From a virus: DNA of 64,000 bases. The stretch is taken from positions 186,001 through 250,000 of IMG/VR virus record IMGVR_UViG_3300027759_000046. One strand, written 5' to 3'. A program made the position numbers and the translations under genes. Positions within the stretch are counted from its first letter, which is position 1; every line of letters starts with the position of its first letter. The notes under the pieces were generated by a model. It saw only the letters and a program-made list of their open reading frames with translations. It searched no databases and had not been told where the DNA came from. Shown piece after piece: positions 1 through 64,000 of the stretch.

Positions 1-16
1 ATTTTCTTCTTTTTTT

Positions 17-103
17 CTAGAGGCAATGGATAAGGATTCCGTAAAATCCTATTCCTGCCAAAAAGTAAATCAGGTTGTTCAACCACTTAGGGTATTTTTC
101 CAT
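17..103 (-). CDS. possible 28-aa membrane microprotein
   Basis: A short reading frame on the minus strand encodes a charged N-terminus followed by one hydrophobic stretch (about residues 9-27), so it could be a single-pass membrane peptide. It lies head-to-tail with the next small minus-strand gene, which supports it slightly. No family is recognised and chance occurrence is possible. Confidence 0.3.
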   Translation of the reverse strand: MEKYPKWLNNLIYFLAGIGFYGILIHCL

Positions 104-131
104 GCTTCTCGTTTAGGGTTAATAATAGATT

Positions 132-293
132 CTATTCTTCGGGTCCAATGAGGTCCCATGCGGTTTCGCCGGTTGGCTTGCCGTTGAAGGTGATGGAGTA
201 GTTGGGGTCCATGCCGCTCTCGAGGACATCTGCTAAGAGAGCAGGAAGGGTTGGGAATTCCTTTTGGTAGTAGGCGCAGTCTAATGAATACAT
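132..293 (-). CDS. small hypothetical protein (53 aa)
   Basis: No recognised family. The frame can be extended to a TTG at 323, but the ATG at 293 is preferred because it follows an A-rich stretch, the usual translation-start context here. A box TATATTTG at 321-328 matches the Bacteroidota -7 consensus TAnnTTTG and would give a leader of about 20 nt. The protein is acidic at its C-terminus. It belongs to the run of small minus-strand genes at the left end. Confidence 0.6.
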   Translation of the reverse strand: MYSLDCAYYQKEFPTLPALLADVLESGMDPNYSITFNGKPTGETAWDLIGPEE

Positions 294-371
294 ATCTTTT
301 CTTTTTAATTGGTTAAGATACAAATATAACCAAAATACTTGATATTAAAAAATCCTGGTCAACTTATTTTC

Positions 372-899
372 CTAGCTGAATACAAGTATTCCTTCATCCG
401 CTGCGAGTTTAAACGCCTTAAGGAAATCTTCATACACTTCCAAGAACCAGCCATTATCCTCGTTTAGCGGATCGCCCACATATCCTTCCGCCTTGTGCCG
501 GTACCGTACAAAATCCTGATATAGACTCTTCGCAACGGGACCGCCGATTGCACCATCACAATCCGAATGGTTGATAAGACCCACAAAGGGTTTATCCTTC
601 CACTCGTCGGGATTGGTCCATACCCGTTCAGGACTTACCTCCAACATGGTCAGACACAGAACTTTGCGCCAGGCATTATATCCTGAATAGGAGCCAGCAC
701 GGAAGTCATAGCTCTCGCTGCGGTCAGTTGCATAGTAGGTTCCCGGACTCAGACCCTTGTAGGAGTTGGCATCGAACGTTTCTATTCGGTATACTTCTTC
801 GCCGCGCTCGGCAAGGCCAAGTTCTTCAAGACGTTTTTGACCTGCCGAGAACTCGGTCTCTTCTTGAATCTTTGAGTAGGCATAGATATCTAATCCCAT
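372..899 (-). CDS. conserved phage-type hypothetical protein, MGLDIYAY family
   Basis: 175 aa. It begins MGLDIYAY and contains a central N-H-S-D-C-D-G motif (about residues 111-117), a combination I associate with uncharacterised proteins of phages and bacteria. It has no signal peptide or membrane segment and is probably a cytoplasmic soluble protein. The coding frame is clean and ends in an aliphatic tail. Function is unknown, although the His/Asp/Cys cluster could bind metal. Confidence 0.75.
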   Translation of the reverse strand: MGLDIYAYSKIQEETEFSAGQKRLEELGLAERGEEVYRIETFDANSYKGLSPGTYYATDRSESYDFRAGSYSGYNAWRKVLCLTMLEVSPERVWTNPDEWKDKPFVGLINHSDCDGAIGGPVAKSLYQDFVRYRHKAEGYVGDPLNEDNGWFLEVYEDFLKAFKLAADEGILVFS

Positions 900-940
900 A
901 TAATAATCTTTTATCTGTTATATCTTATATTACCAAAAGG

Positions 941-975
941 AGAAAGGGTCTACTCTCGCGGACCCTTTCTTTTGT
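941..975. terminator. hairpin between two minus-strand genes
   Basis: Ten-bp perfect arms (941-950 and 961-970) enclose a 10-nt loop. On the plus strand it is followed by a T-rich run, and on the minus strand by a weaker CCTTTT. It lies just after the stop of the HTH gene, so it probably terminates that minus-strand transcript or attenuates the next. Confidence 0.6.
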
Positions 976-1002
976 TTAGATGGTTAGCTTAATTGTTTTG
1001 GA

Positions 1003-1242
1003 TTATCCAATCAGGCTTAGATTCGTCTTACGACCACGTGTCATGTCGAAAGCCTTGTTTACAATACGCTCGTTGCGATACAATCCGTTAAGGACTTCGC
1101 TTACGAAGTTAGGGGAGAAGCCTGTTCTGCTTGCAACTTCTGTTACATCGCCCATACGTTTGCGAGAATTGATTACTGCGATCTTAGCTGTGATCGGTAA
1201 TTTGCGGTACTTCATACCGACTTTACTTTGATTCTTTGTCAT
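1003..1242 (-). CDS. small helix-turn-helix DNA-binding protein
   Basis: 79 aa. Residues about 32-52 read as a helix-turn-helix (V-T-E-V-A-S-R-T-G-F-S-P-N-F-V-S-E-V-L-N-G), the Cro/XRE-like form common in small Bacteroidota proteins, followed by a conserved asparagine-rich R-N-E-R-I-V segment. The basic N-terminus fits DNA contact. It is likely a small transcription regulator of phage or host genes. The targets are unknown. Confidence 0.7.
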   Translation of the reverse strand: MTKNQSKVGMKYRKLPITAKIAVINSRKRMGDVTEVASRTGFSPNFVSEVLNGLYRNERIVNKAFDMTRGRKTNLSLIG

Positions 1243-1313
1243 GTTACTTAAGTTAAGTTTGATTTGTTATAAGGATAACTTACCCATTACTCTAAGCTAT
1301 TGGCCTGTTATCT

Positions 1314-1547
1314 CTAATCTTTTTTCTCGGTCTTTGCAGAGTAGGGTTTAAGCAGCAGGCTCGAGAGCATGGTTAGACCCCATGCTTGTAGCACTGAGAT
1401 TACAGGTAGTCCGAATATTTCTGGACAGAGCCAGTTCCAGAGCCATTTGACCGGGAAGGCCATTACAATTGAAAGAACTCCTGCTACTAGGATTGCTGCG
1501 AGAGCAACACCTATCTTGGTTGCTATATCTAAATTGGGTTTTGTCAT
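1314..1547 (-). CDS. small two-helix membrane protein
   Basis: 77 aa with two hydrophobic segments (about residues 12-32 and 42-66) and a lysine-rich C-terminal tail, the layout of a small inner-membrane protein. A holin role is possible, but it sits far from the recognisable lysis genes and among likely early genes, so the call is left open. Confidence 0.6.
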   Translation of the reverse strand: MTKPNLDIATKIGVALAAILVAGVLSIVMAFPVKWLWNWLCPEIFGLPVISVLQAWGLTMLSSLLLKPYSAKTEKKD

Positions 1548-1595
1548 GTTGTTTAAGTGTTTGTTTTGTATGTAATATAATATACTCTATTTCTT

Positions 1596-1871
1596 CTATA
1601 GGCTCCAATCCAATAGGAGTTCTTTCTGTCTCTTTAGACTCTCTGCCCATTCAAACTCTTCTCGAGCCACCGCTTCTTCTATGGCAGGATCCAACACAGA
1701 ATAGAAGTTCTGCATAAGGTACTCCTTGTATTCCGCGTTCCATTCTTCCTGTCCAGCCTGTCTAACAAGATGTTGTTTAAATTCCCAGATTACCCGGTCT
1801 ATCTTCTGCCAATCTCTACCTGCCCGCTCGAGAGCAGAGAGAACCTTGCCTAACATTAAGTCTGCTTGCAT
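1596..1871 (-). CDS. small hypothetical protein with UVR-like helical C-terminus
   Basis: 91 aa, predicted mainly helical. The C-terminal part (A-V-A-R-E-E-F-E-W-A-E-S-L-K-R-Q) resembles the short UVR helical hairpin found in UvrB/UvrC and in many small phage proteins. The same style recurs in the small genes at 12025 and 56521. Function is unknown. Confidence 0.6.
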   Translation of the reverse strand: MQADLMLGKVLSALERAGRDWQKIDRVIWEFKQHLVRQAGQEEWNAEYKEYLMQNFYSVLDPAIEEAVAREEFEWAESLKRQKELLLDWSL

Positions 1872-1982
1872 CTTTCTAATTTATGGATTACAGAATACTA
1901 TACTCTACCGGACAGATAGGTTTCAAAACACAGGTCAGTATAGAGACATCTAAAACAACTCTCCGCTCTCGAGTCAGGCTAG

Positions 1983-2249
1983 CCAGGTCTATCGGCGGCA
2001 GCACCGAATCCGGCAGCCAGGCAGGTCTATTATCCAGCCTGATATACCGCCTGGCCAGCTGCTCCAGGTGCGGTCCGGGTACAGGCCAGGAGACAGCCCG
2101 GTAGCTGCCAGGTACTGCCCCGGGTACAGCCCCAGGGTCACTCCAGGAGACTGCCCCAGGTGACTCCAGGAGTCATACCAGGTCACAATATATGCACTCC
2201 TGGAGGTGCTCCGGGTGCACTTTATGCTGCTATAAAAAAGTATACCAGG
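1983..2249. repeat. array of about 17 CCNGG boxes with 11-bp spacing
   Basis: CCNGG pentamers start at 1983, 2017, 2050, 2064, 2075, 2086, 2097, 2108, 2119, 2132, 2143, 2156, 2166, 2178, 2199, 2211 and 2245. Spacing is 10-14 bp in the core and close to multiples of 11 elsewhere (21, 33, 34). Several boxes extend into palindromes such as CTCCAGGAG (2141-2149, 2164-2172), and 2161-2175 is a perfect 7-bp inverted repeat around one base. Eleven is not a multiple of three, and no credible gene covers the array. It lies in a gene-free stretch from 1872 to 2469. A replication origin, nucleoprotein array or methylation/regulatory site are possible roles. Confidence 0.8.
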
Positions 2250-2433
2250 AGCAGAAACCATGACTTTTTCCTATTTTTCCAAGATCCCCTAGCCTCTGGA
2301 ACCATCCCCAGACCAATGCGGCCCTTCTCTATCCGCTGAGTACCGGTGTGCGTTCCGAAAAGTGACCTCCCTCGGATTCGAGAATTTCTCCCCGGGCTGG
2401 AGACCTGGCCTGAACCCTTTTTCTGTTTTGCTG
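2250..2433. other. gene-free stretch, nothing recognised
   Basis: GC-rich sequence between the CCNGG array and the promoter of the KTSC gene. I see no convincing reading frame, tRNA or hairpin here. It may belong to the same functional element as the adjacent array. Confidence 0.5.
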
Positions 2434-2439
2434 TATAAT
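2434..2439 (+). promoter_or_regulatory. TATAAT -10 box for the KTSC gene
   Basis: The sequence GTATAATA occurs 30 nt before the start codon at 2470. It matches the TATAAT class seen before several other genes in the window, but here it leaves a conventional A-rich leader of about 23 nt. Confidence 0.55.
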
Positions 2440-2469
2440 AGACTATATTAATTAAAACAGCAACCCATT

Positions 2470-2679
2470 ATGGAACTTATCCCAGTAAAATCTTCTACCG
2501 TCGCTAAGGTAGGCTACAATCCCGAAACATCAGAACTACACGTTGAATTCTCTTCAGGTGCCCAATACCGATATGAGGCCGTAGAAAGAGGAGTCTATGA
2601 ATCCATGATATCCGCAGAGTCTGTGGGTAAATTCCTTAACTCTAACATCAAAGAGAAATATGAGTTCCAAAAGATCTAA
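2470..2679 (+). CDS. KTSC domain protein
   Basis: 69 aa spanning a single KTSC domain: the N-terminal S-S-x-V-x-x-V-G-Y pattern, the central F-S-S-G-A-Q-Y-R-Y strand and the C-terminal S-V-G-K-F-L-N-x-x-I-K segment are all present. KTSC proteins are small nucleic-acid-related modules of unknown detailed role, found alone or fused to tRNA synthetases and phage proteins. It has its own TATAAT-type promoter and is followed with a 20-nt overlap by another small gene. Confidence 0.8.
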   Translation: MELIPVKSSTVAKVGYNPETSELHVEFSSGAQYRYEAVERGVYESMISAESVGKFLNSNIKEKYEFQKI

Positions 2680-2965
2680 TCAGGGGGTTCTACGAATCCG
2701 GTTGGGCCATCTAGGCTTGACATTCGTGTTCCGTCATAAATGGGATAGACCCGGGAGCATGTGGACCCAAGAGTTCGAGTACAGAACCAAGACCCTTGGC
2801 TTCTTTTTCAAATCGAGCCGCGCAGTCGGTACCTACAAGACCGGTCGGGACATGTTCTCTCCGGATAATCTTGGCAGATCCTGGATGTTTGGTCTCTATC
2901 TTATAGTTGCGAAGTGCTGGGTTGATGTCTCCTGGCGAGTAAAACATTTTAAACTAGAAGACTAA
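2660..2965 (+). CDS. small basic hypothetical protein (101 aa)
   Basis: Basic, aromatic-rich protein with no recognised domain. It overlaps the KTSC gene by 20 nt at its start, and its stop overlaps the next start (TAATG), so the three look like a translationally coupled plus-strand group. It is GC-richer than most of the window. An antisense frame exists, but the coupling favours this strand. Confidence 0.5.
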   Translation: MSSKRSNQGVLRIRLGHLGLTFVFRHKWDRPGSMWTQEFEYRTKTLGFFFKSSRAVGTYKTGRDMFSPDNLGRSWMFGLYLIVAKCWVDVSWRVKHFKLED

Positions 2966-3090
2966 TGCGGAGACTACTCAAACTCTGGAACCACGAAATC
3001 TGGAAGGTCTGCGAGAAATGTGGACTCCAATTTGATATTAGAGCCTCACGATACTGCGAAGACTGCGGCCACGGCCCCCAGACCCCCTAG
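2965..3090 (+). CDS. 41-aa zinc-ribbon microprotein
   Basis: The start codon overlaps the preceding stop. Two cysteine pairs, C-E-K-C-G and C-E-D-C-G separated by 12 residues, form a classic four-cysteine zinc ribbon after a basic N-terminus (MRRLLKLWN). It probably binds nucleic acid or a host protein; the partner is unknown. Confidence 0.6.
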   Translation: MRRLLKLWNHEIWKVCEKCGLQFDIRASRYCEDCGHGPQTP

Positions 3091-3151
3091 CCGGGCACCG
3101 GCCTAGTTACCCCCTAACGCGCGGCGGGGACGATGAAAAAAAGAGAAAACA

Positions 3152-4177
3152 ATGAAATCAATAGAGATAAACCGGTTTAAGATAGACTACTCGGCTGAGA
3201 TTCTTGGAAATCAGCTAACTCTCTACTGGACCTGGCACGGCCCAGGCCAGCGCACGATTGAGGTCAAGGCCAAGGACCTCGCATTTGGCTGTAACGAGAC
3301 CTCGGTGCTACCGGTCAACGCGGAACCGGGCTTGCGATACTGGAGCTGTCTTGGCAAACCAATGAGTCACGGCCATTCGACCGACTGCAATTACGGGCTC
3401 GGCTTCAAGGTCGAGTTCAGGTGTACTGAATCCGGCGAGCTCTTGCACTCCGCTGATTTTCCGCTGTGCCTTACCGACTTTGGCAAACGCTCCTACTCTG
3501 GACTCTTCTCGGTTGAGAGACCCAACTTTTGGGTCATCGGCGATTCGGGCGCAAGCTCGTTCCTGTACGACTCTGAGCCAAAGGATACTGAACACGGCGA
3601 GTGGATCATAAATCACGTTACCTATCCATCACTGTCCGCCAGACGATTTGCTCGCGGTAACTGGCGAGATTTCCTAAAGACGATTCCGCTGCGTAAGGGC
3701 GATGCGCTTGCATTCATGCTTGGGGCATGGGACGTCAGAGCGGTCTGCGGCCATGCAAAGCTTAAAGGGGTTGAGCCCGACCAGATAATCGAGGAGACCT
3801 GTTTCAGGTACTGCCAAACCCTACAAGAGATTGAGCTCATCTATCCGGACAATCCGGTGATTGCAATCGCGCCCAATCCACCGGCCAAAATCGCTAATAT
3901 TAACCAGGAGTTTATTAATGTCAAGGGCTCGGACGAGCAACGACTTGAAATATGGAAGCTCCTGAACCAGCGACTTGAAGAGGCTCATGCACGTGGGCAG
4001 ATCAAGCGCTATTGGAACACGACCCTCTACTACAAGGACCCCGACGGATTCATGCGGCCGGAACTCCTATGGCCCAAGGACACTCATATCAAACTGGGCA
4101 AACCTGTGCTCAAGGCAATCAAGCTCCTAATAGATTGTCATCTGGTTAAAATCAGCAAGCCGGGTTCAAATAAATAA
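3152..4177 (+). CDS. putative SGNH/GDSL-like hydrolase
   Basis: 341 aa. The C-terminal half has the marks of an SGNH hydrolase: G-D-S at residues 130-132 (candidate nucleophile S132), an L-G-A-W-D block around 190-194 in the place of the usual GxND, and D-T-H near residue 314 as the candidate catalytic D-x-H. The N-terminal 120 residues look like a beta-rich accessory domain. Such enzymes remove acyl or acetyl groups from polysaccharides. The gene is clearly GC-richer than its downstream neighbours, so recent acquisition is possible. No signal peptide is seen. The block III asparagine is not conserved, so the family call is moderate. Confidence 0.5.
   Translation: MKSIEINRFKIDYSAEILGNQLTLYWTWHGPGQRTIEVKAKDLAFGCNETSVLPVNAEPGLRYWSCLGKPMSHGHSTDCNYGLGFKVEFRCTESGELLHSADFPLCLTDFGKRSYSGLFSVERPNFWVIGDSGASSFLYDSEPKDTEHGEWIINHVTYPSLSARRFARGNWRDFLKTIPLRKGDALAFMLGAWDVRAVCGHAKLKGVEPDQIIEETCFRYCQTLQEIELIYPDNPVIAIAPNPPAKIANINQEFINVKGSDEQRLEIWKLLNQRLEEAHARGQIKRYWNTTLYYKDPDGFMRPELLWPKDTHIKLGKPVLKAIKLLIDCHLVKISKPGSNK
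4169..4176 (+). promoter_or_regulatory. late-type AATAAATA promoter box
   Basis: AATAAATA 22 nt before the ATG at 4199, overlapping the end of the preceding gene. It is the same 8-mer seen upstream of many virion-type genes in this window and resembles the T4 late -10 box TATAAATA. Confidence 0.6.
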
Positions 4178-4198
4178 CCAGAAAGATATTTGTCCGCA

Positions 4199-4840
4199 AT
4201 GTCAAAGATAAAACCTTTCCTTAAACACATCAATGAGTCAGAAGAGCGCGATGAGAAGTACTCAAGACTTAAAAAATTAGGCCTCACCCAAAACGACGAG
4301 CCCGAAGATACGGTGTATGCTCTAAAAGAGGCATTTCATAACGACCCACAGATCAAGAGCCTATTGACTCAACTTGACGCAAGAGTTGAAGAACTATTTG
4401 CACCAATCATAGACAGAGCCGAAGAGGCTTCTGGCGATTGGGAAGATATTCGAATGGACATGTCATGGACCTGGGCCGAGGATATTGCAAACAGTTACAT
4501 CTACAATCACATTTCAGAATTTGGAGAGTACCTCGAAGAATCCGAAGAACACCCAGAGCGTGAGCGTAATATTGAAAGATTAAGAGGACTTGGTCTTGCA
4601 CCCAAAAAAGATTTTGACGAGCGTTGGGAAGAGCTGATGGACGAATGGGGCGGGGATGCTGAGATTAGCCTGGCAATCGATACCTTAAAGGCCAAAACCA
4701 GTGCACTCATTGACAAGTACATTGACTTCGACGATGACGAAGATCAGCAGCAATGGGAACAACGTCAAGAGTGGATGTACGAACAGAGCGTTGACGATCT
4801 TGGCTGGTTGGAATACATGATCAGTAGCGGATCTCTATAA
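4199..4840 (+). CDS. putative capsid-targeted acidic protein with internal duplication
   Basis: 213 aa. The N-terminus MSKIKPFLKHINE followed by S fits the shared capsid-targeting-like peptide with an I-N-E cleavage-type site. Two related halves follow: E-S-E-E-R-D...L-K-K-L-G-L (about residues 14-75) and E-S-E-E-H-P...L-R-G-L-G-L (about 111-175), an intragenic duplication of a helical, acidic unit. No enzyme motif is seen. The TTG at 4190 gives a longer frame, but the ATG at 4199 places the peptide at the N-terminus as in its relatives. A late-type promoter box lies upstream. Confidence 0.65.
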   Translation: MSKIKPFLKHINESEERDEKYSRLKKLGLTQNDEPEDTVYALKEAFHNDPQIKSLLTQLDARVEELFAPIIDRAEEASGDWEDIRMDMSWTWAEDIANSYIYNHISEFGEYLEESEEHPERERNIERLRGLGLAPKKDFDERWEELMDEWGGDAEISLAIDTLKAKTSALIDKYIDFDDDEDQQQWEQRQEWMYEQSVDDLGWLEYMISSGSL

Positions 4841-4846
4841 TAAATA
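4839..4846 (+). promoter_or_regulatory. late-type AATAAATA promoter box
   Basis: AATAAATA 24 nt before the start at 4871. A second T4-like box TATAAATT follows at 4860-4867, only 3 nt from the start codon. Confidence 0.6.
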
Positions 4847-4870
4847 ATCAAACAAAAAGTATAAATTCAA

Positions 4871-5677
4871 ATGAAACACACAATCATTAAAGACTTCAAA
4901 GGTTGGAACGTGCTAATGGAAAATGCAGGATTCATCGGTGAAGAAACGGTTGGAACCGCAGGTTCAGCTGGAACAGCCGGCACAGCAGGTACAACCGGAA
5001 CAGCTGGTTCAGCTGGCACAGCAGGCGCTACCTCCGCTCCATTAACTGCAATCACGGCAGCAGACGGCGCGCTAACTGCTGAGGATATTAAAAAGGTACA
5101 GGCAATTGTCTACAATGCCCCACTAACTGACACTAAATCATGTGACGGTAAAGTTGGCCCAAACACAAAGGCAAAAATTAAAGAGTTTAGAACTGCAAAC
5201 GGCATCACTGACGAAACAGTTGAACCCAATCAGACTACGGTAGGTCCAAAAACCTTGGCTAAGATGATTGAAAAAATTACTGCAGGATTTACGCCAGGCG
5301 GAACCGCTGGAACAGCTGGAACAGCCGGTGCAACTGGTGTATTCGATCAACGTAATGCAACTGACGACCAGGCTGCAACCAAGATTTGCGACATGATTGT
5401 TGCTAAATTCAAGGACACTGCTTTCTGGCAACCATTTAAAGGAACGTTTAACGATGATGAAGGTCAAGCAGGTTTTGCATATAACAATTGGTACACGACC
5501 GAGGTTATGCCTCTAATTAAGACGCTTAGACAAGGCGATCCAAACATTGCTCGATTAGAAGCAGCCGATGCGGCAGTTCGTCAAAAATTAGCCGGCGGAA
5601 TGGCAAACGATTCAGCTTCTTGGCAAATCACAACGCTTAACGGCGAGATGAAATATCAAGTAGACACAGATTTCTAA
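4871..5677 (+). CDS. capsid-targeted-type protein with collagen-like repeats and peptidoglycan-binding domain
   Basis: 268 aa. The N-terminus MKHTIIKDFKGWNVLME fits the shared capsid-targeting-like peptide and shares its first eight residues with the next gene's product. Residues about 28-53 are Gly-Thr-Ala/Gly-Ser-Ala triplets (collagen-like Gly-X-Y). Residues about 75-135 form a peptidoglycan-binding fold (PF01471-like), with the D-G-K-V-G-P-N-T-K-A-K-I-K-E-F hallmark. A second short Gly-X-Y linker follows, then a C-terminal domain of unknown type. Likely a virion-associated cell-wall-binding protein. It heads a tandem pair with the next gene. Confidence 0.7.
   Translation: MKHTIIKDFKGWNVLMENAGFIGEETVGTAGSAGTAGTAGTTGTAGSAGTAGATSAPLTAITAADGALTAEDIKKVQAIVYNAPLTDTKSCDGKVGPNTKAKIKEFRTANGITDETVEPNQTTVGPKTLAKMIEKITAGFTPGGTAGTAGTAGATGVFDQRNATDDQAATKICDMIVAKFKDTAFWQPFKGTFNDDEGQAGFAYNNWYTTEVMPLIKTLRQGDPNIARLEAADAAVRQKLAGGMANDSASWQITTLNGEMKYQVDTDF
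4952..5029 (+). repeat. collagen-like Gly-X-Y codon repeats
   Basis: About 26 codons of Gly-Thr-Ala, Gly-Ser-Ala and Gly-Thr-Thr triplets inside the coding region. Near-identical 9-nt units make it a slippage-prone minisatellite. A shorter copy lies near 5297-5338 in the same gene, and related tracts occur in the genes at 33202 and 34763. Confidence 0.8.
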
Positions 5678-5692
5678 AATAAACCAAGCTTA

Positions 5693-7471
5693 ATGAAGCA
5701 TACAATTATAAAAGATTACAGGAGCTGGTTGTTTGAATCAACTCAGTACATGACAGAAGCGGCTGATCCAAACACGCCTATTGAGACTCTATTACAAAAT
5801 ACTGATCTTGAAGGTCTTTATCAAAGAATCATGTCAACCGATGCGGCCTCTAAGGGTTTACCTAATTACGCTAACGTAATGCAATGGTGGCATCAAGGCG
5901 GACCGGATTTGGGATTATGGAAGTCTCTATTTAAAGCGGGCGGCGAAGCCAAACGCGATAAGGTAAATTCAGCTCGTAGCATGTACTATTGGTTGGGAGG
6001 TTTTGCAACTAAGGGTCGTAGTGCTCAAAGTGCAGGCAAAGCAAACTATATCAAAAACGTTGAAGACTTCTGTACAGCAGTTAAGACCAATGCTCCAGCA
6101 ATAGTTGCCGCAGTTAACGCATTCCCAAAACCTGCTGAAAAAACACGTTACGCAGGTTGGAACGAAGCAGCTGCTAAAGCAGATGCAGTTTTGGCTTTCT
6201 TACAGACAGCTAAGGCAAAGAGTCTTAACTTAAGCTCACAGGCAGCAGCGATGCTAATTCCATACAGTGCAATTGACGGTCAACTATCAGTTAACAATGC
6301 ACCAACACCGCCAGCAACCTATTTCAAACTTACCGCAGACACATTCACAAAAGACAAGACTGATGATAATTTATCGGTAACGTCTTATGCTTATCAAACA
6401 GGTCAATGGACTCTACAAACAAGCGCGGTAACAACTCTTCAACAATTACAGACAAACATTGCAACGCTAACATCAGCAATGGCCGATCAAACTAAACTTT
6501 CTACATATTTTTCAGCAGATAATACATTAAGCGCTGAGAATAAGAAAGTTATCCTAGATTTTGTTAACACCAAGGTACAGGCTTATCTTGAAAGAAAGAA
6601 TAAGGCTCTTAAACCTGGAGAAACGGCAATGACTGTTGACTCTGCAATTAAAACTGCAACTGACCTTTACATTTCGCCAAATGGTACTAATTTGACTCTA
6701 TCGCCTGCAACCAAGCAGCCATCACCAGAGCCAATCACAGTTTCAGGCTCATATCCTGAAAATCCAAATGGCGATTGGAATTCAGCTGGTGCAAAGAAAG
6801 CTACTCAGTTCTTTGGTGACGATAAGATCCAGATTGAAGCAGGTCCTATTGCGGAAATGACAAACGGTATCAAATCGTATCTAGCTCAAATTAAAGCGAT
6901 GGGCGCTCAAATTACTGGCGTAAAAATCTGGGGTATTTCATCTACTAGTGCTGTACCAAGTTCATACGATCCTGCAACAAAGGGTCCAAATCCTGACGCA
7001 GGCTACACGACTGCAAAGAACGGCCCGCTTGCTCAAGACCGTTTGACCTCAATTAAAACTTCTCTACGTCAAATCTTTACTCAAAACGGCGTTACTGATA
7101 ATTTGATAACGGAAGATGCGACTCAAGATAAAGTTACTCCAAACATTGGAGCTGCTTGGACTGAACAAGATAAGGCTAAGTTTGCAAATCGCAAACAGCC
7201 AGGTAAAGAGGCTCTACTTAAAGAGTACGACGATAAATTTGGCAAATACAAATATGCATTTGCTCGTTTTGAGATTACGTACACAATGACTCAGCAATTT
7301 ACGGTTACACCACAGGCAGATCCTATTCCAAACTCAGACTGGAAAGTTTACATTAACTGGATTGATGAAACTTGGACACCACCGACAATTAGCATTCCAG
7401 GAATAGGTTTTAAACCTAAATCTGGAGGTTCTCAAAGAGATTGGGGAAAAACTGACTGTCCAGTATTCTAA
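5693..7471 (+). CDS. large putative capsid-targeted protein, unknown function
   Basis: 592 aa, starting MKHTIIKDYRSWLFE|STQ, the shared targeting-like peptide with an L-F-E cleavage-type site; a second site, M-T-E, follows six residues later. The middle is alanine/lysine-rich and helical. A region around residues 365-475 has a faint OmpA-like look (N-G-P-L-A-Q-D-R-L-T-S-I-K) but is not secure. The protein lies 15 nt after the preceding gene, with AAAATAAA upstream as a degenerate late-type box. Its stop overlaps the convergent CAP gene by 4 nt. Confidence 0.6.
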   Translation: MKHTIIKDYRSWLFESTQYMTEAADPNTPIETLLQNTDLEGLYQRIMSTDAASKGLPNYANVMQWWHQGGPDLGLWKSLFKAGGEAKRDKVNSARSMYYWLGGFATKGRSAQSAGKANYIKNVEDFCTAVKTNAPAIVAAVNAFPKPAEKTRYAGWNEAAAKADAVLAFLQTAKAKSLNLSSQAAAMLIPYSAIDGQLSVNNAPTPPATYFKLTADTFTKDKTDDNLSVTSYAYQTGQWTLQTSAVTTLQQLQTNIATLTSAMADQTKLSTYFSADNTLSAENKKVILDFVNTKVQAYLERKNKALKPGETAMTVDSAIKTATDLYISPNGTNLTLSPATKQPSPEPITVSGSYPENPNGDWNSAGAKKATQFFGDDKIQIEAGPIAEMTNGIKSYLAQIKAMGAQITGVKIWGISSTSAVPSSYDPATKGPNPDAGYTTAKNGPLAQDRLTSIKTSLRQIFTQNGVTDNLITEDATQDKVTPNIGAAWTEQDKAKFANRKQPGKEALLKEYDDKFGKYKYAFARFEITYTMTQQFTVTPQADPIPNSDWKVYINWIDETWTPPTISIPGIGFKPKSGGSQRDWGKTDCPVF

Positions 7472-8025
7472 TTAATTTTCTTAGAAACTACACCAGTTCC
7501 GAAATAGATCCAGGTAGAAGTGCTTGGATCTTTTTTTATGCCTACCGCAAAGGCGATATGAGTAACATCAGGATTCATTAAGACCCATTTATGAGCCGGT
7601 GAATACATCCAACTATCGAATAGGGTCTGTATTGCTGAATCCTCAGATGGAATTGGAAAGACCTTAAAGTTTGGAACCGCTGGATAGCTTGCACCGTATG
7701 AAGCACAAACCTCAAGGCTAAGATTCCATGAGAATTGGTCAGATGAAACTGCTTGGAATTTTTCAACTCTGTGCCTTGCTCCAGGATAAGATTGAGATTC
7801 TCCAGGCTGAGCTTCGTATTCAGTGTGATCGCTGATTCCACGTCTAACCATGTATCGATTATGGAATTCGACGGCTGAATCTAGAACTGCTGAATACTGC
7901 AAGGGCTTAAGACCCAAAGCGGTTCTTTGCTTATTGGTTAAGCTGATTAAGATCGAGTCCTGGTGGGTTTGAGCAGAAGTGTTAACTGCTAACCCGATTG
8001 CGATTATTAAGAGTAACTGCTTCAT
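7468..8025 (-). CDS. secreted CAP-domain (SCP/PR-1-like) protein
   Basis: 185 aa. A signal peptide (MKQLLLIIAIGLAVNTSA, probable cleavage after A) is followed by a CAP domain: L-T-N-K-Q-R-T-A-L-G-L-K-P-L, a histidine in the F-H-N-R segment, S-L-E-V-C-A-S-Y-G (the conserved Glu) and a C-terminal W-M-Y-S-P-A-H-K-W-V-L-M-N-P, the classic S-x-x-H-x-x-x-L-x-x-P pattern. CAP proteins are exported and bind sterols, lipids or cell-wall material. This is unusual phage cargo. A TATAAT box lies 6 nt before its ATG, so the mRNA is probably leaderless. It is divergent from the secreted nuclease gene. Confidence 0.75.
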   Translation of the reverse strand: MKQLLLIIAIGLAVNTSAQTHQDSILISLTNKQRTALGLKPLQYSAVLDSAVEFHNRYMVRRGISDHTEYEAQPGESQSYPGARHRVEKFQAVSSDQFSWNLSLEVCASYGASYPAVPNFKVFPIPSEDSAIQTLFDSWMYSPAHKWVLMNPDVTHIAFAVGIKKDPSTSTWIYFGTGVVSKKIN

Positions 8026-8031
8026 GTAATT

Positions 8032-8037
8032 ATTATA
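8032..8037 (-). promoter_or_regulatory. TATAAT box giving a leaderless CAP-gene mRNA
   Basis: GTATAATA on the minus strand with exactly 6 nt between TATAAT and the ATG at 8025. With a normal -10-to-start distance, transcription would begin at or next to the A of ATG. Confidence 0.6.
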
Positions 8038-8045
8038 CTATCTGG

Positions 8046-8053
8046 AATAAATA
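8046..8053 (+). promoter_or_regulatory. late-type AATAAATA box for the nuclease gene
   Basis: AATAAATA 5 nt before the ATG at 8059. It shares a 33-bp divergent intergenic region with the TATAAT box of the CAP gene. Confidence 0.6.
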
Positions 8054-8058
8054 AAGGT

Positions 8059-8718
8059 ATGAAACCTTTTAAACTATTGCTAGTACTACTGATTTCGTTT
8101 GTACTATTTACATCATTTTCAACTGAGTTTACAGTTAAAGACAAGATTGTGATCTTGGCTCATGCTGGCTATGTTTCACATTATAGCACAGGTTTAAAAT
8201 ACCCAGTTGAGGTGGAGTGGTGGGATACTAAAGCTCGACTGGGCTGCACGACTAAATTTCCTAGAAAAGACCAATTTGCACCAGATCCATTACTACCAGC
8301 TGAGACGAGCCTTGCTGATGATTATTCTGGATCAGGTTTTGATCGAGGTCACATGTGCCCAGCGGCAGATAACCAATGCGATTCTGAATTCTTAACAGAG
8401 TGCTTCTATTTTTCAAATATGGCACCTCAATATCATTCGCTGAACGCTGGGGTCTGGAAAACTCTTGAAACTCGCACCAGAGAATTTGCTGAGCAATTGG
8501 ACTCAGTTAAGGTTTGGTGCGGCAATATTGGATCGGTCTCCAAAATCGGAGAGGTTTCAGTACCAGCAAAGTGTTGGAAAGTAATTTACATAAAGAAGAC
8601 CAAAGTTTGGGAAGCTTACGTTTTTGAAAATACAAAAGAACAGTCTAAAAAGCTTGATCAATTAAAGGTCAAGGTATCAGACGTTGAAAAATTAACCGGC
8701 TTTAAATTTAAACCATGA
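8059..8718 (+). CDS. secreted DNA/RNA non-specific endonuclease (NUC1 family)
   Basis: 219 aa. An N-terminal signal sequence (K followed by L-L-L-V-L-L-I-S-F-V-L-F, to about residue 21) precedes a beta-beta-alpha-metal nuclease domain. The active-site motif D-R-G-H-M-C-P-A is at residues 95-102 (H98 the general base), and the metal-binding asparagine lies in N-M-A-P-Q-Y-H-S-L-N at about 120-129. The family cleaves DNA and RNA without sequence preference; export would put it in the periplasm or outside. Plausible roles are nucleotide scavenging or destruction of competing DNA. The stop overlaps the next start (ATGA), so the two are coupled. Confidence 0.85.
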   Translation: MKPFKLLLVLLISFVLFTSFSTEFTVKDKIVILAHAGYVSHYSTGLKYPVEVEWWDTKARLGCTTKFPRKDQFAPDPLLPAETSLADDYSGSGFDRGHMCPAADNQCDSEFLTECFYFSNMAPQYHSLNAGVWKTLETRTREFAEQLDSVKVWCGNIGSVSKIGEVSVPAKCWKVIYIKKTKVWEAYVFENTKEQSKKLDQLKVKVSDVEKLTGFKFKP

Positions 8719-9122
8719 AACACATAAAACAATTTACTCAATTTGTCAACGAAAACGTTGACTGGAAGCAGCTAACTGAATTAGAGGCGTACGCAGATGG
8801 CCTCTTTAATGAGCTTGGTCTTGATGTGGTATTTACAAAACACTTTAAGGACAGAGTCAACGACGTTCGAAACGGCAACCCGATTACCTATAATGAATTG
8901 AAAGCCTTATTCCTAAAGGCTTACTTGAGAGCTGGCGAACAGATCTCAGAATTACCAGTTGAAACAGAAGCAGTTCTTAAAGATTTAAGTTCAAATCTTA
9001 ATGCTCCATTCAAAATACAGGACGCACCAGATGATGCTGACCACACTGAAAACGATATGGTAATGAAGACTATTATGAAGAAAGAAAGATTCATGTCGAG
9101 TAACCCGTCTATTGAAGTTTAG
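8715..9122 (+). CDS. putative capsid-targeted small protein (135 aa)
   Basis: The N-terminus MKHIKQFTQFVNE|N is a textbook match to the shared targeting-like peptide. The remainder contains F-T-K-H-F-K-D-R-V-N-D-V-R-N-G and a K-D-L-S-S-N-L-N-x-P-F segment, a pattern I associate with small phage proteins of unknown function. It is translated from the nuclease transcript through a 4-nt overlap and is closed by a strong hairpin terminator. Confidence 0.65.
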   Translation: MKHIKQFTQFVNENVDWKQLTELEAYADGLFNELGLDVVFTKHFKDRVNDVRNGNPITYNELKALFLKAYLRAGEQISELPVETEAVLKDLSSNLNAPFKIQDAPDDADHTENDMVMKTIMKKERFMSSNPSIEV

Positions 9123-9140
9123 CACTTAACCTATTCACAT

Positions 9141-9171
9141 AAAAAAAGCCAGACGAATCTGGCTTTTCTTG
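9141..9171. terminator. bidirectional rho-independent terminator
   Basis: Ten-bp arms AAAAGCCAGA (9144-9153) and TCTGGCTTTT (9158-9167) around a CGAA loop, with A and T runs on opposite sides. It separates the convergent genes ending at 9122 (plus) and 9191 (minus). Confidence 0.85.
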
Positions 9172-9190
9172 TTTAGTGTCCATCGACGAA

Positions 9191-9793
9191 TTACATTTCG
9201 TTCTCTTTATTAGCGCCTTTCTTCTGGAAACCAAATGGTTTAGCAGCAGGCTTTGCAGCCGGTTTACCGAATGGCATTCCTTTTGCAGCAGGTTTTTCGT
9301 CTTTCTTAGCGAATGGGTTTCCCTTTGCCGCAGGTTTACCGAATGGCATTCCTTTCGCAACAGGTTTAGCTTTAGCTCCTCGTTTTGGGGCCTCTTCCAT
9401 TTCTTCCTCTTCAGCAGCTTTGCCTTTTTTCTTTGCAGCAGGCTTTAGATTAGCGAATTTTTTATCAACTTCTTTAAGAGCTTCAATTTGAGCTTTTTTC
9501 TTTGCCTCATATAACTCTTCATCAGTCATGCGATTCATGTTATGTCTTGAAATTCTGTGTGCATCGTAATCATCTGAATGCATTGCTTGGTCTAACTCAC
9601 GTTGTGAACTAGTAGACTCTTCGCCACATGCTGTGCAATATCCTTCTTCATCAATTTCAGAACCACAACATTGTGAAGTTTCTTCCATTGTATCGCTATC
9701 GCCGAATCTATCTTCTTGAGAAAAGGAATCTCCGTGATTGGATTCATAATTTTCATTAATGAATTGGGTAAATCTTTTTACTTGATTTTTCAT
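9191..9793 (-). CDS. putative capsid-targeted zinc-ribbon protein with Lys/Pro/Ala repeats
   Basis: 200 aa from the ATG at 9793 (a longer frame to 9847 would hide the N-terminal peptide). It starts MKNQVKRFTQFINE|N, a clear match to the shared targeting-like peptide. Residues about 42-56 carry a zinc-ribbon pattern (C-C-G-S...G-Y-C-T-A-C-G). The C-terminal third is a low-complexity basic repeat of P-A-A-K-G-M-P-F-G-K units. A basic tail with a packaging signal suggests a DNA-condensing or injected DNA-binding protein, comparable in concept to T4 internal proteins. Confidence 0.65.
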   Translation of the reverse strand: MKNQVKRFTQFINENYESNHGDSFSQEDRFGDSDTMEETSQCCGSEIDEEGYCTACGEESTSSQRELDQAMHSDDYDAHRISRHNMNRMTDEELYEAKKKAQIEALKEVDKKFANLKPAAKKKGKAAEEEEMEEAPKRGAKAKPVAKGMPFGKPAAKGNPFAKKDEKPAAKGMPFGKPAAKPAAKPFGFQKKGANKENEM

Positions 9794-9812
9794 AGTATTT
9801 AAACTGTTTATT

Positions 9813-10253
9813 TTATGGTTCGATATCTTCTTCCTCTTCAGTATCATCTGAAAGGCCTAACATTTCGTCATTGAATTTATTGAAAGCTGATTCAGCTTCT
9901 TTCATGGTCTTATTTAAAGTAATAAGCTCATCTTTTAGAGTCTGAACTTTCTCTTTGTCTTCGTCAGTTGCTGGATTTTTACGAGCATCTTCTGGCATTT
10001 CCAAGAACTCTTTTTGTTTATCTTTAAATGCTTTAACTGCATCTTTACGAGCTTGGTCAAGTTTCTTGAATTTACCAATCTCAGTTGAATCATCAATATC
10101 TTCAACCGAAGTAGGCTCAGCATCAGTCGGTGCAGCTGGTTCAGCAGGAGCGTCCATTTCAGCTGGTGTTAAGTCAGCAGGAGGATCAATTGCAGGTCCA
10201 GTAGCATCAACCTTTTCAGATTCTTCAAGCCATTGATTGTACCTATAAATCAT
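9813..10253 (-). CDS. putative capsid-targeted acidic coiled-coil protein
   Basis: 146 aa beginning MIYRYNQWLEE|S, a shorter variant of the shared N-terminal peptide. A Pro/Ala/Asp/Glu-rich linker follows (about residues 20-50), then a strongly charged helical region predicted as coiled coil (about 55-135) and an acidic tail. No catalytic motif. It lies upstream of the zinc-ribbon gene on the same strand and probably shares its transcript. Confidence 0.55.
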   Translation of the reverse strand: MIYRYNQWLEESEKVDATGPAIDPPADLTPAEMDAPAEPAAPTDAEPTSVEDIDDSTEIGKFKKLDQARKDAVKAFKDKQKEFLEMPEDARKNPATDEDKEKVQTLKDELITLNKTMKEAESAFNKFNDEMLGLSDDTEEEEDIEP

Positions 10254-10275
10254 TGTTTAGTTAGCTATTTTAGTT

Positions 10276-10283
10276 TATTTATC
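10276..10283 (-). promoter_or_regulatory. late-type GATAAATA promoter box
   Basis: GATAAATA on the minus strand 22 nt before the start at 10253. A plus-strand copy for the divergent gene lies at 10295-10302. Confidence 0.6.
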
Positions 10284-10294
10284 TACGACTCTCG

Positions 10295-10302
10295 AATAAA
10301 TA
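10295..10302 (+). promoter_or_regulatory. late-type AATAAATA promoter box
   Basis: AATAAATA 8 nt before the ATG at 10311. Together with 10276-10283 it makes a divergent pair of late-type boxes. Confidence 0.6.
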
Positions 10303-10310
10303 ACTCTACA

Positions 10311-11087
10311 ATGAAATTACTAACATTCAATACATGGTTATCTGAGACGGCCAGGCCACTAGTAAAGCTTAGTGATCTTGATATTAACCGTCGATATAAA
10401 GATGAGAGGTATGAGTATGAACTATTTCCAAGATTTAGACGACTTAAAGCCAGAATCAACGAACTAGATAAAATGCCAACTCTTGAGCACTGGTTCGCAA
10501 TGATGCAGAACTCAGACGCCGAATTCTATACGCTAGTTCAAACAGGCGAACTTGGTCAACCTGATGTCAGAGAACTATTTAGAGACCTAACGGGTCGTCG
10601 TGCAGCAAAGATGGCAAAGTATAATCTAGAAGAGAACAAAGGAGAAATCGCTGCATGGCAATGTAGCATAGACCCTTCTTGGAAAATGATTGCGCTATGG
10701 CCGACTGATCCGGGCTATGAGGACGCTGCGAAGATTTTTGACTATTTAGGAATTGCGTTTGGCGACCTTTCTTCTAAAACTATTTACGTAGACGGTGTTC
10801 AGCTTGAACAGGAAAATTTAACAAAGGATCACCTACTTGCAATTGAAGCTCATGAAATTAGTCATGGCATATTAAGTCATCAATCGTCAAATCGAGAATT
10901 AGCGGAATACGATGAGAGACAGGAAAGAGAAGCCGATTGGATGGGAGTCAGAATCCTTGATGCAATGGATTATCAAATGGCGGCTCAAATCCTAGAAGAT
11001 CGATATGAAACTCACTATGGCGAAAGTTCAGAAGATCTTGATAACACCGAAAAATTAGAATCTCAATTGCGAGATTATTTAAAATAA
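10311..11087 (+). CDS. putative capsid-targeted zinc metallopeptidase
   Basis: 258 aa from the ATG at 10311. An upstream in-frame start at 10233 would run through the promoter region. The N-terminus MKLLTFNTWLSE|T fits the shared targeting-like peptide. The zinc-protease motif H-E-I-S-H is at residues 181-185, with a downstream E-R-E-A-D-W-M-G (about 205-212) supplying the third ligand, the gluzincin-like arrangement of M48/M78/IrrE-type peptidases. This would be a protease delivered with the DNA or acting in the capsid. It is first of a plus-strand run with the next two genes. Confidence 0.7.
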   Translation: MKLLTFNTWLSETARPLVKLSDLDINRRYKDERYEYELFPRFRRLKARINELDKMPTLEHWFAMMQNSDAEFYTLVQTGELGQPDVRELFRDLTGRRAAKMAKYNLEENKGEIAAWQCSIDPSWKMIALWPTDPGYEDAAKIFDYLGIAFGDLSSKTIYVDGVQLEQENLTKDHLLAIEAHEISHGILSHQSSNRELAEYDERQEREADWMGVRILDAMDYQMAAQILEDRYETHYGESSEDLDNTEKLESQLRDYLK

Positions 11088-11098
11088 AACAAAATACG

Positions 11099-11392
11099 AT
11101 GGCTAAAAAGTATTTCTTTGGATGGGACAACCTTAAATGGTTAATTACTCAGCTTGGCGCGATGTACAGCGGAAAATCTTCTTACTTTTCAAAAAAGAGA
11201 GTTGAATCAGGTATTGCATTTGCAATTGCTCAATGGGGTATGATCTTCTTCTTACTTAAAAAATATGAAACTCTAAGTATGACTGACTTCCTAATTTGGG
11301 CAGGTGTTGAATTTACAGTTTCAGGATACATGATCAATCAGATCCAAAAAGAAAAAGCAGCGAATTCAGCACAAGCAGACGATGTTGCATAA
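11099..11392 (+). CDS. small membrane protein, holin-like layout
   Basis: 97 aa with two hydrophobic segments (about residues 37-52 and 60-80), a basic N-terminus and a short polar C-terminus. Topology fits a class II holin or a generic inner-membrane protein. It sits between two putative capsid-targeted genes, 11 nt after the peptidase gene, and no endolysin partner is directly adjacent. Confidence 0.5.
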   Translation: MAKKYFFGWDNLKWLITQLGAMYSGKSSYFSKKRVESGIAFAIAQWGMIFFLLKKYETLSMTDFLIWAGVEFTVSGYMINQIQKEKAANSAQADDVA

Positions 11393-11401
11393 TTAAAATT
11401 T

Positions 11402-12001
11402 ATGAAAACTTTTTCTCAATTCATTAATGAGAATTCACAGGATTCACAGCACTATGAATTAATGGCCTCTCTTGCAAATGCAATGAACACTGCCGGTCGA
11501 TATGCAAACGCGTCAGTAAATCAAGCAGACAATTCAATTCGACTCTCATCAAACTGGGAGCTTGACACTATGAAAATTAGCGATCTTGGAAGAGTTGAAC
11601 CGACTGCCTATTATGTTGCAAATCTTGTTCCAAAATTTAATAAGGAGGCCTCTACTAATCTGAGCAGACTAATTCAATTAGGGCTAGGAAATGTAAGCGA
11701 TTTGCTTGAAGGATTTACTATAACTACCGCCCTTAGTGTAGACGTTTACGAAGTTGAAGGTTATGAATTCAAAGACGGCCCAGACACTAATGAGTATACT
11801 CTAGAAGAGTTAGACATTCAGGGGTTCTTTGATACTGGTGATATTAGTGGAGCGGGCGAAGCTCTTGTTGAATGGTGGGATGAAACTGCTAATGAATATG
11901 GCTATATGCTTTATACACGAGTAGCAGAAGACCTTGAATCGTATATTGCAAGCCGCCAACCTGATGAAGAAGACGATGAGTTGGAAGATGAAGGGTGGTG
12001 A
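11402..12001 (+). CDS. putative capsid-targeted protein, unknown function
   Basis: 199 aa starting MKTFSQFINE|NSQD, the closest match in the window to the T4 internal-protein leader MKTYQEFIAE. The mature part is acidic, especially the last 20 residues, and shows no recognised motif. It is the last gene of the plus-strand run 10311-12001. Confidence 0.65.
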   Translation: MKTFSQFINENSQDSQHYELMASLANAMNTAGRYANASVNQADNSIRLSSNWELDTMKISDLGRVEPTAYYVANLVPKFNKEASTNLSRLIQLGLGNVSDLLEGFTITTALSVDVYEVEGYEFKDGPDTNEYTLEELDIQGFFDTGDISGAGEALVEWWDETANEYGYMLYTRVAEDLESYIASRQPDEEDDELEDEGW

Positions 12002-12024
12002 TGTTGGAATCTGAAGAGATTTAA

Positions 12025-12180
12025 TTAAGGCTTGCCCGTCATCATTTCATAATAGTCCCAAAGATCTTGACAAGTTTCGTACTCTTCAAGATCTTCAAGC
12101 CATTTTATAACATCGAGAATTTCAGACCAATACGGAGAGGCAATTCCTCTTTTTTCTAAGTCCTTACACTTCTTGCGCAT
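12025..12180 (-). CDS. small hypothetical protein (51 aa)
   Basis: The frame extends to a GTG at 12213, but the ATG at 12180 overlaps the preceding gene's 3' end by only 17 nt and is preferred. The helical sequence with L-E-E-Y-E-T-C-Q-D-L-W is reminiscent of UVR-like helical hairpins also seen at 1596 and 56521. Function is unknown. Confidence 0.5.
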   Translation of the reverse strand: MRKKCKDLEKRGIASPYWSEILDVIKWLEDLEEYETCQDLWDYYEMMTGKP

Positions 12181-13174
12181 TTCTGCGTGTCCACTGCCTT
12201 GATCTGCTGACACTATAATCCCCGTATTTTTGGCGAGGTTGTACCTCTATAGTATATTTAACGTCGAGGTCGAGCAATTGTTTGAGGCACTGAACAAAAT
12301 CTGAAGTATGTAGGCTTAGTACCGAATTATAATCATCATCTCGATATCCGCCAAAGAGGGCGCATGAAACAGGCAGAGGTCTTTCAAGTTTTCCGTCCAT
12401 TTTCTTTACCCAACTCCAGAAAAATTCTGAACATTTTGTCCACCAATATGTTGAGCACTGATGCCCTAATTGATCGTCAGCATGTGAATCGGCGCCGTGA
12501 CACCAAACGACATAGTCAATTTTACCGGACAAGATCGCTGATTCTAATTTACCTTCAACAAAGGTTACAAGATCCTCATAATATTTTTGATCTGAGAAAC
12601 TTGGGTTAAAGTTGAATCCAACTGGCACCGCTGAATTTAGATCAGGCTGAAACACCCGAGTGTCTTCAATTGAATTACCGAAGTGGCCGTCTAAGTCTAG
12701 ATAACAGCCGACCTTTCCAAGCTCTCTCCAAATCTTAACTGATGCAATTGCCTGTCCACTAAATGTACAGAATCCACTGCCTCCGTCTGGTCGAGCATGG
12801 TGGAATCCGCTAGTTGGGCTAAAGCTAACTTCACCAGGATTTTGGATGGAATTTCGGATTGCTGAATAGATTGACGCATTAGTATAACGAACGGACTCTG
12901 CGAATTGCTGATTCCAACTCAAGCCGTTTGATGACGATTTTGGTCCGCCCTTAAAAAAGTCTTTGACGTAATTTTTAGTGTGTGCAACCAAAAAGTCAGA
13001 ATTACCGAATCTGTCGAATGCTTTAGTTATTTCAAAATGATCAAGTAGACCCTTCTTGGCCAGATACTCGATCAAGAGCTTAGGTTTTAGAGGGGACTTA
13101 CTGTAGTTAGAGTATGAGTCCTTCTCTAGTACCTGCTTTGGATTGTAAAATGTTTTTATCTTTAGGTGTCTCAT
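12164..13174 (-). CDS. histone deacetylase-superfamily deacetylase
   Basis: 336 aa from the ATG at 13174. It shows the arginase/deacetylase-fold signatures of the HDAC/AcuC/polyamine-deacetylase family: paired histidines in S-G-F-H-H-A (H125, H126), G-F-C (134-136), the zinc-binding D-L-D-G-H (160-164) and H-G-A-D-S-H-A-D-D-Q-L-G (226-237) containing the third zinc ligand region. Such zinc enzymes remove acetyl groups from lysine, polyamines or other amines. This is unusual phage cargo, which could deacetylate host proteins or polyamines. A TATATT/TATTAT box lies 7-9 nt upstream, directly after a terminator. Confidence 0.8.
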   Translation of the reverse strand: MRHLKIKTFYNPKQVLEKDSYSNYSKSPLKPKLLIEYLAKKGLLDHFEITKAFDRFGNSDFLVAHTKNYVKDFFKGGPKSSSNGLSWNQQFAESVRYTNASIYSAIRNSIQNPGEVSFSPTSGFHHARPDGGSGFCTFSGQAIASVKIWRELGKVGCYLDLDGHFGNSIEDTRVFQPDLNSAVPVGFNFNPSFSDQKYYEDLVTFVEGKLESAILSGKIDYVVWCHGADSHADDQLGHQCSTYWWTKCSEFFWSWVKKMDGKLERPLPVSCALFGGYRDDDYNSVLSLHTSDFVQCLKQLLDLDVKYTIEVQPRQKYGDYSVSRSRQWTRRNAQEV

Positions 13175-13181
13175 ACTCTTA

Positions 13182-13189
13182 ATAATATA
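13182..13189 (-). promoter_or_regulatory. -10-like box (TATATTAT) for the deacetylase gene
   Basis: TATATTAT on the minus strand, 7-9 nt before the ATG at 13174, directly behind the T-run of the upstream terminator. This is a terminator-promoter composite as at 30220, 33140 and 27990. Confidence 0.5.
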
Positions 13190-13190
13190 C

Positions 13191-13218
13191 AAAAAAAGTC
13201 GACCAAATGGCCGACTTT
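13191..13218 (-). terminator. rho-independent terminator after the 13239-13958 gene
   Basis: Arms GTCGACC/GGCCGAC with flanking AAA/TTT pairs and a seven-T run on the minus strand. Confidence 0.75.
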
Positions 13219-13238
13219 ATAGTAAGAGTGCGCAAGCT

Positions 13239-13958
13239 TTATTTCTTTAGAAAAATATTATCTAGGTCGTCTAACCAATCCCAAACATGGGAGATTTCGA
13301 CTGGACCGTCTTCGACTGGCACCTTTGCGCTGTTTTCTGAAACAGTTTGCGTTATTTGAAGAGTGATTGCGACTTGTGATAAAATAGTTGAAATAATTTC
13401 AGAGAATGTCCAGTTAGTTACTCCTTCAAAATAGACTTCCTCAGTATGTGGGTCAACGTATTCTAACCAGTCATCTGCGACCAGCGGCAAATTACACCAG
13501 TCCTGAAAATTTATTGACGCGAGCGGATGCAAAATATCTGTGTCCGGATCGTCCTCATTGATTATTTGCAAGCCCATTAGCACGTTATGGACAGTTATAA
13601 AGTTAATGAGGTCTTCGTCTTCTTTTATTTTGCTTACTTGAGCAGCCTTTAGTAGGAATACTTGGTTTGCATCTATTTTTTTAGCTGAAATTGAAGATTG
13701 ATCGGCTGACATGAAAATTTCGTCAAGGCTAACTCCGCTCAGGCTCTGCACAAAATACAGCTTAATTATGTCTGAATACGGTTTTAGGAGGTTTAGTACA
13801 GAGTGAACTGACAAACCTTCTTCAATTTCAACTGCGTAACTCATGAACCATGTTATAGGTAGAGAAGCGTCCGCAATATTCTTTTTAATCCAGTCTTCAG
13901 AAGATTCATCCCAGAATGAAAAGAAGAGCCCGTCCTTATTGATTGATACTTTGTGCAT
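13239..13958 (-). CDS. hypothetical protein (239 aa)
   Basis: Acidic, soluble protein without recognised motifs. The late-type box GATAAATA ends 6 nt before its ATG, and a hairpin terminator follows its stop, so it appears to be a monocistronic late unit. A virion or assembly role is inferred only from the promoter class. Confidence 0.6.
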   Translation of the reverse strand: MHKVSINKDGLFFSFWDESSEDWIKKNIADASLPITWFMSYAVEIEEGLSVHSVLNLLKPYSDIIKLYFVQSLSGVSLDEIFMSADQSSISAKKIDANQVFLLKAAQVSKIKEDEDLINFITVHNVLMGLQIINEDDPDTDILHPLASINFQDWCNLPLVADDWLEYVDPHTEEVYFEGVTNWTFSEIISTILSQVAITLQITQTVSENSAKVPVEDGPVEISHVWDWLDDLDNIFLKK

Positions 13959-13964
13959 ATTAGT

Positions 13965-13972
13965 TATTTATC
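13965..13972 (-). promoter_or_regulatory. late-type GATAAATA box, leaderless spacing
   Basis: GATAAATA on the minus strand with 6 nt to the ATG at 13958. Confidence 0.6.
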
Positions 13973-14012
13973 GTTTAGTTATTTTACTCCATTTACTGGT
14001 ACGGATTTCGCG

Positions 14013-14020
14013 AATAAATA
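14013..14020 (+). promoter_or_regulatory. late-type AATAAATA promoter box
   Basis: AATAAATA 19 nt before the ATG at 14040; divergent from the box at 13965. Confidence 0.6.
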
Positions 14021-14039
14021 ACTAAAAGAATCAAACTTA

Positions 14040-16025
14040 ATGATTAATTCATTTATTCAAATGGTTAACGAATCAGCCGATTTAGAACTAGGCCAAGAAG
14101 GTCTTGTTGATGAGATGGGAGTTAAACGCCCAGAAAGTTTAACAGGCAGTGAAATGGGAACAATTCGTCAATCTTCAATTCAACACAGGCAAAATCAGAC
14201 AAACGTTCCACGTAAAAAGAACTATCACGAATTGGTCGTGGAGCTAGTTGACGATTTAAAGCGTATGCCTAGAACAGAGATCACAATGGAGAAACCAGCA
14301 AATTCTCGATACTATTATCCAAAGTTACCGGCTGCTATTGTGCAAAAAATGCGCGAAGCCTATGCACTAAACTCTAGATCATTTGTCCAAGATATTGGAA
14401 ATTGGAGAGACATTAGTCCAAACGATTCAGACGCAATCTATTTTAAGATTGAAGCACCTAGTGATCATCAACGAAGCCATTTTCCAAACGGCGGAATTCC
14501 GCCAATGCTTAGAGGAACTGGACTAGGTTACAAATTATATAGAGCCCTACTTAAAACAGCCGGATATCTTTCTTCAAACCGTTCTGGATCAAATGAAAAA
14601 GATAAAGCTTGGGGTTCTCTACTTGCTCAAAAAACAAATCCTGACGGAACTTTGTCAGTAGATGACGCTCACGCAATTATTGGTAAGTCCAATTGGATGG
14701 CACTAGACAAGGGAATGTCTGACCGTGGGAAAATAGATGCAGCTGTCAGTTTCATAACTAACACAGTCGGAGTTCAACGAACTCAGCCCGATAAATTTGA
14801 TATGGATGATGAGCTATTGTCAATTCTACCGGACGATTTTCTGGTTAAATTGGACCCAGCTTATTTGCAATCACTAGTTGATGATGGTCGTATTACTCAG
14901 GAAAAATACAGACAAATTGAAGATTCAAGAAGTGAAGCTGACCGTCGTGAAAGAGAACGTCAAGCTCAAGCTGAAATTGAAGCACGCGAACGTCGTGCTA
15001 GAGAAGAGGCTGAGACTCGTCGTCGTTTAGCTAGTCGAATCCAACAGTTTGGTGCAGACCCAGACGCTGAATGGAGTGTTGGCGATTATATCGTAGTTAA
15101 GTCTTACCTATTTGACGCTTCATATAACGGTTTACCTATTCGTCGAGTGGTTTCACAAAACGGCGGTACTTATATAGCTGTTAAAATCTCAGATGCAATT
15201 AGAATTGATAATGGCGATATTACTCCAAATCAAGCAAACGATAATCGATCAACATCTGACAAATCACAATGGGTTAAAGTAAACCTTGATCAAATCCCAG
15301 ATCTAACGCGAGTTAATTTAACTGACGCTGAGCGTACGTACCTTGAGGGTCAAATGGATCCCGAAACTGCGGCTAGAGCAAGAGCAGAACGTGAGGAAGC
15401 TGAACGCGAAAGACGCGAAGCTGAACGTAGAGAAAACGAGGAACGTGCTAGAAATAGAGAAACATTCGGTTCTTTACCCGATAATGCTGGTGAATTAAAG
15501 ACTTCTCAAACTGCGAGAAATAATGGCTCAATCAGAGAAGCTGATCTATTAAAGAAATTTAGAGATTCATATTTCACAGATAGAATGGAGATCATTGTAA
15601 TGGGACCGCAACAGAGAGAAGCTCTAAGAAATTCATTTGGTGTTCCAGTATTCATTGCATGGACCGGTTCATCAAGACGTCCAATACCAGCGTCTCTTGA
15701 TACAATAAATAATGATCCACAATCTGTTAAATTAACGAATGCTGTAACCGGCTTTACAATTGATGCACCGTTTACTGGTCTTGGCCTAATGGCATATCCA
15801 TTAACTGAAGTAACAGTTGACGATAAAATGAGAGCTAGAGCAGGAACTCACTATTATATCTCTGGCCATAAGAATGCCTTTGGTATTCTCGCAAAGAGTG
15901 ATTATGGTGCAGTTAATACATCTGCTCAGAAATTTATCTACGTTAAAGCATACGGATACGGAGAACGTAGCGTATCAGTTAGATTAGATTTATTAAGAAA
16001 GATTGGAACTCCTACTGAGCTGTAA
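14040..16025 (+). CDS. large putative capsid-targeted protein with GNAT-like motif and charged coiled coils
   Basis: 661 aa starting MINSFIQMVNE|S, the shared N-terminal peptide. Residues about 155-175 contain R-G-T-G-L-G-Y-K-L-Y-R-A-L-L, which resembles the acetyl-CoA-binding loop of GNAT acetyltransferases (R-G-x-G-x-G/A); this is suggestive, not proven. Two Arg/Glu-rich segments (about 295-330 and 440-475) are predicted long charged helices, each followed by a globular beta-rich domain. Probably an injected or internal virion protein. Its stop overlaps the convergent nuclease gene by 14 nt. Confidence 0.55.
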   Translation: MINSFIQMVNESADLELGQEGLVDEMGVKRPESLTGSEMGTIRQSSIQHRQNQTNVPRKKNYHELVVELVDDLKRMPRTEITMEKPANSRYYYPKLPAAIVQKMREAYALNSRSFVQDIGNWRDISPNDSDAIYFKIEAPSDHQRSHFPNGGIPPMLRGTGLGYKLYRALLKTAGYLSSNRSGSNEKDKAWGSLLAQKTNPDGTLSVDDAHAIIGKSNWMALDKGMSDRGKIDAAVSFITNTVGVQRTQPDKFDMDDELLSILPDDFLVKLDPAYLQSLVDDGRITQEKYRQIEDSRSEADRRERERQAQAEIEARERRAREEAETRRRLASRIQQFGADPDAEWSVGDYIVVKSYLFDASYNGLPIRRVVSQNGGTYIAVKISDAIRIDNGDITPNQANDNRSTSDKSQWVKVNLDQIPDLTRVNLTDAERTYLEGQMDPETAARARAEREEAERERREAERRENEERARNRETFGSLPDNAGELKTSQTARNNGSIREADLLKKFRDSYFTDRMEIIVMGPQQREALRNSFGVPVFIAWTGSSRRPIPASLDTINNDPQSVKLTNAVTGFTIDAPFTGLGLMAYPLTEVTVDDKMRARAGTHYYISGHKNAFGILAKSDYGAVNTSAQKFIYVKAYGYGERSVSVRLDLLRKIGTPTEL

Positions 16026-16764
16026 CTGGATGCATTTCGTAGAATCTAGCAAGACGCTCACGAAATTTAAAATAGTATTCTTTCATTTCGCTAGCTGACA
16101 TTGTAAAATGCTGAGGCTTATCGTCGACTTCATTTGAAATCCAGATCTGACATCTTGTAGTTTTAATCTGCATTCTATCCCATACTGCAACTGAATATGC
16201 GGCAACTTGGTGTTTATAGTCTTCGATCCATTTCTCGTCTTTTGGTTTACGAGCCGTTTTGAAATCGACGATCGCATAATCGTCCGTTATTAATTGTGAA
16301 ACGTTATCGACTGTTCCAGCGTATCCGCCGTCTCTTGGTGTCCATAAGAATCTTTCTTGTGCAATAACCTTTTTAATTTCCTCAAATGACTTTGACTTAA
16401 TAAAATTGTAGAATAAGGTTCCACCGACTATTTTTGCACGATTGTCAAACTTCTCTATCTCATCGTCTAACCTAGATAAGGATAGAGTTTCTTCTAATCG
16501 GTCCTTTGAGCTTAATGATGCTGGAAGATTAAGGTAAATTTCACAGAGTCTGTGCATTACTGTTCCACGATTAGCTGCATCCTTGCCAATTTGGTCTGCT
16601 TTCTGATGGCCAACTCGGTCTCTCCATGCGTTTAGACCTGTCTTATCTGAAGTCTCTCCGAGGACAGTAGTCACACTCGGAAAGGTTCCAATTATATGAG
16701 TATCATTACTTACTTGGTAATACCTGAAGCCATTGATCTCAACTCTCTTTATTTTCTCGTTCAT
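16012..16764 (-). CDS. PD-(D/E)XK nuclease (RecB/Cas4-like)
   Basis: 250 aa. Diagnostic segments are G-T-V-M-H-R-L-C-E (about 87-95), where H and E match the RecB-type helix, and G-T-V-D-N-V...Y-A-I-V-D-F-K-T-A-R (about 169-192), the D...(D/E)xK metal site. A downstream Q-V-A-A-Y completes the RecB nuclease QxxxY motif. The family acts as DNA exonuclease in recombination and end processing. It is transcribed away from the 16819 gene, with about 55 bp between them. Confidence 0.8.
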   Translation of the reverse strand: MNEKIKRVEINGFRYYQVSNDTHIIGTFPSVTTVLGETSDKTGLNAWRDRVGHQKADQIGKDAANRGTVMHRLCEIYLNLPASLSSKDRLEETLSLSRLDDEIEKFDNRAKIVGGTLFYNFIKSKSFEEIKKVIAQERFLWTPRDGGYAGTVDNVSQLITDDYAIVDFKTARKPKDEKWIEDYKHQVAAYSVAVWDRMQIKTTRCQIWISNEVDDKPQHFTMSASEMKEYYFKFRERLARFYEMHPVTAQ

Positions 16765-16767
16765 TTG

Positions 16768-16775
16768 GATAAATA
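16768..16775 (+). promoter_or_regulatory. late-type GATAAATA promoter box
   Basis: GATAAATA in the divergent intergenic region, 43 nt before the ATG at 16819, the longest spacing of its class among plus-strand genes. Confidence 0.5.
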
Positions 16776-16818
16776 ATTAAACTAGTATCTAGTACATAAA
16801 ATACTCGTAAAGTTTAAC

Positions 16819-17193
16819 ATGCTTAAGAAATTTGATGAATTTAATGAAACCTTGAATGAGGGTTTTTGGGACTGGTTGACAGGCAAGTCTGAAAAGGGAG
16901 AAAAGAAGGACAAAGTGACCAGTGCTAAAGAGGGTCCAATTGATGCAAAGGTAGCAGAATATTATAAAACGCTACAGGATTTTGCTGATGCTGGCAAATC
17001 TATTGAAGTTCAGTCACTTGGCAATATGTCTTATTCTAAAATGGTTGAAGATATTCAACTTGCGTTGGAATTCCTAGGTTATAAACTTGAAAAATACGGA
17101 GTTGATGGATACTTTGGCCCAGAGACTTCTGCTGCCATTGTTAAATTCAATCAAGATACCTTAAATAAAATACCAGATTCTCAACATGATTAA
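16819..17193 (+). CDS. putative capsid-targeted peptidoglycan-binding protein
   Basis: 124 aa. It starts MLKKFDEFNETLNE|G (shared peptide, L-N-E site), followed by a short basic linker and a peptidoglycan-binding domain (about residues 55-120) with D-G-Y-F-G-P-E-T-S-A-A-I-V-K-F-N, the PF01471-type hallmark. It overlaps the lysin gene by 8 nt, so the two are probably made together as wall-binding and wall-cleaving components. Confidence 0.7.
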   Translation: MLKKFDEFNETLNEGFWDWLTGKSEKGEKKDKVTSAKEGPIDAKVAEYYKTLQDFADAGKSIEVQSLGNMSYSKMVEDIQLALEFLGYKLEKYGVDGYFGPETSAAIVKFNQDTLNKIPDSQHD

Positions 17194-18436
17194 AGGATTC
17201 GATCAATTTACTGGAAAGATTAATGAAGCTTCAAACGGTCAGCTAAATGATGCTGACCTAGTTCCAATTCAGCCACTCGGTAAGAGCGGCGGAAACCATA
17301 AATTAAATTCACAAGCAGCAAAAGCATACGAAGAAATGAAGAAGGCTGCTGAGGCAGACGGTGTAACTTGGGGTATTACTGACTCGTATCGAGATTATGA
17401 AGCCCAAGTTGATGTTGCTGCACGTAAAGGTCTTTACAAAAATGGAGGATTGGCGGCAGTTCCTGGAACATCAAATCACGGATGGGGTAGTGCTCTAGAT
17501 CTTGACCTAAATTCTGAAGCTCAAGAATGGTTAAAGAAGAACGCTGAAAAATTTGGATTCACAAATATTCCAAGAGAACCTTGGCATTGGGAACATAAAG
17601 CCAGTGTTGAGCTAGCAAAGACTGGAAAAGAAGGCACTGGATCTTCAGCTAAAGTCGGATCAGTGCTAATTGATTCAGATCTAATTAAGAGACTGATTGC
17701 AAAATTAAAAGAGAAGAATTTCAGCCAAAAGGATCTAGACCAGTACATTGCTAAGTCTTCGTCAGGTAAAGGCGCAAACTTTAAAAGCGGTGAAAAGTTT
17801 CCTGCTGAAAATATGAAAGCCATTGAAAAAGCAATGGATGATCATGGTATAACAAATGAATATGCTAGAAAGGCAATTCTTGGAGTTATTTCAAAAGAAT
17901 CTCCAGGTTTAAAATCTGAAATAAGTTATTCTGGAACAAGTGCTGCTCGAATTAGAGAAGTTTTCCCAAGTAAATTTGGTGATAAATCTGATTCTGAGAT
18001 TGACGACATTAAGAAAGACGATGCTATGTTTTGGGATGTAGTGTATGGCGGTAAATACGGAAACACTGAACCTGGAGACGGTTCAAAGTACCGAGGCCGT
18101 GGTTTTAATGGAATAACATTCAAATCAAATTACGAAAACTTACAGAGAATTTACGACAGGTCTGGCGCTAAGGTTGGCAATATTGATATTGTTAAGAATC
18201 CTGAACTTCTTGAAAAACCTGAAGTTGCAGCCGAATTCGCTGTTCTATATTTCATGGATACTTTTAAACGTCACGGTAAGGATGTGAATTCCTACACTGA
18301 TTTAGAGTCAGCCGTTACTGATTACGTTCAAGCAAATGCAGGCTGGGGAACTTCTTTAGCTGGTGCAGTCACATCAAAGGGTTTACAAAAGGCAATGGAC
18401 TTTGCGAAATCATTAGATACAGACCAAATTGCTTAA
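17186..18436 (+). CDS. bifunctional lysin: M15 peptidase plus GH19-like glycosidase, with targeting-like leader
   Basis: 416 aa. The leader MIKGFDQFTGKINE|A is followed by a VanY/M15-type L,D-/D,D-peptidase domain (about 30-140): S-N-H-G-W-G-S-A-L-D-L-D (H98, D105) and E-P-W-H-W-E-H (H134). The C-terminal half (about 205-410) is a chitinase-19/lysozyme-like domain with candidate catalytic E238 (S-K-E-S-P-G) and the family signature Y-R-G-R-G-F-N-G-I (302-310). It would cut both peptide and glycan in peptidoglycan. The leader suggests a virion-packaged lysin for entry rather than, or besides, a lysis enzyme. Confidence 0.85.
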   Translation: MIKGFDQFTGKINEASNGQLNDADLVPIQPLGKSGGNHKLNSQAAKAYEEMKKAAEADGVTWGITDSYRDYEAQVDVAARKGLYKNGGLAAVPGTSNHGWGSALDLDLNSEAQEWLKKNAEKFGFTNIPREPWHWEHKASVELAKTGKEGTGSSAKVGSVLIDSDLIKRLIAKLKEKNFSQKDLDQYIAKSSSGKGANFKSGEKFPAENMKAIEKAMDDHGITNEYARKAILGVISKESPGLKSEISYSGTSAARIREVFPSKFGDKSDSEIDDIKKDDAMFWDVVYGGKYGNTEPGDGSKYRGRGFNGITFKSNYENLQRIYDRSGAKVGNIDIVKNPELLEKPEVAAEFAVLYFMDTFKRHGKDVNSYTDLESAVTDYVQANAGWGTSLAGAVTSKGLQKAMDFAKSLDTDQIA

Positions 18437-18438
18437 CT

Positions 18439-19356
18439 ATGAAACACCTACTTGAATATAAAATATTTGAATCAGCTGAGAGGATTATTGATGCAACGGC
18501 TGGCGCTGGAACAGATGAGGAATCTCTGGTGCAAGCGATTGCTGGCATTCAAACGCCTGAAGACCTATCTAAAATTGATGCAGAACTTGCTTCAAACCTA
18601 AATTCTGAATATAAAAGCGTAAAAGATGCAATAGCTGGAGAGCTTGGAGTTTTTGATACAGTTTACAAGGACGCAATTGCTCAAAAGTTTAGTCAGTTAG
18701 GTTTGCCTAACTACTTAGAAGACGGAATAATTCCAGTTAAATCAGATAAAGTAGAAAAGACTCAAATTGAAAAACCTATCAAATCTGCCATGGCTGAAAC
18801 ACAAACTCTTTCTCAAGGAAAAATCAATATTAATTCAAATAAATCTGCTCCGTTAATTGTTGTATTCGGTGGAATTGATGTGGGTGGACGATCGAGTGGT
18901 TCTTATATGTATGACTATTTTAAAGAGGCTACTTTATCGAAAGCGACAACATTTATTGCAAATTCTTCAAAAATAGACGGCTCTAAAGCCTGGTCTGAAA
19001 TATCTGGTTTAAACTTAACTCCATCTAAAAAGATTCTCTACCTATTCTCTGGTGGATATTTACCTGGGATGAGCTTGCTAAATAAGGTAGCTGCATCCGA
19101 GTGGGCTGCAATTTATCTAGTTGATATTTGGATAGGTCAAAACTCAAATACTGAGAATTTCTATACAAAACTCACAGCGGACTTTCCTGACAAAGTAAAA
19201 TACTACTATACTGGCGGAGAGAATTCAGCAGGTGGATCCAATAACCTAAAGGCAAAGAAGGAAATGATTGACTCTGTTAGCTATTCAAAGGGTGCAGGCT
19301 CTCACATGGGAGCAAATGATATTGCGGTAAACGACCTTAATGGAGATATCTCCTAG
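18439..19356 (+). CDS. putative capsid-targeted protein with annexin-like segment
   Basis: 305 aa. The leader is MKHLLEYKIFE|S. Residues about 15-75 (D-A-T-A-G-A-G-T-D-E-E-S-L-V-Q-A-I...V-K-D-A-I-A-G-E-L-G) resemble one annexin repeat including the G-x-G-T-D-E calcium loop. The C-terminal 170 residues look like an alpha/beta fold with G-G-I-D-V-G-G-R-S-S-G and S-G-G-Y-L-P-G-M-S, which could be a hydrolase-type site. Neither assignment is firm. It follows the lysin gene by 2 nt. Confidence 0.5.
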   Translation: MKHLLEYKIFESAERIIDATAGAGTDEESLVQAIAGIQTPEDLSKIDAELASNLNSEYKSVKDAIAGELGVFDTVYKDAIAQKFSQLGLPNYLEDGIIPVKSDKVEKTQIEKPIKSAMAETQTLSQGKININSNKSAPLIVVFGGIDVGGRSSGSYMYDYFKEATLSKATTFIANSSKIDGSKAWSEISGLNLTPSKKILYLFSGGYLPGMSLLNKVAASEWAAIYLVDIWIGQNSNTENFYTKLTADFPDKVKYYYTGGENSAGGSNNLKAKKEMIDSVSYSKGAGSHMGANDIAVNDLNGDIS

Positions 19357-19979
19357 TCTTCTTTAGTTGATTTAGTATTTCCGAACTTAGATAAGAATAT
19401 GTCGGCAGTCTTCTCAAGAACACTATTGAATGCTGTGTCAGATTCACGAATTGATTTAAAATAGTCAACGAAACCTACCATATCTGCAATTTTATAAGTA
19501 TTAATCTTGACCATATCAGATGAATTTCCGTCAATTGAGACAAATGAATCTCCTGTTACTTTTAAGACAATACCAGTATGACCTTTTCCAGATGAAGCGC
19601 CGCCTCGTGACTTAATAAAGACTTGACCCGGCTGAACCTTTGAGGGATCGCGTGAGTCTATCTTATTTTCAGCAGGTGCAGAATTCCAATGAGACATAAC
19701 TGCTGCAGTTTTAGGTAGAGGATTTTCAATACTAAGTTTTGAACAAAGCTCATCGAACATTGCATAAACGAATGCCATGCACCATGGATTACCTGCGCCT
19801 AGTCCAAGCTTACCGAGCATACCCTTAACCATTGACCCGTCATTATTTCCTTCTTCTTTTTTCCCAACGTAATCTGCTAACACATGACCAAATGTTTCGG
19901 CTGCATTCGTTGCAGTATCAGGTTTAATCGCTAGTTCAGCTTCAGTTATGAATTGATTAAAATCTTTAATAAGTTTCAT
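19353..19979 (-). CDS. putative capsid-targeted CHAP-like amidase/peptidase
   Basis: 208 aa with leader MKLIKDFNQFITE|A. The body fits a CHAP/NlpC-type cysteine amidohydrolase: the nucleophile in N-P-W-C-M-A-F-V (about residue 68), catalytic histidine in G-K-G-H-T-G-I-V-L (about 140) and a following S-I-D-G-N-S polar segment. Predicted to cleave peptidoglycan cross-bridges. With the lysin and PG-binding genes it makes a wall-attacking set marked with the same leader. Its stop overlaps the convergent 18439 gene by 4 nt. Confidence 0.7.
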   Translation of the reverse strand: MKLIKDFNQFITEAELAIKPDTATNAAETFGHVLADYVGKKEEGNNDGSMVKGMLGKLGLGAGNPWCMAFVYAMFDELCSKLSIENPLPKTAAVMSHWNSAPAENKIDSRDPSKVQPGQVFIKSRGGASSGKGHTGIVLKVTGDSFVSIDGNSSDMVKINTYKIADMVGFVDYFKSIRESDTAFNSVLEKTADIFLSKFGNTKSTKED

Positions 19980-19998
19980 TCTGGATAAATTCTTTGAA

Positions 19999-20226
19999 TT
20001 ATTTATCTAGGATAACCATATCCTTATAGAACATAATTCCAAAGTCCCAGATTAAAAATGTGAATCCTATTACAAATAGACCGGTGTGTACTCCCTGTTC
20101 AATAAACCAGCCGTATGGATTGTAACAGAAAGTCAAATTTGGGATTGGGCAAAATTGCTTGAAGTAGCCCTTTTCCCAAGTTTTGTGGCAATAAGGTTTT
20201 GCCGTAAATTTTAGTTTTGCTTCCAT
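19999..20226 (-). CDS. small membrane-associated hypothetical protein
   Basis: 75 aa with one hydrophobic segment (about residues 46-66) after a Cys/Pro/aromatic-rich N-terminal half. No family recognised. It lies directly downstream of thymidylate synthase (2 nt) on the same strand, so it is likely co-transcribed with it. Confidence 0.5.
   Translation of the reverse strand: MEAKLKFTAKPYCHKTWEKGYFKQFCPIPNLTFCYNPYGWFIEQGVHTGLFVIGFTFLIWDFGIMFYKDMVILDK
20000..20007 (-). promoter_or_regulatory. late-type GATAAATA promoter box
   Basis: GATAAATA on the minus strand 20 nt before the ATG at 19979, lying inside the 3' end of the preceding small gene. Confidence 0.55.
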
Positions 20227-20228
20227 AT

Positions 20229-21371
20229 TTAGTTGCTTAGTGGTGCTTTTATTGCTGGGTGTGATTGATAGTTTTCTAATATAATATCATTTATTGAACT
20301 ACAGTGAATGCCGTCTCTAACATGGACAGTTGGTAATTTAAAAGGCTCTCGTGTACGATATGGTATTTTGTATGCATCATAATATTCGCTTAATCCTCCA
20401 CCGAACGGAACTTGCTCATCAACTGCTGTTTGATAAAAATCTCCCATTGCAGTCTTTAACATTTCGTGACGTTCGTCTGGTGAGTAGCTTCTTCCGATTT
20501 GCTCTTCAACTGCATCCACGTGATTTAAGTAAAGGTGAACATCTCCTAGGTTTCCAATCAATTGATCAGGTATCATGTTGACTTCGTCAGCTAGCATAGT
20601 TAATAGTAAGCCATAAGATGCTATGTTGAATGGTAGCCCTAAGAACGTATCTACTGAACGTTGATTCCACATCAAAGAGATTGCTCTGGTTGGTATGTTT
20701 GAACCATCTAACATTTGATGAGTATATGGTGCAAAAGTACGAGCAATACCATCTCTTTTCTTTTTATATTCTGTTCTTTCTTCCAAACTCAACTCTCTTG
20801 TATAAACTTGGAATCCATAGTGACAAGGTGGAAGTACCATCTGGTCCAATTCACCTACATTCCAAGCATTAACCATTAAACGTCTTGAGTCTGGGTTTGT
20901 TTTAAGGTCTTGTATTAGATTTTTGATTTGGTCTACTCCGCCATCAAATATAGCATTCCAATTCCTCCATTGTCTACCATAAATTGGACCCAACTCACCC
21001 CACTTCTTAGCAAACTCTTCATCCTTCATTGACTCGACGAAAGCTTCTTCCTTTGTTACAAAAGGTCCCCAATCGATCACACCATTATGCTTTTCGTAAT
21101 TCTTAATAGCATCACCATTCCAGATATGACAGTTATTATCAATTAGGTACTTGATATTAGTATCACCACGTAAGAACCATAACAGCTCAGTCACAACAGA
21201 TTTGAATGGCATCTTCTTAGTAGTAAGAAGAGGAAATCCTTCTTGCATATTATGACGAATTGTATAGCCGAAGATTGAACGCGTTCCTGTGCCAGTTCGA
21301 TCCTCCTTTACTACACCATATTCATTTATTGCATGAAGTAGATCTATGTACTGTTTATCTAAGTTATTCAT
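20229..21371 (-). CDS. thyA: thymidylate synthase ThyA
   Basis: 380 aa. Converts dUMP to dTMP with methylene-tetrahydrofolate. Seen are the N-terminal R-T-G-T-G-T-R-S phosphate loop, W-F-L-R-G-D-T-N, the catalytic cysteine in L-P-P-C-H-Y-G-F-Q, the dUMP-binding Q-R-S-V-D-T-F-L-G-L-P-F-N and G-D-V-H-L-Y-L-N-H. It is about 100 residues longer than T4 Td or E. coli ThyA because of insertions after C-H-Y-G-F-Q-V-Y-T and before the C-terminal F-K-L-P. It supplies dTTP for phage replication. It overlaps the upstream gene by 8 nt. Confidence 0.95.
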   Translation of the reverse strand: MNNLDKQYIDLLHAINEYGVVKEDRTGTGTRSIFGYTIRHNMQEGFPLLTTKKMPFKSVVTELLWFLRGDTNIKYLIDNNCHIWNGDAIKNYEKHNGVIDWGPFVTKEEAFVESMKDEEFAKKWGELGPIYGRQWRNWNAIFDGGVDQIKNLIQDLKTNPDSRRLMVNAWNVGELDQMVLPPCHYGFQVYTRELSLEERTEYKKKRDGIARTFAPYTHQMLDGSNIPTRAISLMWNQRSVDTFLGLPFNIASYGLLLTMLADEVNMIPDQLIGNLGDVHLYLNHVDAVEEQIGRSYSPDERHEMLKTAMGDFYQTAVDEQVPFGGGLSEYYDAYKIPYRTREPFKLPTVHVRDGIHCSSINDIILENYQSHPAIKAPLSN

Positions 21372-21840
21372 TTATTAACTCTTTTAATCTTTTAATTTCA
21401 GCAATCACATCATCGCCTAATTCAATTTTAGACATCATGGTGAGGTCTGCTACTTGTCCCATAAGTACTTCAATTAATTGAGTTTTTGCATCGTCCTTCG
21501 AGGTTAAGGCTTCTTGGGAAGGCCATATTTGAGAACCGTTTAAGCTGATTGACTTTACTGGATTCGCTGGCGGAGTTCCGTCTAATGCTTTTTCGCCAAC
21601 GTTTTTTAGAGCCTCTCCGCTCATACATGCTGATTCAAATCTTAATTTAACAAAGGTTGAATTGGGAGCAGTTGAGATTGAATTAGGTCTGCAATTTGGC
21701 GAAAACTTAGTAATCATAGTGTTTACAATCTTAGTCGTTTGTGAAATACTAAGAGGATTTGAGTAAACAATAAAGTACTCATTGATTTCTGCTGAATTTC
21801 GATTAAGTAATCGATTTACGAAAGTTATTAGTTTTTTCAT
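21364..21840 (-). CDS. hypothetical protein (158 aa)
   Basis: No recognised domain. The first 22 residues (MKKLITFVNRLLNRNSAEINE) are a longer, looser version of the shared leader and end in I-N-E, but the spacing differs, so membership is doubtful. The C-terminal 35 residues are helical and acidic. It is in a tight minus-strand operon with thyA and the following small genes. Confidence 0.55.
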   Translation of the reverse strand: MKKLITFVNRLLNRNSAEINEYFIVYSNPLSISQTTKIVNTMITKFSPNCRPNSISTAPNSTFVKLRFESACMSGEALKNVGEKALDGTPPANPVKSISLNGSQIWPSQEALTSKDDAKTQLIEVLMGQVADLTMMSKIELGDDVIAEIKRLKELINE

Positions 21841-21843
21841 AGG

Positions 21844-22215
21844 TTATTCTTCTTCTGTTTTGTTTAATAATTGATTATCTGTAATTGCACCAGCAGTCAT
21901 TAGCAATTTAAGTAGGGCTTCAAGGTCAGTAAAGTGCATGCTAATTTGCTCCCTTCTATCCTTTCGTTCGATTGTGATATCCCAACCTTCTCCGTTGGCC
22001 CATTCAGTAACCTCGTAAAAATCGCCTTTCTTGCTCCAAGTGTCATCTTCATTTACGAATAGCTCCCATGACTTTCTCTGATTACTTCCAATTTTGTATT
22101 CTCCCAAAAATGAAGGTTTGAAATTATCGCAAATCGGATCGGCATCCTGTTTTAAGTCTTCAGCCTCAAGCTGAAGTCTTTCAATCTCTTTGGTTATTTG
22201 TGTTAATCTATCCAT
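21844..22215 (-). CDS. hypothetical protein with N-terminal coiled coil (123 aa)
   Basis: The first 25 residues form a heptad-like helix (L-x-x-I-x-x-E-I-x-x-L-x-x-E), followed by a mixed alpha/beta region. No family recognised. It overlaps the upstream gene by 8 nt and lies 3 nt before the downstream one, so it is operonic. Confidence 0.55.
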   Translation of the reverse strand: MDRLTQITKEIERLQLEAEDLKQDADPICDNFKPSFLGEYKIGSNQRKSWELFVNEDDTWSKKGDFYEVTEWANGEGWDITIERKDRREQISMHFTDLEALLKLLMTAGAITDNQLLNKTEEE

Positions 22216-22411
22216 GTTGATTATATTTTACATAAAACTCTCGATTTGGGTCGCACGATCCATCGATCGAGTACCAATCCTTTTCAATAGCCTCTTTTAC
22301 CCATTGAGCATCTCGCTCAGTCTCAGTGTAGGCAATTGTTCCAGTTTGTGAAATATCTCCTGTGTCTGGATCAATATCGACAAACACAACTTTCCATTCT
22401 AAATTATTCAT
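22208..22411 (-). CDS. small hypothetical protein (67 aa)
   Basis: Soluble acidic protein with alternating beta/alpha pattern and no recognised motif. It overlaps the next gene by 8 nt and starts 2 nt after the stop of the 52-aa membrane protein, consistent with translational coupling. Confidence 0.5.
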   Translation of the reverse strand: MNNLEWKVVFVDIDPDTGDISQTGTIAYTETERDAQWVKEAIEKDWYSIDGSCDPNREFYVKYNQHG

Positions 22412-22412
22412 A

Positions 22413-22571
22413 TTAATCAGTTAAATCGTTTGGGTCTTTAGTGTATGCAATATGTTTATTAAACCATTTTGAAAATTTCCAATCAGGAAATCTTCTTTTG
22501 CAAAATTCTCCGAATACAATGAAAGCAAAGGCAATGATCCCTGCTCCAAAATATGCTATTATTCCGTTCAT
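22413..22571 (-). CDS. 52-aa membrane microprotein
   Basis: Encodes MNGIIAYFGAGIIAFAFIVF, a single hydrophobic helix, followed by a basic C-terminal tail (K-R-R-F-P-D-W-K-F-S-K-W). It fits precisely, with small gaps, between two other minus-strand genes, which supports it being real. Function unknown. Confidence 0.6.
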   Translation of the reverse strand: MNGIIAYFGAGIIAFAFIVFGEFCKRRFPDWKFSKWFNKHIAYTKDPNDLTD

Positions 22572-22574
22572 TAT

Positions 22575-22934
22575 TTAAAATTTAATTTCTCTAAATGTAC
22601 TTGATCCTGACCAAAATTCGATCACCTCCCCGTTTTTAGGTTGAGGTCTATCGTATTCGGCTCGCATCTTTGCTAATCTTTGGTCAACTGACTTTTTGTC
22701 ATATAAATTCTTAAGTGACTGCCATTCAAGATTTAGATCTTCAATAGTCTCATCACTGAAGTTTTTAGTTATTCCAGCCGGTTCAATTAAGAGCCATTTA
22801 TCAGAATTTAGAACTGACCATTGTGTGCTGGTTGTAACTCCATATAGGAATAGCATTCGAGACTCTTCAATCTCAGCGTGATCTTTAATTAGTTGGTTGA
22901 ACACCAGATTCCCCAAGTCTATTAAGTCCTTCAT
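22575..22934 (-). CDS. hypothetical protein (119 aa)
   Basis: The ATG at 22934 follows an A-rich leader and is preferred to the one at 22967, although both overlap the phosphoesterase gene. The C-terminal part is charged and helical (D-Q-R-L-A-K-M-R-A-E-Y). No family recognised. Confidence 0.5.
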   Translation of the reverse strand: MKDLIDLGNLVFNQLIKDHAEIEESRMLFLYGVTTSTQWSVLNSDKWLLIEPAGITKNFSDETIEDLNLEWQSLKNLYDKKSVDQRLAKMRAEYDRPQPKNGEVIEFWSGSSTFREIKF

Positions 22935-23526
22935 TGTGTTTTTGTATTGTTTGTTTAATCCAGTCAAAATTAACTGGAGTATAATCGGTCAAGCATGCGC
23001 ATACTGAATAGGCATTCTTGATTGGATGCAAAACTTGGTGTGAGTGACCATATAGGTGATATGATCCGTGAAATTTTCCATTGAATTCCAAGATTGGATA
23101 GTGGAACAGCACAACTCGACGAAAACCGATTTTCTGTTCTGGGTCCGGAAAGAAGATCTCTTCGTAATCTTTAAAGTCAACGATTTTTGCAACTGAACTA
23201 AGTTCCCTGAACCAGTGCTCATCGATATGAGTATCGTGATTGCCTTTTAACCAAACTATATTACCCTTTAACTGGCTAAAAATCCATTTTAGATAACTTA
23301 ATTTAATTCGGTGCATTGAGGCATCTCCTAGGAAGAAAACAGTATCATCCTCCTGTACAACAGAATTCCAACGAGCAATGATCTCATTATCGTGCTCCTC
23401 AATTGATTGGAAATTATGCAAACCTTCTTCAAATCGCAATACGTTATTGTGATCAAAGTGGGGATCGCTTATGAACCAGGTTTTTGCTGGATCGAATATT
23501 TTGTTCTGTGGTATTTGTCCGCTCAT
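22885..23526 (-). CDS. calcineurin-like metallophosphoesterase
   Basis: 213 aa. The two-metal signature is complete: S-D-P-H-F-D-H-N-N (D21, H23), F-F-L-G-D-A-S (about 64-70), K-G-N-H-D (94-98), a later L-F-H-Y-P histidine and C-terminal Y-G-H-S-H. Similar phage enzymes act on nucleotides or nucleic-acid ends; the substrate here is unknown. The start overlaps the upstream gene's stop (ATGA). Confidence 0.85.
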   Translation of the reverse strand: MSGQIPQNKIFDPAKTWFISDPHFDHNNVLRFEEGLHNFQSIEEHDNEIIARWNSVVQEDDTVFFLGDASMHRIKLSYLKWIFSQLKGNIVWLKGNHDTHIDEHWFRELSSVAKIVDFKDYEEIFFPDPEQKIGFRRVVLFHYPILEFNGKFHGSYHLYGHSHQVLHPIKNAYSVCACLTDYTPVNFDWIKQTIQKHNEGLNRLGESGVQPTN

Positions 23527-24587
23527 GTTAGTTTTGTACTAACATACCCAAAAGCGGTTTCGGCGTCACTCATTACCTTAGATCTTTGTTGAAAAGCTAG
23601 ATCAGTTTGAGCCTTATCGTATTTAGACGAAGATGTGTGCTTGTCTATTTTTGTTTTATAAATCTTGACAACTTCCTGTAGGAATTCTTGAGAGTTCTGG
23701 TATTTAGATTTAGGAAGATTGAATGTTCCGTTTTGCTCCAATGTTCTAGCAAACCCCAAGATTCCATTGCAAATCTGCTCAAGGCTTAAGTCAGTCACGT
23801 CAATTCCAGGATGTTGCTCCAAGTACTGATCAAGCTGGACTGCTCTCTTCTCTCCACGAGTAAATTCGTCTGTGAATTCAGCAAGATGGGCCAAGAACCT
23901 GTTAAAATCTCGGGTAACAATTCTCTCTTCAACGTCCTTGCGAAATGCTGGGCTGACTAGCTCACCCGCCTTAATCTTGGCAACAACGCCACGATCAGTT
24001 ACCGAAACTCCGAGCGCATTACCGAATGATTGATATAAGAAACCTACAACAAATCCTTTAATACCTCTAATTGGCGTGTAGCGGGCTTTTGCCCAATCGG
24101 CCGAGTAAGTGAATGTTGGAATAACATCGACTTGCACAGGACCATCAGTTAAATTTATGACCAGTTTGAGGTTGCCTTCAGAGATGGCTTCAGTTTCTTC
24201 AGTATCTAGATCAGGTCGAGTTGATTCAGCCGACCATTGTAAAAAGAGGCTATTATATTTTTTAAGAGTATCAATCTCAACTCGACGACCTTGAGGTTCA
24301 TCAAGTGGATACATTACAAGAATATCAACATCACCGTATGCCTTTTCAGGATTCTCTTCAAGATCCTTTTTAAAATAGACGCCTGAGCCACCTGGTCCAA
24401 CTACTTTTACTGGAGCAAGACCATGTGCCTGGGCCCATTGATTAAAATCTGCAAAGATATTTTCCAGAACCTCAATTGCCTCCTGTAAAACAGCTGGAGT
24501 TATCTTGGTTCCTTGAGTTTTGGTTGTTGCCCAGCCTCCCATTTCATTTATTTGTAAAAAGTCCGTAAATGATTTAATATTCTTCAA
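23523..24587 (-). CDS. putative capsid-targeted nucleotidyltransferase
   Basis: 354 aa from a TTG start at 24587, chosen because it gives the leader MKNIKSFTDFLQINE|M and because a GATAAATA box lies 21 nt upstream. Residues about 60-90 and 165-180 show the pol-beta nucleotidyltransferase pattern: G-P-G-G-S-G, then G-D-V-D-I-L-V, and a distal V-Q-V-D-V-I-P-T-F carrying the third carboxylate. Enzymes of this superfamily transfer NMPs to RNA, proteins or antibiotics. With a targeting-like leader it could be injected and modify a host molecule. A second such protein is at 62724. Confidence 0.65.
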   Translation of the reverse strand: MKNIKSFTDFLQINEMGGWATTKTQGTKITPAVLQEAIEVLENIFADFNQWAQAHGLAPVKVVGPGGSGVYFKKDLEENPEKAYGDVDILVMYPLDEPQGRRVEIDTLKKYNSLFLQWSAESTRPDLDTEETEAISEGNLKLVINLTDGPVQVDVIPTFTYSADWAKARYTPIRGIKGFVVGFLYQSFGNALGVSVTDRGVVAKIKAGELVSPAFRKDVEERIVTRDFNRFLAHLAEFTDEFTRGEKRAVQLDQYLEQHPGIDVTDLSLEQICNGILGFARTLEQNGTFNLPKSKYQNSQEFLQEVVKIYKTKIDKHTSSSKYDKAQTDLAFQQRSKVMSDAETAFGYVSTKLT

Positions 24588-24608
24588 AACTTGTGATGTT
24601 CTTTTAGA

Positions 24609-24616
24609 TATTTATC
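24609..24616 (-). promoter_or_regulatory. late-type GATAAATA promoter box
   Basis: GATAAATA on the minus strand 21 nt before the TTG start at 24587, overlapping the 3' end of the glycosylase gene. Confidence 0.6.
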
Positions 24617-25415
24617 GCTGAACTTCCGGCACCCAGTGAGTTGTGCGCCCGTCTAGAGTCTCTTCACGAACTACAGTATTTCCTTTGGGATCGAGCTTTT
24701 GTGCATAGACTTCAAATTCAAACACGAATTCTCCTTTTTCTCCGCCCAGCCTCTGGTAATTTCTGATACTGGCTCCACCTTGTGCGTATGAAGTTTTCAT
24801 GATTTTCTGAATCCAGTTAAAGAGAACAGCTGTTTCAACTTGATCAATATCTCTGACCAATCTATGCGGCGAAATGCCTGCTCGATAAAGCACTTCGCAT
24901 TTAATATAATTACCTACGCCTGCGCACACTCTCTGATCCATCAGCACCTCAACTATTGTCTTGTTAGGATACTTATTGATTGCTGAATTGAATTTAACTA
25001 GGGTGAACTCTGTATCATTGAGAGCATCTCCACCTAGACTCGCTAATTTCTTGGTGAGCTCAGCTCTATCGTGAGAAAATTTAAGTGTACCGAACCTGCG
25101 TTGATCTACAAAATAGAGTGACCTGGTGTCATCGATACCAATACCAAAGTGCGCGTGCTTATCTGGGTCAGTTGACCAGTAACCGCTCATACCCAATGTA
25201 ATCCACACGGTTGCACCAGTTTCAAGCTCAAGCCACATGAATTTACCCTTGACTCCTCCGCCGACTACTCGGCTTGGCAAGGACACCTCATCAATCCCAA
25301 GTGGTCTTTTTTTAAGAAATCTACCACTAAATACTTGTAACTGTGTTACTTGTGAATCTCCGATCTCTTTTCTGAGATCTTCATACACCCTTCTAACTTC
25401 TGGTCCTTCCGGCAT
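24612..25415 (-). CDS. Fpg/Nei-family DNA glycosylase with zincless finger
   Basis: 267 aa. Starts M-P-E-G-P-E-V-R-R with the catalytic P2/E3. The H2TH region is visible in the middle (V-L-M-D-Q-R-V-C-A-G-V-G-N-Y-I). It removes oxidised bases and cuts the strand by beta/delta elimination. The C-terminal finger lacks all four zinc cysteines but keeps the G-R-T-T-H-W arginine turn, as in the 'zincless' members such as NEIL1 and mimivirus Nei. The gene fits the repair set of the window (UvdE, MBD4-like). Confidence 0.85.
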   Translation of the reverse strand: MPEGPEVRRVYEDLRKEIGDSQVTQLQVFSGRFLKKRPLGIDEVSLPSRVVGGGVKGKFMWLELETGATVWITLGMSGYWSTDPDKHAHFGIGIDDTRSLYFVDQRRFGTLKFSHDRAELTKKLASLGGDALNDTEFTLVKFNSAINKYPNKTIVEVLMDQRVCAGVGNYIKCEVLYRAGISPHRLVRDIDQVETAVLFNWIQKIMKTSYAQGGASIRNYQRLGGEKGEFVFEFEVYAQKLDPKGNTVVREETLDGRTTHWVPEVQR

Positions 25416-25417
25416 AA

Positions 25418-25425
25418 GATAAATA
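25418..25425 (+). promoter_or_regulatory. late-type GATAAATA promoter box
   Basis: GATAAATA 26 nt before the ATG at 25452. Confidence 0.6.
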
Positions 25426-25451
25426 ATTTAGTAAAAATATACTTATTAACG

Positions 25452-26918
25452 ATGGCTACAGCAACAGCATTTGCATATAACACAGGATCACCAATTGACG
25501 GGACCGACCAGGTCGGATCTCTCGCGGTCGGAATCCCAACATACGGTTTTGAATCAACTGGCCTTGAGTGGTGGGGCGGTCCCGATCAAGAATTGGGAAT
25601 AGTGGTTGCAAAACCTGTTCCAAGCGAAAAACAACCGACTCCAGTTGGAGAAAATCTTTATTTAGACGGCACACGTAAGGGAGTTGACATTGCATTGACT
25701 GGATCACCATCTCAGGTCGCTCATCAAAACTTTGGATATCAACAGTCTGTATTGGGAACAATCGGTATTGACTCTATTGATAAGGTAATGTTTAGCGTTT
25801 TAGTTCAGTTAGATACACCGGGCGTTCAGACAAATTCTCACTTTATTGGAGTTGGTAAAGCATCAATGAACTATCAGGGCAATCCATACCGTGGCTATCC
25901 AGGAAATGATAATGCGAGCTATGGATATTGCAGTGACGGTAGTACATACGGAGGCGGCAGTGTTGATGTTTCGCAGTTAGCAACTTGGGGAAATGGTGAT
26001 ATTGTTGATATTGCGATTGATCGCTCAATAGATGCAATGTGGGTTAGAGTAAACGGCGGCGATTGGAATAATGATCCGTCTGCTGACCCAAATAATCCAA
26101 GCGGTGGTCTGTCCGTACCGTTTGACGCAATATGTTATCCAGTATTATGTCCAGGATACGACGGTACGATGACTATTCAGGCAAACCCGGCGTATGGAAC
26201 ACCAAATAATTTTAAATTTCTAGGAAGCGGTGAAACTGCATCAGTTGCATTTAGCCGAACCTCAAACAATCCTTCAACTAAAGAAGACGAATTTATCAGC
26301 ATCGCATACGCTCTGCTCTATGGTCCAGGCGATATTGGCGCAAATCCTCCGTTTGCAGACGGTGCTGAAGCATCCGCTGCACTAACCGCTGCAGGATATT
26401 GGAATAGTTATTCTAGCTTCGGCAGCTCAGGATTCCAATGGATGACAATGACAAGTATCGCTGACTCATCGGCTTCCGGTATTGGACAAAATAATATTAC
26501 TGTTTCGATTACTCAAGGAGGTGGCGGTATGCAAACCGAGAATGGTATGTACCAAGCTGCAACATTCCCAGAAGAATATGGAGTTCCACTAAGCGGTAAT
26601 CAAATCCGAAACACCAAAGCTGGTGTATTTACAGCAACATTTAGCCAGCCCGTTCTGAATCCGCTAGTTGCATTTGCAAGCGTTGGTAATCCTGGATTAC
26701 CAGTCCCAGTTCAATCAACTTTACCATTCACACCAATTTTTGGTCAGGCTACAACATATCAAAACGAATGTAGTCCAACTCAATACACTCAATTTACCGG
26801 ACGAGAAGGATTTAATATTATTCGAATAGATGGTACAGTCAGTAGCGTAACTTTTACGTATACTGTCGAGGAATTCTATTGCACCGTTTGTTTTGGATTC
26901 GTTGATCAAAATGCATAA
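25452..26918 (+). CDS. virion surface/adhesin-like protein with SPRY-like domain
   Basis: 488 aa, Gly/Ser/Asn-rich and low in lysine, typical of phage fibre or decoration proteins. Residues about 75-205 fit a SPRY/concanavalin-like sandwich (I-G-V-G-K-A-S...Y-G-Y-C-S-D-G-S-T-Y-G-G-G...G-D-I-V-D-I-A-I-D). The C-terminal half is another beta-rich domain ending in two cysteines. No leader peptide, so it is probably on the outer surface, binding host glycans. A late-type promoter precedes it. Confidence 0.65.
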   Translation: MATATAFAYNTGSPIDGTDQVGSLAVGIPTYGFESTGLEWWGGPDQELGIVVAKPVPSEKQPTPVGENLYLDGTRKGVDIALTGSPSQVAHQNFGYQQSVLGTIGIDSIDKVMFSVLVQLDTPGVQTNSHFIGVGKASMNYQGNPYRGYPGNDNASYGYCSDGSTYGGGSVDVSQLATWGNGDIVDIAIDRSIDAMWVRVNGGDWNNDPSADPNNPSGGLSVPFDAICYPVLCPGYDGTMTIQANPAYGTPNNFKFLGSGETASVAFSRTSNNPSTKEDEFISIAYALLYGPGDIGANPPFADGAEASAALTAAGYWNSYSSFGSSGFQWMTMTSIADSSASGIGQNNITVSITQGGGGMQTENGMYQAATFPEEYGVPLSGNQIRNTKAGVFTATFSQPVLNPLVAFASVGNPGLPVPVQSTLPFTPIFGQATTYQNECSPTQYTQFTGREGFNIIRIDGTVSSVTFTYTVEEFYCTVCFGFVDQNA

Positions 26919-26985
26919 TTTTAAAAAAAGCACAAGTTTATACCCAAAGTATAAAAATAGGATTAAAAATAAATTATAAATCTAC

Positions 26986-27465
26986 ATGAAAAGACACGTT
27001 CAAATTTTCGAAAATTTTGAAAGAGCGTTTGATAACGTTTACGGAGCAAATCCCTTAATAGAAAAAGCCAAAGTTGATCAAGACGGCGACGGCGATACTG
27101 ATTACGTTGACGCAAAGGTTGCTCAATATCAAAAGGGCGGTATTAAAAAAGGCCAAGCAATTGCAAAGGCAAAAATGTTTGCAAAAAAGAATAATATTAA
27201 AGACTCTATCAAAGACTCGAATAAGACAGTAAAAGAGGGCTTTTTTAATAGATGGACAAAACCTTCTATTGATCAAGCTGCTCATGATTCAGTAAGGGGT
27301 CAAGGCCACAGCCACCGAGGAAACGACGATGGAGAGTACATTATGTTTGACGGTCAAAAATTTAGCCAAGATCAAATTGAGTATGCTGACTATCATGATA
27401 TGGGCAGAATTCCTAGGGTTGAAGATGGCATATTAATTATTGCTGATCCAAATTGGAGTAATTAA
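26986..27465 (+). CDS. putative capsid-targeted protein with EF-hand-like loop
   Basis: 159 aa with leader MKRHVQIFE|N. Residues 31-42 (D-Q-D-G-D-G-D-T-D-Y-V-D) make a calcium-binding DxDxDG loop followed by a lysine-rich helix. The rest shows no known domain and is rich in His/Gly/Asp near the end. TATAAATC at 26975-26982 is a T4-like box 3 nt before the ATG. Confidence 0.6.
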   Translation: MKRHVQIFENFERAFDNVYGANPLIEKAKVDQDGDGDTDYVDAKVAQYQKGGIKKGQAIAKAKMFAKKNNIKDSIKDSNKTVKEGFFNRWTKPSIDQAAHDSVRGQGHSHRGNDDGEYIMFDGQKFSQDQIEYADYHDMGRIPRVEDGILIIADPNWSN

Positions 27466-27519
27466 TCTAAAACTGGTTGAGAGTATTAAGTAGAATAGGC
27501 TAAATCAAAAACTTAAAAT

Positions 27520-27717
27520 ATGTATTATTTAGCAAAACTACGCTTTGAGTCAGAAGACGACAATGGCAAACAAAAAAAGATTAGAGAACAGTATTTGGTG
27601 CAAGCATCTTCAGTTGGAGAAGCTGAACAAAAATTAATGGATCGATTTGGACAAGGAATTTCACCTTGCCAGTTAGAAGCAGTTCAAGAATCAAAAATCT
27701 TAGGCCTTATTGAATAA
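27520..27717 (+). CDS. DUF4494-like small protein
   Basis: 65 aa. The layout Y-Y-L-A-K-L-R-F-E...K-K-I-R-E-Q-Y-L-V-Q-A-S-S-V-G-E-A-E is that of DUF4494, a short domain I know chiefly from Bacteroidota and their phages. Function unknown. It is closed by a terminator hairpin. The family supports the host assignment. Confidence 0.6.
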   Translation: MYYLAKLRFESEDDNGKQKKIREQYLVQASSVGEAEQKLMDRFGQGISPCQLEAVQESKILGLIE

Positions 27718-27732
27718 AGGTTAGCTGAGACT

Positions 27733-27765
27733 AAAAAAGAAAAGGAGCATTAAGCTCCTTTTTTT
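27733..27765. terminator. bidirectional rho-independent terminator
   Basis: Arms AAAGGAGC (27741-27748) and GCTCCTTT (27754-27761) with A and T runs on either side, between convergent genes. Confidence 0.85.
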
Positions 27766-27985
27766 ATGTGAAATATGTTGGAAATTTAGAAGAGAGGCTC
27801 TTCAGTATAGTAGGATCATCTTTGCCTTCGTGCATCAGCTCATAGGCATGATCGAATATTTTGATGCTGGTGGCATTACCTATGATTGCATCAATCTTGC
27901 GACGAACAACTGACGTTGGCCCGTTTTCGTGTATCAGCTTAACTAGGTTAGCTGGCTCTGGAATAAAGTACTTGTTGAAACTCAT
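27764..27985 (-). CDS. small hypothetical protein (73 aa)
   Basis: Mostly helical soluble protein with no recognised motif. A TATAAT box lies exactly 6 nt before the ATG, one of the leaderless-type starts, immediately downstream of the terminator of the large non-coding RNA. Confidence 0.6.
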   Translation of the reverse strand: MSFNKYFIPEPANLVKLIHENGPTSVVRRKIDAIIGNATSIKIFDHAYELMHEGKDDPTILKSLSSKFPTYFT

Positions 27986-27991
27986 ATTTTT

Positions 27992-27997
27992 ATTATA
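27992..27997 (-). promoter_or_regulatory. TATAAT box, leaderless spacing
   Basis: GTATAATA on the minus strand, 6 nt before the ATG at 27985 and just behind the ncRNA terminator. Confidence 0.6.
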
Positions 27998-28004
27998 CTC
28001 TGAT

Positions 28005-28476
28005 TAAACAAAAAAGGTTAGCTTTTTAGGGCTAACCTTTGGTATCGTGGGGAACGCGTATGGAAGGATTAGGGTTTACCTTCAATTTGATGCTGAGCTT
28101 GCGTTATAACGACAACCTTCGTACACTCCTGTCAGAGTCGACTCAAAGCAAGTTGGATCCGCTTGAATCACTATCGTGTTAACCACAACAGTACGAGTGC
28201 TTTATCCCACCTAGCAAAGGATTATTCAGCCATTTAACGGGACTATTTTATACCCGTATGCCGATTGCAAAATACCATATATGTATATCAAAACCTTAGA
28301 CTCCAGTGGTTAACTGGTTCAAGTTGACCGTTTGGTCTGCTGGTTTCAGCCAGCGCTTGCGGAGCATCCTCCTAATCTAAACCATTACCTGTTTTACAAT
28401 CAGGTTGTTCTGGCACATACTCGATTGAAGCTCATGACTTCCTCAACCGTTTCCCCTCGTAATTTAAAGAACTTAT
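28005..28476 (-). ncRNA. large structured non-coding RNA (about 470 nt), class unknown
   Basis: A 500-bp stretch without a credible ORF carries a full transcription unit on the minus strand: TATAAT at 28483-28488, inferred start near 28476, and a strong terminator at 28009-28040. A closing helix joins the ends: CGAGGGGAA (28459-28451) pairs with TTCCCCACG (28054-28046) with one mismatch. Internal hairpins are evident, for example GACC-AAAC-GGUC, GCUGG-CUGAAA-CCAGC and CCAGU-UAACC-ACUGG. Size and closed architecture recall large ornate phage RNAs such as GOLLD or ROOL, but I cannot assign a family. RNase P motifs are not complete. Confidence 0.7.
28009..28040 (-). terminator. terminator of the large ncRNA
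   Basis: Ten-bp arms AAAGGTTAGC (28013-28022) and GCTAACCTTT (28031-28040) followed on the minus strand by TTTTTTTG. Confidence 0.85.
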
Positions 28477-28482
28477 GTTAAT

Positions 28483-28488
28483 ATTATA
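28483..28488 (-). promoter_or_regulatory. TATAAT box of the large ncRNA
   Basis: TTATAATA on the minus strand, overlapping the stop region of the 28484-28699 gene and about 24 nt before the closing helix of the RNA. Confidence 0.55.
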
Positions 28489-28699
28489 ACGCTAATTCGG
28501 ATTTCGGTTTTACTTTTAGCGAATTTTTTTCTAAAAAAGTTTGAAAACCTTCGTAGATGTAATTCGTTGTGCACTTAGTCGACTGTTGCAGAGTCTTTAT
28601 GTAGGTGTGGCCGTTGGGCGCTAAGTAAAATCCAATTACAGTTTCTTCGCCTTGATCGCCAATCAGGATCAAGTCTTCAAGTTGAATTGAGTCTCTCAT
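28484..28699 (-). CDS. small hypothetical protein (71 aa)
   Basis: Soluble, beta-rich start (L-E-D-L-I-L-I-G-D-Q-G) then helical. No family recognised. It overlaps the preceding membrane-protein gene by 4 nt and ends at the ncRNA promoter. Confidence 0.5.
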   Translation of the reverse strand: MRDSIQLEDLILIGDQGEETVIGFYLAPNGHTYIKTLQQSTKCTTNYIYEGFQTFLEKNSLKVKPKSELAL

Positions 28700-28914
28700 T
28701 GTTTTTTATAGCGTCTGCGAAAGAAGATAGAGAGCCCAAAGAATAGAGCCGCAATACAGTACAATACGAAATTCGCTCTCCACAAAGTCCCAGTGAGGTG
28801 GATTAGCCAGTACTGGACGATGTCGAACCCGAACGGATTGAAGAACAGAGCTATCATCGCGCACCATGTCGCTAGGTTGCCCAATAACGTTTTTCTCCAA
28901 GTTTCTACTATCAC
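28696..28914 (-). CDS. small two-helix membrane protein
   Basis: 72 aa from a GTG start, with hydrophobic segments at about residues 14-30 and 45-64 and a strongly basic C-terminus (F-F-R-R-R-Y-K-K-Q), the positive-inside pattern of an inner-membrane protein. Holin-like in size but not near a lysin. A GATAAATA box lies 36 nt upstream. Confidence 0.5.
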   Translation of the reverse strand: MIVETWRKTLLGNLATWCAMIALFFNPFGFDIVQYWLIHLTGTLWRANFVLYCIAALFFGLSIFFRRRYKKQ

Positions 28915-28950
28915 TATCCATAGATTTTTTGAAATTTGTAAATTCGAGTT

Positions 28951-28958
28951 TATTTATC
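28951..28958 (-). promoter_or_regulatory. late-type GATAAATA promoter box
   Basis: GATAAATA on the minus strand, overlapping the end of the zinc-finger gene and 36 nt before the GTG at 28914. Confidence 0.45.
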
Positions 28959-28962
28959 CAGT

Positions 28963-29244
28963 TTACCACTTCGCTTCTTGACCAATATCCGGTAGAGCAC
29001 AATGAAATCCTTGTAGTCTAGTTTTGGCCTCAAGAAAACAGCCGCAAATTTTACACTGAACGAATGTTGGATTGAAATGATCGCATGCTTTACATAAGTC
29101 CATGCGACGAGTCTTTTCAATTTCCGGAACAAAAACCTTGTTCAAGATTCTTGACATTACTGTCGGTTGGCTTGATGTTTGAGAACCGCCGCCGCATCCA
29201 CAATTAGCTGTGGTCGTTTCAGTAGTTTGGTTAGTTTCTGACAT
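28963..29244 (-). CDS. phage zinc-finger protein (DUF6171-like)
   Basis: 93 aa. Two cysteine pairs C-K-A-C and C-K-I-C-G, then K-T-R-L and a further cysteine before the P-D-I-G end, the pattern of a small zinc protein recurring in T4-like phages. The N-terminal 30 residues are Thr/Ser/Gly/Cys-rich and disordered. Probably binds nucleic acid or polymerase; the exact role is unknown. It abuts uvdE directly. Confidence 0.65.
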   Translation of the reverse strand: MSETNQTTETTTANCGCGGGSQTSSQPTVMSRILNKVFVPEIEKTRRMDLCKACDHFNPTFVQCKICGCFLEAKTRLQGFHCALPDIGQEAKW

Positions 29245-30219
29245 TTAATCTAATACTTTTTCAAAGACTCTTTTATCATCAAACTCCAGGTAGTTTTCAA
29301 GTAATTTACCTGAATTCTGACGATACTGAAGTACTGCAAGATCTTTGGCCTTTGCCTCAACCTCGATATCGAAAGTGAGTCCATAAGTATTTATCTTCTC
29401 ATAAACATGATCGGCATGTGAACGTGCAATAACCGTAGGATCCTCGAACGTTTTCCTACAGCTTGAATAGTGAGTAAGAGGTGTATGGCCGTGCCAAGTA
29501 GTCGAAGCAAGACGTAGCGCGGCTTCCTCAGTAAGATCGCCAGTATTGAAACGGTGATGATGGAAATCGAATGTGATTGGCGTGCCGATTTTGCAATAGA
29601 CTAACGAGTAAAGATCGGCAACTGAATACTGGGCAGCCTTATCGTCGTTTTCGACAACTAGACGAGCTTTTGTATTTGGGTGTAATACTTTAAAATTCTC
29701 GCAGAACCTAGCGGCAGCCGATTCCCTGTCGCCATAGGATCCACCTAGATGAATATTAATTGGGAACTGATAGGTAATAGGTAAACCCATTAAGGTCATA
29801 ATCTCGGCATGCTGGTTAAGATCCTTGATTGTTTTACGAACAACATTTGGATTTGGAGAACACAAGACATCGAACTGGCCTGGATGCATTGAGATACGCA
29901 TGCCATGCTGTAGCGCAAATTCGCCAATTGCTTGCAGATCAGGTAGAATATCGGCAAAGTTAGGTAACTCAGTAATCTCGTACTCGGACATCCATGGAAA
30001 GATATCGCTAGACATACGATACACAAAGATATCGTTTGCAAGATTCCAGCGCAGAATTTTAAGAATGTCCTTGACGTTTTGATGAGCGAGCTCGCCACAA
30101 TATACTTGACCCTTTTCCTGAAAGGTTCTCTTGATCATGCCACGGTTGGCTGTAATCTTTTGGTCGGCTAGTGATAAGTTAATACAGCAGTAGCCAAGTC
30201 TGACGTTAGAATTTTGCAT
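29245..30219 (-). CDS. uvsE: UV-damage endonuclease UvdE/UvsE
   Basis: 324 aa from the ATG at 30219, preferred because a TATAAT box sits 6 nt upstream. TIM-barrel enzyme that nicks DNA 5' of pyrimidine dimers. Family signatures seen: L-G-Y-C-C-I-N, R-M-S-S-D-I-F-P-W, S-M-H-P-G-Q-F, I-N-I-H-L-G-G-S-Y-G-D, V-V-E-N-D-D and D-F-H-H-H-R-F-N. These supply the metal-binding His/Glu/Asp set. It suggests exposure to sunlight or selection for genome repair. Confidence 0.93.
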   Translation of the reverse strand: MQNSNVRLGYCCINLSLADQKITANRGMIKRTFQEKGQVYCGELAHQNVKDILKILRWNLANDIFVYRMSSDIFPWMSEYEITELPNFADILPDLQAIGEFALQHGMRISMHPGQFDVLCSPNPNVVRKTIKDLNQHAEIMTLMGLPITYQFPINIHLGGSYGDRESAAARFCENFKVLHPNTKARLVVENDDKAAQYSVADLYSLVYCKIGTPITFDFHHHRFNTGDLTEEAALRLASTTWHGHTPLTHYSSCRKTFEDPTVIARSHADHVYEKINTYGLTFDIEVEAKAKDLAVLQYRQNSGKLLENYLEFDDKRVFEKVLD

Positions 30220-30225
30220 AGGTTT

Positions 30226-30231
30226 ATTATA
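30226..30231 (-). promoter_or_regulatory. TATAAT box, leaderless spacing (uvsE)
   Basis: TATAAT on the minus strand, 6 nt before the ATG at 30219, fused to the T-run of the upstream terminator (TTTTTTTGTATAATA). Confidence 0.6.
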
Positions 30232-30232
30232 C

Positions 30233-30258
30233 AAAAAAAGGGACCGTAAGGTCCCTTT
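30233..30258 (-). terminator. rho-independent terminator after the exonuclease gene
   Basis: Arms AAAGGGACC (30237-30245) and GGTCCCTTT (30250-30258), followed on the minus strand by seven T. The T-run runs into the uvsE promoter. Confidence 0.85.
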
Positions 30259-30277
30259 GATTTATAGTAAGCGGTTT

Positions 30278-30907
30278 TTAGAAATTAACCGATGAATAGT
30301 TTTTCGTAATTGACCTCAATACTCTCACAACGTCAACTGCGTCCTGTAGAGCATCGTGTGTTACGATTCCGTCAATGCCTGCTCGCTTCATGCACTCAGC
30401 CAAATTCGGTAAACCTGCATCCTTTGTCCAATCCATGCACAAGATAGCTGGATCAATCATGCGTTGTCTGATCTGTACTGATGATGACCATCCTGTCAGT
30501 TTTTGCAGAAAGAGTTTATCAAATGTTGCAAAGTTTTTACCAGCAACGGTGATTCGGACTTGACCAGTTTTTGAGTCTGGATCGCCTAATCCGTTTGCCT
30601 GCAACCATAAGCCGAATGATTTTGCAACGAGGCCTTCGGGTAAGATATTGTATTTCTTACGCAAGTCAGCTCGCTCTTCTTTATTCGCTCGTTCCAATTC
30701 GCCAAGCTGAGCCAGAATATCCTTATTCATGACCAGTGCAAATGGGCTGCCTGTGTATTGAGGGTGTTCAACTAGACACTTAAATCTAGGCAGGTCCTCA
30801 ATAGGTAATGGATTAGCTGTGTCCTCAATAACTGCACCGATCTGAATCGTTTGGCAAGTTTCTGGATCTAATCCCGTTGTTTCTATGTCTATTGATACGT
30901 ATTTCAT
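30278..30907 (-). CDS. DnaQ-like 3'-5' exonuclease
   Basis: 209 aa. Exo I motif V-S-I-D-I-E-T-T-G-L at the N-terminus (D and E metal ligands), a central Exo II aspartate in the A-G-K-N-F-A-T-F-D segment and a C-terminal H-D-A-L-Q-D-A-V-D (Exo III, DEDDh type). It could proofread, trim DNA or degrade RNA. TATAAT lies 7 nt before the ATG, so leaderless expression is likely. Confidence 0.85.
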   Translation of the reverse strand: MKYVSIDIETTGLDPETCQTIQIGAVIEDTANPLPIEDLPRFKCLVEHPQYTGSPFALVMNKDILAQLGELERANKEERADLRKKYNILPEGLVAKSFGLWLQANGLGDPDSKTGQVRITVAGKNFATFDKLFLQKLTGWSSSVQIRQRMIDPAILCMDWTKDAGLPNLAECMKRAGIDGIVTHDALQDAVDVVRVLRSITKNYSSVNF

Positions 30908-30914
30908 GTAGTCT

Positions 30915-30920
30915 ATTATA
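30915..30920 (-). promoter_or_regulatory. TATAAT box, leaderless spacing (exonuclease)
   Basis: GTATAATA on the minus strand, 7 nt before the ATG at 30907. Confidence 0.6.
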
Positions 30921-30927
30921 CTATAGG

Positions 30928-31344
30928 TTAAAAAGGAAGGCTATCATCGCTCCAGTTAAAATCAGTTTCGGCTTGAGGTTTACTTGGTGTTGTATCAATA
31001 TCGCCGAATACATCGTCATCAAATTCTCCAGCATCAGCAGTTATGCCAATTGGACCGGATTTTTTCTGACCACTAATTCTCCAAGCCTCAAGGGTTGTGA
31101 AATATTTTACTGATCCTAATTTGTCTGTCCAGTCTCGGCCTTTTACGTCGAATGCAACTGAAACAGTATCGCCAATATCGAATGACTCTAGCATATCGCA
31201 TTTGTCTTGTACCAATTGGAAAAGGATTTTTTGTGGGTACTTATCTCCCACCTCAATTACGAATTCGCGTTTACGAAATCCCTTATTGAAAGTTTGCGCT
31301 GGGAACATCTCAATGATCGTTCCGGTTAATTCAAATTTATTCAT
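30928..31344 (-). CDS. DUF3127 protein with SSB-like C-terminal tail
   Basis: 138 aa. The N-terminal 90 residues follow the DUF3127 pattern (G-T-I-I-E-M-F-P...R-E-F-V-I-E-V...Y-P-Q-K-I-L-F-Q), a family typical of Bacteroidota and likely an OB-fold. After a disordered linker the protein ends D-D-S-L-P-F, almost identical to the D-D-D-I-P-F tip by which bacterial SSB recruits repair proteins. Inferred role: phage single-strand DNA-binding protein. It sits between exonuclease, guanylate kinase and ligase. Confidence 0.75.
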   Translation of the reverse strand: MNKFELTGTIIEMFPAQTFNKGFRKREFVIEVGDKYPQKILFQLVQDKCDMLESFDIGDTVSVAFDVKGRDWTDKLGSVKYFTTLEAWRISGQKKSGPIGITADAGEFDDDVFGDIDTTPSKPQAETDFNWSDDSLPF

Positions 31345-31345
31345 G

Positions 31346-31825
31346 TTAGAAATCTGGGTTTGTTATTTTTATATCGTAGTTTTGGAAATTTTCAAAGTCT
31401 TTGCGATCAGCCTCAATACGGCGATCAACTGAGTCGCCTGGCATATTACGGTGAGTCATACGTTCACGCCTAACCTCTTCATCAATATCAATAAAGATTA
31501 CCAATGAATCTTTACGGGAGTCATCAGACAGGTGAGCTAAGCCGCTTGGTGTCATGATGAATATGTCATCCTCTTCAAATTGAGTTCGAGTAGTTCCGTA
31601 AATCCAGCCGTTAAACTCAACGTATTCATAGAACTCGTCATTTTTAATTAGACTCGCCGCCTGTTCTGGAGTCAAGAAGAAATAGTCTTGTCCATCAACT
31701 TCGCCTTCTCTTGGCGGGCGTGTTGTGTAACTAACTGCGTATTTAAAGCCGCGTGATTCAAATTTTTTGCGAAGGTAATCTTTGCCGCTTGCAGCACGAC
31801 CTACTATGATTATTCGTTTATGCAT
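31346..31825 (-). CDS. guanylate kinase-like nucleotide kinase
   Basis: 159 aa. A P-loop variant (V-G-R-A-A-S-G-K-D) at residues 8-16 and the GMP-binding signature S-Y-T-T-R-P-P-R-E-G-E-V-D-G-Q-D-Y-F-F define a guanylate kinase fold; the following E-Y-V-E-F-N-G-W-I-Y-G-T is also typical. It phosphorylates (d)GMP to (d)GDP in DNA precursor supply. Shorter than host Gmk (about 190-200 aa), losing part of the C-terminal helix region. Confidence 0.85.
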   Translation of the reverse strand: MHKRIIIVGRAASGKDYLRKKFESRGFKYAVSYTTRPPREGEVDGQDYFFLTPEQAASLIKNDEFYEYVEFNGWIYGTTRTQFEEDDIFIMTPSGLAHLSDDSRKDSLVIFIDIDEEVRRERMTHRNMPGDSVDRRIEADRKDFENFQNYDIKITNPDF

Positions 31826-31831
31826 ATATGA

Positions 31832-33130
31832 TTAAAATTCTCTTTGTGTTTCGTATACTGTTTTAATAACTGGAAATCTTAATGAGTGGTTTCCGTGTTG
31901 ATCAGTCGTTTCTTCAAAAAACTGAACCGTAATTGTTTTACCTAAAATTTCATTTGGGTTTTGAAAGTAGTGGCGACGTTGTTCAAGAGAAAAACCTGAT
32001 CCAACTCTGACTTGATTGCCTTTATGCTGAACGAATACTGCTTTCAGCATTTCCTCTTCTTCTTCACGGCCGTTTTCAATAACTCGGTGAGTTCCGTTTT
32101 CAAGACCAGTTACTTGATACTCAGCATCATGCATCTTTTTAACCTTTAACAGGTTCTTTGAGCGTTTGCCTTCGTATCCAACATCCTTACGAATCATGAT
32201 GCCTTCGTATCCCATTTCAGTTGCATCAGCTGCAACCTTTTCAAAATGTTCTCGATCAGTTAATTTGAATTGAGGCAATGGCTCTGCGAATTCCAGTCCA
32301 GTACTCGATGCCACCAAGTAAGCATTTATCATGACTAACCTAGCAGATAGAGTTATTTCGCTTGTTCCGCTTGTAAATTCGTCAAGATCCAATAGGTCAA
32401 ATACATAATACTTTGGAGTTTCAATAGTGTGGTCCTTTTTGCCTATTTCTTTGATAATCCCCTGAAAATCTTCAAGGCCAGAATCTCGCATGATACAAAC
32501 TTCGCCATCTAGAACTTTAGACCTAAGACCCAATTTCATAAGGTCTTGGCGTAAAGCATCGAGAGTTAAGAACTCCTTGCCTTGACGAGAAAAGAACTTA
32601 ATATCACCAGCTTCATCAATTACGGTGATGCAACGAACTCCGTCTAGCTTACGACTTGCCCACCACATACCTGAATCAAAATCTACTTTCTTCTCAGCCG
32701 ATTCAAATTTTTCAGCTAATGCAACTTCAAAGGTCGGCACTGTCCCAGGCAGGACAGAATTGATTAAGGTAGAGGTTGCTCGGGTTTTAATATTGCGATC
32801 TATCACATCATAGATGATGTCTGCGAACTCCTTATATTTTGCGATAAAACCATTAACTGCTTGTATTGCATTGTGGCCAGTCACATGACGTTCATTCAGA
32901 TCATCAAGCATCGCAAACAGATCAGTATAATTATCGAAAATTAGGTCAGATCTCTTTTTGAGATTTGCTGAAGTAACATGATACTGCTTAAATGGCGTGT
33001 ACGTGTACTTAAATATTTTTCGTAGGAATGGAGAATCGTATTTTTGCAGAATCTCTTTTTTGGCATTAGTCGAAGAAGTAGCTTTCATCTCTTCAATAAA
33101 CTCCCTAAGGTTGGTAAAGTCTGTATGCAT
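31832..33130 (-). CDS. ATP-dependent DNA ligase
   Basis: 432 aa. The adenylation motif K-L-D-G is at residues 161-164 (K161 the AMP-binding lysine), then G-E-V-C-I-M, E-G-I-M-I-R-K and the C-terminal L-K-V-K-K-M motif V, followed by an OB-fold domain. The N-terminal 150 residues match the helical domain of T4 gp30-type ligases. Seals nicks in phage replication and repair. TATAAT lies 6 nt before the ATG. Confidence 0.92.
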   Translation of the reverse strand: MHTDFTNLREFIEEMKATSSTNAKKEILQKYDSPFLRKIFKYTYTPFKQYHVTSANLKKRSDLIFDNYTDLFAMLDDLNERHVTGHNAIQAVNGFIAKYKEFADIIYDVIDRNIKTRATSTLINSVLPGTVPTFEVALAEKFESAEKKVDFDSGMWWASRKLDGVRCITVIDEAGDIKFFSRQGKEFLTLDALRQDLMKLGLRSKVLDGEVCIMRDSGLEDFQGIIKEIGKKDHTIETPKYYVFDLLDLDEFTSGTSEITLSARLVMINAYLVASSTGLEFAEPLPQFKLTDREHFEKVAADATEMGYEGIMIRKDVGYEGKRSKNLLKVKKMHDAEYQVTGLENGTHRVIENGREEEEEMLKAVFVQHKGNQVRVGSGFSLEQRRHYFQNPNEILGKTITVQFFEETTDQHGNHSLRFPVIKTVYETQREF

Positions 33131-33136
33131 ACAATT

Positions 33137-33142
33137 ATTATA
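33137..33142 (-). promoter_or_regulatory. TATAAT box, leaderless spacing (ligase)
   Basis: GTATAATA on the minus strand, 6 nt before the ATG at 33130, a few bases behind the upstream terminator. Confidence 0.6.
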
Positions 33143-33153
33143 CTATACAAAAC

Positions 33154-33183
33154 AAAAAAAGTCGACACTAGGCCGACTTTTTC
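33154..33183 (-). terminator. rho-independent terminator after the 33202 gene
   Basis: AAAGTCG/CGACTTT arms with a central GGCC-type extension; TTTTTTTG follows on the minus strand. Confidence 0.75.
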
Positions 33184-33201
33184 ATAAAAATATTTAGTTA
33201 A

Positions 33202-34740
33202 TTATCTTCTAACCTTTAGGAAGTCAGAGAATGAAGTAATCACAGTAGCTTCAGAAACTGCGGTAAATCCTCCTTGTTGACCGCCTTGTTGACCGCCTTG
33301 AACAGGAGTCTTTTGCATGTCTTGGGAAATCTTATCAACTTGTTGAGCAAGAGGTCCTCCACCTGTAATACCGGCCCAATAGCCGTTACATAGAGAAAGC
33401 ATGTCTCCGCTTATTTCAGAAGCAACGCAGTACTCGTAAAAGTCTCCGTCTTCTCCAAAATTCTTAGACCATACTTGTTTAACAACTGCTGCTGTTTGTG
33501 GGCTAAGTGAAGTGATCATGAAGGTGATTTGTAATTCGTCAGCTCCGTCAGTATAACCTTTTGCTAATTCTCTAATTTGAGTACAGAATGCAAATGCTGC
33601 ATCTTCAGCTGTGAAGTTTTGAGCTTGAACTGGTTCTGCACCGCTTGCTGCGGCTGAGAGAGCTCCGCCTGTTGCCATTCCGGCACCAACTCCTGCTCCG
33701 ATTTTTCCACCGACTTGAGCAGCTTTGCCTGCTTGAGTTAAGGTTGAGAAACCTGATTGAGCTGCTCTAAAGTCATTTGCACCAGCTGCCAGTCTTGAAA
33801 CGTTTGCCGCTCCTTGAACTCCAACACCAGTTGCTTCAGCTCCAGTTGTTGCCATTGCACCGCTTCTAAATGCTGTGAAACCTCCTCTTAATTTATTAAC
33901 GGCTCCAGCTGCTCTAACCGCTCTAGCTCCAGTAATAAGGCCTTTTGCCGCGGCTCCTACACCGAATGTACAAAGCCCAATCGCAACGTCTACTACCAAT
34001 GATTCTAGAAAATCTACTCCCATTCCGGTCGCAATATCTTGTTCAGTAACGGTATCACCGTAAACTGCTCTAGCTAAAACTTCAGGAGTTCCAGAGAAAT
34101 CTCCTTTAACCGCATCCATTAGGGACTCATTATATGCTGTCTGATATGCAGTACCTAATGCTTTGAATATTTCTGGCACGTTTGCACCTTTTTCGTAACC
34201 AATACGATAGATTGCTCCAGCTAATGCACCAAGCTTGTCTTCGTCTGTTCCAAAATTTAATCCGAAAATTGAACTTCCTTCAACACCCTTTCTAAATTGA
34301 GTTGCTAAGTAATTCATATCTAAACCTTCGATTACCTTAGACGTTGAATCCCAATCAATATAAACTCCAGATTTTCCAGACGCGGTTTTACCGCCAGCTA
34401 CATAGATTGAAACTGCGTATTCTTGGTCTCCGATTTTTACGGTAACTCGACCTGGACCAGATTGGCCAGACGCTACTAAGTTTGCAGACTCAGCGTTAAG
34501 CTTTAAGAATTCTGCGTCCGCTTTATCGCCTTTGCTAGCATTATCAATAATTAATTTCTTGATTGCCTGAACTTCCGGAGAATCAGTTGGTTCAATTGAA
34601 ATGGTATTACCTTCAGGTTTTGCACCAGGCGAACCGGCTGTGCCAGCGGTACCAGCTGAACCGGCTTCAGTTAGCGAATAGTAGCCCAAAGACTTGCTCT
34701 CGTTTAATATTGCGTAATTTCCTATGTTTATGTGTCTCAT
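33202..34740 (-). CDS. putative capsid-targeted protein with Gly-rich helical core
   Basis: 512 aa. The leader MRHINIGNYAILNE|S is followed by Y-S-L-T-E|A, a second cleavage-type site, and a short Gly-X-Y tract. The central region (about 235-370) is Ala/Gly-rich and amphipathic with hydrophobic stretches, reminiscent of membrane-inserting ejection proteins. A Gln/Gly repeat (G-G-Q-Q-G-G) lies near the C-terminus. No enzyme motif. It is closed by a terminator and preceded by another leader-bearing gene (22-nt gap). Confidence 0.6.
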   Translation of the reverse strand: MRHINIGNYAILNESKSLGYYSLTEAGSAGTAGTAGSPGAKPEGNTISIEPTDSPEVQAIKKLIIDNASKGDKADAEFLKLNAESANLVASGQSGPGRVTVKIGDQEYAVSIYVAGGKTASGKSGVYIDWDSTSKVIEGLDMNYLATQFRKGVEGSSIFGLNFGTDEDKLGALAGAIYRIGYEKGANVPEIFKALGTAYQTAYNESLMDAVKGDFSGTPEVLARAVYGDTVTEQDIATGMGVDFLESLVVDVAIGLCTFGVGAAAKGLITGARAVRAAGAVNKLRGGFTAFRSGAMATTGAEATGVGVQGAANVSRLAAGANDFRAAQSGFSTLTQAGKAAQVGGKIGAGVGAGMATGGALSAAASGAEPVQAQNFTAEDAAFAFCTQIRELAKGYTDGADELQITFMITSLSPQTAAVVKQVWSKNFGEDGDFYEYCVASEISGDMLSLCNGYWAGITGGGPLAQQVDKISQDMQKTPVQGGQQGGQQGGFTAVSEATVITSFSDFLKVRR

Positions 34741-34762
34741 TAGTTGTGTGAGCTTTTTTTAA

Positions 34763-35971
34763 TTATTTCTTTTCTTCGGTTCCTTCTGCTGGAGCGGTTG
34801 CCGTCTGTACTGCAACTGGAGCAGTTGCTCCTCCAGGTTTATTGATATAGATGAAACCTGCTTGACCAGCTGTTCCGCTTGTTCCGCCAGTACCACCAGT
34901 ACCACCAGTACCAGACGTTCCGCCAGTAGTTACAACTGGGTTAGTTCCTTTACCTGCAAGTTCCCAAAGCTCTTTTAATCGAGCTAGAGTTATTCCAACT
35001 TTTGTGCAGTATTTAGCAAGATATTCAACATCATTTGAGTTGACCGCATTATGTTCAGCTTCTTTTGCATCAAAGAACATTCCAAAGGCAGTTGCTGTGT
35101 TTGGACCGTAATTACCGTCCGGATTGCCTAATTTATCTTGAACCCTTTTTCCAGCCTCGCCGTATTTCTCAGCAAGAACTTTTTCTTTAAGGATTAGTTG
35201 AACGAATTTTACCTCTTGTCCCTTTGACCCTCTAGAAACTTTAATTCCGGTTTGAAGAGCTCTACCGTTAGGATTTGGGTCTTGCTTATTACTAACAATC
35301 TCAAATGCAAGAAGTTTCTCAGTTAAGTATTTTAAAATTTGATCGTCCGCAGCGGTGTCTTTCCAATCCCATGGAAATACTCCGCCAGTACCGCCTGTTC
35401 CAGAAGAACCGGCTGATCCAGCTGTACCGGTCGTACCTGCTGTTCCAGAAGAACCACTTGTTCCAGTTTCAACTTTAATAATCTCTGGTTTAACTACTGG
35501 ATTTAGGTCGGAATTCATTTTGGTAGCGTCCTCGGCTTTGTATAATTTAAGTTTACCATTTGAACTAGTTAAGAAAGGCTGCGCTTTTGATACGTCGTAT
35601 TTGGAAGCATCTCTAACAGATAAGATTCCCTTAAAGATTTGTTGGCCTGTTGCTGAACGCTCTTTGTCTTTAGTAACTGCAATGAATACGATATTATTTG
35701 CGACCTTTGACATTACTACTGCGCTCGCTGATAATTGATCAGCTGCATTCTTTTTAGCCTCATCTGGATTCTCAGTTTCCATTTTCATAACGAAATGAAA
35801 TGCAGCGATTTCGCCAGCATTAGCGTCCGGCTTATCTTCGTCAACTTTGAATTTTTGATCAGGGGTTAAAAATGAGAGTAGTGCTTCGTTTAGAGGCATT
35901 GTGCCCTTGGTTCCAGTTGACTTAGTATAGCTTTCGTTAATAAAGTCGTCAAATGATTTAAAACTTTTCAT
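34763..35971 (-). CDS. putative capsid-targeted peptidoglycan-binding protein with collagen-like tracts
   Basis: 402 aa with the leader MKSFKSFDDFINE|S. Residues about 55-165 form an alpha/beta domain of unknown type, then a Gly-Thr/Ser-rich Gly-X-Y tract. A peptidoglycan-binding-like domain (about 245-320, ending N-Y-G-P-N-T-A-T-A-F-G) and a second Gly-X-Y tract close to the C-terminus follow. It is the same architecture as the 4871 protein in a different order. A GAATAAATAA box lies 49 nt upstream. Confidence 0.65.
   Translation of the reverse strand: MKSFKSFDDFINESYTKSTGTKGTMPLNEALLSFLTPDQKFKVDEDKPDANAGEIAAFHFVMKMETENPDEAKKNAADQLSASAVVMSKVANNIVFIAVTKDKERSATGQQIFKGILSVRDASKYDVSKAQPFLTSSNGKLKLYKAEDATKMNSDLNPVVKPEIIKVETGTSGSSGTAGTTGTAGSAGSSGTGGTGGVFPWDWKDTAADDQILKYLTEKLLAFEIVSNKQDPNPNGRALQTGIKVSRGSKGQEVKFVQLILKEKVLAEKYGEAGKRVQDKLGNPDGNYGPNTATAFGMFFDAKEAEHNAVNSNDVEYLAKYCTKVGITLARLKELWELAGKGTNPVVTTGGTSGTGGTGGTGGTSGTAGQAGFIYINKPGGATAPVAVQTATAPAEGTEEKK
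34873..34932 (-). repeat. collagen-like Gly-X-Y codon repeats
   Basis: About 20 codons of Gly-Gly-Thr/Gly-Thr-Ser near the C-terminus of the 34763 gene. A second, longer tract lies at about 35382-35464 in the same gene. Confidence 0.75.
35382..35464 (-). repeat. collagen-like Gly-X-Y codon repeats
   Basis: About 27 codons of Gly-Ser-Ser, Gly-Thr-Ala and Gly-Thr-Gly triplets; same style as 4952-5029. Confidence 0.75.
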
Positions 35972-36020
35972 TTATTTCTTTGTTTTTTGTTGGCTTTCAC
36001 CTTTTTATAATTTGTAAGAT

Positions 36021-36028
36021 TATTTATT
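36021..36028 (-). promoter_or_regulatory. late-type AATAAATA promoter box
   Basis: AATAAATA on the minus strand 49 nt before the ATG at 35971; the plus-strand partner is at 36067-36074. Confidence 0.55.
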
Positions 36029-36066
36029 CGTGACAAGTGTCCACTTTATTATAGGGCAGCTACTCT

Positions 36067-36074
36067 AATAAATA
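36067..36074 (+). promoter_or_regulatory. late-type AATAAATA promoter box
   Basis: AATAAATA 9 nt before the ATG at 36084. Confidence 0.6.
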
Positions 36075-36083
36075 ATACAGACT

Positions 36084-37208
36084 ATGAAATACTTATTTGA
36101 ATTTGCTCAATACTCTGCACAACCTGCTCATACTGCATCTTTTGGTGTGCTCGGTGATCTGGGTAAAAAGTCTAAATTTGGAGAACAGACTGGATATTTT
36201 AAGAGCCTGATGGAAGAAGCTCAAGCTGGAGGCATGGATGCCTTTGTGTTTACAGAGTTTTCACCAGAAGGAGTGACTGCTTGGAGCCTGGACGGAGATG
36301 ACTGGCATGAATCAAAAAAGGCTTTACCTTCTGTATTTTACGATAGAAGTTTCAGAAAGAAAGACGGTGCTGGTAAAACTTCAAATACTCGAGCTCTATG
36401 CTCGATGGGTTGCACTCCATTAAACTCACCAGAGTTTAGAAAGCTCGCGCTAGACAAGCATTTAATGTATCAAAATTTAGCAGATCATTCAATTGACGGA
36501 ATGGGCTTACCTCATACTGAGAAGTACAGCGATTCAAAATTGATTCCATTCTTGCAAAAACATCCATCAGCTATTCTTAAACCTAGATTTGGTTCAGGTG
36601 GGCATGGCATAATCAAACTTTCTAAATCGGATTCAGGTTATGGAATCAATTATAAGGAAAATTCAATAGAGTGCCAGGAACCAGAATTGCTAAATAAACT
36701 TAATGAAATTCGTCAAAAGATGAATGCTAGCAAGAGACTCTATATTATTCAAGAGTGCATTGACTTGCCTAAATACAATAATGGAGTATTTGACGTTCGC
36801 GTAATTTATCAAAAGGGCAAGGGCGGAAGTCCTCTACGTACAGGTATGGCTGTAAGGCTTGCTGCACCAAATAAGGTTACAGCAAATCTACACCAAGGCG
36901 GAAGTCGAGAAACTCTAGGAAATGTATTGGGAACCTTGTTTAATCAAGACATGAATGGAGAAATTGCTGAATCGATTAGAAATTACTCAAAGGAGATTTT
37001 TGAGATATTAGACAGTAAAGTCGGGCCAATTGGAGAAGTCGGTATAGATTTCCTAATTGATCAAGGAGGTAGAGTTCATCTAATTGAGGTCAACTCTGTC
37101 CCAGGTAGAAACCTATTTCATATCTTACCGGATATTAGAGAGACTGCTATTAAAAGACCAGTCGAATACGCTAAGCACTTACTAGATAAACAAAAAAAGC
37201 CGCAATAA
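36084..37208 (+). CDS. ATP-grasp enzyme (YheC/YheD- or RimK-like)
   Basis: 374 aa. The ATP-grasp core is visible: I-L-K-P-R-F-G-S-G-G-H-G-I (about 168-180), the nucleotide-binding glycine-rich loop, I-I-Q-E-C-I-D-L, F-D-V-R-V-I-Y-Q-K and the metal-binding G-I-D-F-L-I-D...V-H-L-I-E-V-N-S-V-P-G-R (about 322-345). Such enzymes ligate a carboxylate to an amine, for example glutamate tails on proteins. The N-terminus MKYLFEFAQYSAQ is a weak version of the shared leader. The substrate is unknown; a virion protein is possible given the late-type promoter. Confidence 0.75.
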   Translation: MKYLFEFAQYSAQPAHTASFGVLGDLGKKSKFGEQTGYFKSLMEEAQAGGMDAFVFTEFSPEGVTAWSLDGDDWHESKKALPSVFYDRSFRKKDGAGKTSNTRALCSMGCTPLNSPEFRKLALDKHLMYQNLADHSIDGMGLPHTEKYSDSKLIPFLQKHPSAILKPRFGSGGHGIIKLSKSDSGYGINYKENSIECQEPELLNKLNEIRQKMNASKRLYIIQECIDLPKYNNGVFDVRVIYQKGKGGSPLRTGMAVRLAAPNKVTANLHQGGSRETLGNVLGTLFNQDMNGEIAESIRNYSKEIFEILDSKVGPIGEVGIDFLIDQGGRVHLIEVNSVPGRNLFHILPDIRETAIKRPVEYAKHLLDKQKKPQ

Positions 37209-37224
37209 AGCGGCTTTTCTTTTT
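37192..37224. terminator. bidirectional terminator overlapping the ATP-grasp stop
   Basis: Nine-bp arms AAAAGCCGC (37195-37203) and GCGGCTTTT (37210-37218), serving convergent genes. The 5' arm is part of the coding end of the plus-strand gene. Confidence 0.85.
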
Positions 37225-37238
37225 AAGTTAATGTCTAA

Positions 37239-37817
37239 TTAAGCTTGCGCTTGGCTAGACTCTTCTTCTTTTAATTTTGCAATTTGATCGTCTAATTCTT
37301 TCATTTCCATGATTGAACTATTTAACGCAACTGCAATTCTAAATACTCGTTGTGCTGCTTCTAATCCTGAACCTCTGTAACGATTCAATAATAGAGCGCA
37401 GGCTTCGATAGCTGACGCTTGAACCGCTGGAGCTTCTGCTTCAAGTTTTAACTTAACCGCCTGTTCAATTCGAGCAACCGTTGATGCAAAACCTAAATAG
37501 CAATTCATCATCATGAACGCTTCATTCGGTCCATTAAATTCAAATTTGCTATTGCACTGATTTTTGATCCATTTAAGATCAGCTAATTCCAAGTTTACTG
37601 CCCAATAGCCAGTACGTTTGTTAATCAATTTTTGAACTTCGCTTAGTTCTTCAACTGGTTCTGGAATACCTCCTTCTTCTTGTGGGATTTCCATGTCAAT
37701 GCTTGGCTCCATTACCTCTTCGGTCGGTTGTTCCATTGCCTCATCAGTAGGCTGTTCAATAGTTACTGCAACGTCTTCGATCAAAGCGTCTGTAACAAGG
37801 GTGTTTTGTTCTGTCAT
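37239..37817 (-). CDS. acidic hypothetical protein (192 aa)
   Basis: The first 60 residues are Glu/Pro/Met-rich and disordered. The remainder is helical (about 65-190) with a coiled-coil C-terminus. No motif recognised. It could be a scaffold or assembly chaperone by composition, but nothing proves it. Closed by the shared terminator. Confidence 0.55.
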   Translation of the reverse strand: MTEQNTLVTDALIEDVAVTIEQPTDEAMEQPTEEVMEPSIDMEIPQEEGGIPEPVEELSEVQKLINKRTGYWAVNLELADLKWIKNQCNSKFEFNGPNEAFMMMNCYLGFASTVARIEQAVKLKLEAEAPAVQASAIEACALLLNRYRGSGLEAAQRVFRIAVALNSSIMEMKELDDQIAKLKEEESSQAQA

Positions 37818-37866
37818 GTGTATAAATTATTGTTTAGTAAATTTTACTCAAAAAGATTCGCAAGTT

Positions 37867-38346
37867 TTAGCGAAGGCGATCTAAAATTATGCGCTGGGAC
37901 GCAGAAACGTGTGTGTATGCCTCTTCGACATCCATAAAACCTGCCCAGTCAAGTTCTTCAAGCTGAAGTTGTTCTTTTGGAACACGTAAGCCAGTCAAGC
38001 CGATTTCAGATAGCTCAGAGATTCTGCAAACCAGATAATGAATGTTATTCTTGAATTTAGTCCCGCTCCAAACTTCGGCAGTTTGTATGGCAGGTTCAAC
38101 TTGGTCTTGGCGAATCCGAAGACCTGTCTCCTCAAATGTTTCGCGAAACGCTGCTTCTTCTGGAGATTCTCCATCTTCCATTTTTCCCTTGGGAATTCCC
38201 ATAGTGGGTTTAACCCAACTTGAATTAGTTGGATGCACCAATAGGATCATAGGTTTTTGAGTGTCAGCTGGTGTATAAACTATTGCAATACCTGCCGAAT
38301 CAGATCGCTTCTTAGGCTTTGTGAAATTATCGAAAGTATCAATCAT
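37867..38346 (-). CDS. Nudix hydrolase
   Basis: 159 aa. A complete Nudix box, GX5EX7REUXEEXGU, at residues 54-76 (G-K-M-E-D-G-E...R-E-T-F-E-E-T-G-L). It hydrolyses nucleoside diphosphates linked to another moiety; candidates are oxidised dNTPs, NAD-type or cap-like RNA ends. It overlaps the bS21 gene by 8 nt, so it is co-expressed with it, which makes a role in RNA or translation takeover conceivable. Confidence 0.88.
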   Translation of the reverse strand: MIDTFDNFTKPKKRSDSAGIAIVYTPADTQKPMILLVHPTNSSWVKPTMGIPKGKMEDGESPEEAAFRETFEETGLRIRQDQVEPAIQTAEVWSGTKFKNNIHYLVCRISELSEIGLTGLRVPKEQLQLEELDWAGFMDVEEAYTHVSASQRIILDRLR

Positions 38347-38536
38347 TTGAATTATTATCTAGAAATCGTTGACGATATATTGCGTTCTTTACTTGGTCTC
38401 GACGCTTAACGCTAGGCTTCTTAAATTCTTTTCTATCTCTTAACTCAGTTAGAGTTTTAGTTTTACTGAATTTCTTTTTTAAAACCTTTAGAGCTCGGTC
38501 GATCGAGCCAATTTCTTGTACGTTAACTAATAGCAT
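38339..38536 (-). CDS. rpsU: phage-encoded ribosomal protein bS21
   Basis: 65 aa. Matches bS21 throughout: N-terminal V-N-V-Q-E-I-G-S-I-D-R-A-L-K, the basic helix K-K-K-F-S-K-T-K-T-L-T-E-L-R-D-R, K-K-P-S-V-K-R-R and A-I-Y-R-Q. It is closest in style to Bacteroidota bS21, including a tyrosine at position 54, the position I recall as contacting the anti-Shine-Dalgarno in those ribosomes. Phage bS21 can replace the host copy and redirect initiation. No Shine-Dalgarno is seen upstream. The ATG directly follows the preceding stop (TAAATG). Confidence 0.88.
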   Translation of the reverse strand: MLLVNVQEIGSIDRALKVLKKKFSKTKTLTELRDRKEFKKPSVKRRDQVKNAIYRQRFLDNNSND

Positions 38537-39268
38537 TTATAGAATGTATGGGCATTTTTTCAAAACTTCTTCTCTATTAATATACTCATTTAGATAAGTT
38601 TTGACAAAATTATTTTGGATTTTATGTTTGTACCAAGTAGGAAGAGGTCCAATATACGATTCGAATACTCTAAAATATAGATCAACTAGTTCAGGCCGAT
38701 TTAATTTAAAATTCTCCATCGCTAATAATACCGGACCAGACTCTCCGAGTCCAATTCTGAATCTACTAAAATTAGAGTTAATTTTTGAATTTATTGATTC
38801 AGTAAGTTCGTTAAGCTGATCACGATACGGTAATCGGTCCATGTCTAAATGAACTGGTGTACCGTCAATTATTTGTCGAGCTCCAAATATTTTACCACGG
38901 TGTGCAGCTATTTGAATTTGATTTTCGAATTTAGGTTTAGTAAAGTAAAGTGAGCCCTTTGGAATAGGAGTCGTATTTACGTGTCTAAATGTCTGAAATG
39001 TTTTGATTTCTGAAATTGGAGAAACTACTGTAATTGGTGTCTTTAATTTCCTTGCTCCAAATTTATTGGAAACAGCCTTTGGAATAAAAGGAGAGCCTGC
39101 AAGTCTACTGAAAACTTGATGAGTTGAAAAATCATTTGGCGAAACTTCGACTGCTACTTCTGAATCATCATCACCGTATAGTTCCGGCATATCATGATTT
39201 TCACCAATTAGTTTAATTCGTTTTGAATAAGTATCGTATACTTGAAAATCGTCAAATTTCTTTATCAT
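38537..39268 (-). CDS. hypothetical protein (243 aa)
   Basis: Starts MIKKFDDFQVYDTYSKRIKL, similar to the shared leader for the first eight residues but lacking an obvious cleavage-type site nearby. The central part is beta-rich. No known motif. It is coupled to the 791-aa gene upstream (1-nt overlap) and directly followed by bS21. Confidence 0.5.
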   Translation of the reverse strand: MIKKFDDFQVYDTYSKRIKLIGENHDMPELYGDDDSEVAVEVSPNDFSTHQVFSRLAGSPFIPKAVSNKFGARKLKTPITVVSPISEIKTFQTFRHVNTTPIPKGSLYFTKPKFENQIQIAAHRGKIFGARQIIDGTPVHLDMDRLPYRDQLNELTESINSKINSNFSRFRIGLGESGPVLLAMENFKLNRPELVDLYFRVFESYIGPLPTWYKHKIQNNFVKTYLNEYINREEVLKKCPYIL

Positions 39269-41643
39269 TATCTACGGGTGATTAATTTACCAATCTTGAA
39301 AAATGATTCTTTTAATTCTAGACTGTTATCGCCTATGTGAAGCAATGCTTCAGATGGCACGGTGTCTTCGTTCCAGTGAGTTAGAACTTCTGATCGGATT
39401 TTAGATTTATCAGTTGATTCTATTTCTCCAGCCTTTTCCATCTTATCTAGCGTTGCATCGAGCCTAGACTCGCTTGACTCGTTTGGATAGTACGATCCCT
39501 TTGAACCATTGTCAATGTAAACATCTGAGAAGTAGGCTTTAAGTAATGGATTTGCTTCGCTTAATGGATGCTGCGCATCAATATTAGAGTCTTCGCCTAA
39601 TTGTTTTAGGATACTTGCTTCATATTCATTAAGTCCAGATTCTTCCCATTCTTCAGGAGTTGTTAAATTCGTAACCGGCTTACTTGAATCAATATGTGGC
39701 TGTTTAATTACACAGCCAGTTGCAGCTTGAGCAACTGAAGCACTTCCTAAACATGGATTAGTTGAAGTTTTTATGTCTTCTGCTAATTTGTGAGTATCTT
39801 CTTTAGTCTTCTCTATTTGTCCCATTAGAGCTTCATAGCCTTCAGGATTTGCCTCTTTAAATTTTGCAAGATCTTCTGGAGTTACTTCGCTTCCAACCTT
39901 TTCCATATATGAAGTTTCGGTCTCTATTACAATATTTGATAGCATTTCGTTTGTTGCTGCTAAATTCAAGGTAATTTCGCCGGCTTTATCAGCAGCAGTC
40001 GATTTAACTTTATTTAGCGCGTCTTCTGGACTGCCAGCTAATAGATATTGAGCACAGCTGCTGCCCTTTAGGAAAGCCTTAAGAATGAATACTATAAAAG
40101 CTCTACCGCTAATTCCACGATAGGCAAGTTTACCCGTAAATTTTGCAAGATCCGCCTGAATTTTTCCAAGATTTTGAGTTCCTTTAATTAGGAGTTCCGG
40201 TGCTTCTTTAAATATAGCGGCAGTCTTAGCAACGTTAGGCGAGACCAATTTATTAAGTTTCGGATTTGTAATTACCTCGTCTAATATTTTAGATACGGCA
40301 GTTGAATCACCAGCTTTAATTGCGTCAGCTAAAGCTTTGTCACCAATCTTTGAGCCAGACTTGCTAAGTTCAGCAACGATTTCTGGAGATTTTAGCAATT
40401 CGCTTAAACTCTTTCCACTGATTTGACCTTCTTTAGCTAAGATATTCCCAACTAATTTTTCGGTCATTGCACCTTGAATGTACATTTTTTGAATTGAGTC
40501 AGACGCGCCATTCTTCATAATCGCTTTGAAGCCGTCTGACATAATAATCTCGGCCTGCATTGCTTTATTAAATCCTGGAATATCGGCAAATTTTGCTCCG
40601 ATTTTCTCAGCATCAGCCGTGACAACACCAGCAGCTTTTGAAGCATCGGTTGCAGCAACTGCAGCCTTTTCTCCACTTGCAACAATTTTAGCGTCTTCTT
40701 TCATTAAGAGTTCGCCAGCTTCAGTCGCGCCTTTTCCAAAAGATGTCATCTTTAGAGCAAGCTCATCGATCCATTTAATTAGTCCAGCAGGTTTTGGAAT
40801 AAGTCCAAAACTTACTTTATTGATTGCGGTTCCGATAAAATCAGCAATTCCACGAATCACCTTAAGAGCAGAGGTTGTAATAAATTCGCCAAGCCCTCTT
40901 AGTGCTTTACCCATGGTTTCTATAATTCCACCTGATGCTTTCGCGGCTGCATCAATTTCAAGAGCGCCAGTTTTGAAAGCCATTGTCTCTGCTTTAATTG
41001 CAGCAGTTTCGCCTTTCCATAAAACTGCAAATAGTTTTTCTCCGATTTTTGCAAAAGGCTTGATAATACCCTTTAGCGTTCCACCAATTACTTGGCCGAA
41101 TCCTGGAATTGCAATAACTAAGTTAAGGCAACCAATTAGATAATTTCCACGATAGAAAGAGATTGCTGCATTTAATAAGTTAGCGACGGTGTCAATTGGA
41201 ATACCTGCCCAAGAGAATGGAATAAGTCCAATAATGTCTAGGACGAATTGTAGGATCCCGATTGCTGAACCTCCTTCGGTCATCATCATTACAAAATCCT
41301 TAATCATACCTAATAAACCTTCGTTTATGGAGTTAACACTGTTTAGAGTGTCTCGGTATGAGCCTTCTAGAGTTAAGAAGACTGGATTGTAGCCATACTG
41401 AATTAGGAGATTTTCTGCAGCATTAGCCTCTTCGATTGTGTCGAATCTATCTAATAATTCAAGTTGATGATTTAGGATAGCATCTGCTTCCTGTGTGGTA
41501 CGTGGAGAGTATTGAGTTAGGGTGAGAGTACTTAGGTTTTCCCAAAGTTCAACTGGGACAGCCATTATTGATTCTCGTAGAGAAGTTATTCTAGGGTCTT
41601 CGTTAGTACCAAAGAACTCCTCTGCTGAAGATATGTATTTCAT
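39268..41643 (-). CDS. large putative ejection/pilot-type protein with membrane segments
   Basis: 791 aa. The N-terminus MKYISSAEEFFGTNE is a weak variant of the shared leader. Residues about 115-205 hold hydrophobic helices (I-L-Q-F-V-L-D-I-I-G-L-I-P-F; A-A-I-S-F-Y-R-G-N-Y-L-I-G-C-L-N-L-V-I-A) resembling the pre-toxin module that precedes toxin domains in polymorphic toxins. The remainder is Ala/Lys-rich helical repeats. No catalytic motif. It resembles DNA-ejection proteins that traverse the host membrane. A late-type box lies 20 nt upstream. Confidence 0.55.
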   Translation of the reverse strand: MKYISSAEEFFGTNEDPRITSLRESIMAVPVELWENLSTLTLTQYSPRTTQEADAILNHQLELLDRFDTIEEANAAENLLIQYGYNPVFLTLEGSYRDTLNSVNSINEGLLGMIKDFVMMMTEGGSAIGILQFVLDIIGLIPFSWAGIPIDTVANLLNAAISFYRGNYLIGCLNLVIAIPGFGQVIGGTLKGIIKPFAKIGEKLFAVLWKGETAAIKAETMAFKTGALEIDAAAKASGGIIETMGKALRGLGEFITTSALKVIRGIADFIGTAINKVSFGLIPKPAGLIKWIDELALKMTSFGKGATEAGELLMKEDAKIVASGEKAAVAATDASKAAGVVTADAEKIGAKFADIPGFNKAMQAEIIMSDGFKAIMKNGASDSIQKMYIQGAMTEKLVGNILAKEGQISGKSLSELLKSPEIVAELSKSGSKIGDKALADAIKAGDSTAVSKILDEVITNPKLNKLVSPNVAKTAAIFKEAPELLIKGTQNLGKIQADLAKFTGKLAYRGISGRAFIVFILKAFLKGSSCAQYLLAGSPEDALNKVKSTAADKAGEITLNLAATNEMLSNIVIETETSYMEKVGSEVTPEDLAKFKEANPEGYEALMGQIEKTKEDTHKLAEDIKTSTNPCLGSASVAQAATGCVIKQPHIDSSKPVTNLTTPEEWEESGLNEYEASILKQLGEDSNIDAQHPLSEANPLLKAYFSDVYIDNGSKGSYYPNESSESRLDATLDKMEKAGEIESTDKSKIRSEVLTHWNEDTVPSEALLHIGDNSLELKESFFKIGKLITRR

Positions 41644-41663
41644 TAAAACTAGTCACTTTTTAT

Positions 41664-41671
41664 TATTTATT
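41664..41671 (-). promoter_or_regulatory. late-type AATAAATA promoter box
   Basis: AATAAATA on the minus strand 20 nt before the ATG at 41643. Confidence 0.6.
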
Positions 41672-42731
41672 AGAGACGACTAGCTATTTGGGTTAGAATT
41701 TTATAGTAATCACCACGAGAGCAATCTGATATAAATTTACAGATTTCGAAGAAATCGTCAACTGTCTCAAATGACATTGCTGGATGAAATCTTGAATCTT
41801 TATATGAAACTGGAATTGTTCCAAAAATGACCGATTCATAAACTCTTGCTGGAATAAATCCTTCTTTTAGATATAGATCTTTGCTGACATTTACTGAGAC
41901 TTGCGCAAATTGCATATTTTCCCAAATACTAGTTCGGTTATCTCTTGGACATAGTGAGACTCTAGTAAGGTTGCCAATCCAGTTTTCCAAAGTTTGATCA
42001 GATTTTGCAGCAACCATCATGCTAAACGGGCTACCGTCGAATTTGCTAGTGCTGTCAATTTCAGAAATAATATCATTGATGATTGGATTCTTGGAATGAC
42101 CTTCTTTATAATTATCAAATGATAAGTTTCCATAATACATGATATAGTTTGGAGCCTTATTTGAGAATTTTTCATGTACGTCTAAACATGCGTCCATAAA
42201 TTCTTTACTGCAACCTGGCATTGTAATTGATGGAATTTGACGACTTATGCCTAATTCTGAAATCGTACGCAGAAAACTTGGAGATAGGGAAAGATCTGTG
42301 TCTAGGATAACGATATCAGCTGGATCATATCCTGAGCTAAGGGCAAGTTCGATAATTCTCTCAAAATAAGCAGCATCTCTTAATTTCTTTTGTAGAGTCG
42401 AAAGATTTCTGAAACGAGCCTTTAAGAATAATTTTGAATATTTCTTATTTCGAATATTTTCAATGACTTGGCTTTGGCCTATTTGATATGTCTCGAGCAA
42501 TTTATTTGAGAACTTATTAAAGACTTCGCCTAATTTATCATTTGGAAACATTGGTCGCAGTAGCGAGTCTCCATCAGTATGTAGATAATTTACAAAATCA
42601 AATTTTTCAACTGAGTATTTCTTTGAGAGTTCGTCAATTAATCCGAGTTGATAAAAAGTATGACCTGGAATGTTATCGTCGAATATTCCTAATTGGCCAA
42701 AATAGGCGTAGAGTGCTTTGTTCGTTTCCAT
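41670..42731 (-). CDS. putative glycosyltransferase
   Basis: 353 aa. The layout suggests a GT-B-like enzyme: a Rossmann-like middle (D-I-V-I-L-D-T-D-L-S-L) and a C-terminal donor-site-like segment G-F-I-P-A-R-V-Y-E-S-V-I-F-G-T-I-P-V (about 290-310), in which E-x-x-x-x-G-x-x-P-V is the usual nucleotide-sugar motif. Could decorate virion proteins or DNA. It overlaps the MBD4-like gene by 43 nt and shares an operon with the FkbM methyltransferase. Confidence 0.6.
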   Translation of the reverse strand: METNKALYAYFGQLGIFDDNIPGHTFYQLGLIDELSKKYSVEKFDFVNYLHTDGDSLLRPMFPNDKLGEVFNKFSNKLLETYQIGQSQVIENIRNKKYSKLFLKARFRNLSTLQKKLRDAAYFERIIELALSSGYDPADIVILDTDLSLSPSFLRTISELGISRQIPSITMPGCSKEFMDACLDVHEKFSNKAPNYIMYYGNLSFDNYKEGHSKNPIINDIISEIDSTSKFDGSPFSMMVAAKSDQTLENWIGNLTRVSLCPRDNRTSIWENMQFAQVSVNVSKDLYLKEGFIPARVYESVIFGTIPVSYKDSRFHPAMSFETVDDFFEICKFISDCSRGDYYKILTQIASRL

Positions 42732-43108
42732 AATACGTATTTTACTAGAACACCGTCATTTGGTTCTATGTCAATTCTGTTATTGTAAAAAATATCCCAA
42801 GAGTCTGCGGCATACTGACCAATTCCGTATAATTCTCGTGGATGTTGCCAATCCGATTCAGACCATTCAGTACTAAATCGGATTAGAGCTTTCGCTCTGC
42901 GATTATAAAAACCAAGTGGACGAAGTAGTTCTGATAATTCTTGAGGATCTGCCTGCGACATTGCTATTGCAGTTGGATACCTTTCAAAAAGTTCAGCTCT
43001 AATTCCGTCCACTTGTACTCTTCTAGTACAGTTCAGGAGAATACAACAGACTTGGGATTTCCAAGGATCGTCATGATAAATCTCCTGAAGTAGTTCGAAT
43101 GGGCTCAT
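42689..43108 (-). CDS. MBD4-like HhH-GPD DNA glycosylase
   Basis: 139 aa, close to the size of the isolated MBD4 glycosylase domain. It shows D-P-W-K-S-Q-V-C-C-I-L-L-N-C-T-R, L-L-R-P-L-G-F-Y-N-R-R-A-K-A-L-I, the helix-hairpin-helix L-Y-G-I-G-Q-Y-A-A-D-S and the catalytic aspartate region E-P-N-D-G-V-L-V-K-Y. Predicted to excise T or U opposite G. It starts directly at the stop of the FkbM gene. Confidence 0.8.
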   Translation of the reverse strand: MSPFELLQEIYHDDPWKSQVCCILLNCTRRVQVDGIRAELFERYPTAIAMSQADPQELSELLRPLGFYNRRAKALIRFSTEWSESDWQHPRELYGIGQYAADSWDIFYNNRIDIEPNDGVLVKYVLWKRTKHSTPILAN

Positions 43109-43909
43109 TTACACGTTTTTAAATCCGGCAAAGTGAGTAATAAAATGCTTGTTTGTTCCAGCACTGCGGTTAACAAAAATTCTGTCGAAATTGTTTTCCA
43201 TAATTGACATTACTTCGTTAAATTTCTCAGAACGATTTTCCAATAGCCAGCTGTAATGAAAATGGTATTCAACAATGAATAGTTTAATATGACTCCAGTC
43301 AGTAATTGACTTGATCATCTCGTATTCCATACCTTCAATATCCATCTTGACACAATTGACTTTCTTTAATACGTCATTGATATTTTCAGCCGGCACAGTT
43401 ACAACCTTACGACCTTTTACTGGATGGACAGAGTGTTTACCTGAATCTTGTGATAAGAAGAACTCTACTTCAGATTCATGGCCTGGGACAATCGCCTTTT
43501 CGATAATCTCGCAACGGCCCTGTACTCCATTCATTTCTAAATTTTGTTGAGCAAACTCGACATTATTATGAAACGGTTCGTAAGAGTAAACTTTCTTGAT
43601 TTTTGGGAATTGGGTTAGCAAACGAGTTGCAAAGATACCAATATGAGCACCTGCGTCTAACCATGTATCTTCTTGATTAAGATCTTCAAGAGTTAATGGA
43701 TTACCGTCCTGTGCATAGTGGGGTAAAAATAGGGGCTTAAAATACTCTCCGCCAGTCGGCTTCATTGAGATATTTTGAGATACATTGAACTTTATTTCAT
43801 CTTCTGAACGAACTAGAAATTGATATTCATGATATTTTGTTTTCTTTTCGAAAACTTGAAGGGTGCCTGCTTCGCGAGCTTCTTCAATCGAGCATAATAC
43901 GTCTGCCAT
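43109..43909 (-). CDS. FkbM-family methyltransferase
   Basis: 266 aa. SAM-binding W-L-D-A-G-A-H-I-G-I-F-A-T (about 80-92), Y-S-Y-E-P-F-H-N-N-V and the FkbM signature K-M-D-I-E-G-M-E-Y-E (about 192-201). The family O-methylates sugars or lipid-linked glycans. With the neighbouring glycosyltransferase it suggests surface or virion glycan modification. It has a TATAAT box 21 nt upstream with a hairpin-forming leader. Confidence 0.85.
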   Translation of the reverse strand: MADVLCSIEEAREAGTLQVFEKKTKYHEYQFLVRSEDEIKFNVSQNISMKPTGGEYFKPLFLPHYAQDGNPLTLEDLNQEDTWLDAGAHIGIFATRLLTQFPKIKKVYSYEPFHNNVEFAQQNLEMNGVQGRCEIIEKAIVPGHESEVEFFLSQDSGKHSVHPVKGRKVVTVPAENINDVLKKVNCVKMDIEGMEYEMIKSITDWSHIKLFIVEYHFHYSWLLENRSEKFNEVMSIMENNFDRIFVNRSAGTNKHFITHFAGFKNV

Positions 43910-43910
43910 T

Positions 43911-43936
43911 GTCTAAATAGTGTTTAGACTATTATA
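43911..43936 (-). promoter_or_regulatory. TATAAT promoter and inverted repeat before the FkbM operon
   Basis: GTATAATA (TATAAT at 43931-43936) is followed by a 7-bp perfect inverted repeat GTCTAAA/TTTAGAC (43911-43917, 43923-43929) immediately before the start codon. It could be an operator or a leader hairpin. Confidence 0.45.
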
Positions 43937-43942
43937 CTACAA

Positions 43943-44200
43943 TTACTTATCTTGGTCTAAATCAAATGGAGTATCTTGAATAGAAAGTTTCTTATCGTCA
44001 CTTTGGCTTACACCAGATAGTTGATAATCAGTATCCTTTGGCTTTTCAAGTTTTTCGATATCAGCACCTTTGACTCTGAGCATTTTATTGTCAGCAGTCA
44101 TTATTTGATAAACTCCATTAATTGGGTCAGTCCCAACTATTCTGCCTGAACGACCGTCATTCAATACAATTCGATTACCGACTTTGTATTTAGAGGCCAT
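43943..44200 (-). CDS. small hypothetical protein, SH3-like N-terminus (85 aa)
   Basis: Residues 5-50 (V-G-N-R-I-V-L-N-D-G-R-S-G-R-I-V-G-T-D) read as a small KOW/SH3-like beta barrel, followed by an acidic disordered tail. Function unknown. It is last in the run started by the 512-aa gene. Confidence 0.5.
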   Translation of the reverse strand: MASKYKVGNRIVLNDGRSGRIVGTDPINGVYQIMTADNKMLRVKGADIEKLEKPKDTDYQLSGVSQSDDKKLSIQDTPFDLDQDK

Positions 44201-44232
44201 TGCTGAGACTAGAGTAATATCCTCAGACTCAT

Positions 44233-45771
44233 TTAAGCTTTTTTTTTGGACTGATCTAAAGAGATGTAATGGTTTCTTAGAGAATTTACATTTTTCTCAA
44301 TTGAAACTTTTAAATCGCCAAGCTGTGTTTGATATTCAGCTGAAAGACTTGAATCTTTAAGAGCCTCTTCTAATTGGGTGATTGAATTCTCCAATTTAGC
44401 TAGGTCTTTCTCAACTAATTTTTTCTCTTCGTCAATTTTACGAAGATTTTTTTCGCGCTCTTCAAGTTCAATTGCATAAAGCTCGCTAACGTCATAGTTG
44501 AAATTTTCCATAACGTAATTGTGGAATGCTAGGCCTTCCATTTTCTTGATAATACGGTTGTTTGCGTATTTTTCAAAAACGTATAGAGTTTCGCCCATTG
44601 TAAATACAATAGAATCTGCGTTTAGTCTTTCATTTACTAATTTCTTAGCAAACTCTAAGTTAACGATCATGTCTAATCCTCTGAATAGAGTAGTTAATTT
44701 AGAACGAGTTTCGATCTGTTCCATTAAGAAGATTTCAGATAATTCAACTTTACTTAAGTCTTCAACAATTGAACCGTTGATTTTTAAGTATAGATTACCT
44801 GATTCATTGATTGCGAATGAAACCTTTAAACCTCTACCGTTAGATACGATTTCAGTTTCTTTCTCTTGGAAATTTAAAGCTGCGAAAGCTTCACATACTT
44901 CAAAGAAATCTGGATATTCTGCAACTTCTTCTGCCGTAACTTGTGAAGGGTCTTGATCTTCTTGCAATTTGATAAATTTATTATCAACGTAAACAATTGC
45001 TGCTGATTCAGAAATTTTGTAGAACGGAGCGATTATTGACTTAACTTTAGCGTCACCATTTCCTACACCGATATTAAATTTACCTTGATCCTTTGCCTCA
45101 ACCATGCTTAGAGTGTTAATCAAACGAGTAACAGTAGGCATTGATGGTTTTCCACGCAATTTCATTTTAATTACGTCAGCTGAGAAAGTATTTTCTAAAA
45201 GACAGTTTTCTAATTCAATGATTGATTCGCGGTAAAGTACTGCGCCAGTTTGTCTCATTTCAAAGATTGCATTAATAACTTCTAACTTTGCACGATTTTC
45301 GTTAACGTATTCTGTTAGCTCAGTCAAAGTTGACATAACATTCTTGTTATAAGAGTATTTACCTAAGCTTTCCAAAACGGTACCAATTACTCTAAATTCC
45401 GGAAGAGCAGCTAGTTTCTGTTCAATTAACGAAATTGTGTATTTGAAAGTTGGATCTTTGTATAATTTAGATTCTTTAAGAGCCTTTACTTTTAAAGATA
45501 GCCCAGCCTCTTTTGCCATATTCTGAAGGCGTTGAGTTGGTTTTTCTCCAAGTTTTCTAAATTTAGCAACGACTTCTTTAAGATTTTCATTTAAAGTAGC
45601 AGTAGCTAGCTCAGATAGAGTTACTAGGGAATTTTCTAAAATTTCTTCAGATGGAACTCCTAATAGTGTAGAGTTGTTTATAGATTCGAGCACAACTTTT
45701 ACTGCAACGCTATCCTTAACGTTTGGGTTAGATTTTAGCTCTAAGGTTAATTCTTGTATGAGACTGTTCAT
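44233..45771 (-). CDS. virion-type hypothetical protein (512 aa) with C-terminal coiled coil
   Basis: Largely helical. Residues about 430-505 form a long Lys/Glu heptad coiled coil. No catalytic motif. Two late-type boxes lie 22 and 48 nt upstream. Size, promoter and position next to tail genes suggest a structural or internal virion protein, but no family is recognised. Confidence 0.55.
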   Translation of the reverse strand: MNSLIQELTLELKSNPNVKDSVAVKVVLESINNSTLLGVPSEEILENSLVTLSELATATLNENLKEVVAKFRKLGEKPTQRLQNMAKEAGLSLKVKALKESKLYKDPTFKYTISLIEQKLAALPEFRVIGTVLESLGKYSYNKNVMSTLTELTEYVNENRAKLEVINAIFEMRQTGAVLYRESIIELENCLLENTFSADVIKMKLRGKPSMPTVTRLINTLSMVEAKDQGKFNIGVGNGDAKVKSIIAPFYKISESAAIVYVDNKFIKLQEDQDPSQVTAEEVAEYPDFFEVCEAFAALNFQEKETEIVSNGRGLKVSFAINESGNLYLKINGSIVEDLSKVELSEIFLMEQIETRSKLTTLFRGLDMIVNLEFAKKLVNERLNADSIVFTMGETLYVFEKYANNRIIKKMEGLAFHNYVMENFNYDVSELYAIELEEREKNLRKIDEEKKLVEKDLAKLENSITQLEEALKDSSLSAEYQTQLGDLKVSIEKNVNSLRNHYISLDQSKKKA

Positions 45772-45793
45772 TGAACTGGGTGTCTTTTTTTGT

Positions 45794-45801
45794 TATTTAT
45801 T
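45794..45801 (-). promoter_or_regulatory. late-type AATAAATA promoter box
   Basis: AATAAATA on the minus strand 22 nt before the ATG at 45771; a second copy (GATAAATA) at 45820-45827. Confidence 0.6.
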
Positions 45802-45847
45802 TGGCACGTTCGCTAACTTTATTTATCTATGAACGACTATTGTTATT

Positions 45848-47782
45848 TTATTCTCTGTTGAACGAGGTTGCTGCTGCAGCATTAATATATGAAACCTGTT
45901 CATCTCTTACCTTATTACGTTTACGTAACTGGGTCTGCAGAGTTATATTGGCCTCTGTTAACGATGTCACCTGGGCACTAAGTGCTGCGATAAGCTCCTC
46001 GTTACCAGCAGCGGTTGCTGCATCTTCTCCAGCTGAAATTACGTCAGCATAATTCGCAGAAGAAGTCCATTTTCCAGTGTATAGGAGAGATTCTGTACCG
46101 TCTGCTTTTGAAATTAGAGTAATTGTAAATAGTGCATCAGTTGAGGCTAAAATCAATTTAGCTTGATCCTTAGGGACTCTAAATGCAATTTCTCCTAGAC
46201 TTGGGTTAGTTAGAGTATCATCTACTATTGTTGAAAAAGCGAACTCTGAACCTTCTCCGAAATTTAATCTAAATTCGCTATTATTGTTTAAGTTAACCTT
46301 TGTCTGATTTGTTGCTTTGCTTGGATCCGTTTGATACACCGTAAATTTAATAACATTATCAGTTGGATCAATTGGTAACGTCATTCTTCCTTGTCCATAA
46401 ATTACTTGATCAGTTGCATCGCCAGTTCGGTGAAGCGCATTTTTCTGGCTCAATTTGATTGAGGACTGTTTTATCGGTATGTACTCTGGGATCTTAACTT
46501 CAACCGTTTTAGTAATTACCTCAGTCGTAACTGGTGTTCCAGCATCAACTTGAGTAGATTTTGGAGCAAAGATACTGCCAGTCTCAAAGTTCTTTTGTAC
46601 AATTTTATTGTAGACTTTCATAGACTGTGGGCCTTCGGGTAGAGTAATCTTTGCAAGAGATTTACCGTACTTATTTGGATTGATCACGCTTAGTGAACCC
46701 GTTCTAATTATTTGGTCTCCGTTCTTTCTATTAATTAGACGTAGTGTATAGTCAATCGACATTGATACTGCAAAACCGGCTTCTTTTAGAATAGGTCGGT
46801 ATGTTAGAACTTGATCAAATGTGTTCTCTTGATAAACAATAATATTACCGGATGGAACTAGCTCTGAGCCAATTTGCTCGTATACTTCTAATTGATGAGT
46901 AAAGAACCAATCTTGATCTGGCCCACTATCATTTAGAGTATCGATTAAAGCGTCTGGGAAAGCACCGTTCCAGGTTGCAAAGAACTCTAAATAGTCTCCA
47001 TCTGTTGCTTCTTGTAAATGACAGCCTAACCCATCAAATTTATTGACTTGTGAAACTGATCCCTCGTAATAGTTAACTATTTGATAGCGATCGTAGGTTA
47101 CGTTATTTGGAGCATTGTATTCTTCGTAAGTTGCCTCAGCTAGGAAAACCGATAGAGGAGCTCCTTTAATAAATCCGATTCCACCAGTAATAGCCCATTC
47201 AAAAGATGCATCTCCGAATTGAGTAAAATCTTCGTCTAACCATGCAACTGATGGAATTTTAATATCTACGTATCTGTCATAGATCGTATTTGCTAAAAAT
47301 AATGGACGAGTGTTATATGTAAAAATTGATTGAGCAGTTGCTGCGTCTAGTAGGACATTGGCTAATTGCATTTGACCAAGATCGTTAAGCTTGTGCTTTA
47401 CTCCAATAATGATGTTCTCTACTTCTGTGAAATTAAAGCCTGACGCAAAATGGACCCTAACTGTGTCCATTACAACATTAGCGCTTAGACTCGATGATAA
47501 TTGCGTTTCAGTAATAAGCGGATCATATTGAGTATAGATTGGAATAAGGGTAATATCGTTGTAGATTGCTTTAGATCCACCAACTGAAATGACGCTTAGG
47601 TCTCTAGAATTATGAGTGATATCTGAATATCCGTCAGTATTATAGATTTGAAGAGTATTTACGTTTTTATTGTCAACTAAGAAATAGTCAGACGATAATA
47701 TTGACGGATTTGGATCGCCCAATGGGGTTGATCTATATTCTAGAACGCAATAATCTGATAGGTTTATGAAACTTGAATTCAT
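45848..47782 (-). CDS. large structural protein, probably tail fibre/baseplate associated
   Basis: 644 aa, beta-rich, Asn/Thr/Tyr-rich composition typical of tail fibres and baseplate appendages. The C-terminus (about 595-625) has a short coiled coil (L-S-A-Q-V-T-S-L-T-E-A-N-I-T-L-Q) suitable for trimerisation. No enzyme motif. It lies 2 nt after the spanin-like gene. Confidence 0.55.
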   Translation of the reverse strand: MNSSFINLSDYCVLEYRSTPLGDPNPSILSSDYFLVDNKNVNTLQIYNTDGYSDITHNSRDLSVISVGGSKAIYNDITLIPIYTQYDPLITETQLSSSLSANVVMDTVRVHFASGFNFTEVENIIIGVKHKLNDLGQMQLANVLLDAATAQSIFTYNTRPLFLANTIYDRYVDIKIPSVAWLDEDFTQFGDASFEWAITGGIGFIKGAPLSVFLAEATYEEYNAPNNVTYDRYQIVNYYEGSVSQVNKFDGLGCHLQEATDGDYLEFFATWNGAFPDALIDTLNDSGPDQDWFFTHQLEVYEQIGSELVPSGNIIVYQENTFDQVLTYRPILKEAGFAVSMSIDYTLRLINRKNGDQIIRTGSLSVINPNKYGKSLAKITLPEGPQSMKVYNKIVQKNFETGSIFAPKSTQVDAGTPVTTEVITKTVEVKIPEYIPIKQSSIKLSQKNALHRTGDATDQVIYGQGRMTLPIDPTDNVIKFTVYQTDPSKATNQTKVNLNNNSEFRLNFGEGSEFAFSTIVDDTLTNPSLGEIAFRVPKDQAKLILASTDALFTITLISKADGTESLLYTGKWTSSANYADVISAGEDAATAAGNEELIAALSAQVTSLTEANITLQTQLRKRNKVRDEQVSYINAAAATSFNRE

Positions 47783-47784
47783 TT

Positions 47785-48612
47785 TTATCTATTGTGTAAT
47801 TTGATAGTTAACCATCTAGGCGAGTAATATACGCCAACTCCAATCATTGGAGCTAGGATCACTGGATTTTGTAAAGTTGCACCGTATCCACCAAAGATAC
47901 TTAAACCTAAATATCCGCTAGGCTTTTTATTAAGCTGTTGCTCAATTTGAGTTATTCCGCTTAATTGTATTTTTGCAGGAAACGCTGTTTTTGTTGTAAT
48001 ATTTGCAATCTTAGTCTTAGGATCTCTTGCGATACCTAATTCAATTCCCATATTAACTGATGTTGTTAAATCTATTTTTCCAGCCTGGATTTTATTGTCT
48101 TTAAGCTTTGTAAAAACTGTTCCAGTTACTGAGTAATAATTTAGAGTATCATATTTTTTGAAAATATCAATTAGGACAGTTGAGTCATTTAGAATTTTGC
48201 TGCCGCCTTCTGTGCTAGTAGCTGATTTTAAATTAGCAAGTTCACGATCCTTAAATTTAATTTGTGTGTTTAAGTATGCAATAAGTTCGCCATTCTTGTT
48301 ATTATCGTGTACTAAGTCTTTAAATTTTGAATTTAATTCTCGATACTCTGATTTTAGCATGTCCTTATCTGCTGATAGAATCTTTATTTCAGATAAGTTA
48401 TTATTGTCACGATCTTTCCAATAGTGCATTGAATCTTTTAGGACTTCAACGTTACCTGATGTAATTTCAGCCTTTTGCTTAAGAGAGGCATTTTCTCTAG
48501 CCAAATCGTCTGCTTTGCTGCATTGTTTCAAAGAGAGCAAAATAAGCAGAATGATTATTGCTGCCATGATGTACTTTAAATTAGTATTAAGCACCGATAA
48601 TAGATTCTTCAT
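47785..48612 (-). CDS. membrane-anchored coiled-coil protein, Rz/i-spanin-like
   Basis: 275 aa. One N-terminal transmembrane helix (about 13-28, I-M-A-A-I-I-I-L-L-I-L-L-S-L) is followed by a long periplasmic coiled coil (about 32-130) and a C-terminal beta-rich domain. Topology matches an i-spanin or wall-spanning anchor, although the C-terminal domain is larger than usual. It overlaps the next small coiled-coil gene by 26 nt. Confidence 0.5.
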   Translation of the reverse strand: MKNLLSVLNTNLKYIMAAIIILLILLSLKQCSKADDLARENASLKQKAEITSGNVEVLKDSMHYWKDRDNNNLSEIKILSADKDMLKSEYRELNSKFKDLVHDNNKNGELIAYLNTQIKFKDRELANLKSATSTEGGSKILNDSTVLIDIFKKYDTLNYYSVTGTVFTKLKDNKIQAGKIDLTTSVNMGIELGIARDPKTKIANITTKTAFPAKIQLSGITQIEQQLNKKPSGYLGLSIFGGYGATLQNPVILAPMIGVGVYYSPRWLTIKLHNR

Positions 48613-48832
48613 TTAGGTCTTGTAAAATTTTATAAAAGTCTGGAACCTGTCCAGTCTCAGTCTTTATTTTATCTATTAGGAGAGTCTCGTCTTCTCGTAT
48701 TTGAGCTAACTCCAACTCAACTTGATTTTTCTGAATGGTTAGCTGCTTAGTCTGTTCTTCCAATGATTCTAGTGATTTTCGTATTCTAGAATAATCAGAC
48801 ACAATTTTTCTTAATTCGTTTGTGTATTTCAT
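48587..48832 (-). CDS. small coiled-coil protein (81 aa)
   Basis: Almost the whole protein is a Leu/Glu/Gln heptad helix (L-E-S-L-E-E-Q-T-K-Q-L). It is sandwiched between the 672-aa protein and the spanin-like gene, so a chaperone or oligomerisation role is conceivable. Confidence 0.5.
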   Translation of the reverse strand: MKYTNELRKIVSDYSRIRKSLESLEEQTKQLTIQKNQVELELAQIREDETLLIDKIKTETGQVPDFYKILQDLNEESIIGA

Positions 48833-48833
48833 A

Positions 48834-50852
48834 TTAAACTCTAATTTTAATTCCTTGGCCGACTAGGGCATCATATATTGCATGTAGATAATATTCAGAT
48901 AAGCCGGATCCAGCATTTGCTTCCTGATTTTTTGTTTCATCAGTATTTTTAGCAGGATCAGACTGGTTTGCGGTAGGATTAACTGAATTTGAATTATTTA
49001 CTGTGCTTAAATTTGAATTATTTACTGTGCTAGACTCTGCAGTTTTAATATTTGAAACTGCTTTATTAATTTCGGTTGCGGTACTTGCAGAAGTTTGAAT
49101 GATTGTTTTTCCGAGTTGAGCAACTGCCGCTTCCGTTTTATTGGGAGGGTTAATGATATTGTTTGCCTGATCTCCCTTAAGTAAAGTTTTTGATTCGGTT
49201 TTTACTAGATCAGCAGTCGGTGATTTCGTCTCAGTTTTAGTTGGCTGATCTGCAGAGTCGTCTTTATCAATTTCAGGAGATTCAGCTGTATCAGTTTTGC
49301 CAGCAACAACGTCTGACGGCTTTCCAATAGTGACAGTAGATTCCTTTTTCTTGAGTTCAGCCTCTTCTAGTATTCTCTTGCTCTTCTCAAGCTTCTCTTC
49401 CCTAGTCTTGGTCTTCTTCTCCTCAGTCTCCATCTTAAATTTTCTACGTTCTCCATTGAGAACCGCAATAATATCAGGTAAAGTTCCAGGATCTTTAGCA
49501 AAGGCTTGAGCCATTTGAACCTGTTTGGCCTCATCAAGTTTAAGAAGTTCGGTTCTATATTTTAAACTTTCTTTCCAGTTTGCACCCTGTAGACTTATGT
49601 ACAGTTGGCTTCTAGCAGCCTCATTTGATAATGGTTTAACGCTAGCAGCAGACAACACGTCTGAGCCAGTCGATGGCTGTATAGAATTATTGACTGTGGT
49701 ATTTTGAACAGACGACTGATTTGTTACGTTCTGCGCAATTTGATCACCAACTTGGGTATTTGAGGTTTGATTCGTTTGATTTTCAACCTTAGGGGCTACA
49801 GGTTTGTCAGAAGTACTTTGGTTTTCTGGAAGTTTAGGTTGGTTCGTTTGAGTAGTAACCGCAACTTCTGGAGAAGTTTCCTCAACTTGAGCCTCAGCGA
49901 TTCCTTCTGTGTTTAAGCCGGTATTTTTAACAGTAGGTTCAGATGAACTGGCCGGTGCAGCTTTTGCTGATTGAGTAGACAATACGTTACCAGGAGTCGG
50001 TTGAGCGGGCGCACCGGATTTCTCAACGAGACTTAGTAAAGTTTGACTAGGTTTAAGTTCAGAATATGCAGCGGACTCAAATATAAAGCGGTTTTCAAAT
50101 TCAATAATAAATTCGATAACCGGAAAGTTATTTGCTTTTAGCGCAGAATTGTCAACTCCTTTTTTAGAAGTAGTCCCCTGTTCCATTAATACTTTAATGT
50201 GATTTACAACAGACTTATCTGCGATTAATTTTTTAACCTTTGCTACGGTTGCCCCATTCTTTGAATATAAGGGCTCTCCTTTATAGAAGTCAAGTAACCA
50301 ACCTGTTACCTGATTATACATTGAATTAAAGTGATCAGTTAAAACTGAATCATCTAGTTTGACTGTTGAATTATTAACTGATTGCCATTTTACATGGGAA
50401 TTTATTGCTAGCGAGTATATGGATTTGACAATAATTGGTGAATCTTCCAATAAATGAAATAGATCTTCTCTAAGCTTATTGAACAGGTCAACTGAATCTA
50501 TGCTGGATCCACCTTGTATAAACTTGAATGAAGGATTTCCAGCAAGAACGTTAAAGTAGCTTCTAACACTTTTTGAGTCTGACGCAGTTAACACGCTAGT
50601 GGGAGGTATGTCTTTCCATTTTGAAGTTGCATACCAAAAACCTCCTTGAGTTTTGTTAAAGTACGCATGTACAAGTTTAATCCACTGCTCTCTATGTTCA
50701 GGAGTCGATCCAAGGTAGGGAAAAATTAATTGTTCTAGGTCTTCATAGGCCTTGTCATACGCTTCTGCTCCAGCTGAGTAATCTTTATTTAGCTTAGCGG
50801 TAGCATCTCGGTATGCAGTAAGAAAGGCTGGTCTAATTATGTAATCTGCCAA
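48834..50852 (-). CDS. large virion-type protein with long disordered Asn/Gln/Thr region
   Basis: 672 aa from a TTG start (M-A-D-Y-I-I-R-P), with a late-type box 19 nt upstream. The N-terminal 260 residues are folded and helical. Residues about 285-400 and 500-650 are low-complexity Gln/Asn/Thr/Pro with repeated V-N-N-S and T-V-N-N-S units, with a charged helix between. No enzymatic motif. Probably structural or assembly. Confidence 0.5.
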   Translation of the reverse strand: MADYIIRPAFLTAYRDATAKLNKDYSAGAEAYDKAYEDLEQLIFPYLGSTPEHREQWIKLVHAYFNKTQGGFWYATSKWKDIPPTSVLTASDSKSVRSYFNVLAGNPSFKFIQGGSSIDSVDLFNKLREDLFHLLEDSPIIVKSIYSLAINSHVKWQSVNNSTVKLDDSVLTDHFNSMYNQVTGWLLDFYKGEPLYSKNGATVAKVKKLIADKSVVNHIKVLMEQGTTSKKGVDNSALKANNFPVIEFIIEFENRFIFESAAYSELKPSQTLLSLVEKSGAPAQPTPGNVLSTQSAKAAPASSSEPTVKNTGLNTEGIAEAQVEETSPEVAVTTQTNQPKLPENQSTSDKPVAPKVENQTNQTSNTQVGDQIAQNVTNQSSVQNTTVNNSIQPSTGSDVLSAASVKPLSNEAARSQLYISLQGANWKESLKYRTELLKLDEAKQVQMAQAFAKDPGTLPDIIAVLNGERRKFKMETEEKKTKTREEKLEKSKRILEEAELKKKESTVTIGKPSDVVAGKTDTAESPEIDKDDSADQPTKTETKSPTADLVKTESKTLLKGDQANNIINPPNKTEAAVAQLGKTIIQTSASTATEINKAVSNIKTAESSTVNNSNLSTVNNSNSVNPTANQSDPAKNTDETKNQEANAGSGLSEYYLHAIYDALVGQGIKIRV

Positions 50853-50871
50853 TTGTCTCGACTATTTTTGT

Positions 50872-50879
50872 TATTTATT
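50872..50879 (-). promoter_or_regulatory. late-type AATAAATA promoter box
   Basis: AATAAATA on the minus strand 19 nt before the TTG start at 50852. Confidence 0.6.
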
Positions 50880-50895
50880 AAGACCCACAACAAGG

Positions 50896-51072
50896 CTATT
50901 GATTTGCATCTCCTGGATCCAACTCGAATTTCTCGTTATTTGTTGACCCAGAATCCTTGATTAAGAAATCTAAATATTGGCAGTATTCGTAATACGGCAA
51001 TTCATATAACGTATTAAATGATTGGTTAAGCTTCACGGCAAGAATTCGGTTAATCTCAAATAAGTTCGTCAA
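50896..51072 (-). CDS. small hypothetical protein overlapping the hub gene (58 aa)
   Basis: This frame is +1 relative to the hub gene and runs open from 51189, but the segment upstream of 51072 overlaps conserved hub sequence. A TTG at 51072, just before the hub stop, is a plausible coupled start. A programmed +1 shift that extends the hub protein is the alternative. The C-terminal part (Y-E-L-P-Y-Y-E-Y-C-Q-Y-L-D-F-L) looks like real protein. In position it could be a hub chaperone. Confidence 0.45.
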   Translation of the reverse strand: MTNLFEINRILAVKLNQSFNTLYELPYYEYCQYLDFLIKDSGSTNNEKFELDPGDANQ

Positions 51073-52060
51073 GTCCGCCTGAAATAAGGAAAAGATCTTT
51101 GACCGTGAAGCCGGACTGCGAAAAAAGAGGCGTTGAGACCTTGTTTCCGCACTTAGGGCATTGAGTATTAACCATTGATGATCGAGCATCCTCTATCATC
51201 TCTGTGAATTTCTTAATGAATGTGAATTTATTGATATGCCAAGCAAATGATTCTCGACTTAGATCGTTATACCGCTGTAAGTTTAAAGCTTGCCAATCTT
51301 GAACAATATAAGGAGCAACTCCAATAAATGCTTTATCTGGTGATTTGCCTGATTTCCTAGAATCTGAAATTCTTGCACGAAGTCTTTCAATTGTTCCGAT
51401 AGTCGGCATATACAAGTAGAAAGTCTCTTTTAGTTTTTCTGATTTAATTTCAAAGCATTTGTATTCTGGAGAATAGTACTTCATTACCTCTGCTGGTAAT
51501 TCAATAAAGTTTAGCATGTTACTCTTGATTCTGACATCATCTATCCATCTGGTATCTGCTTCGCAACCTGTCGTACATTCAAATTTGACAAATAATGAAT
51601 TTTGATCTGCTGGAAAAGTTAATTCCTGAATCATGAAGATTAATGCAAGGCGATCTAATTCAGAAATATCTCTCCAAGACAACCACGATCTGCCTCCTTT
51701 AATTTTAAAACGGCAACACTTTTCAATAATGTAATTTAACTTATCATCAATGTCTAGCATATCGCCATCATCAATTGTTGACCACTGTCTAATTTCAGAA
51801 ACGGTTGCGGCTTTAATTGTGATCTCAGCATCTTCTGGATAAAATAGTCCTTGGGATGGAAGGTTCTCTAGCGGAACGTTTTTCCAAAAAAGATCATTAG
51901 GTCCTCCAATTGTTGATTCGAGCATTGGAGTTAGGGCTTTGCCTAGAGAGATTGGTTTCTCTTCGGTTGTAGGCGGAACGTCGGTGTTTAATCCGTAGGC
52001 TTTATCCTGCTCTTCTAAGAAGTCAGCAGCTTCATCTAGGACTTTATCCTTCTCTATCAT
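51056..52060 (-). CDS. baseplate hub protein, T4 gp26-like
   Basis: 334 aa. Typical segments of the T4-like hub family: L-P-S-Q-G-L-F-Y-P (about 67-75), I-K-A-A-T-V-S-E-I, then W-R-D-I-S-E-L-D-R-L and a C-terminal four-cysteine-type finger (C-P-K-C-G-N plus the C-T-T-G-C pair in the middle). It would form part of the central baseplate hub under the tail tube. Downstream frame overlap is described under the preceding entry. Confidence 0.6.
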   Translation of the reverse strand: MIEKDKVLDEAADFLEEQDKAYGLNTDVPPTTEEKPISLGKALTPMLESTIGGPNDLFWKNVPLENLPSQGLFYPEDAEITIKAATVSEIRQWSTIDDGDMLDIDDKLNYIIEKCCRFKIKGGRSWLSWRDISELDRLALIFMIQELTFPADQNSLFVKFECTTGCEADTRWIDDVRIKSNMLNFIELPAEVMKYYSPEYKCFEIKSEKLKETFYLYMPTIGTIERLRARISDSRKSGKSPDKAFIGVAPYIVQDWQALNLQRYNDLSRESFAWHINKFTFIKKFTEMIEDARSSMVNTQCPKCGNKVSTPLFSQSGFTVKDLFLISGGLDELI

Positions 52061-52082
52061 TTTTACTAAAGTGTTTAGTTAA

Positions 52083-52535
52083 TTATATCACGAACTCTAG
52101 GAAGGTTTTCGCTAGATGTGACTTGGACTCGTTTAGGCGATTTAGAGTTTCAGGATAGACTTCAATAGTCTTTAGAGTTTTAGGATCTCTAATGAATGCT
52201 CTAATTGTTTTAGTTTGCTTATCGATCTTTAGGGATTCGAAATTGCCTATTACGACTTGTGGATTTTTATCCTTGGTAGCAAAAGTTGAATTTACCTTTA
52301 CTCCGCTTATTCTTGAACCCTTCTTAAATTGACGATTCATGGCTTTTATCTCTTCTTCAAATTCGTCAATTTCAACCTGAGCAGGTCTAGAAAGATCAGA
52401 TAGAGGCAACAGCTTTATTGCAATACCATTACTAAACGGCGATTTAGACGCAACGAAATTAAAGTCAGCCTTTCCGTAAAAAGGTAGACCTTGCATTGCC
52501 TGCTGTCTTTGGCCGAATGTTAGTACTGGTGTCAT
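52083..52535 (-). CDS. hypothetical structural-region protein (150 aa)
   Basis: Soluble alpha/beta protein starting M-T-P-V-L-T-F, with no known motif. It abuts the next small gene (1-nt gap), whose product also begins M-T-P. Likely a minor tail or baseplate component by position only. Confidence 0.5.
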   Translation of the reverse strand: MTPVLTFGQRQQAMQGLPFYGKADFNFVASKSPFSNGIAIKLLPLSDLSRPAQVEIDEFEEEIKAMNRQFKKGSRISGVKVNSTFATKDKNPQVVIGNFESLKIDKQTKTIRAFIRDPKTLKTIEVYPETLNRLNESKSHLAKTFLEFVI

Positions 52536-52536
52536 A

Positions 52537-52854
52537 TTAAACTACGCCTGGAGTATTTGTTGTGCCCAATAAGGTAACGTTTCCAGATACTGATATTTTT
52601 GCAATTCTTGCGTAAAATGTTGAACCTTTAAGTAGGTGAACTGTTACTCCTGCTCCTGAGGTTCCTTGATCAACTGACCAAATGGTAACGTCTTGTGCGG
52701 TAGTTGGATTGTGAACTCCAAAATAGTTTGGCGTCCAAGTTCCAATTGAGCCAGTCGCTGACCCGAAACCTGACCCGTCTGTGAATGTTGGCGTGTAGTT
52801 GTTTGCATTATCACTACTCGTGTGAGTTCTTAAATATCTTGCGATTGGTGTCAT
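52537..52854 (-). CDS. small beta-rich virion-type protein (105 aa)
   Basis: Gly/Thr/Ser/Asn-rich with alternating hydrophobic residues, lacking lysine clusters, typical of a small capsid decoration or tail-tip beta protein. No family recognised. Confidence 0.5.
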   Translation of the reverse strand: MTPIARYLRTHTSSDNANNYTPTFTDGSGFGSATGSIGTWTPNYFGVHNPTTAQDVTIWSVDQGTSGAGVTVHLLKGSTFYARIAKISVSGNVTLLGTTNTPGVV

Positions 52855-52868
52855 TCTATTTTATATTT

Positions 52869-53549
52869 TTAACAAGCGCAATCGCTTGGGTCATTATTAC
52901 TTTTTGTGTAGATAATCATACCTGTAACTTTAATACTGAAGTTAGCATTTGGATTGGTTATCTCTATCTTATTTATTAGACTGTTGGCATCCCTAGTTTC
53001 AGGGTTTGCGAAATGAGCAAAAAATTGGTGTAGAGGAACTTCAAATTCTTCGTTTACTCTGTTTGTGAACTTGAGTTTACACTCATGATCAGCAGGTAGA
53101 GTATCGTCTCCGAGTTTATCTTTGATTGGATACTTTACATATAAGATACAACCTCTAACGTAATTCTTGTCATTTTGAATAACGTGATACAACGGTGAGC
53201 TTGATGGGTCTGCGGAGTCTGATGGAATATACTCTAGTCCTTCCCCTAATGGATAATTAGATGGAGTGCCAGATGGCCCGAATGATGGAATTGAATCAGT
53301 TGCATTATCGTACACGACTAAAGTTTCTTCTCCGCAAACTTCAAAATCTATCGAGAGACTGCTGTCTACTGGATAGATGAAATTTTCTAGTTCGCAAAAA
53401 CTTGCCTCTTTTTTTGATCCATTAAAGATACTAAAGCATCTGTCAAGAAGCTTAAGAGCCTTTTTAGTTGGATCACCTGCGCATAAGTTCGCAAAAGCAT
53501 CGCTAACTCTTCTAGCTAGTGGATCATCATTATATTTAATGTACGACAT
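52869..53549 (-). CDS. hypothetical virion-type protein (226 aa)
   Basis: The N-terminal 45 residues are helical (V-S-D-A-F-A-N-L-C-A-G), then a beta-rich domain with a Pro/Ser/Gly loop (about 90-120), ending in C-A-C. No known motif. It is in the tail-gene run, with a 16-nt gap to the upstream membrane protein. Confidence 0.5.
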   Translation of the reverse strand: MSYIKYNDDPLARRVSDAFANLCAGDPTKKALKLLDRCFSIFNGSKKEASFCELENFIYPVDSSLSIDFEVCGEETLVVYDNATDSIPSFGPSGTPSNYPLGEGLEYIPSDSADPSSSPLYHVIQNDKNYVRGCILYVKYPIKDKLGDDTLPADHECKLKFTNRVNEEFEVPLHQFFAHFANPETRDANSLINKIEITNPNANFSIKVTGMIIYTKSNNDPSDCAC

Positions 53550-53565
53550 TCATGATAGACTTTTT

Positions 53566-54342
53566 TTATGGATCGAAAGGTTTCTTTAATCCTGAGGCGC
53601 CGGCTATTGGCATTCCTCTTGCTATTAATTCGTCAATTGATCTAGATCTATCTATTCGAGTGCCGGCTTTAGTTGTTGGCGTTTCAGCAGGTTGAGTAAC
53701 GTCCAATACGATATCAAGAGCTTCGGGTTCAGAAGCCGGCTGAGGCTCTTCTACTGCCTGCTCAGGTTCTTCGTATTGATTAAATAGTTCTTGCATTGAA
53801 TCAAACTCCTCAGAAATACCACCATCATCGATAATTACATCGATTCCTGGCTCAATTGCCTGAGTAACAGCATCTGTGATCTGATCATTTACTCCAACTT
53901 TTACAGCATCTTCTGGTTTAATATAGTCGACTAGTGATTTAATAAAGCCTAGCGCAACAATTGGTAGAATCGCTCCACTTACAATTGACAGTACTCTTTT
54001 TTGATAAATTAACTCTTCGTCAACTAGCCCAAATAATTCGATCCAACCTTGAAAATTTTGTAGGTGAGTGAATGCATAATAGGTATTACCCATGGCTTGC
54101 ATTGCAGTTAAGATAATGAAAAGGCCCCAAACGATTCCTTTATTCATTTTCTCAAGAGTTATTAATGAAGCAAGGGATGCTGCTGCTCCCACTTCAAATG
54201 CAATTGCTAAACTTATGGCTAACCACCTTGGGTTGGACAGCTCAAAGAATTCAATTACGTGAATCGTTGAAATTACTGAAACCAGTAAATAAAGTGTAAC
54301 AAAGGTACCGATTATAAAATAGCCAGTTGTCTTCTTTCCCAT
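53566..54342 (-). CDS. four-helix membrane protein with acidic cytoplasmic tail
   Basis: 258 aa. Four predicted membrane helices (about 8-30, 40-62, 70-92, 116-138) and a 110-residue acidic, Pro/Glu-rich tail ending in a basic patch. The layout differs from classic holins but could serve in lysis or membrane remodelling. Start and preceding stop share one nucleotide with the spanin-like gene upstream. Confidence 0.55.
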   Translation of the reverse strand: MGKKTTGYFIIGTFVTLYLLVSVISTIHVIEFFELSNPRWLAISLAIAFEVGAAASLASLITLEKMNKGIVWGLFIILTAMQAMGNTYYAFTHLQNFQGWIELFGLVDEELIYQKRVLSIVSGAILPIVALGFIKSLVDYIKPEDAVKVGVNDQITDAVTQAIEPGIDVIIDDGGISEEFDSMQELFNQYEEPEQAVEEPQPASEPEALDIVLDVTQPAETPTTKAGTRIDRSRSIDELIARGMPIAGASGLKKPFDP

Positions 54343-54635
54343 TATTTACCTGATTCTAATTTTTTGATCTCGTTATCAATTTCGGTTTGACGATTAACAT
54401 CTAGGATTTTACGATCAGTTGATTGAATCATGCGCTTTTCAGCTTTCAGACCTTCGATCTCCAAATACTTGTTAAGCTCTTTGCTTGTGCACATAGAGTC
54501 AAGTTGAGTATTTGTGATTTTCTCCTGTTTTTCAATTTTTGAAATTCGACTTGAGTTACCACATTGCTGTACAAAAATTACTAGAAGTAAACCTAGTACA
54601 ATTTTATTAAAGTGTTTGTTTACAAAATTCATCAT
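54342..54635 (-). CDS. small membrane-anchored coiled-coil protein
   Basis: 97 aa. An N-terminal hydrophobic helix (I-V-L-G-L-L-L-V-I-F-V) ends in Q-Q-C-G, an imperfect lipobox, followed by a coiled coil. It may be an o-spanin-like lipoprotein or a one-pass anchor. A late-type box lies 19 nt upstream. Confidence 0.5.
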   Translation of the reverse strand: MMNFVNKHFNKIVLGLLLVIFVQQCGNSSRISKIEKQEKITNTQLDSMCTSKELNKYLEIEGLKAEKRMIQSTDRKILDVNRQTEIDNEIKKLESGK

Positions 54636-54654
54636 TTTAAAACGTCTTTTTAGT

Positions 54655-54662
54655 TATTTATT
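54655..54662 (-). promoter_or_regulatory. late-type AATAAATA promoter box
   Basis: AATAAATA on the minus strand 19 nt before the ATG at 54635, overlapping the end of the preceding gene. Confidence 0.6.
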
Positions 54663-55168
54663 TATTTTCGGTGCAATAAGTTGTCAATTACCGTAGCAAT
54701 TGCCTGATAATTAAGTGCTCCCTGTACGATCCAGTAGATTAAAAACGTGGCAATTGCTGCCCATGTGATAACGTACACAGAGTCTAGCCAATTAGAGATC
54801 TTACGATATTTGATTTGAATAAGATATGCGTAATATTCTTCGGTTTTTATACGGTCAGTCTGAGCTTCGATTAATTCAGCAAGGCCAGCTGTCTCAAATG
54901 TGCTCTTCTTAAAAGAAATTGACTCGAGCACTCGGCTCTTTTCAAGCTCGAGAGTTTCCATTCCCATCATTAGGGTCTCAGGCTCAAGATTTAAAACATA
55001 ATATGCACGATGGCGCATGTCTAATCGCATACCGAGCTGTTTAAGAGAACCGTTTTTCTCCAGAGTCTTCATTGTTTTTCGATAGAAATTACGATTTGCA
55101 ATGTTTTTAACAATTTGCATAAACGTTTCGTAGAACGTTTTCGGATTAAGTAAGTTAAGTAGTCCCAT
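54662..55168 (-). CDS. hypothetical protein with C-terminal membrane helix (168 aa)
   Basis: A basic helical N-terminal half, a coiled-coil-like middle and one hydrophobic segment near the C-terminus (about 133-150, V-I-T-W-A-A-I-A-T-F-L-I-Y-W-I-V). It is 2 nt downstream of the sigma factor gene, so co-expressed. Function unknown; a membrane tether or anti-sigma-type role cannot be excluded. Confidence 0.5.
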   Translation of the reverse strand: MGLLNLLNPKTFYETFMQIVKNIANRNFYRKTMKTLEKNGSLKQLGMRLDMRHRAYYVLNLEPETLMMGMETLELEKSRVLESISFKKSTFETAGLAELIEAQTDRIKTEEYYAYLIQIKYRKISNWLDSVYVITWAAIATFLIYWIVQGALNYQAIATVIDNLLHRK

Positions 55169-55170
55169 AA

Positions 55171-55797
55171 TTAAAAATATTGTTCTAAGTTATCTCGCAT
55201 TTGAGGATTTTTTTCAAGAACTCTGTCTTTTACCATTTTACGAGCCTTTCTGATTTTGGTTTTAACGGTATTCAGGTTCATGCTGTACTTTTCAGCAATT
55301 TCGTTACCTTTCATTAAATGAATCTCCTTGTCTATTAGAATTGACTTTTCAATACAGTCAGGCAGAGCGGCCATTTCCATTTGGGTCATGTTGTACAGTG
55401 AATCTAGGTAAATCTCTTTATCGAAATTGAAAGCTGAATCATCTTCAATTGCTGGAGGCGAAAGCATATTATCTAAACGAACGGCCCATTGCTTTTGCAA
55501 TTTGTGTTTATGCAATAGAGATTCGTTCTTTGCGATTGTATAGATCCAAGTTGTGAATCTGAAATTATCGTTATACGAAGCCAATCCTTTAAATATTTTA
55601 AAGAGAGTATTATGTAGAACCTCTTCGGTTTCGTCCGGGTCATTAAAAAATTTCCAGATGAAATATTTTAATTTTGGATACATAATAGAGGCTAGTCTAT
55701 TTCTATCTCTTTCGGTGTACTCGCCGGCTTTAATTTTTTCGGCAAGTGATTGCATCTCATCGTTGAGCTGTTTGTTAATTAAGTCGTATGACGTCAT
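55171..55797 (-). CDS. sigma-70 family (ECF-like) RNA polymerase sigma factor
   Basis: 208 aa. Region 2 is visible as P-D-E-T-E-E-V-L-H-N-T-L-F-K-I-F-K (core-binding helix) and F-T-T-W-I-Y-T-I-A-K-N (the -10 recognition helix). Region 4 is the C-terminal helix-turn-helix K-G-N-E-I-A-E-K-Y-S-M-N-L-N-T-V-K-T-K-I-R-K-A. It is the best candidate for directing host RNA polymerase to the RATAAATA late-type boxes, as T4 gp55 does for TATAAATA. Located between PhoH and tail genes. Confidence 0.85.
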   Translation of the reverse strand: MTSYDLINKQLNDEMQSLAEKIKAGEYTERDRNRLASIMYPKLKYFIWKFFNDPDETEEVLHNTLFKIFKGLASYNDNFRFTTWIYTIAKNESLLHKHKLQKQWAVRLDNMLSPPAIEDDSAFNFDKEIYLDSLYNMTQMEMAALPDCIEKSILIDKEIHLMKGNEIAEKYSMNLNTVKTKIRKARKMVKDRVLEKNPQMRDNLEQYF

Positions 55798-55808
55798 GTA
55801 GTTATTTT

Positions 55809-56531
55809 TTACTTAAAGAATTTATGATTAGGGTTTTCGTCTTTCCATTTTTCGTAGCGTTCTGTGATTTGCACCAAGATTTTATTACGAACAATATCTT
55901 CGTCTCCAAATTGATGTATTCCTATTCCATTTATACCTGTCATTAATTTGATAAAATCAGGTAAAGCTACTTTACTCTTATTGATGTCATATTGGCTTAC
56001 ATCTCCGCAAATTAAAGTTTTAGAATCCTTGCCCATTCGGGTTAAAAACAACATCAGTTGTTTAAAATCAGCATTCTGAGCCTCATCTAAAATCATTAAG
56101 CAATTATCAAAAGTAGCGCCTCTCATGTAGGCAAGCGGTCTAAATTCAATAACGCCAGCGCCTTCGAGCCAATTAACCAGGTTTGGATCATGTAATATTT
56201 TTACCAAATTCGATCGGTAACTTTCCATGAATGGGTCAATTTTATCCTTGATTTCACCAGGTAAGAATCCTAATTTTTCTCCAGATTCTTGAATGGGTTT
56301 AGATAGGATGATCTTTTTGATTTTGCCCGAAATATAGAGGTTTAGTGCAGCCAGACATGCTGTAAATGTTTTACTTGTCCCAGCAGGTCCATAACAAAAA
56401 GTTATGTCATTAGACAAAATTTGATTTAAGTACTTCTGTTGAGATGGTTTAAGAGTTACTGAGCGTAAATCTTTCTCTGTGATTTCAGTGACTGATTGTC
56501 GTTGTGATTTTTTAGCTGGTCTATTTGACAT
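55809..56531 (-). CDS. PhoH-like ATPase
   Basis: 240 aa from the ATG at 56531, chosen over an upstream start that would overlap the neighbour by 149 nt. Walker A G-P-A-G-T-S-K-T (48-55), Walker B L-M-I-L-D-E-A-Q-N (145-153), plus L-S-K-P-I-Q-E-S-G-E-K-L-G-F-L-P-G, a PhoH hallmark. P-loop ATPase common in phages, linked to RNA metabolism. It overlaps the upstream gene by 11 nt. Confidence 0.88.
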   Translation of the reverse strand: MSNRPAKKSQRQSVTEITEKDLRSVTLKPSQQKYLNQILSNDITFCYGPAGTSKTFTACLAALNLYISGKIKKIILSKPIQESGEKLGFLPGEIKDKIDPFMESYRSNLVKILHDPNLVNWLEGAGVIEFRPLAYMRGATFDNCLMILDEAQNADFKQLMLFLTRMGKDSKTLICGDVSQYDINKSKVALPDFIKLMTGINGIGIHQFGDEDIVRNKILVQITERYEKWKDENPNHKFFK

Positions 56532-56820
56532 TTCTTTTGGTTTTTTTAATTGGTGTTTGTATTTTGACTTGTAGATCTTTGCAACGTTGACATGCTTCGT
56601 AATCTTCCAGACTTTCAAATAGAGCAAGGGCCTTTTCAAGACAGTCTGGCCAATCTTCTCTATTTGCAATTACATCCAGTGCTTCTTCCATTATCTGCAA
56701 CTTTTTGATGTAGATTCGTGGAGCTCCTTTTTTATGAGCACTATCTATTGCATCAACGATTTGACTAAAAATACTGTGTTTATTGTCCAGGTAATTTCGG
56801 ACCTCATCTATCTTCTTCAT
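56521..56820 (-). CDS. small helical hypothetical protein (99 aa)
   Basis: Helical protein with L-E-D-Y-E-A-C-Q-R-C-K-D-L, a UVR-like helical hairpin similar to those at 1596 and 12025, and a basic tail. It abuts the terminase gene directly and overlaps phoH. Confidence 0.55.
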   Translation of the reverse strand: MKKIDEVRNYLDNKHSIFSQIVDAIDSAHKKGAPRIYIKKLQIMEEALDVIANREDWPDCLEKALALFESLEDYEACQRCKDLQVKIQTPIKKTKRNVK

Positions 56821-58767
56821 TTACGTATTTCCATAGAATTTTTGTAAAGTCTCCTTGTAATAGTCAACGTAGCTGGAATCTGCCTGCTGTGCAGTTGACG
56901 GCCTCTTTGCTACGCCTGACTGATTTAGATTTCTTAGTGTATCAAAATCGTACTTGGAATCTTTAGCTAAATATACTTCATTTAGGAACCTTGAGTAGAC
57001 TTCTGCTAAATATTCTTTTGGCTGATTGTCAAGTTCTTCATTTGCAATCTCCCAGAAGTTTGGAGACTCAAAGAACGATGATGTGTTTACGCAAGTCATC
57101 GCCAAATCGTCATTACCGCTTTGGCTGCGATATGAACCGTTTGATGATTTACCGAATGATCCAAGTTCGTGAATTGTCTTAAATTCATTTGGCAAGATCT
57201 TATTAACTGCTGCAAGATACTTAAATCTCTCGCAGAATTTTATCTTATTTGTCATTGTTAATTTTAGGCCAGGTTTCCAGGCTTGAGCAGATTCAGTATG
57301 CTTTGAAAAGACTAGCATGCCGTTCCAATAGGCTTCGTTTTTTGTGATTTTGTCCATCACATACTCGCCCTTATGATTTAATTCAATTAGCATCCTAACC
57401 TTGTCTGGATTAAATATGTTGAATATAATATGCTCTAGCGAATTGCAGAATTCGTTAATATCTTTTTTATTGGTTCGGAACGTTGCAACTTGCACTAGCG
57501 CAAAGATATCAGTTTCATTTTTAATAAAGTCTTTTACCTGTTCCAACATTTTGATAGGTAGTGCAACGAACTTAAACACGTTAACTACTGAAAAGTCTCG
57601 ACTCAGTCCATCGGCTGTATCTACCGAAATTACATAATAGCTGGGATCAGCCTTAATGTCATCTGGGCTTAACTTGTTGAAGTTAGGGTGAACTGAAATT
57701 CCGTCTAATAGTTCCAATCTATCTGGAGTTTGGGACCATTCTGGGATGACGTAGTCTGTGCGGAGATTAAAGATCTTTTTAAGATCCTTTGACGGTAATA
57801 AGAGCTTATCAGATGAGAAAAACTGTAATCCATATTCTTGATTAAAATCTTCTTCTGACCCCAAGTTTGCAATTGTCATCTTCTTCCAAGCATCATCACG
57901 ACCTGGCACCTGCCACCAGTCCACTCTTAGCGGAACGTATGCGTTCTTTTGCTCGAGAGCGTCCATGTAGATTTCATAAAAACGGTTCATTCCATTTGGA
58001 GTTGAGGTTATTATAATCTTGGAATTGGATGAGGCTGAAATAGTAGGATAAATTGCTCGATAAAAGAAGTCAAGGTACGATGGATTGATGTGAGCAAACT
58101 CATCTATGTATAGTACGTGAATCGTAAAACCAATACCAGTATTTTTGGTAGTAGTACGACCAATTAAACGACACCCATTATCAAATTTCATGGACATTAC
58201 GTTATTTGAAATGCAACCAGGTTTTAGGAAGAACGGTAAGTTCTCGAATACTGACTTGATTTTATCAAGTACCTCTTTGGTAGTAGACGCGATATTGGCT
58301 ACCGCTAATACGTTTTTATCGGTATGGAATAGTAGGTACCATGCAACGAATACGCCAGACATAACTGTCTTACCGATCTGACGACTTGCCATCAAGCAGT
58401 TAAAACGATTATTCTTAAACGATCTAATAATCTCTTCTTGATAGTCTCGAAGCGTGATTTGCTGAATTCCCTCTTCTGTCATTACCTGCGCGTACTTGCT
58501 AGCAAAATAAACTGGATCAGCTTTACATCGCTTAATCTCGTCTATCTCTTCTGGCGTGTATTCGAAAACGATATTCGCTTTCTTCCAGACAGGATCATTA
58601 TCTTTAAATGGGGAATTCTTGATTGTCTTAACGTCAATTAAGCCGTTTTCGAAATCTTCAAGTAGTTGGTCTACTTTGGCTGTCGTCCAGATTGCGTTAT
58701 TCTCTTGATCAAGATTTGATAGCTTAATCCTAGAGGACCCGCCTGCGTTTGTTAGAAAATCTTTCAT
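56821..58767 (-). CDS. terminase large subunit, T4 gp17-like
   Basis: 648 aa. The DNA-packaging motor. ATPase part: Walker A S-R-Q-I-G-K-T (128-134), Walker B V-L-Y-I-D-E-F (218-224) and the coupling motif I-I-T-S-T-P-N-G (252-259). The nuclease part starts with V-I-S-V-D-T-A-D-G (379-387, D383 a metal ligand). It translocates and cuts the concatemer for headful packaging. Overlaps the upstream gene by 4 nt. Confidence 0.93.
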   Translation of the reverse strand: MKDFLTNAGGSSRIKLSNLDQENNAIWTTAKVDQLLEDFENGLIDVKTIKNSPFKDNDPVWKKANIVFEYTPEEIDEIKRCKADPVYFASKYAQVMTEEGIQQITLRDYQEEIIRSFKNNRFNCLMASRQIGKTVMSGVFVAWYLLFHTDKNVLAVANIASTTKEVLDKIKSVFENLPFFLKPGCISNNVMSMKFDNGCRLIGRTTTKNTGIGFTIHVLYIDEFAHINPSYLDFFYRAIYPTISASSNSKIIITSTPNGMNRFYEIYMDALEQKNAYVPLRVDWWQVPGRDDAWKKMTIANLGSEEDFNQEYGLQFFSSDKLLLPSKDLKKIFNLRTDYVIPEWSQTPDRLELLDGISVHPNFNKLSPDDIKADPSYYVISVDTADGLSRDFSVVNVFKFVALPIKMLEQVKDFIKNETDIFALVQVATFRTNKKDINEFCNSLEHIIFNIFNPDKVRMLIELNHKGEYVMDKITKNEAYWNGMLVFSKHTESAQAWKPGLKLTMTNKIKFCERFKYLAAVNKILPNEFKTIHELGSFGKSSNGSYRSQSGNDDLAMTCVNTSSFFESPNFWEIANEELDNQPKEYLAEVYSRFLNEVYLAKDSKYDFDTLRNLNQSGVAKRPSTAQQADSSYVDYYKETLQKFYGNT

Positions 58768-59501
58768 ATCAGTGAGTTAACGTCATCTGAAAAATCTTCT
58801 GGAGATTCTTCAGGCTTTATTACATCGGTGAGTCCACGTTCGTTCATTACTTCAGTTTTTCTACCGGGGTGGGTTAAGTGTCGAGAGTCCTCTTCATCTT
58901 CAACCTCTTCAGCCGTTATCTCTTTAATTAAATTTTTTGTTCCTGCTGTGATGTAGTAATCGCTAGTTGAGGCAAGTAACGGAGTTACTGAACCAGATCC
59001 ACCAGACGACTTTTGTTCAATATCACTATGCATCTTTTTATAAGTATCTTCCAGGAATAAGATATAGTTTGCTTGAGTTTTAATAACTGTTGTCAGCTTA
59101 TCTTGTAATTGACCAAATACCTCAAATAGACGAGGGTGGGCATTACCTTGATTAATCTCCTCGGCAATTTTTTCAATTGCCATTCGAATCGTCTTTAACT
59201 GAAAGAAAATATTTTGGATATTTGTATTATCTAGATTCTGTTTTTGACGTAAGTAATCATGTTTGTCTAGAACACCTAGATCAACATAGAACTTTAACAT
59301 TGATCCAGTAATATCCTTTGCCTGTTTTTCAAATTGAGAGTTCATCTCAACGAAATCTAACGGCGGGGCTGCTGCGATTTCTCCAAGCTGCTCGTCAACG
59401 ATATCGTCTTCTCCATTTGGACCTGTTGAGTAACCTCGTAGGAGATCCTCTAACTCACTTTTGATTTGAGCTTTCTTTTGCTTATCGAATACTTGACTCA
59501 T
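58764..59501 (-). CDS. candidate terminase small subunit
   Basis: 245 aa. Central helical region (about 85-170, L-K-T-I-R-M-A-I-E-K-I...Q-D-K-L-T-T-V-I-K) with acidic N- and C-terminal extensions, a layout compatible with T4 gp16-type small terminases (helical oligomerisation core). It lies directly upstream of the large subunit with a 4-nt overlap. The assignment rests mainly on position. Confidence 0.5.
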   Translation of the reverse strand: MSQVFDKQKKAQIKSELEDLLRGYSTGPNGEDDIVDEQLGEIAAAPPLDFVEMNSQFEKQAKDITGSMLKFYVDLGVLDKHDYLRQKQNLDNTNIQNIFFQLKTIRMAIEKIAEEINQGNAHPRLFEVFGQLQDKLTTVIKTQANYILFLEDTYKKMHSDIEQKSSGGSGSVTPLLASTSDYYITAGTKNLIKEITAEEVEDEEDSRHLTHPGRKTEVMNERGLTDVIKPEESPEDFSDDVNSLI

Positions 59502-59507
59502 ATAATA

Positions 59508-59753
59508 TTAGTTTATGCGGTTTTCGTTTTTATCTAGTGCAGGATTAGCAAATATTTTGATCTGCTTAACTGCTTCAATGTGTTCGTAAATGTAGGTTTC
59601 AAGATAGCTCATGAAGCCGTCTAGTATTGGATTTGCACCAAACATTTGGTTAGACAAAGTCTTCTTTAGAATTGAGTCTTTGTACTTAAAACCCAGATGC
59701 AGGCGTTTGTCCTTGCGATTGTATATTGTCCAGTAGAGAGAATTTCTTATCAT
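59508..59753 (-). CDS. small hypothetical protein (81 aa)
   Basis: Basic N-terminal half, aromatic-rich, no recognised motif. It is squeezed between the wedge gene (1-nt overlap) and the terminase genes, so it is part of the late operon; a baseplate or head-completion role is possible. Confidence 0.5.
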   Translation of the reverse strand: MIRNSLYWTIYNRKDKRLHLGFKYKDSILKKTLSNQMFGANPILDGFMSYLETYIYEHIEAVKQIKIFANPALDKNENRIN

Positions 59754-61438
59754 TATACGATTCCTAATTTTTTACGAACTACTTTCTGTGATTTAATTTC
59801 AATATTTAGTGCACCTAACGAGCCGTCAGATAGTCCAGTTTGATATGCATTACCGTTTCGATCGGACCAACCTCCTCTGATTACTGGGAATTCGGCTGAT
59901 TTAATTATAATATCATTAAATTCGTCTAGTCCAACTCTATCAGTTTCACGTCTATTCGGCCTTTCCGTAAAAGCAACCTCATTCAGTTCAGATAGTATTG
60001 TGATGCTCACTGAGTCAACACCATTTACCTCCTCAACTATTTTAATTAGATCACTCTTTGGAACACGGTCGTTTCGGTTAAGTTTAATAAAGTAGTTGCC
60101 GACTGCGTCTGAAATATCTGACTTAATAATATCATTTGAAACATCGTCAAATGCAATAACGCTGATGTTTAGCACGTATTTAGTAATAACTGGATCCAGC
60201 AAATTAATTTCACTTGAAATCATTTTTGTTCCAGAGCGTTCAATGTATTTTAGAAGCTCATTTTTTTGAAATTGAGTTAACGTGAATTTGGATAGAGCCA
60301 AGTTAAAATAGTCAGTTCCGGTTTTAAACATTTGCGAAACGTCTGGCACAAGAAATAAGTTAATCATTCTTGCGTCTAACTCATCTAGGAAAACTCTAAT
60401 GGTTGAGAACATCTGCATTTTGTGAAGTAGAACTTCGTAATTATCAACGTTAACTAATGCAAAATTCTTTGATGCTTTTGGCGCGATTAATCGAGTTAAG
60501 GCAATCTCTTCAGGATCAACACCAAAACTTGGTGGACTTACTGTGTAAATATCAAAATATTCATTAAGGTTTATCTCTTCTCCGATTGGAGAAAATGCAG
60601 TCTCAGCGAAAGTAAAGAATACTTGACTTGGATTATCAATTATGATATTTCCGCCAGCACCCTCTGATACTAAGTATTCAACAACGATTTCAGAACCGGC
60701 TGCTGGAATTTTACCAAATGAACCGTTTCCAAAATAGATGTCTAATCCATTAGTTATCCCGGTTTTAGCAATGAAACCTTTTCCGCCGCGAGGCATGTCT
60801 AACATTGACTCGTATTTGGTCCATTGTTCTCCATTGACATACACCTTAACCTTAAAATTATCGATGTAGTAATTATTTGGAAAACCTAACTGGTAACTCT
60901 CAAGAGCTTGGCCCTTTCCAGTAAAAGTTTGGGTCTCAATTTGACCTTGTCGCAGGCTAAAAACTGTTGGGGGTTCATTGCCTGTCAAGTTTAATCGGAT
61001 TTCATCTTGCGGTAATTCAATAACGTAGGTTAGGCCGTTATTATCGCAAGTTACCTTGAACAGATCGTTTAATAGGGCTTTATTAACGGGTGGAGTTATT
61101 CCAGGTTTTCTAACTACTCTGATCTGGGCAGTTGCGCCAATTGCACGGCTTGGATTGTGGCCTGCTAAACTTGCTAATGAATAGATTGAAGATGGTCGAG
61201 TTGCCTCATTGATATTCAACTCAGTAATTGAGTCTTCAATATAATAAAATATTAATTGGCTTAAGTTTTCAAAAACAATCAACAACTGACCAAATGGCGA
61301 AGCTGCCGTAAAGATGGTCTTTGCCTGCTTGAAACGATTCTGCAAGAATGTGATTGATTCTCCCAAGATATCGTTTATTCGGATCTTTAGGCTCGTGAAG
61401 AGTCTAAGTGATGTATTTTGACTTGATAGGTTTGCCAT
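59753..61438 (-). CDS. baseplate wedge protein, T4 gp6 / baseplate J-like
   Basis: 561 aa. The central region (about 220-275, I-Y-F-G-N-G-S-F-G-K-I-P-A-A-G-S-E-I-V-V-E-Y) is the hallmark of baseplate J/gp6 proteins, and the C-terminal half (D-P-V-I-T-K-Y-V-L-N-I-S-V...V-N-G-V-D-S-V-S-I) matches their later domains. It forms the ring of the contractile-tail baseplate. GATAAATA lies 22 nt upstream. Confidence 0.85.
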   Translation of the reverse strand: MANLSSQNTSLRLFTSLKIRINDILGESITFLQNRFKQAKTIFTAASPFGQLLIVFENLSQLIFYYIEDSITELNINEATRPSSIYSLASLAGHNPSRAIGATAQIRVVRKPGITPPVNKALLNDLFKVTCDNNGLTYVIELPQDEIRLNLTGNEPPTVFSLRQGQIETQTFTGKGQALESYQLGFPNNYYIDNFKVKVYVNGEQWTKYESMLDMPRGGKGFIAKTGITNGLDIYFGNGSFGKIPAAGSEIVVEYLVSEGAGGNIIIDNPSQVFFTFAETAFSPIGEEINLNEYFDIYTVSPPSFGVDPEEIALTRLIAPKASKNFALVNVDNYEVLLHKMQMFSTIRVFLDELDARMINLFLVPDVSQMFKTGTDYFNLALSKFTLTQFQKNELLKYIERSGTKMISSEINLLDPVITKYVLNISVIAFDDVSNDIIKSDISDAVGNYFIKLNRNDRVPKSDLIKIVEEVNGVDSVSITILSELNEVAFTERPNRRETDRVGLDEFNDIIIKSAEFPVIRGGWSDRNGNAYQTGLSDGSLGALNIEIKSQKVVRKKLGIV

Positions 61439-61460
61439 CGGTAACGGACTTCTTTTTGAT

Positions 61461-61468
61461 TATTTATC
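61461..61468 (-). promoter_or_regulatory. late-type GATAAATA promoter box
   Basis: GATAAATA on the minus strand 22 nt before the ATG at 61438; it heads the wedge-terminase-phoH-sigma run. Confidence 0.6.
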
Positions 61469-61517
61469 AGCCCAATCTTTTCTTTGCAAAACCATGACCT
61501 TGGATAAATACTTTTAG

Positions 61518-61523
61518 TATAAT
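61518..61523 (+). promoter_or_regulatory. TATAAT box of the tmRNA gene
   Basis: GTATAATA 15 nt before the mature 5' end at 61539, so the precursor would carry a short leader removed by RNase P. Confidence 0.55.
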
Positions 61524-61538
61524 ACTTTTATACTACAT

Positions 61539-61907
61539 GGGGGTGCTTGGATTTGACGCGGATGGTTCAAGTATGCTCGCACGCCGAGGATGATGCTAAG
61601 ACTCGCTAAAACGTATCAAAACGATAAGTGGAAACACTAACTTCTGGAGCCTAGTTAACGCTGGCGTTAGCACTCCGGTTACTGAAGAGCTTTTAGCTGC
61701 ATAAGTAACCAAGCGGCAACTGCTTGACCGAACCAAAGTTGCAAAACCAGCATGGCGTAGCGGCCAAGTCTAACCGTTACCGACTTTTAGCTCTAAGTCG
61801 TTAAAGAATGAGATAGTTGGTCCAGTTAGAAAATGGGACTAAGCGTGTGAACGAGAGTTTACTCGAAAATCTTGCGGACACGGGTTCGACTCCCGTCACC
61901 TCCACCA
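61539..61907 (+). ncRNA. ssrA: transfer-messenger RNA (tmRNA)
   Basis: 369 nt. The 5' strand GGGGGUG (61539-61545) pairs with CACCUCC (61897-61903) as a 7-bp acceptor stem, followed by A and an encoded CCA (61905-61907). The T arm (GGGUUCGACUCCC) and the U-G-G-A-U-U-U-G-A-C-G 5' segment are canonical. The tag frame runs 61657-61704 after UAGUU and encodes NAGVSTPVTEELLAA, then tandem stops (UAA G UAA). It would rescue stalled ribosomes and tag products for proteolysis. The tag lacks the usual aromatic residue before the final LAA-type tail. A complete tmRNA in a phage is uncommon. Confidence 0.93.
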
Positions 61908-61913
61908 TGTCTT

Positions 61914-61946
61914 AAAGGCTTCCATTACGGAAGCCTTTTCTTTTTA
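61914..61946 (+). terminator. rho-independent terminator of the tmRNA
   Basis: Ten-bp arms AAAGGCTTCC (61914-61923) and GGAAGCCTTT (61929-61938) with a TTTTCTTTTT tail. Confidence 0.88.
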
Positions 61947-61958
61947 GACAGCCTGATT

Positions 61959-61966
61959 GATAAATA
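61959..61966 (+). promoter_or_regulatory. late-type GATAAATA box, leaderless spacing
   Basis: GATAAATA with only 5 nt to the ATG at 61972, directly behind the tmRNA terminator. Confidence 0.6.
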
Positions 61967-61971
61967 AGAGT

Positions 61972-62724
61972 ATGAAGGCACTTAACACCGACGATATTTT
62001 TTTAAGGAATTTAACAATAGCTCTACTTGATCTCCTGAATGGATCAATGACACTTTCTCTGTCTAGAGACGATCATAAAGAGACATTCTCTGTTCCATTT
62101 CTCTATAATTTTGGAACTGATGAGGGTTTCTTAAAGGATTTTTATATTGGACTCCCAGACAACTGTCAAATCCCAGTAGCCGAAGGCACTTACGATATTA
62201 TTCCAAGAGGAATTGTTACCCTAGGATCATTTCAGGTAAAATCATCAGATATTACAAATCGATTCATTCGTGGACAGTACTCCGAATTGGAACGCGGACC
62301 AAACGATCAAAACGTTTTAACTGGATATTCTGCTCAACTCTATTCTCTACCAATGTCAGTTAAGTTTGACGTAAAGATTATTTGCGATAACTTAAATAAA
62401 GCATTCAAGATTGCTGAGAGAATGTTAGACATTAATTACGCAAATCGTGTAATGTATTTTCAATACAATGGAGTTCGTATTCCGGCTCAATTCCAGTTTC
62501 CAACAAATGAAACGGTTGACAAGGTTTACAAATTTACAATGAATGAAAATAACAAGATCAATGTGAGTCTTTCAATTGATGTTGAGACCTATTTCCCAAG
62601 CTTTGAGCAGAGTTCTAAGAGGCTTAGCACAAATGTTATGGAAAGAGTTAATATCAATAAAAAGGACGATACTGGAAATAATATGACAAGCAGTTGGGTT
62701 GATCAAAATACACCTATCATTTAA
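61972..62724 (+). CDS. tail/baseplate structural protein (250 aa)
   Basis: Start at the ATG at 61972, after the late-type box; an upstream in-frame start at 61957 overlaps the promoter. The protein has an N-terminal globular part and a beta-rich middle (Q-L-Y-S-L-P-M-S-V-K-F-D-V-K-I-I-C-D), and no enzyme motif. Style and promoter match a contractile-tail component. The stop overlaps the next start (TAATG). Confidence 0.55.
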   Translation: MKALNTDDIFLRNLTIALLDLLNGSMTLSLSRDDHKETFSVPFLYNFGTDEGFLKDFYIGLPDNCQIPVAEGTYDIIPRGIVTLGSFQVKSSDITNRFIRGQYSELERGPNDQNVLTGYSAQLYSLPMSVKFDVKIICDNLNKAFKIAERMLDINYANRVMYFQYNGVRIPAQFQFPTNETVDKVYKFTMNENNKINVSLSIDVETYFPSFEQSSKRLSTNVMERVNINKKDDTGNNMTSSWVDQNTPII

Positions 62725-63506
62725 TGAAGTACTTATTAGAATTTAAAACATTTACAATTACTGAAGGCGGTAACGCTTTTCCTGATGCACAAAGCCTTGA
62801 TCGTGGCGCGGTTGAACCGGCTTTTGCTAAATTCCAAGATGCAATGTCAAATGTATTTGGCAAAGCTGAACTTGAATTAATTGGTTCATGGAAACAAAAA
62901 GAAGTATCTGGTGATCTAGATACTCTATTCTATTCTGACTTAACTCTTCCTGAGATCTCAGCAAAAGTTCAAGAAGCAGGATACGAAACCAAGATATTTT
63001 ATGGATTTAATATTGTGTCCGTTAAATTTGAAATTTCACCAGAGCATTTTGTTCAATTTGATATGTTCGTTAGGCCGATGGACACCAACCGTGATGTAAA
63101 CGATTTGTTCTATAAATCAACTGATGAAGAACGGTATTCAACAAAGCATCGTGTCTTTTTGATCTTTTGTGCGCTAGATTCTATGAAGTTTGATAAGATT
63201 GAAAAAGACGGTGTGTTAACTCATTTTAAAGGTTATATGCTTCGACCTGACGGTCTCTATCAATTCACGAAAGAGATGAAGAAGATTAATTATAAGATTA
63301 TGGATCGCCAAAAGTTAACCGACGACCTTGATCAAATTTCGTTGATCTTATTTGGTAAAGTCTATCCGTATCAACAATGGAATACTTACGAAAAGACTCT
63401 CACCTTGCTTGAGAAGAATCCTAAATTAGACATGAAGACTATTCTTGACGAATATCGTGCTAAATTGGATGAAGAAGGTCTTGTGGTTCCAGGTGGAATC
63501 AGTTAA
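62724..63506 (+). CDS. second putative capsid-targeted nucleotidyltransferase-like protein
   Basis: 260 aa with leader MKYLLEFKTFTITE|G. The nucleotidyltransferase-type pattern is L-I-G-S-W-K-Q-K-E-V-S-G-D-L-D-T-L-F (about 53-70; G-S and D-x-D-like carboxylates) and a later F-V-Q-F-D-M-F-V (third acidic residue, about 112-119). A C-terminal helical domain follows. Together with the 23523 protein this gives two leader-bearing NTase-like proteins. Translationally coupled to the tail gene upstream. Confidence 0.6.
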   Translation: MKYLLEFKTFTITEGGNAFPDAQSLDRGAVEPAFAKFQDAMSNVFGKAELELIGSWKQKEVSGDLDTLFYSDLTLPEISAKVQEAGYETKIFYGFNIVSVKFEISPEHFVQFDMFVRPMDTNRDVNDLFYKSTDEERYSTKHRVFLIFCALDSMKFDKIEKDGVLTHFKGYMLRPDGLYQFTKEMKKINYKIMDRQKLTDDLDQISLILFGKVYPYQQWNTYEKTLTLLEKNPKLDMKTILDEYRAKLDEEGLVVPGGIS

Positions 63507-63985
63507 TCAAATTCCAATTCCAAATCAAAATTGAAATACTTAAAATCTACAGTAAATGTCTGAAATTGTGGAGTAACTGACGAGTACGATAGAGTTATTG
63601 CACTCATTTGAGTAATCATTGGTCGGTTAAAGATAATTGAACTTACTCCATACCCTTCATTATTTAAAAGAGTTAATCTGATCGGGCTAAAATACGGATG
63701 GTTGCCGTGTCTGATTGGACTATTTGTTAGAGCTTGACCCAACGAATTGCCTGTATTCTTTTCGCTTGTGTTTGCAGGCTCAAGGTAATTAAGTAACGTA
63801 TCCATCATGATGAAATAGTTTAAGTAGGCATCAGTTAACTTAAAAGTTAATTTAAGATCCCTATTAAACATGTCAGCAATGGGCTTTGAAGATTGAACTT
63901 CTTGTATTTTACCAAGAGTTCTGGTCTGAGTCGGCAATTGGCTTGTTAATCCAGGAAAGGTTACGCTCTGAATAGTTGATGCCAT
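63503..63985 (-). CDS. putative tail tube protein, T4 gp19-like
   Basis: 160 aa, the size of T4 gp19. N-terminal V-T-F-P-G-L...L-P-T-Q-T-R-T-L-G resembles the tube-protein start (P-G/A...L-P), and the C-terminal M-S-A-I-T-L-S-Y-S-S-V-T-P-Q-F-Q-T-F-T-V is the outer beta-hairpin pattern of contractile-tail tube proteins. A tube-initiator role (gp54/gp48 type) is possible. The stop overlaps the convergent NTase gene by 4 nt. Confidence 0.5.
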   Translation of the reverse strand: MASTIQSVTFPGLTSQLPTQTRTLGKIQEVQSSKPIADMFNRDLKLTFKLTDAYLNYFIMMDTLLNYLEPANTSEKNTGNSLGQALTNSPIRHGNHPYFSPIRLTLLNNEGYGVSSIIFNRPMITQMSAITLSYSSVTPQFQTFTVDFKYFNFDLELEFD

Positions 63986-64000
63986 AAAATCTGAAATTGA

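What the first reader, a model, noticed from the sequence alone, without database searches (positions are those of the whole stretch)
4199..63506. About 20 proteins share a T4-like capsid-targeting N-terminal peptide
Products starting at 4199, 4871, 5693, 8715, 9793(-), 10253(-), 10311, 11402, 14040, 16819, 17186, 18439, 19979(-), 24587(-), 26986, 34740(-), 35971(-) and 62724 all begin with a 9-17-residue basic/aromatic peptide, typically MK-x-x-x-F-x-x-F-(I/V/L)-N-E followed by S/N/A/G. Weaker cases are at 36084, 39268(-) and 41643(-). Examples are MKTFSQFINE, MKHIKQFTQFVNE, MKSFKSFDDFINE and MKLIKDFNQFITE. T4 internal proteins use MKTYQEFIAE, which is cut after (I/L)-x-E by the gp21 prohead protease. 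The peptide is fused to unrelated bodies: zinc peptidase, two NTases, CHAP, bifunctional lysin, PG-binding, EF-hand and annexin-like. I infer a modular packaging tag that loads a large enzyme set into the capsid for injection.
Basis: partly seen in the sequence, partly recalled or inferred. Interest (0 to 1): 0.92.

Follow-up and report, generated by a model that had tools for sequence, protein, structure and literature searches.

The report
Capsid-loading tags on ~30 phage proteins
A jumbo, T4-related phage (and many environmental relatives) puts the same short N-terminal tag on dozens of otherwise unrelated proteins; the tag carries the motif that repeats in the phage's own internal scaffold and ends at a predicted protease cut site, so it most likely loads these proteins into the virus head for delivery into the next host cell.

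Summary
Window 4199-36000 contains 7 strict T4-like leaders in 37 genes against 0.02 expected; about 32 tagged genes were found in the ~180 kb examined of a 253-kb phage. The predicted refutation did not occur: the genome encodes a gp21/S77 prohead protease fused to a scaffold, directly upstream of a gp23-like capsid protein.

Comparative evidence supports a T4-style capsid-targeting sequence. The aromatic pair and terminal Glu are conserved across orthologues, leaders are duplicated onto unrelated bodies at DNA level, and a blind scan of IMG/VR with the leader pattern recovered 123 ORFs with 93 unrelated bodies, mostly in phages with this protease.

I infer that the tag is a single scaffold-repeat mimic that docks cargo into the prohead core and is cut at the same Glu.

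Packaging, cleavage and injection are not shown. New variant of the known T4 internal-protein system, at much larger scale.

The parts
4199..4840 (+). Tagged protein, 213 aa; leader MSKIKPFLKHINE|S
   Evidence: FxxHINE matches the FYW-x-x-FYWH form seen in the scaffold
4871..5677 (+). Tagged protein, 268 aa, weak PG-binding; leader MKHTIIKDFKGWNVLME
   Evidence: in relative G001 its leader shares 39/51 nt with that of the next, unrelated gene, 11/51 just downstream
5693..7471 (+). Tagged protein, 592 aa, no family match; leader MKHTIIKDYRSWLFE|S
8715..9122 (+). Tagged protein, 135 aa (phrog_23027 C-terminal domain); leader MKHIKQFTQFVNE|N
   Evidence: the body occurs without this leader as a domain of larger proteins in phiM12 and a Flavobacterium phage
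9191..9793 (-). Tagged protein, 200 aa; leader MKNQVKRFTQFINE|N
9813..10253 (-). Tagged protein, 146 aa; leader MIYRYNQWLEE|S, conserved in 3 relatives
10311..11087 (+). Tagged HExxH zinc-peptidase-like protein, 258 aa; leader MKLLTFNTWLSE|T, conserved in 3 relatives
11402..12001 (+). Tagged protein, 199 aa; leader MKTFSQFINE|N; first 13 residues identical in G001 while the aligned protein is 59% identical
14040..16025 (+). Tagged protein, 661 aa, possible GNAT-like motif (my reading); leader MINSFIQMVNE|S
16819..17193 (+). Tagged PG-binding protein, 124 aa; leader MLKKFDEFNETLNE|G
17186..18436 (+). Tagged bifunctional lysin (VanY/M15 plus endolysin-like C-terminus), 416 aa; leader MIKGFDQFTGKINE|A; junction conserved in 6 relatives
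18439..19356 (+). Tagged annexin-like (GTDEE) protein, 305 aa; leader MKHLLEYKIFE|S
19353..19979 (-). Tagged CHAP protein, 208 aa; leader MKLIKDFNQFITE|A
23523..24587 (-). Tagged nucleotidyltransferase-like protein (GGSG...DVD, my reading), 354 aa, TTG start; leader LKNIKSFTDFLQINE|M
26986..27465 (+). Tagged protein with EF-hand-like DQDGDGDTD, 159 aa; leader MKRHVQIFENF..PLIE|K (relative: TLNE|K at the same place)
33202..34740 (-). Weak case: 512 aa; MRHINIGNYAILNE|S; leader conserved but no aromatic pair
34763..35971 (-). Tagged protein, 402 aa; leader MKSFKSFDDFINE|S
36084..37208 (+). Possible uncleaved case: YheC/D-like ATP-grasp, 374 aa, conserved start MKYLFEFAQY
   Evidence: ATP-grasp bodies also carry full leaders in unrelated contigs
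37867..38346 (-). Additional candidate: Nudix protein, start MIDTFDNF; relative (L115:3515-3985 -) has leader MKIKAFSEFLAE|S
38537..39268 (-). Weak case: 243 aa; MIKKFDDF... with conserved LIGE|N further on
62724..63506 (+). Tagged nucleotidyltransferase-like protein (GSWKQ..SGDLD, my reading), 260 aa; leader MKYLLEFKTFTITE|G

Best explanation
The peptide is a capsid-targeting sequence of the T4 internal-protein type, used here on about 30 unrelated cargo proteins. Its core, aromatic-x-x-aromatic-(I/L/V)-x-Glu, is the unit that repeats every 14 residues in the scaffold half of the phage's protease-scaffold fusion. Each tagged protein probably docks into the prohead core by packing one such unit among the scaffold repeats. 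The S77 protease, covalently part of the same scaffold, then cuts after the Glu in scaffold, cargo and capsid protein alike. That frees the cargo inside the head, from where it leaves with the DNA into the next host. Shown: the motif, its conservation, its modular spread, the protease, the capsid cut-site conservation and the scaffold repeats. Inferred: docking, cleavage, packaging and injection. The confidence given is for the capsid-targeting reading; the docking-by-mimicry step alone is about 0.45.
For: Enrichment at N-termini: 7/37 vs 0.02 expected; 20/230 vs 1.2 over 180 kb.

S77 protease over cut-off, GELDHP and SSR motifs invariant in 21 relatives, match to T4 gp21 5jbl, next to the gp23-like MCP. 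The MCP carries (L/I)NE|(A/S) followed by a variable-length linker, conserved in more than 15 distinct relatives.

Orthologues in G001, 16 pairs that carry the motif: aromatic positions stay aromatic in 32/32, Glu in 16/16, the two residues between the aromatics identical in only 22/32. In the 17186 family the junction E|A.NG is kept while the leader varies in length; in L096 the 16819 and 17186 proteins are fused and the leader-like segment survives internally.

Modularity at DNA level: in G001 two adjacent unrelated genes share 39/51 nt of leader, 11/51 beyond. In LR756500 (462 kb) 13 genes average 72% nt identity in 39 nt of leader and 34% downstream; several of those are related LRR proteins, the rest mostly unrelated.

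Blind IMG/VR scan: 134/152 matches in frame, 125 at ORF starts, 93 body clusters; reversed-codon control 50/120 and 22. 15 of 22 long contigs so found encode the protease-scaffold fusion vs 1 of 10 control contigs, p 0.006.

Scaffold repeats: 6-11 copies, expected ~0.1, mostly at 14-residue spacing, in the 45 relatives printed of 50 found; 3-9 copies in the 15 fusions found through the leader alone. T4 gp23's site FGSFLTE ends at residue 65 and IPII/IPIII carry YQEFIAE.
Against: No virion data exist for this phage. T4's own scaffold gp22 has no such repeats although T4 internal proteins carry the motif, so scaffold-repeat mimicry cannot be a universal requirement. LR756500 has only 3 exact scaffold copies yet many tags. 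Several cargo bodies are peptidoglycan hydrolases, which could instead act from the tail or at lysis. The scaffold structure model is of low confidence (pLDDT 51). My listing of cut sites was made by eye, so P3/P1 frequencies are partly circular. Excess S77 presence alone against controls is only marginal (17/22 vs 4/10, p 0.06).
Confidence: 0.8

Rival explanations
1. Capsid-targeting and processing as in T4, but recognition is by some other core protein; the likeness between leader and scaffold repeat reflects only the shared protease specificity plus a general amphipathic helix. (This rival differs from the best explanation only in the docking step.)
For: T4 gp22 lacks the repeats though its internal proteins are packaged. 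The MCP site here has (L/I)NE without an aromatic pair, so the protease itself does not need the pair.
Against: The aromatic pair at exact i, i+3 spacing before (I/L/V)xE occurs both in leaders and at 14-residue period in the scaffold, beyond what cleavage alone requires. Tenacibaculum phage PTm1, whose fusion lacks the repeats, also lacks the leaders.
Confidence: 0.35
2. The leader is a T4-like packaging tag, but it is not cleaved on many cargoes, or the proteins act inside the virion (DNA condensation, head stability) rather than being injected.
For: 36084 keeps the aromatic start without a cut site; giant phages process ejection proteins inconsistently (PMC5694885); one head-cluster tagged protein is a short basic repeat protein.
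Against: The Glu is conserved across orthologues in 16 of 16 compared pairs, and enzymatic bodies make little sense as static head components.
Confidence: 0.15
3. The leader targets proteins elsewhere, for example to the host membrane, a phage nucleus or tail baseplate, and the likeness to T4 internal proteins is convergence.
For: Several bodies are peptidoglycan-active, typical of tails or lysis.
Against: The gene block at window 43-62 kb has no leaders; the tag co-occurs with the S77 protease-scaffold fusion; a tagged protein sits in the capsid gene cluster itself (L003:10245-10604).
Confidence: 0.07
4. Chance or composition: Lys/Phe-rich N-termini of an AT-rich phage.
For: The genome is AT-rich (39% GC).
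Against: Shuffling each N-terminus gives 0.02-1.2 expected against 7-20 observed; PTm1, Lak-B5 and G013 are not enriched.
Confidence: 0.01

Closest known systems
T4 internal proteins IPI, IPII, IPIII and Alt with their capsid-targeting sequence (Mullaney and Black 1996; reviewed PMC9026906, PMC3012670; function PMC12373910)
   Same: 10-19 residue N-terminal leader, aromatic residues at the two targeting positions, (I/L)xE at the cut site, unrelated bodies behind one leader, gp21-family protease
   Different: About 32 tagged genes instead of about 4 (at least 10 internal proteins are reported across T-even relatives); leader dialect FxxFINE; leader core repeated in the scaffold; cargo includes peptidoglycan hydrolases, nucleotidyltransferases, zinc-peptidase-like and Nudix proteins; protease fused to scaffold
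Giant phage inner-body and ejection proteins of phiKZ and SPN3US (PMC5694885, PMC9026906)
   Same: Large head-packaged cargo sets, prohead protease cutting after x-x-E
   Different: There the SPN3US propeptides are mostly over 100 residues and phiKZ is cut at S/A-x-E, with no short shared tag
P1 Dar proteins with an N-terminal capsid-targeting signal (PMC9024508)
   Same: N-terminal signal sufficient to load a reporter into the head; cargo protects DNA after injection
   Different: No shared consensus among Dar N-termini was found by those authors
bS21 phages and moraphages of Bacteroidota (PMC9723584, PMC12619734)
   Same: Same kind of head module; bS21 phages carry a 'prohead core scaffolding protein and protease' near the capsid gene; aquatic jumbo phages
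   Different: The passages I read do not mention a tag; membership of this phage in those named clades was not tested

Membership tests
T4-type capsid-targeting sequence (CTS) cargo system | Short N-terminal leader shared by proteins with unrelated bodies | tested here: met
   own bodies share one significant pairwise match only
T4-type capsid-targeting sequence (CTS) cargo system | Aromatic targeting residues (IPIII positions 4 and 7) and hydrophobic-x-Glu processing site | tested here: met
   26 of 29 listed leaders have the pair; conservation in orthologues; T4 mutational data in PMC9026906
T4-type capsid-targeting sequence (CTS) cargo system | gp21-family (S77) prohead protease in the same genome | tested here: met
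T4-type capsid-targeting sequence (CTS) cargo system | Capsid protein carrying the same cut motif | tested here: met
   (L/I)NE|(A/S), conserved in relatives
T4-type capsid-targeting sequence (CTS) cargo system | Tagged proteins are present in the virion | not testable with these tools
   No virion proteome found for this lineage
T4-type capsid-targeting sequence (CTS) cargo system | Leader removed after the Glu by the protease | not testable with these tools
   Only comparative support
T4-type capsid-targeting sequence (CTS) cargo system | Cargo injected into the host | not testable with these tools
   Inference from T4
Peptidase S77 (T4 gp21) | Profile match over cut-off with His and Ser motifs | tested here: met
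   33-35 bits vs 27; GELDHP and SSR invariant
phiKZ/SPN3US type long-propeptide ejection proteins | S/A-x-E cut sites and propeptides over 100 residues | tested here: not met
   Leaders are 10-26 residues, with I/L/V at P3 in 27 of 29

The most novel reading that the evidence does not exclude
A general loading code: phages with a protease-scaffold fusion display a 14-residue repeat ending in YxxY(L/V/I)xE, and any protein that acquires one N-terminal copy of that unit is co-assembled into the prohead core, cut free by the protease and injected. Each phage has its own dialect of the tag (FxxFINE here, MKYILEYEEFLLE in LR756500, MKHIKLFEQFLNE in many others), copied from gene to gene, so that the tag alone can identify the injected proteins of uncultured phages.
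Probability: 0.45. Interest if true: 0.88.

Novelty: new variant of a known kind. Interest (0 to 1): 0.78.

Why it matters
Proteins that phages inject with their DNA are among the first weapons against host defences, but in uncultured phages they cannot be recognised. If this tag marks them, a sequence search alone yields a catalogue of hundreds of candidate injected effectors, most with no known family, and predicts exact neo-N-termini that one proteomics run can check. The match between tag and scaffold repeat also offers a concrete, testable answer to how cargo is selected into a prohead core, which the T4 work left at the level of two critical residues.

Tried and rejected
Chance or composition: rejected by shuffles, internal-Met control and orthologues.

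Simple DNA pattern for F(I/V/L..)NE across the whole genome: too noisy, 26 matches against 17 for the reversed pattern.

T4-like late promoter TATAAATA upstream of tagged genes: 0 of 31; instead AATAAATAA-like boxes are enriched (TAAATA in 20/31 vs 36/171 others), a pattern chosen after seeing the sequences, so only a lead.

Structure prediction of the fusion and of the 14040 protein gave low confidence (pLDDT 51 and 57), so no fold search was run on them.

Lak-B5: no leader enrichment in 100 kb; its scaffold protein was not identified, so it does not count as a test of tag-repeat co-occurrence.

The 8715 body in phiM12 and a Flavobacterium phage lacks this leader and is part of larger proteins; the Melnitz copy starts with a leader-like MKTFLQFEQ but no (I/L/V)xE.

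The 983-aa RNA ligase/cytidylyltransferase-like protein at L006:13209-16160 has two internal motif copies between domains; its significance was not established because the script's orthologue search failed.

One match in the blind scan (L155) looks like a tape-measure protein, a probable false positive.
Full report
WHAT WAS CLAIMED.

THE GENOME. The window is positions 186001-250000 of a 253,137-base virus record. The record encodes a gp23-like major capsid protein (PF07068, E 9e-43) and, directly upstream, a 660-aa protein whose N-terminal part is an S77 prohead protease (PF03420, 33-35 bits against a cut-off of 27) and matches the solved T4 gp21 (5jbl, E 1.9e-5). GELDHP and SSR, which correspond to the T4 gp21 His and Ser motifs (GELNHP and SSR), are invariant at His and Ser in 21 relatives. 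Closest annotated relatives by capsid protein are huge metagenomic phages, Prevotella Lak phages and Tenacibaculum phages at 28-39% identity; distinct IMG/VR relatives reach 76%. The same head module is described in Bacteroidetes-infecting bS21 phages (PMC9723584). A Bacteroidota host is therefore likely but was not tested here.

THE OBSERVATION. All starts are as stated. A strict T4-like pattern matches 7 of 37 genes in window 4199-36000; shuffling each N-terminus gives 0.02. It matches none of 36 genes in the rest of the window and none of 861 internal methionines. Over 180 kb, 20 of 230 genes match a slightly looser form against 1.2 expected. With conserved looser cases I count about 32 tagged genes in the stretches examined.

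CONSERVATION. For most window cases the relative G001 holds an orthologue. In 16 pairs that carry the motif, the aromatic positions stay aromatic in 32 of 32, the Glu stays in 16 of 16, and the two residues between the aromatics are identical in only 22 of 32 (pairs and alignment chosen by eye). The lysin at 17186 is most telling: the junction reads KINE|ASNG, KLNE|AANG, FINE|AANG, VLIE|AQNG and KLVE|AANG in different phages, with leaders of different length and sequence, and in L096 it is fused behind the 16819-type protein with a leader-like segment kept inside the fusion, at LVGE|AQNG. The head-cluster protein L003:9730-10233 has an internal FESYMYEANSLKDLVGK where some relatives start the protein with a leader and continue NENSLKDLVGK. 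The capsid protein itself carries (L/I)NE|(A/S) followed by a linker of variable length in the closer relatives, and mostly (I/L/V)FE|Q in a sister group.

MODULARITY. Bodies in this genome are unrelated apart from one annexin-like pair. In G001 two adjacent genes with unrelated bodies share 39 of 51 nt of leader and 11 of the next 51. In LR756500, a 462-kb phage, runs of neighbouring genes start MKYI(K/L)EYEEF(L/I)(L/Y)E; average nucleotide identity among 13 of them is 72% over 39 nt of leader and 34% just downstream, and about four of them are related leucine-rich-repeat proteins. So the tag spreads as DNA from gene to gene.

HOW WIDE. With the same patterns, tags are in excess in G000, G001, G002, G006, LR745206 and LR756500, but not in PTm1, Lak-B5 or G013 (most of these genomes were sampled, not read whole). 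Of 152 matches, 134 are in frame, 125 lie near the start of an open frame and 123 open frames of 60 aa or more fall into 93 body clusters; the codon-reversed control gives 50 in frame of 120, 22 near starts, and no locus with more than one match against 22. Of 22 long contigs found by the leader alone, 17 encode the S77 protease and 15 the protease-scaffold fusion; of 10 control contigs of similar size 4 and 1 (Fisher p 0.06 and 0.006). Most of these cargo bodies match no Pfam family; recurring known ones include ATP-grasp, also seen at window 36084.

THE SCAFFOLD LINK. Counting [FYW]xx[FYW][ILVM]xE over the proteins of the examined stretches gives 43 against 8.7 expected. Eight of these are in the protease-scaffold fusion, three in other head-cluster proteins, and about half of the rest are leaders. 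In the fusion the motif recurs at multiples of 14 residues: YGDYLAE, YSDYLGE, YGEYVAE, YAEYVAE, FANYLAE, YSEYLGE, YSEYIAE. Fifty relatives of 500 aa or more were found; in the 45 printed there are 6-11 copies (allowing His at the second aromatic), expected about 0.1, mostly 14 apart. In the 15 fusions reached only through the leader there are 3-9 copies. T4's gp23 maturation site FGSFLTE ends at residue 65, the known cut point (established T4 knowledge), and IPII/IPIII carry YQEFIAE. In T4, targeting by IPIII depends mainly on residues 4 and 7 and processing on 8 and 10 (PMC9026906), which are the two aromatics, the I/L/V and the Glu of this motif.

MECHANISM. I infer that the leader is a single unit of the scaffold repeat. 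It packs into the helical core through the aromatic pair, and the protease that is covalently part of the scaffold cuts scaffold units, cargo and capsid protein after (I/L/V)-x-Glu. The capsid protein here has the cut motif without the pair, as expected if pair means docking and Glu means cutting. Limits: T4's gp22 has no such repeats, LR756500 has only three exact copies, and the repeat region was predicted as a long helix only at low confidence. PTm1 lacks both repeats and tags, which fits but is a single case.

CARGO. Known bodies in this genome: PG-binding (16819), VanY/M15 lysin (17186), CHAP (19979), lysozyme with annexin-like repeats (L005:1610-2434), HExxH peptidase-like (10311, and L009:19183-19887 by my reading), an NTP_transf_2 nucleotidyltransferase (L008:7896-8663) and two further nucleotidyltransferase-like proteins by my reading (24587, 62724), Nudix (37867, tag incomplete), ATP-grasp (36084, no cut site). 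The rest are unknown. Likely roles, by analogy with T4 Ip1-3 (PMC12373910) and phiKZ, are counter-defence, host take-over and entry; none was tested.

VERDICT. It is an enlarged, clade-wide variant of the known T4 internal-protein system with a new structural link to the scaffold. Literature searches found no report of it, but subscription journals and preprints are largely missing from that library.

Noticed in passing
L003:12429-14411 (-) (G000:64429-66411): Protease-scaffold fusion whose scaffold half carries a 14-residue repeat YxxY(L/V/I)(A/G)E, the leader core.
   Followed up: yes
window upstream of 4199, 4871, 10253(-), 10311, 14040, 19979(-), 24587(-) and head genes L003:8777(-), 10604(-): Shared AATAAATAA-like box upstream of tagged and head genes (TAAATA 20/31 vs 36/171 other genes): candidate late promoter, pattern chosen post hoc.
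   Followed up: partly
L096 (stop-to-stop frame from 9605, +): Natural fusion of the PG-binding and M15 proteins that keeps a leader-like segment at the junction, as if a packaged polyprotein.
   Followed up: partly
L143:11601-15898 and L144:12960-17720 (LR756500): Runs of neighbouring genes, several encoding leucine-rich-repeat proteins, with nearly identical MKYI(K/L)EYEEFLLE leaders.
   Followed up: partly
L006:13209-16160 (-): 983-aa protein with RNA ligase and cytidylyltransferase-like parts and two internal copies of the leader core between them.
   Followed up: no
window 18439-19356 (+) and L005:1610-2434 (-): Two tagged proteins share annexin-like GTDEE repeats, one joined to a phage lysozyme.
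   Followed up: no
window 4871-5677 (+), 33202-34740 (-), 34763-35971 (-): Low-complexity GTAGTAGSAG linkers recur in three tagged proteins.
   Followed up: no
L008:3652-5340 (-): 562-aa tagged protein of unknown function whose homologue in a 634-kb phage (LR745206) also starts with a leader (MKNFKDFMNE).
   Followed up: partly

Follow-up and report, generated by a model that had tools for sequence, protein, structure and literature searches.

The manA motif (Rfam RF01745) was described as a candidate riboswitch, found mainly in marine sequences and cyanophages (Weinberg et al., 2010; PMC2864571), and Rfam classifies it as cis-regulatory, a label that the S-CREM1 paper keeps while giving manA coordinates (PMC9964418). 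In the open-licence literature searched, no manA is shown to alter downstream expression upon ligand binding, and neither a position in a tRNA array nor a two-core form of manA is mentioned. In tandem riboswitches, of which the glycine riboswitch is an example, the individual aptamers fold by themselves. Other phage RNAs found near tRNA genes include GOLLD and ROOL (PMC12286853), as well as the stable RNAs rnaC and rnaD of T4, which lie beside tRNA genes and measure 119-139 nt (AF158101 annotation).

Here we describe an RNA encoded in a stretch of 64,000 nucleotides (the window, bases 186001-250000 of a 253-kb virus record). Like manA, it carries P1, P2, P3, P4 with three hairpins, P5 and P6 in identical order, as well as the conserved CUGAAUAA, UAA and GGUA..UAAUCC stretches, and it shares the phage and aquatic origin of the family. 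It differs in having two cores, P5 helices that cross between the copies, an outer helix (P0) and its own terminator, and it comes from freshwater large phages. An earlier note on this DNA had compared its architecture to that of GOLLD and ROOL. The analogy is a fair one for phage-borne, structured RNAs, since single-core manA likewise lies near tRNA genes, but it does not extend to kinship: neither model matches at E = 10, and the window RNA is smaller and differently structured. The position of rnaC and rnaD beside tRNA genes in a T4-like phage also parallels single-core manA, whereas the window RNA sits outside any tRNA array; the two T4 RNAs were rejected as manA relatives, T4 having no manA match.

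Locus and kinship to manA

The source of the window RNA is a large freshwater tailed phage. The record's terminase resembles those of large phages (PAU, PTm1, Lak) at 30-38% identity, and the whole record holds 24 tRNA-model matches and one tmRNA (61539-61907, plus strand, with the tag GNTNFWSLVNAGVSTPVTEELLAA and a TATAAT at 61518 preceding it). The RNA is flanked by a DNA-repair pair, an Fpg-type DNA glycosylase (24612-25415, minus strand) and a UvdE-type UV endonuclease (29245-30234, minus strand).

Between two minus-strand ORFs lies a gap (27986-28483) with no ORF of at least 60 aa on either strand. Its minus strand folds at -136 kcal/mol (z = -3.54 against shuffles), the plus strand more weakly (z = -2.10). 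Read along the minus strand, a TATAAT box (28488-28483) is followed by a structured region (28459-28046) and a terminator (28040-28013). The earlier note had placed an RNA at 28005-28476, which is correct to a few bases, and had listed a TATAAT box, a strong terminator, a closing helix and the lack of a notable ORF, each of which we found, all on the minus strand. The unit and its manA matches are as follows.

28006-28478, minus strand: whole RNA; ends placed from the TATAAT box and the terminator; kept as a unit in relatives
28483-28488, minus strand: TATAAT box of the RNA, called from sequence; the motif recurs before phage ORFs and the tmRNA
28227-28448, minus strand: manA match, copy 1, 50.1 bits
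28058-28258, minus strand: manA match, copy 2, 40.2 bits, overlapping copy 1
28010-28040, minus strand: intrinsic terminator with T-run, from a terminator scan; the stems of relatives L023 and L032 differ yet pair

At the curated cut-off, an Rfam scan gave no match at the window RNA. Below it, the scan returned manA with E = 5.8e-10, and a manA search of the whole record yielded the two overlapping tandem matches, both spanning model positions 1-192 and both scoring under the curated cut-off of 55.2 bits. The RNA, described in the earlier note as of unknown class, thus matches a known family twice; the Rfam scan that the note had proposed points to manA and to neither GOLLD, ROOL nor RNase P, whose models had no match to the window RNA at E <= 10. 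As regards membership of the family, the model is matched over its full length, with scores below the cut-off, a closing helix other than the single-core one and a position outside a 5' UTR. Because its closing helix encloses two cores and P5 crosses the copies, we read the window RNA as a two-core variant of the manA family rather than a plain member.

Searches further afield returned little. Neither the window RNA nor its 73% identical relative L032 gave a blastn match in isolated phages, and no manA was found in phages with related terminases (PAU, PTm1 and two huge metagenomic phages). Prevotella phage Lak-A2 (MK250019.1, 409519-409706, minus strand) has two adjacent manA matches of 18.5 and 15.6 bits, ~92 nt each, which are probably due to chance. 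Among 120 pattern hits in bacterial genomes, the few survivors of a loose shape filter look like chance or coding sequence; the same holds for the hit in Photobacterium marinum.

Fold and covariation of the two-core RNA

Relatives fall into two groups. Those of the first, retrieved via the neighbouring UvdE gene and DNA patterns, lie in other viral contigs and are 92% (L006), 91% (L022, L023), 89% (L016-L019, L021) and 73% (L032) identical to the window RNA; L100 is a further relative with the same layout. The second, marine group was retrieved with a DNA pattern from copy 2; it has the same double manA match with overlap (its copies scoring up to 65.5 bits) and the same order of parts, and shares little sequence with the window. 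The homologue search suggested in the earlier note thus found relatives at 73-92% identity and a second group of the same layout. Promoter box and terminator are retained in first-group relatives, and both groups have a terminator at the 3' end. Some close relatives lack the RNA, which is therefore dispensable.

In the predicted plan, P0 encloses P1 and P2; P2 encloses P3, P4 (a, b, c), P5A and P6'; and P5A encloses P5B, which holds P6, P3' and P4' (a, b, c). The helices are listed from the 5' end, each split helix with its 3' strand directly below.

28451-28459, minus strand: outer helix P0, 5' strand; both-side changes at two pairs
28046-28054, minus strand: P0, 3' strand; pairs with 28451-28459
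28423-28448, minus strand: P1 hairpin, holding GAGGAAGUC; both-side changes in 6 of 8 pairs
28416-28420, minus strand: P2 (manA closing helix), 5' strand, copy 1; GUAUG/CAUAC, in L032 GUACG/CGUAC
28058-28062, minus strand: P2, 3' strand, copy 2; pairs with 28416-28420
28382-28413, minus strand: P3, copy 1; fully paired and invariant, hence without covariation evidence
28296-28380, minus strand: P4, copy 1, hairpins 4a, 4b and 4c; 7 both-side changes over four helices
28287-28292, minus strand: P5A, 5' strand, copy 1; one compensatory change, more in the second group
28086-28091, minus strand: P5A, 3' strand, copy 2; pairs with 28287-28292
28259-28263, minus strand: P5B, 5' strand, copy 1; one compensatory change, three in the second group
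28110-28114, minus strand: P5B, 3' strand, copy 2; pairs with 28259-28263
28237-28257, minus strand: P6 hairpin, common to both manA matches; no variation in the first group, a single compensatory change in the second
28199-28230, minus strand: P3', copy 2; one compensatory change
28120-28195, minus strand: P4', copy 2, three hairpins; 7 pairs changed on both sides
28063-28083, minus strand: P6' terminal hairpin; one compensatory change

P0 consists of 8 pairs with a single A.A mismatch. In first-group relatives, G-C and A-U replace each other, with both bases changed, at two of these pairs, and the second group, of unrelated sequence, rebuilds the helix from other letters (GAAATC/GATTTC), so that P0 is not a chance pairing; the 9-nt closing helix of the earlier note (28451-28459 with 28046-28054) is borne out by these compensatory switches. 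P2 pairs the beginning of copy 1 with the final part of copy 2. The Rfam model has P5 as a local hairpin; here it forms twice, each time across the copies: P5A reads UUUGAU/AUCAAA (L032 has C-G in place of the last U-A) and P5B reads CGGCA/UGUCG (CGACU/AGUCG in L032), while the second group has ACUUGAAG/CUUUAAGU or, in other letters, UAUUUUCG/CGAAAAUUA for P5A and ACCUUGU/ACAAGGU or ACUUCAU/AUGAAGU for P5B. Since both copies' P5 helices form between the copies, the model is of one nested two-core molecule, not of two separate aptamers in series. The glycine riboswitch likewise has two homologous units in series, but the window RNA would instead share long helices between its units. A first structure with P5 paired within copy 1 was replaced, as the cross-copy P5 pairs fully and varies in a compensatory manner. 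From the loop sequences we also considered that P4a and P4c may touch through a GGU/ACC loop-loop contact, within or between copies, and there is only a weak indication that the two groups carry the two copy types in opposite order.

Over the 92 pairs of the first group, 99.4% of cells are paired, against 93.1 (sd 0.6) after shuffling, a comparison that does not remove relatedness and covers only 7 distinct sequences; pairing falls to 35-45% when partners are slid by 1-3 columns, and 27 pairs are changed on both sides against 9.7 when shuffled. The second group (8 distinct sequences, relatedness again not removed) has 88 pairs, 97.5% paired against 88.5 shuffled and 31-44% slid, with 29 pairs changed on both sides against 14.9. 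Pairing and both-side changes exceed all 500 shuffles in both groups, for a structure partly derived from the same sequences that were counted. The covariation in the proposed helices that the earlier note had asked for is therefore present, and the predicted fold gains separate support from the recurrence of one plan in two groups whose letters differ.

Transcription signals and the setting of single-core manA

The TATAAT box is probably a promoter element of the window RNA, because the motif recurs before this phage's ORFs and tmRNA: six of the eight occurrences of GTATAATA lie at most 60 nt upstream of an ORF, and TATAAT sits 15 nt ahead of the tmRNA gene. A sigma-70 scan of the minus strand found no recognisable -35 box for the window RNA. 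The terminator (28040-28013) has 10 pairs and an 8-nt loop followed by a T-run; the scan that detected it returned 3 terminator-like sites over 1.1 kb, where shuffled sequence gave 0.8. Of the promoter and terminator that the earlier note had assigned to the RNA, the terminator is thus confirmed and the promoter is probable. Elsewhere in this phage, AGTATAATA stands only 4-7 nt before several ORF starts (27992, 30915, 33137 and others, minus strand), which suggests TATAAT-only promoters with very short or absent leaders.

Single-core manA sits between two tRNA genes, at 0-2 nt from either, in three cyanophage lineages: S-CREM1 (manA at 1716-1930 of contig L108; tRNA-Leu ends at 1714 and tRNA-Asn starts at 1929-1930), S-B43/S-H68 (1988-2198; tRNA-Arg ends at 1987, tRNA-Thr starts at 2200) and ACG-2014f (1981-2191; tRNA-Arg ends at 1979, tRNA-Asn starts at 2193). 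Its neighbours in isolates are unrelated to each other (gp23, regA/purL, ferredoxin), and each of 48 contigs with a match, like each cyanophage isolate tested, has one copy. Another motif filed as cis-regulatory, wcaG (RF01761), lies in the S-CREM1 tRNA region (L108, 1246-1343), 47 nt before tRNA-Met, and may deserve the same re-examination.

On marine viral contigs, a promoter (TTGACA-16..18-TATAAT, at most one mismatch per box) stands just upstream of manA in 82 of 96 distinct loci and in 0/96 for a shifted control window. Downstream, 6/100 loci have a tRNA within 40 nt and 15/100 a terminator. In 52/100, neither a terminator nor a tRNA was found and an ORF starts at most 60 nt away, the arrangement expected of a leader, which counts against a stand-alone reading. 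A leader role is thus possible for some single-core copies; for the window RNA it is unlikely. Directly 3' of many marine copies (L135, L144, L149, L174, L180, L182 and L199) we observed a conserved hairpin, GACCTAAGATGCAACT...AGT(G/C)GGGCAGATGGTC, often then a T-run; this hairpin may represent a specialised terminator or a further small RNA motif.

Role of the window RNA and its family

The structure, the kinship to manA, the terminator and the independence from the downstream gene are shown by the analysis. We favour with good confidence the explanation that the locus is a stand-alone non-coding RNA gene of a large tailed phage, a two-core manA variant with its own promoter and terminator and a trans-acting product. 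The manA core (P3-P4-P5-P6) would have been duplicated in tandem inside one P1/P2 frame, with P0 as an extra outer helix, and the two P5 hairpins would have opened and re-paired across the copies as P5A and P5B, giving a nested, roughly two-fold RNA. The RNA would be transcribed from its own promoter, end at its own terminator and, probably, act in trans as a structural RNA during infection. Most likely it would serve as a scaffold with two equivalent faces, for which the candidate partners are a protein, a tRNA-processing or translation component, a tRNA, another RNA or a second copy of itself. The sole basis for a link to translation is that single-core relatives sit inside phage tRNA arrays, as GOLLD and ROOL do near tRNA genes. 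We give moderate weight only to the view of the fused, strand-swapped cores as a domain-swapped dimer that arose by gene duplication.

A special case of this explanation is that the RNA assembles with itself into a homo-oligomer like GOLLD and ROOL, its two cores being pre-joined halves. The two-fold layout with strand swapping is in line with such assembly, as are the phage origin and the tRNA-array position of relatives, but we identified no intermolecular contact, there is no sequence kinship with GOLLD or ROOL, and the RNA measures ~470 nt where many GOLLD RNAs exceed 800 nt (PMC12286853); we think it unlikely.

Somewhat less likely still is a tandem riboswitch, in which a pair of aptamers arranged in series would act on the terminator at 28040-28013 and thereby govern the small gene downstream. 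The features concerned, both outside the RNA, are these.

27764-27985, minus strand: small downstream gene, starting MSFNKYFIPEPAN...; no family match
27992-27997, minus strand: TATAAT of the downstream gene, six bases before the ORF; also in L025

Both Rfam and the paper that first described manA class it as cis-regulatory, the terminator stands between RNA and gene, and the same small gene follows the RNA in the window's relatives. However, a TATAAT belonging to the gene itself lies beyond the terminator, and a 271-kb relative without a manA match (L025) keeps both gene and box with no RNA in front, so we take the window RNA to be independent of this gene and not its leader. Against a riboswitch also stand the P5 helices formed between the copies, which are thus not separate aptamers, and the single-core relatives between tRNA genes, with no reading frame following. 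An opposite-strand gene encoding a protein of 360-380 aa is found beside the RNA or in its place (L025, 9595-10737; L100, 1338-2420), and since it occupies the adjoining slot or that of the RNA, this genomic spot is one that exchanges accessory genes.

The scores below the cut-off and the close relatives without the RNA would fit a decayed remnant, a manA pair that has lost its fold and activity, which we regard as very improbable, given that almost all pairs are preserved by compensatory changes throughout the relatives and that promoter box and terminator are retained. That the RNA is a diverged RNase P RNA, or some other catalytic RNA of tRNA processing, can practically be discounted: the resemblance of GAGGAAGUC to RNase P conserved region I, put forward in the earlier note, falls within the P1 hairpin, where the stem letters vary freely, and no RNase P family matches at E <= 10.

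Having weighed these alternatives, we return to the stand-alone, trans-acting RNA and its relatives. The window RNA is free-standing and fuses two manA cores, which suggests that phage manA RNAs of this kind work independently and not as switches. More tentatively, and with clear doubt, manA RNAs in general may be not riboswitches but widespread trans-acting phage RNAs, excised from tRNA arrays or made from their own promoters and working as a (domain-swapped) dimer, of which the window RNA and its marine counterpart would be covalently fused forms that reveal the active arrangement. The strand-swapped two-core fold predicts that single-core manA dimerises through P5. For a motif that has been an unsolved riboswitch candidate since 2010, the tRNA-flanked single-core copies and the terminator-bearing two-core copies shift the question from its ligand to its role and assembly in the infected cell.
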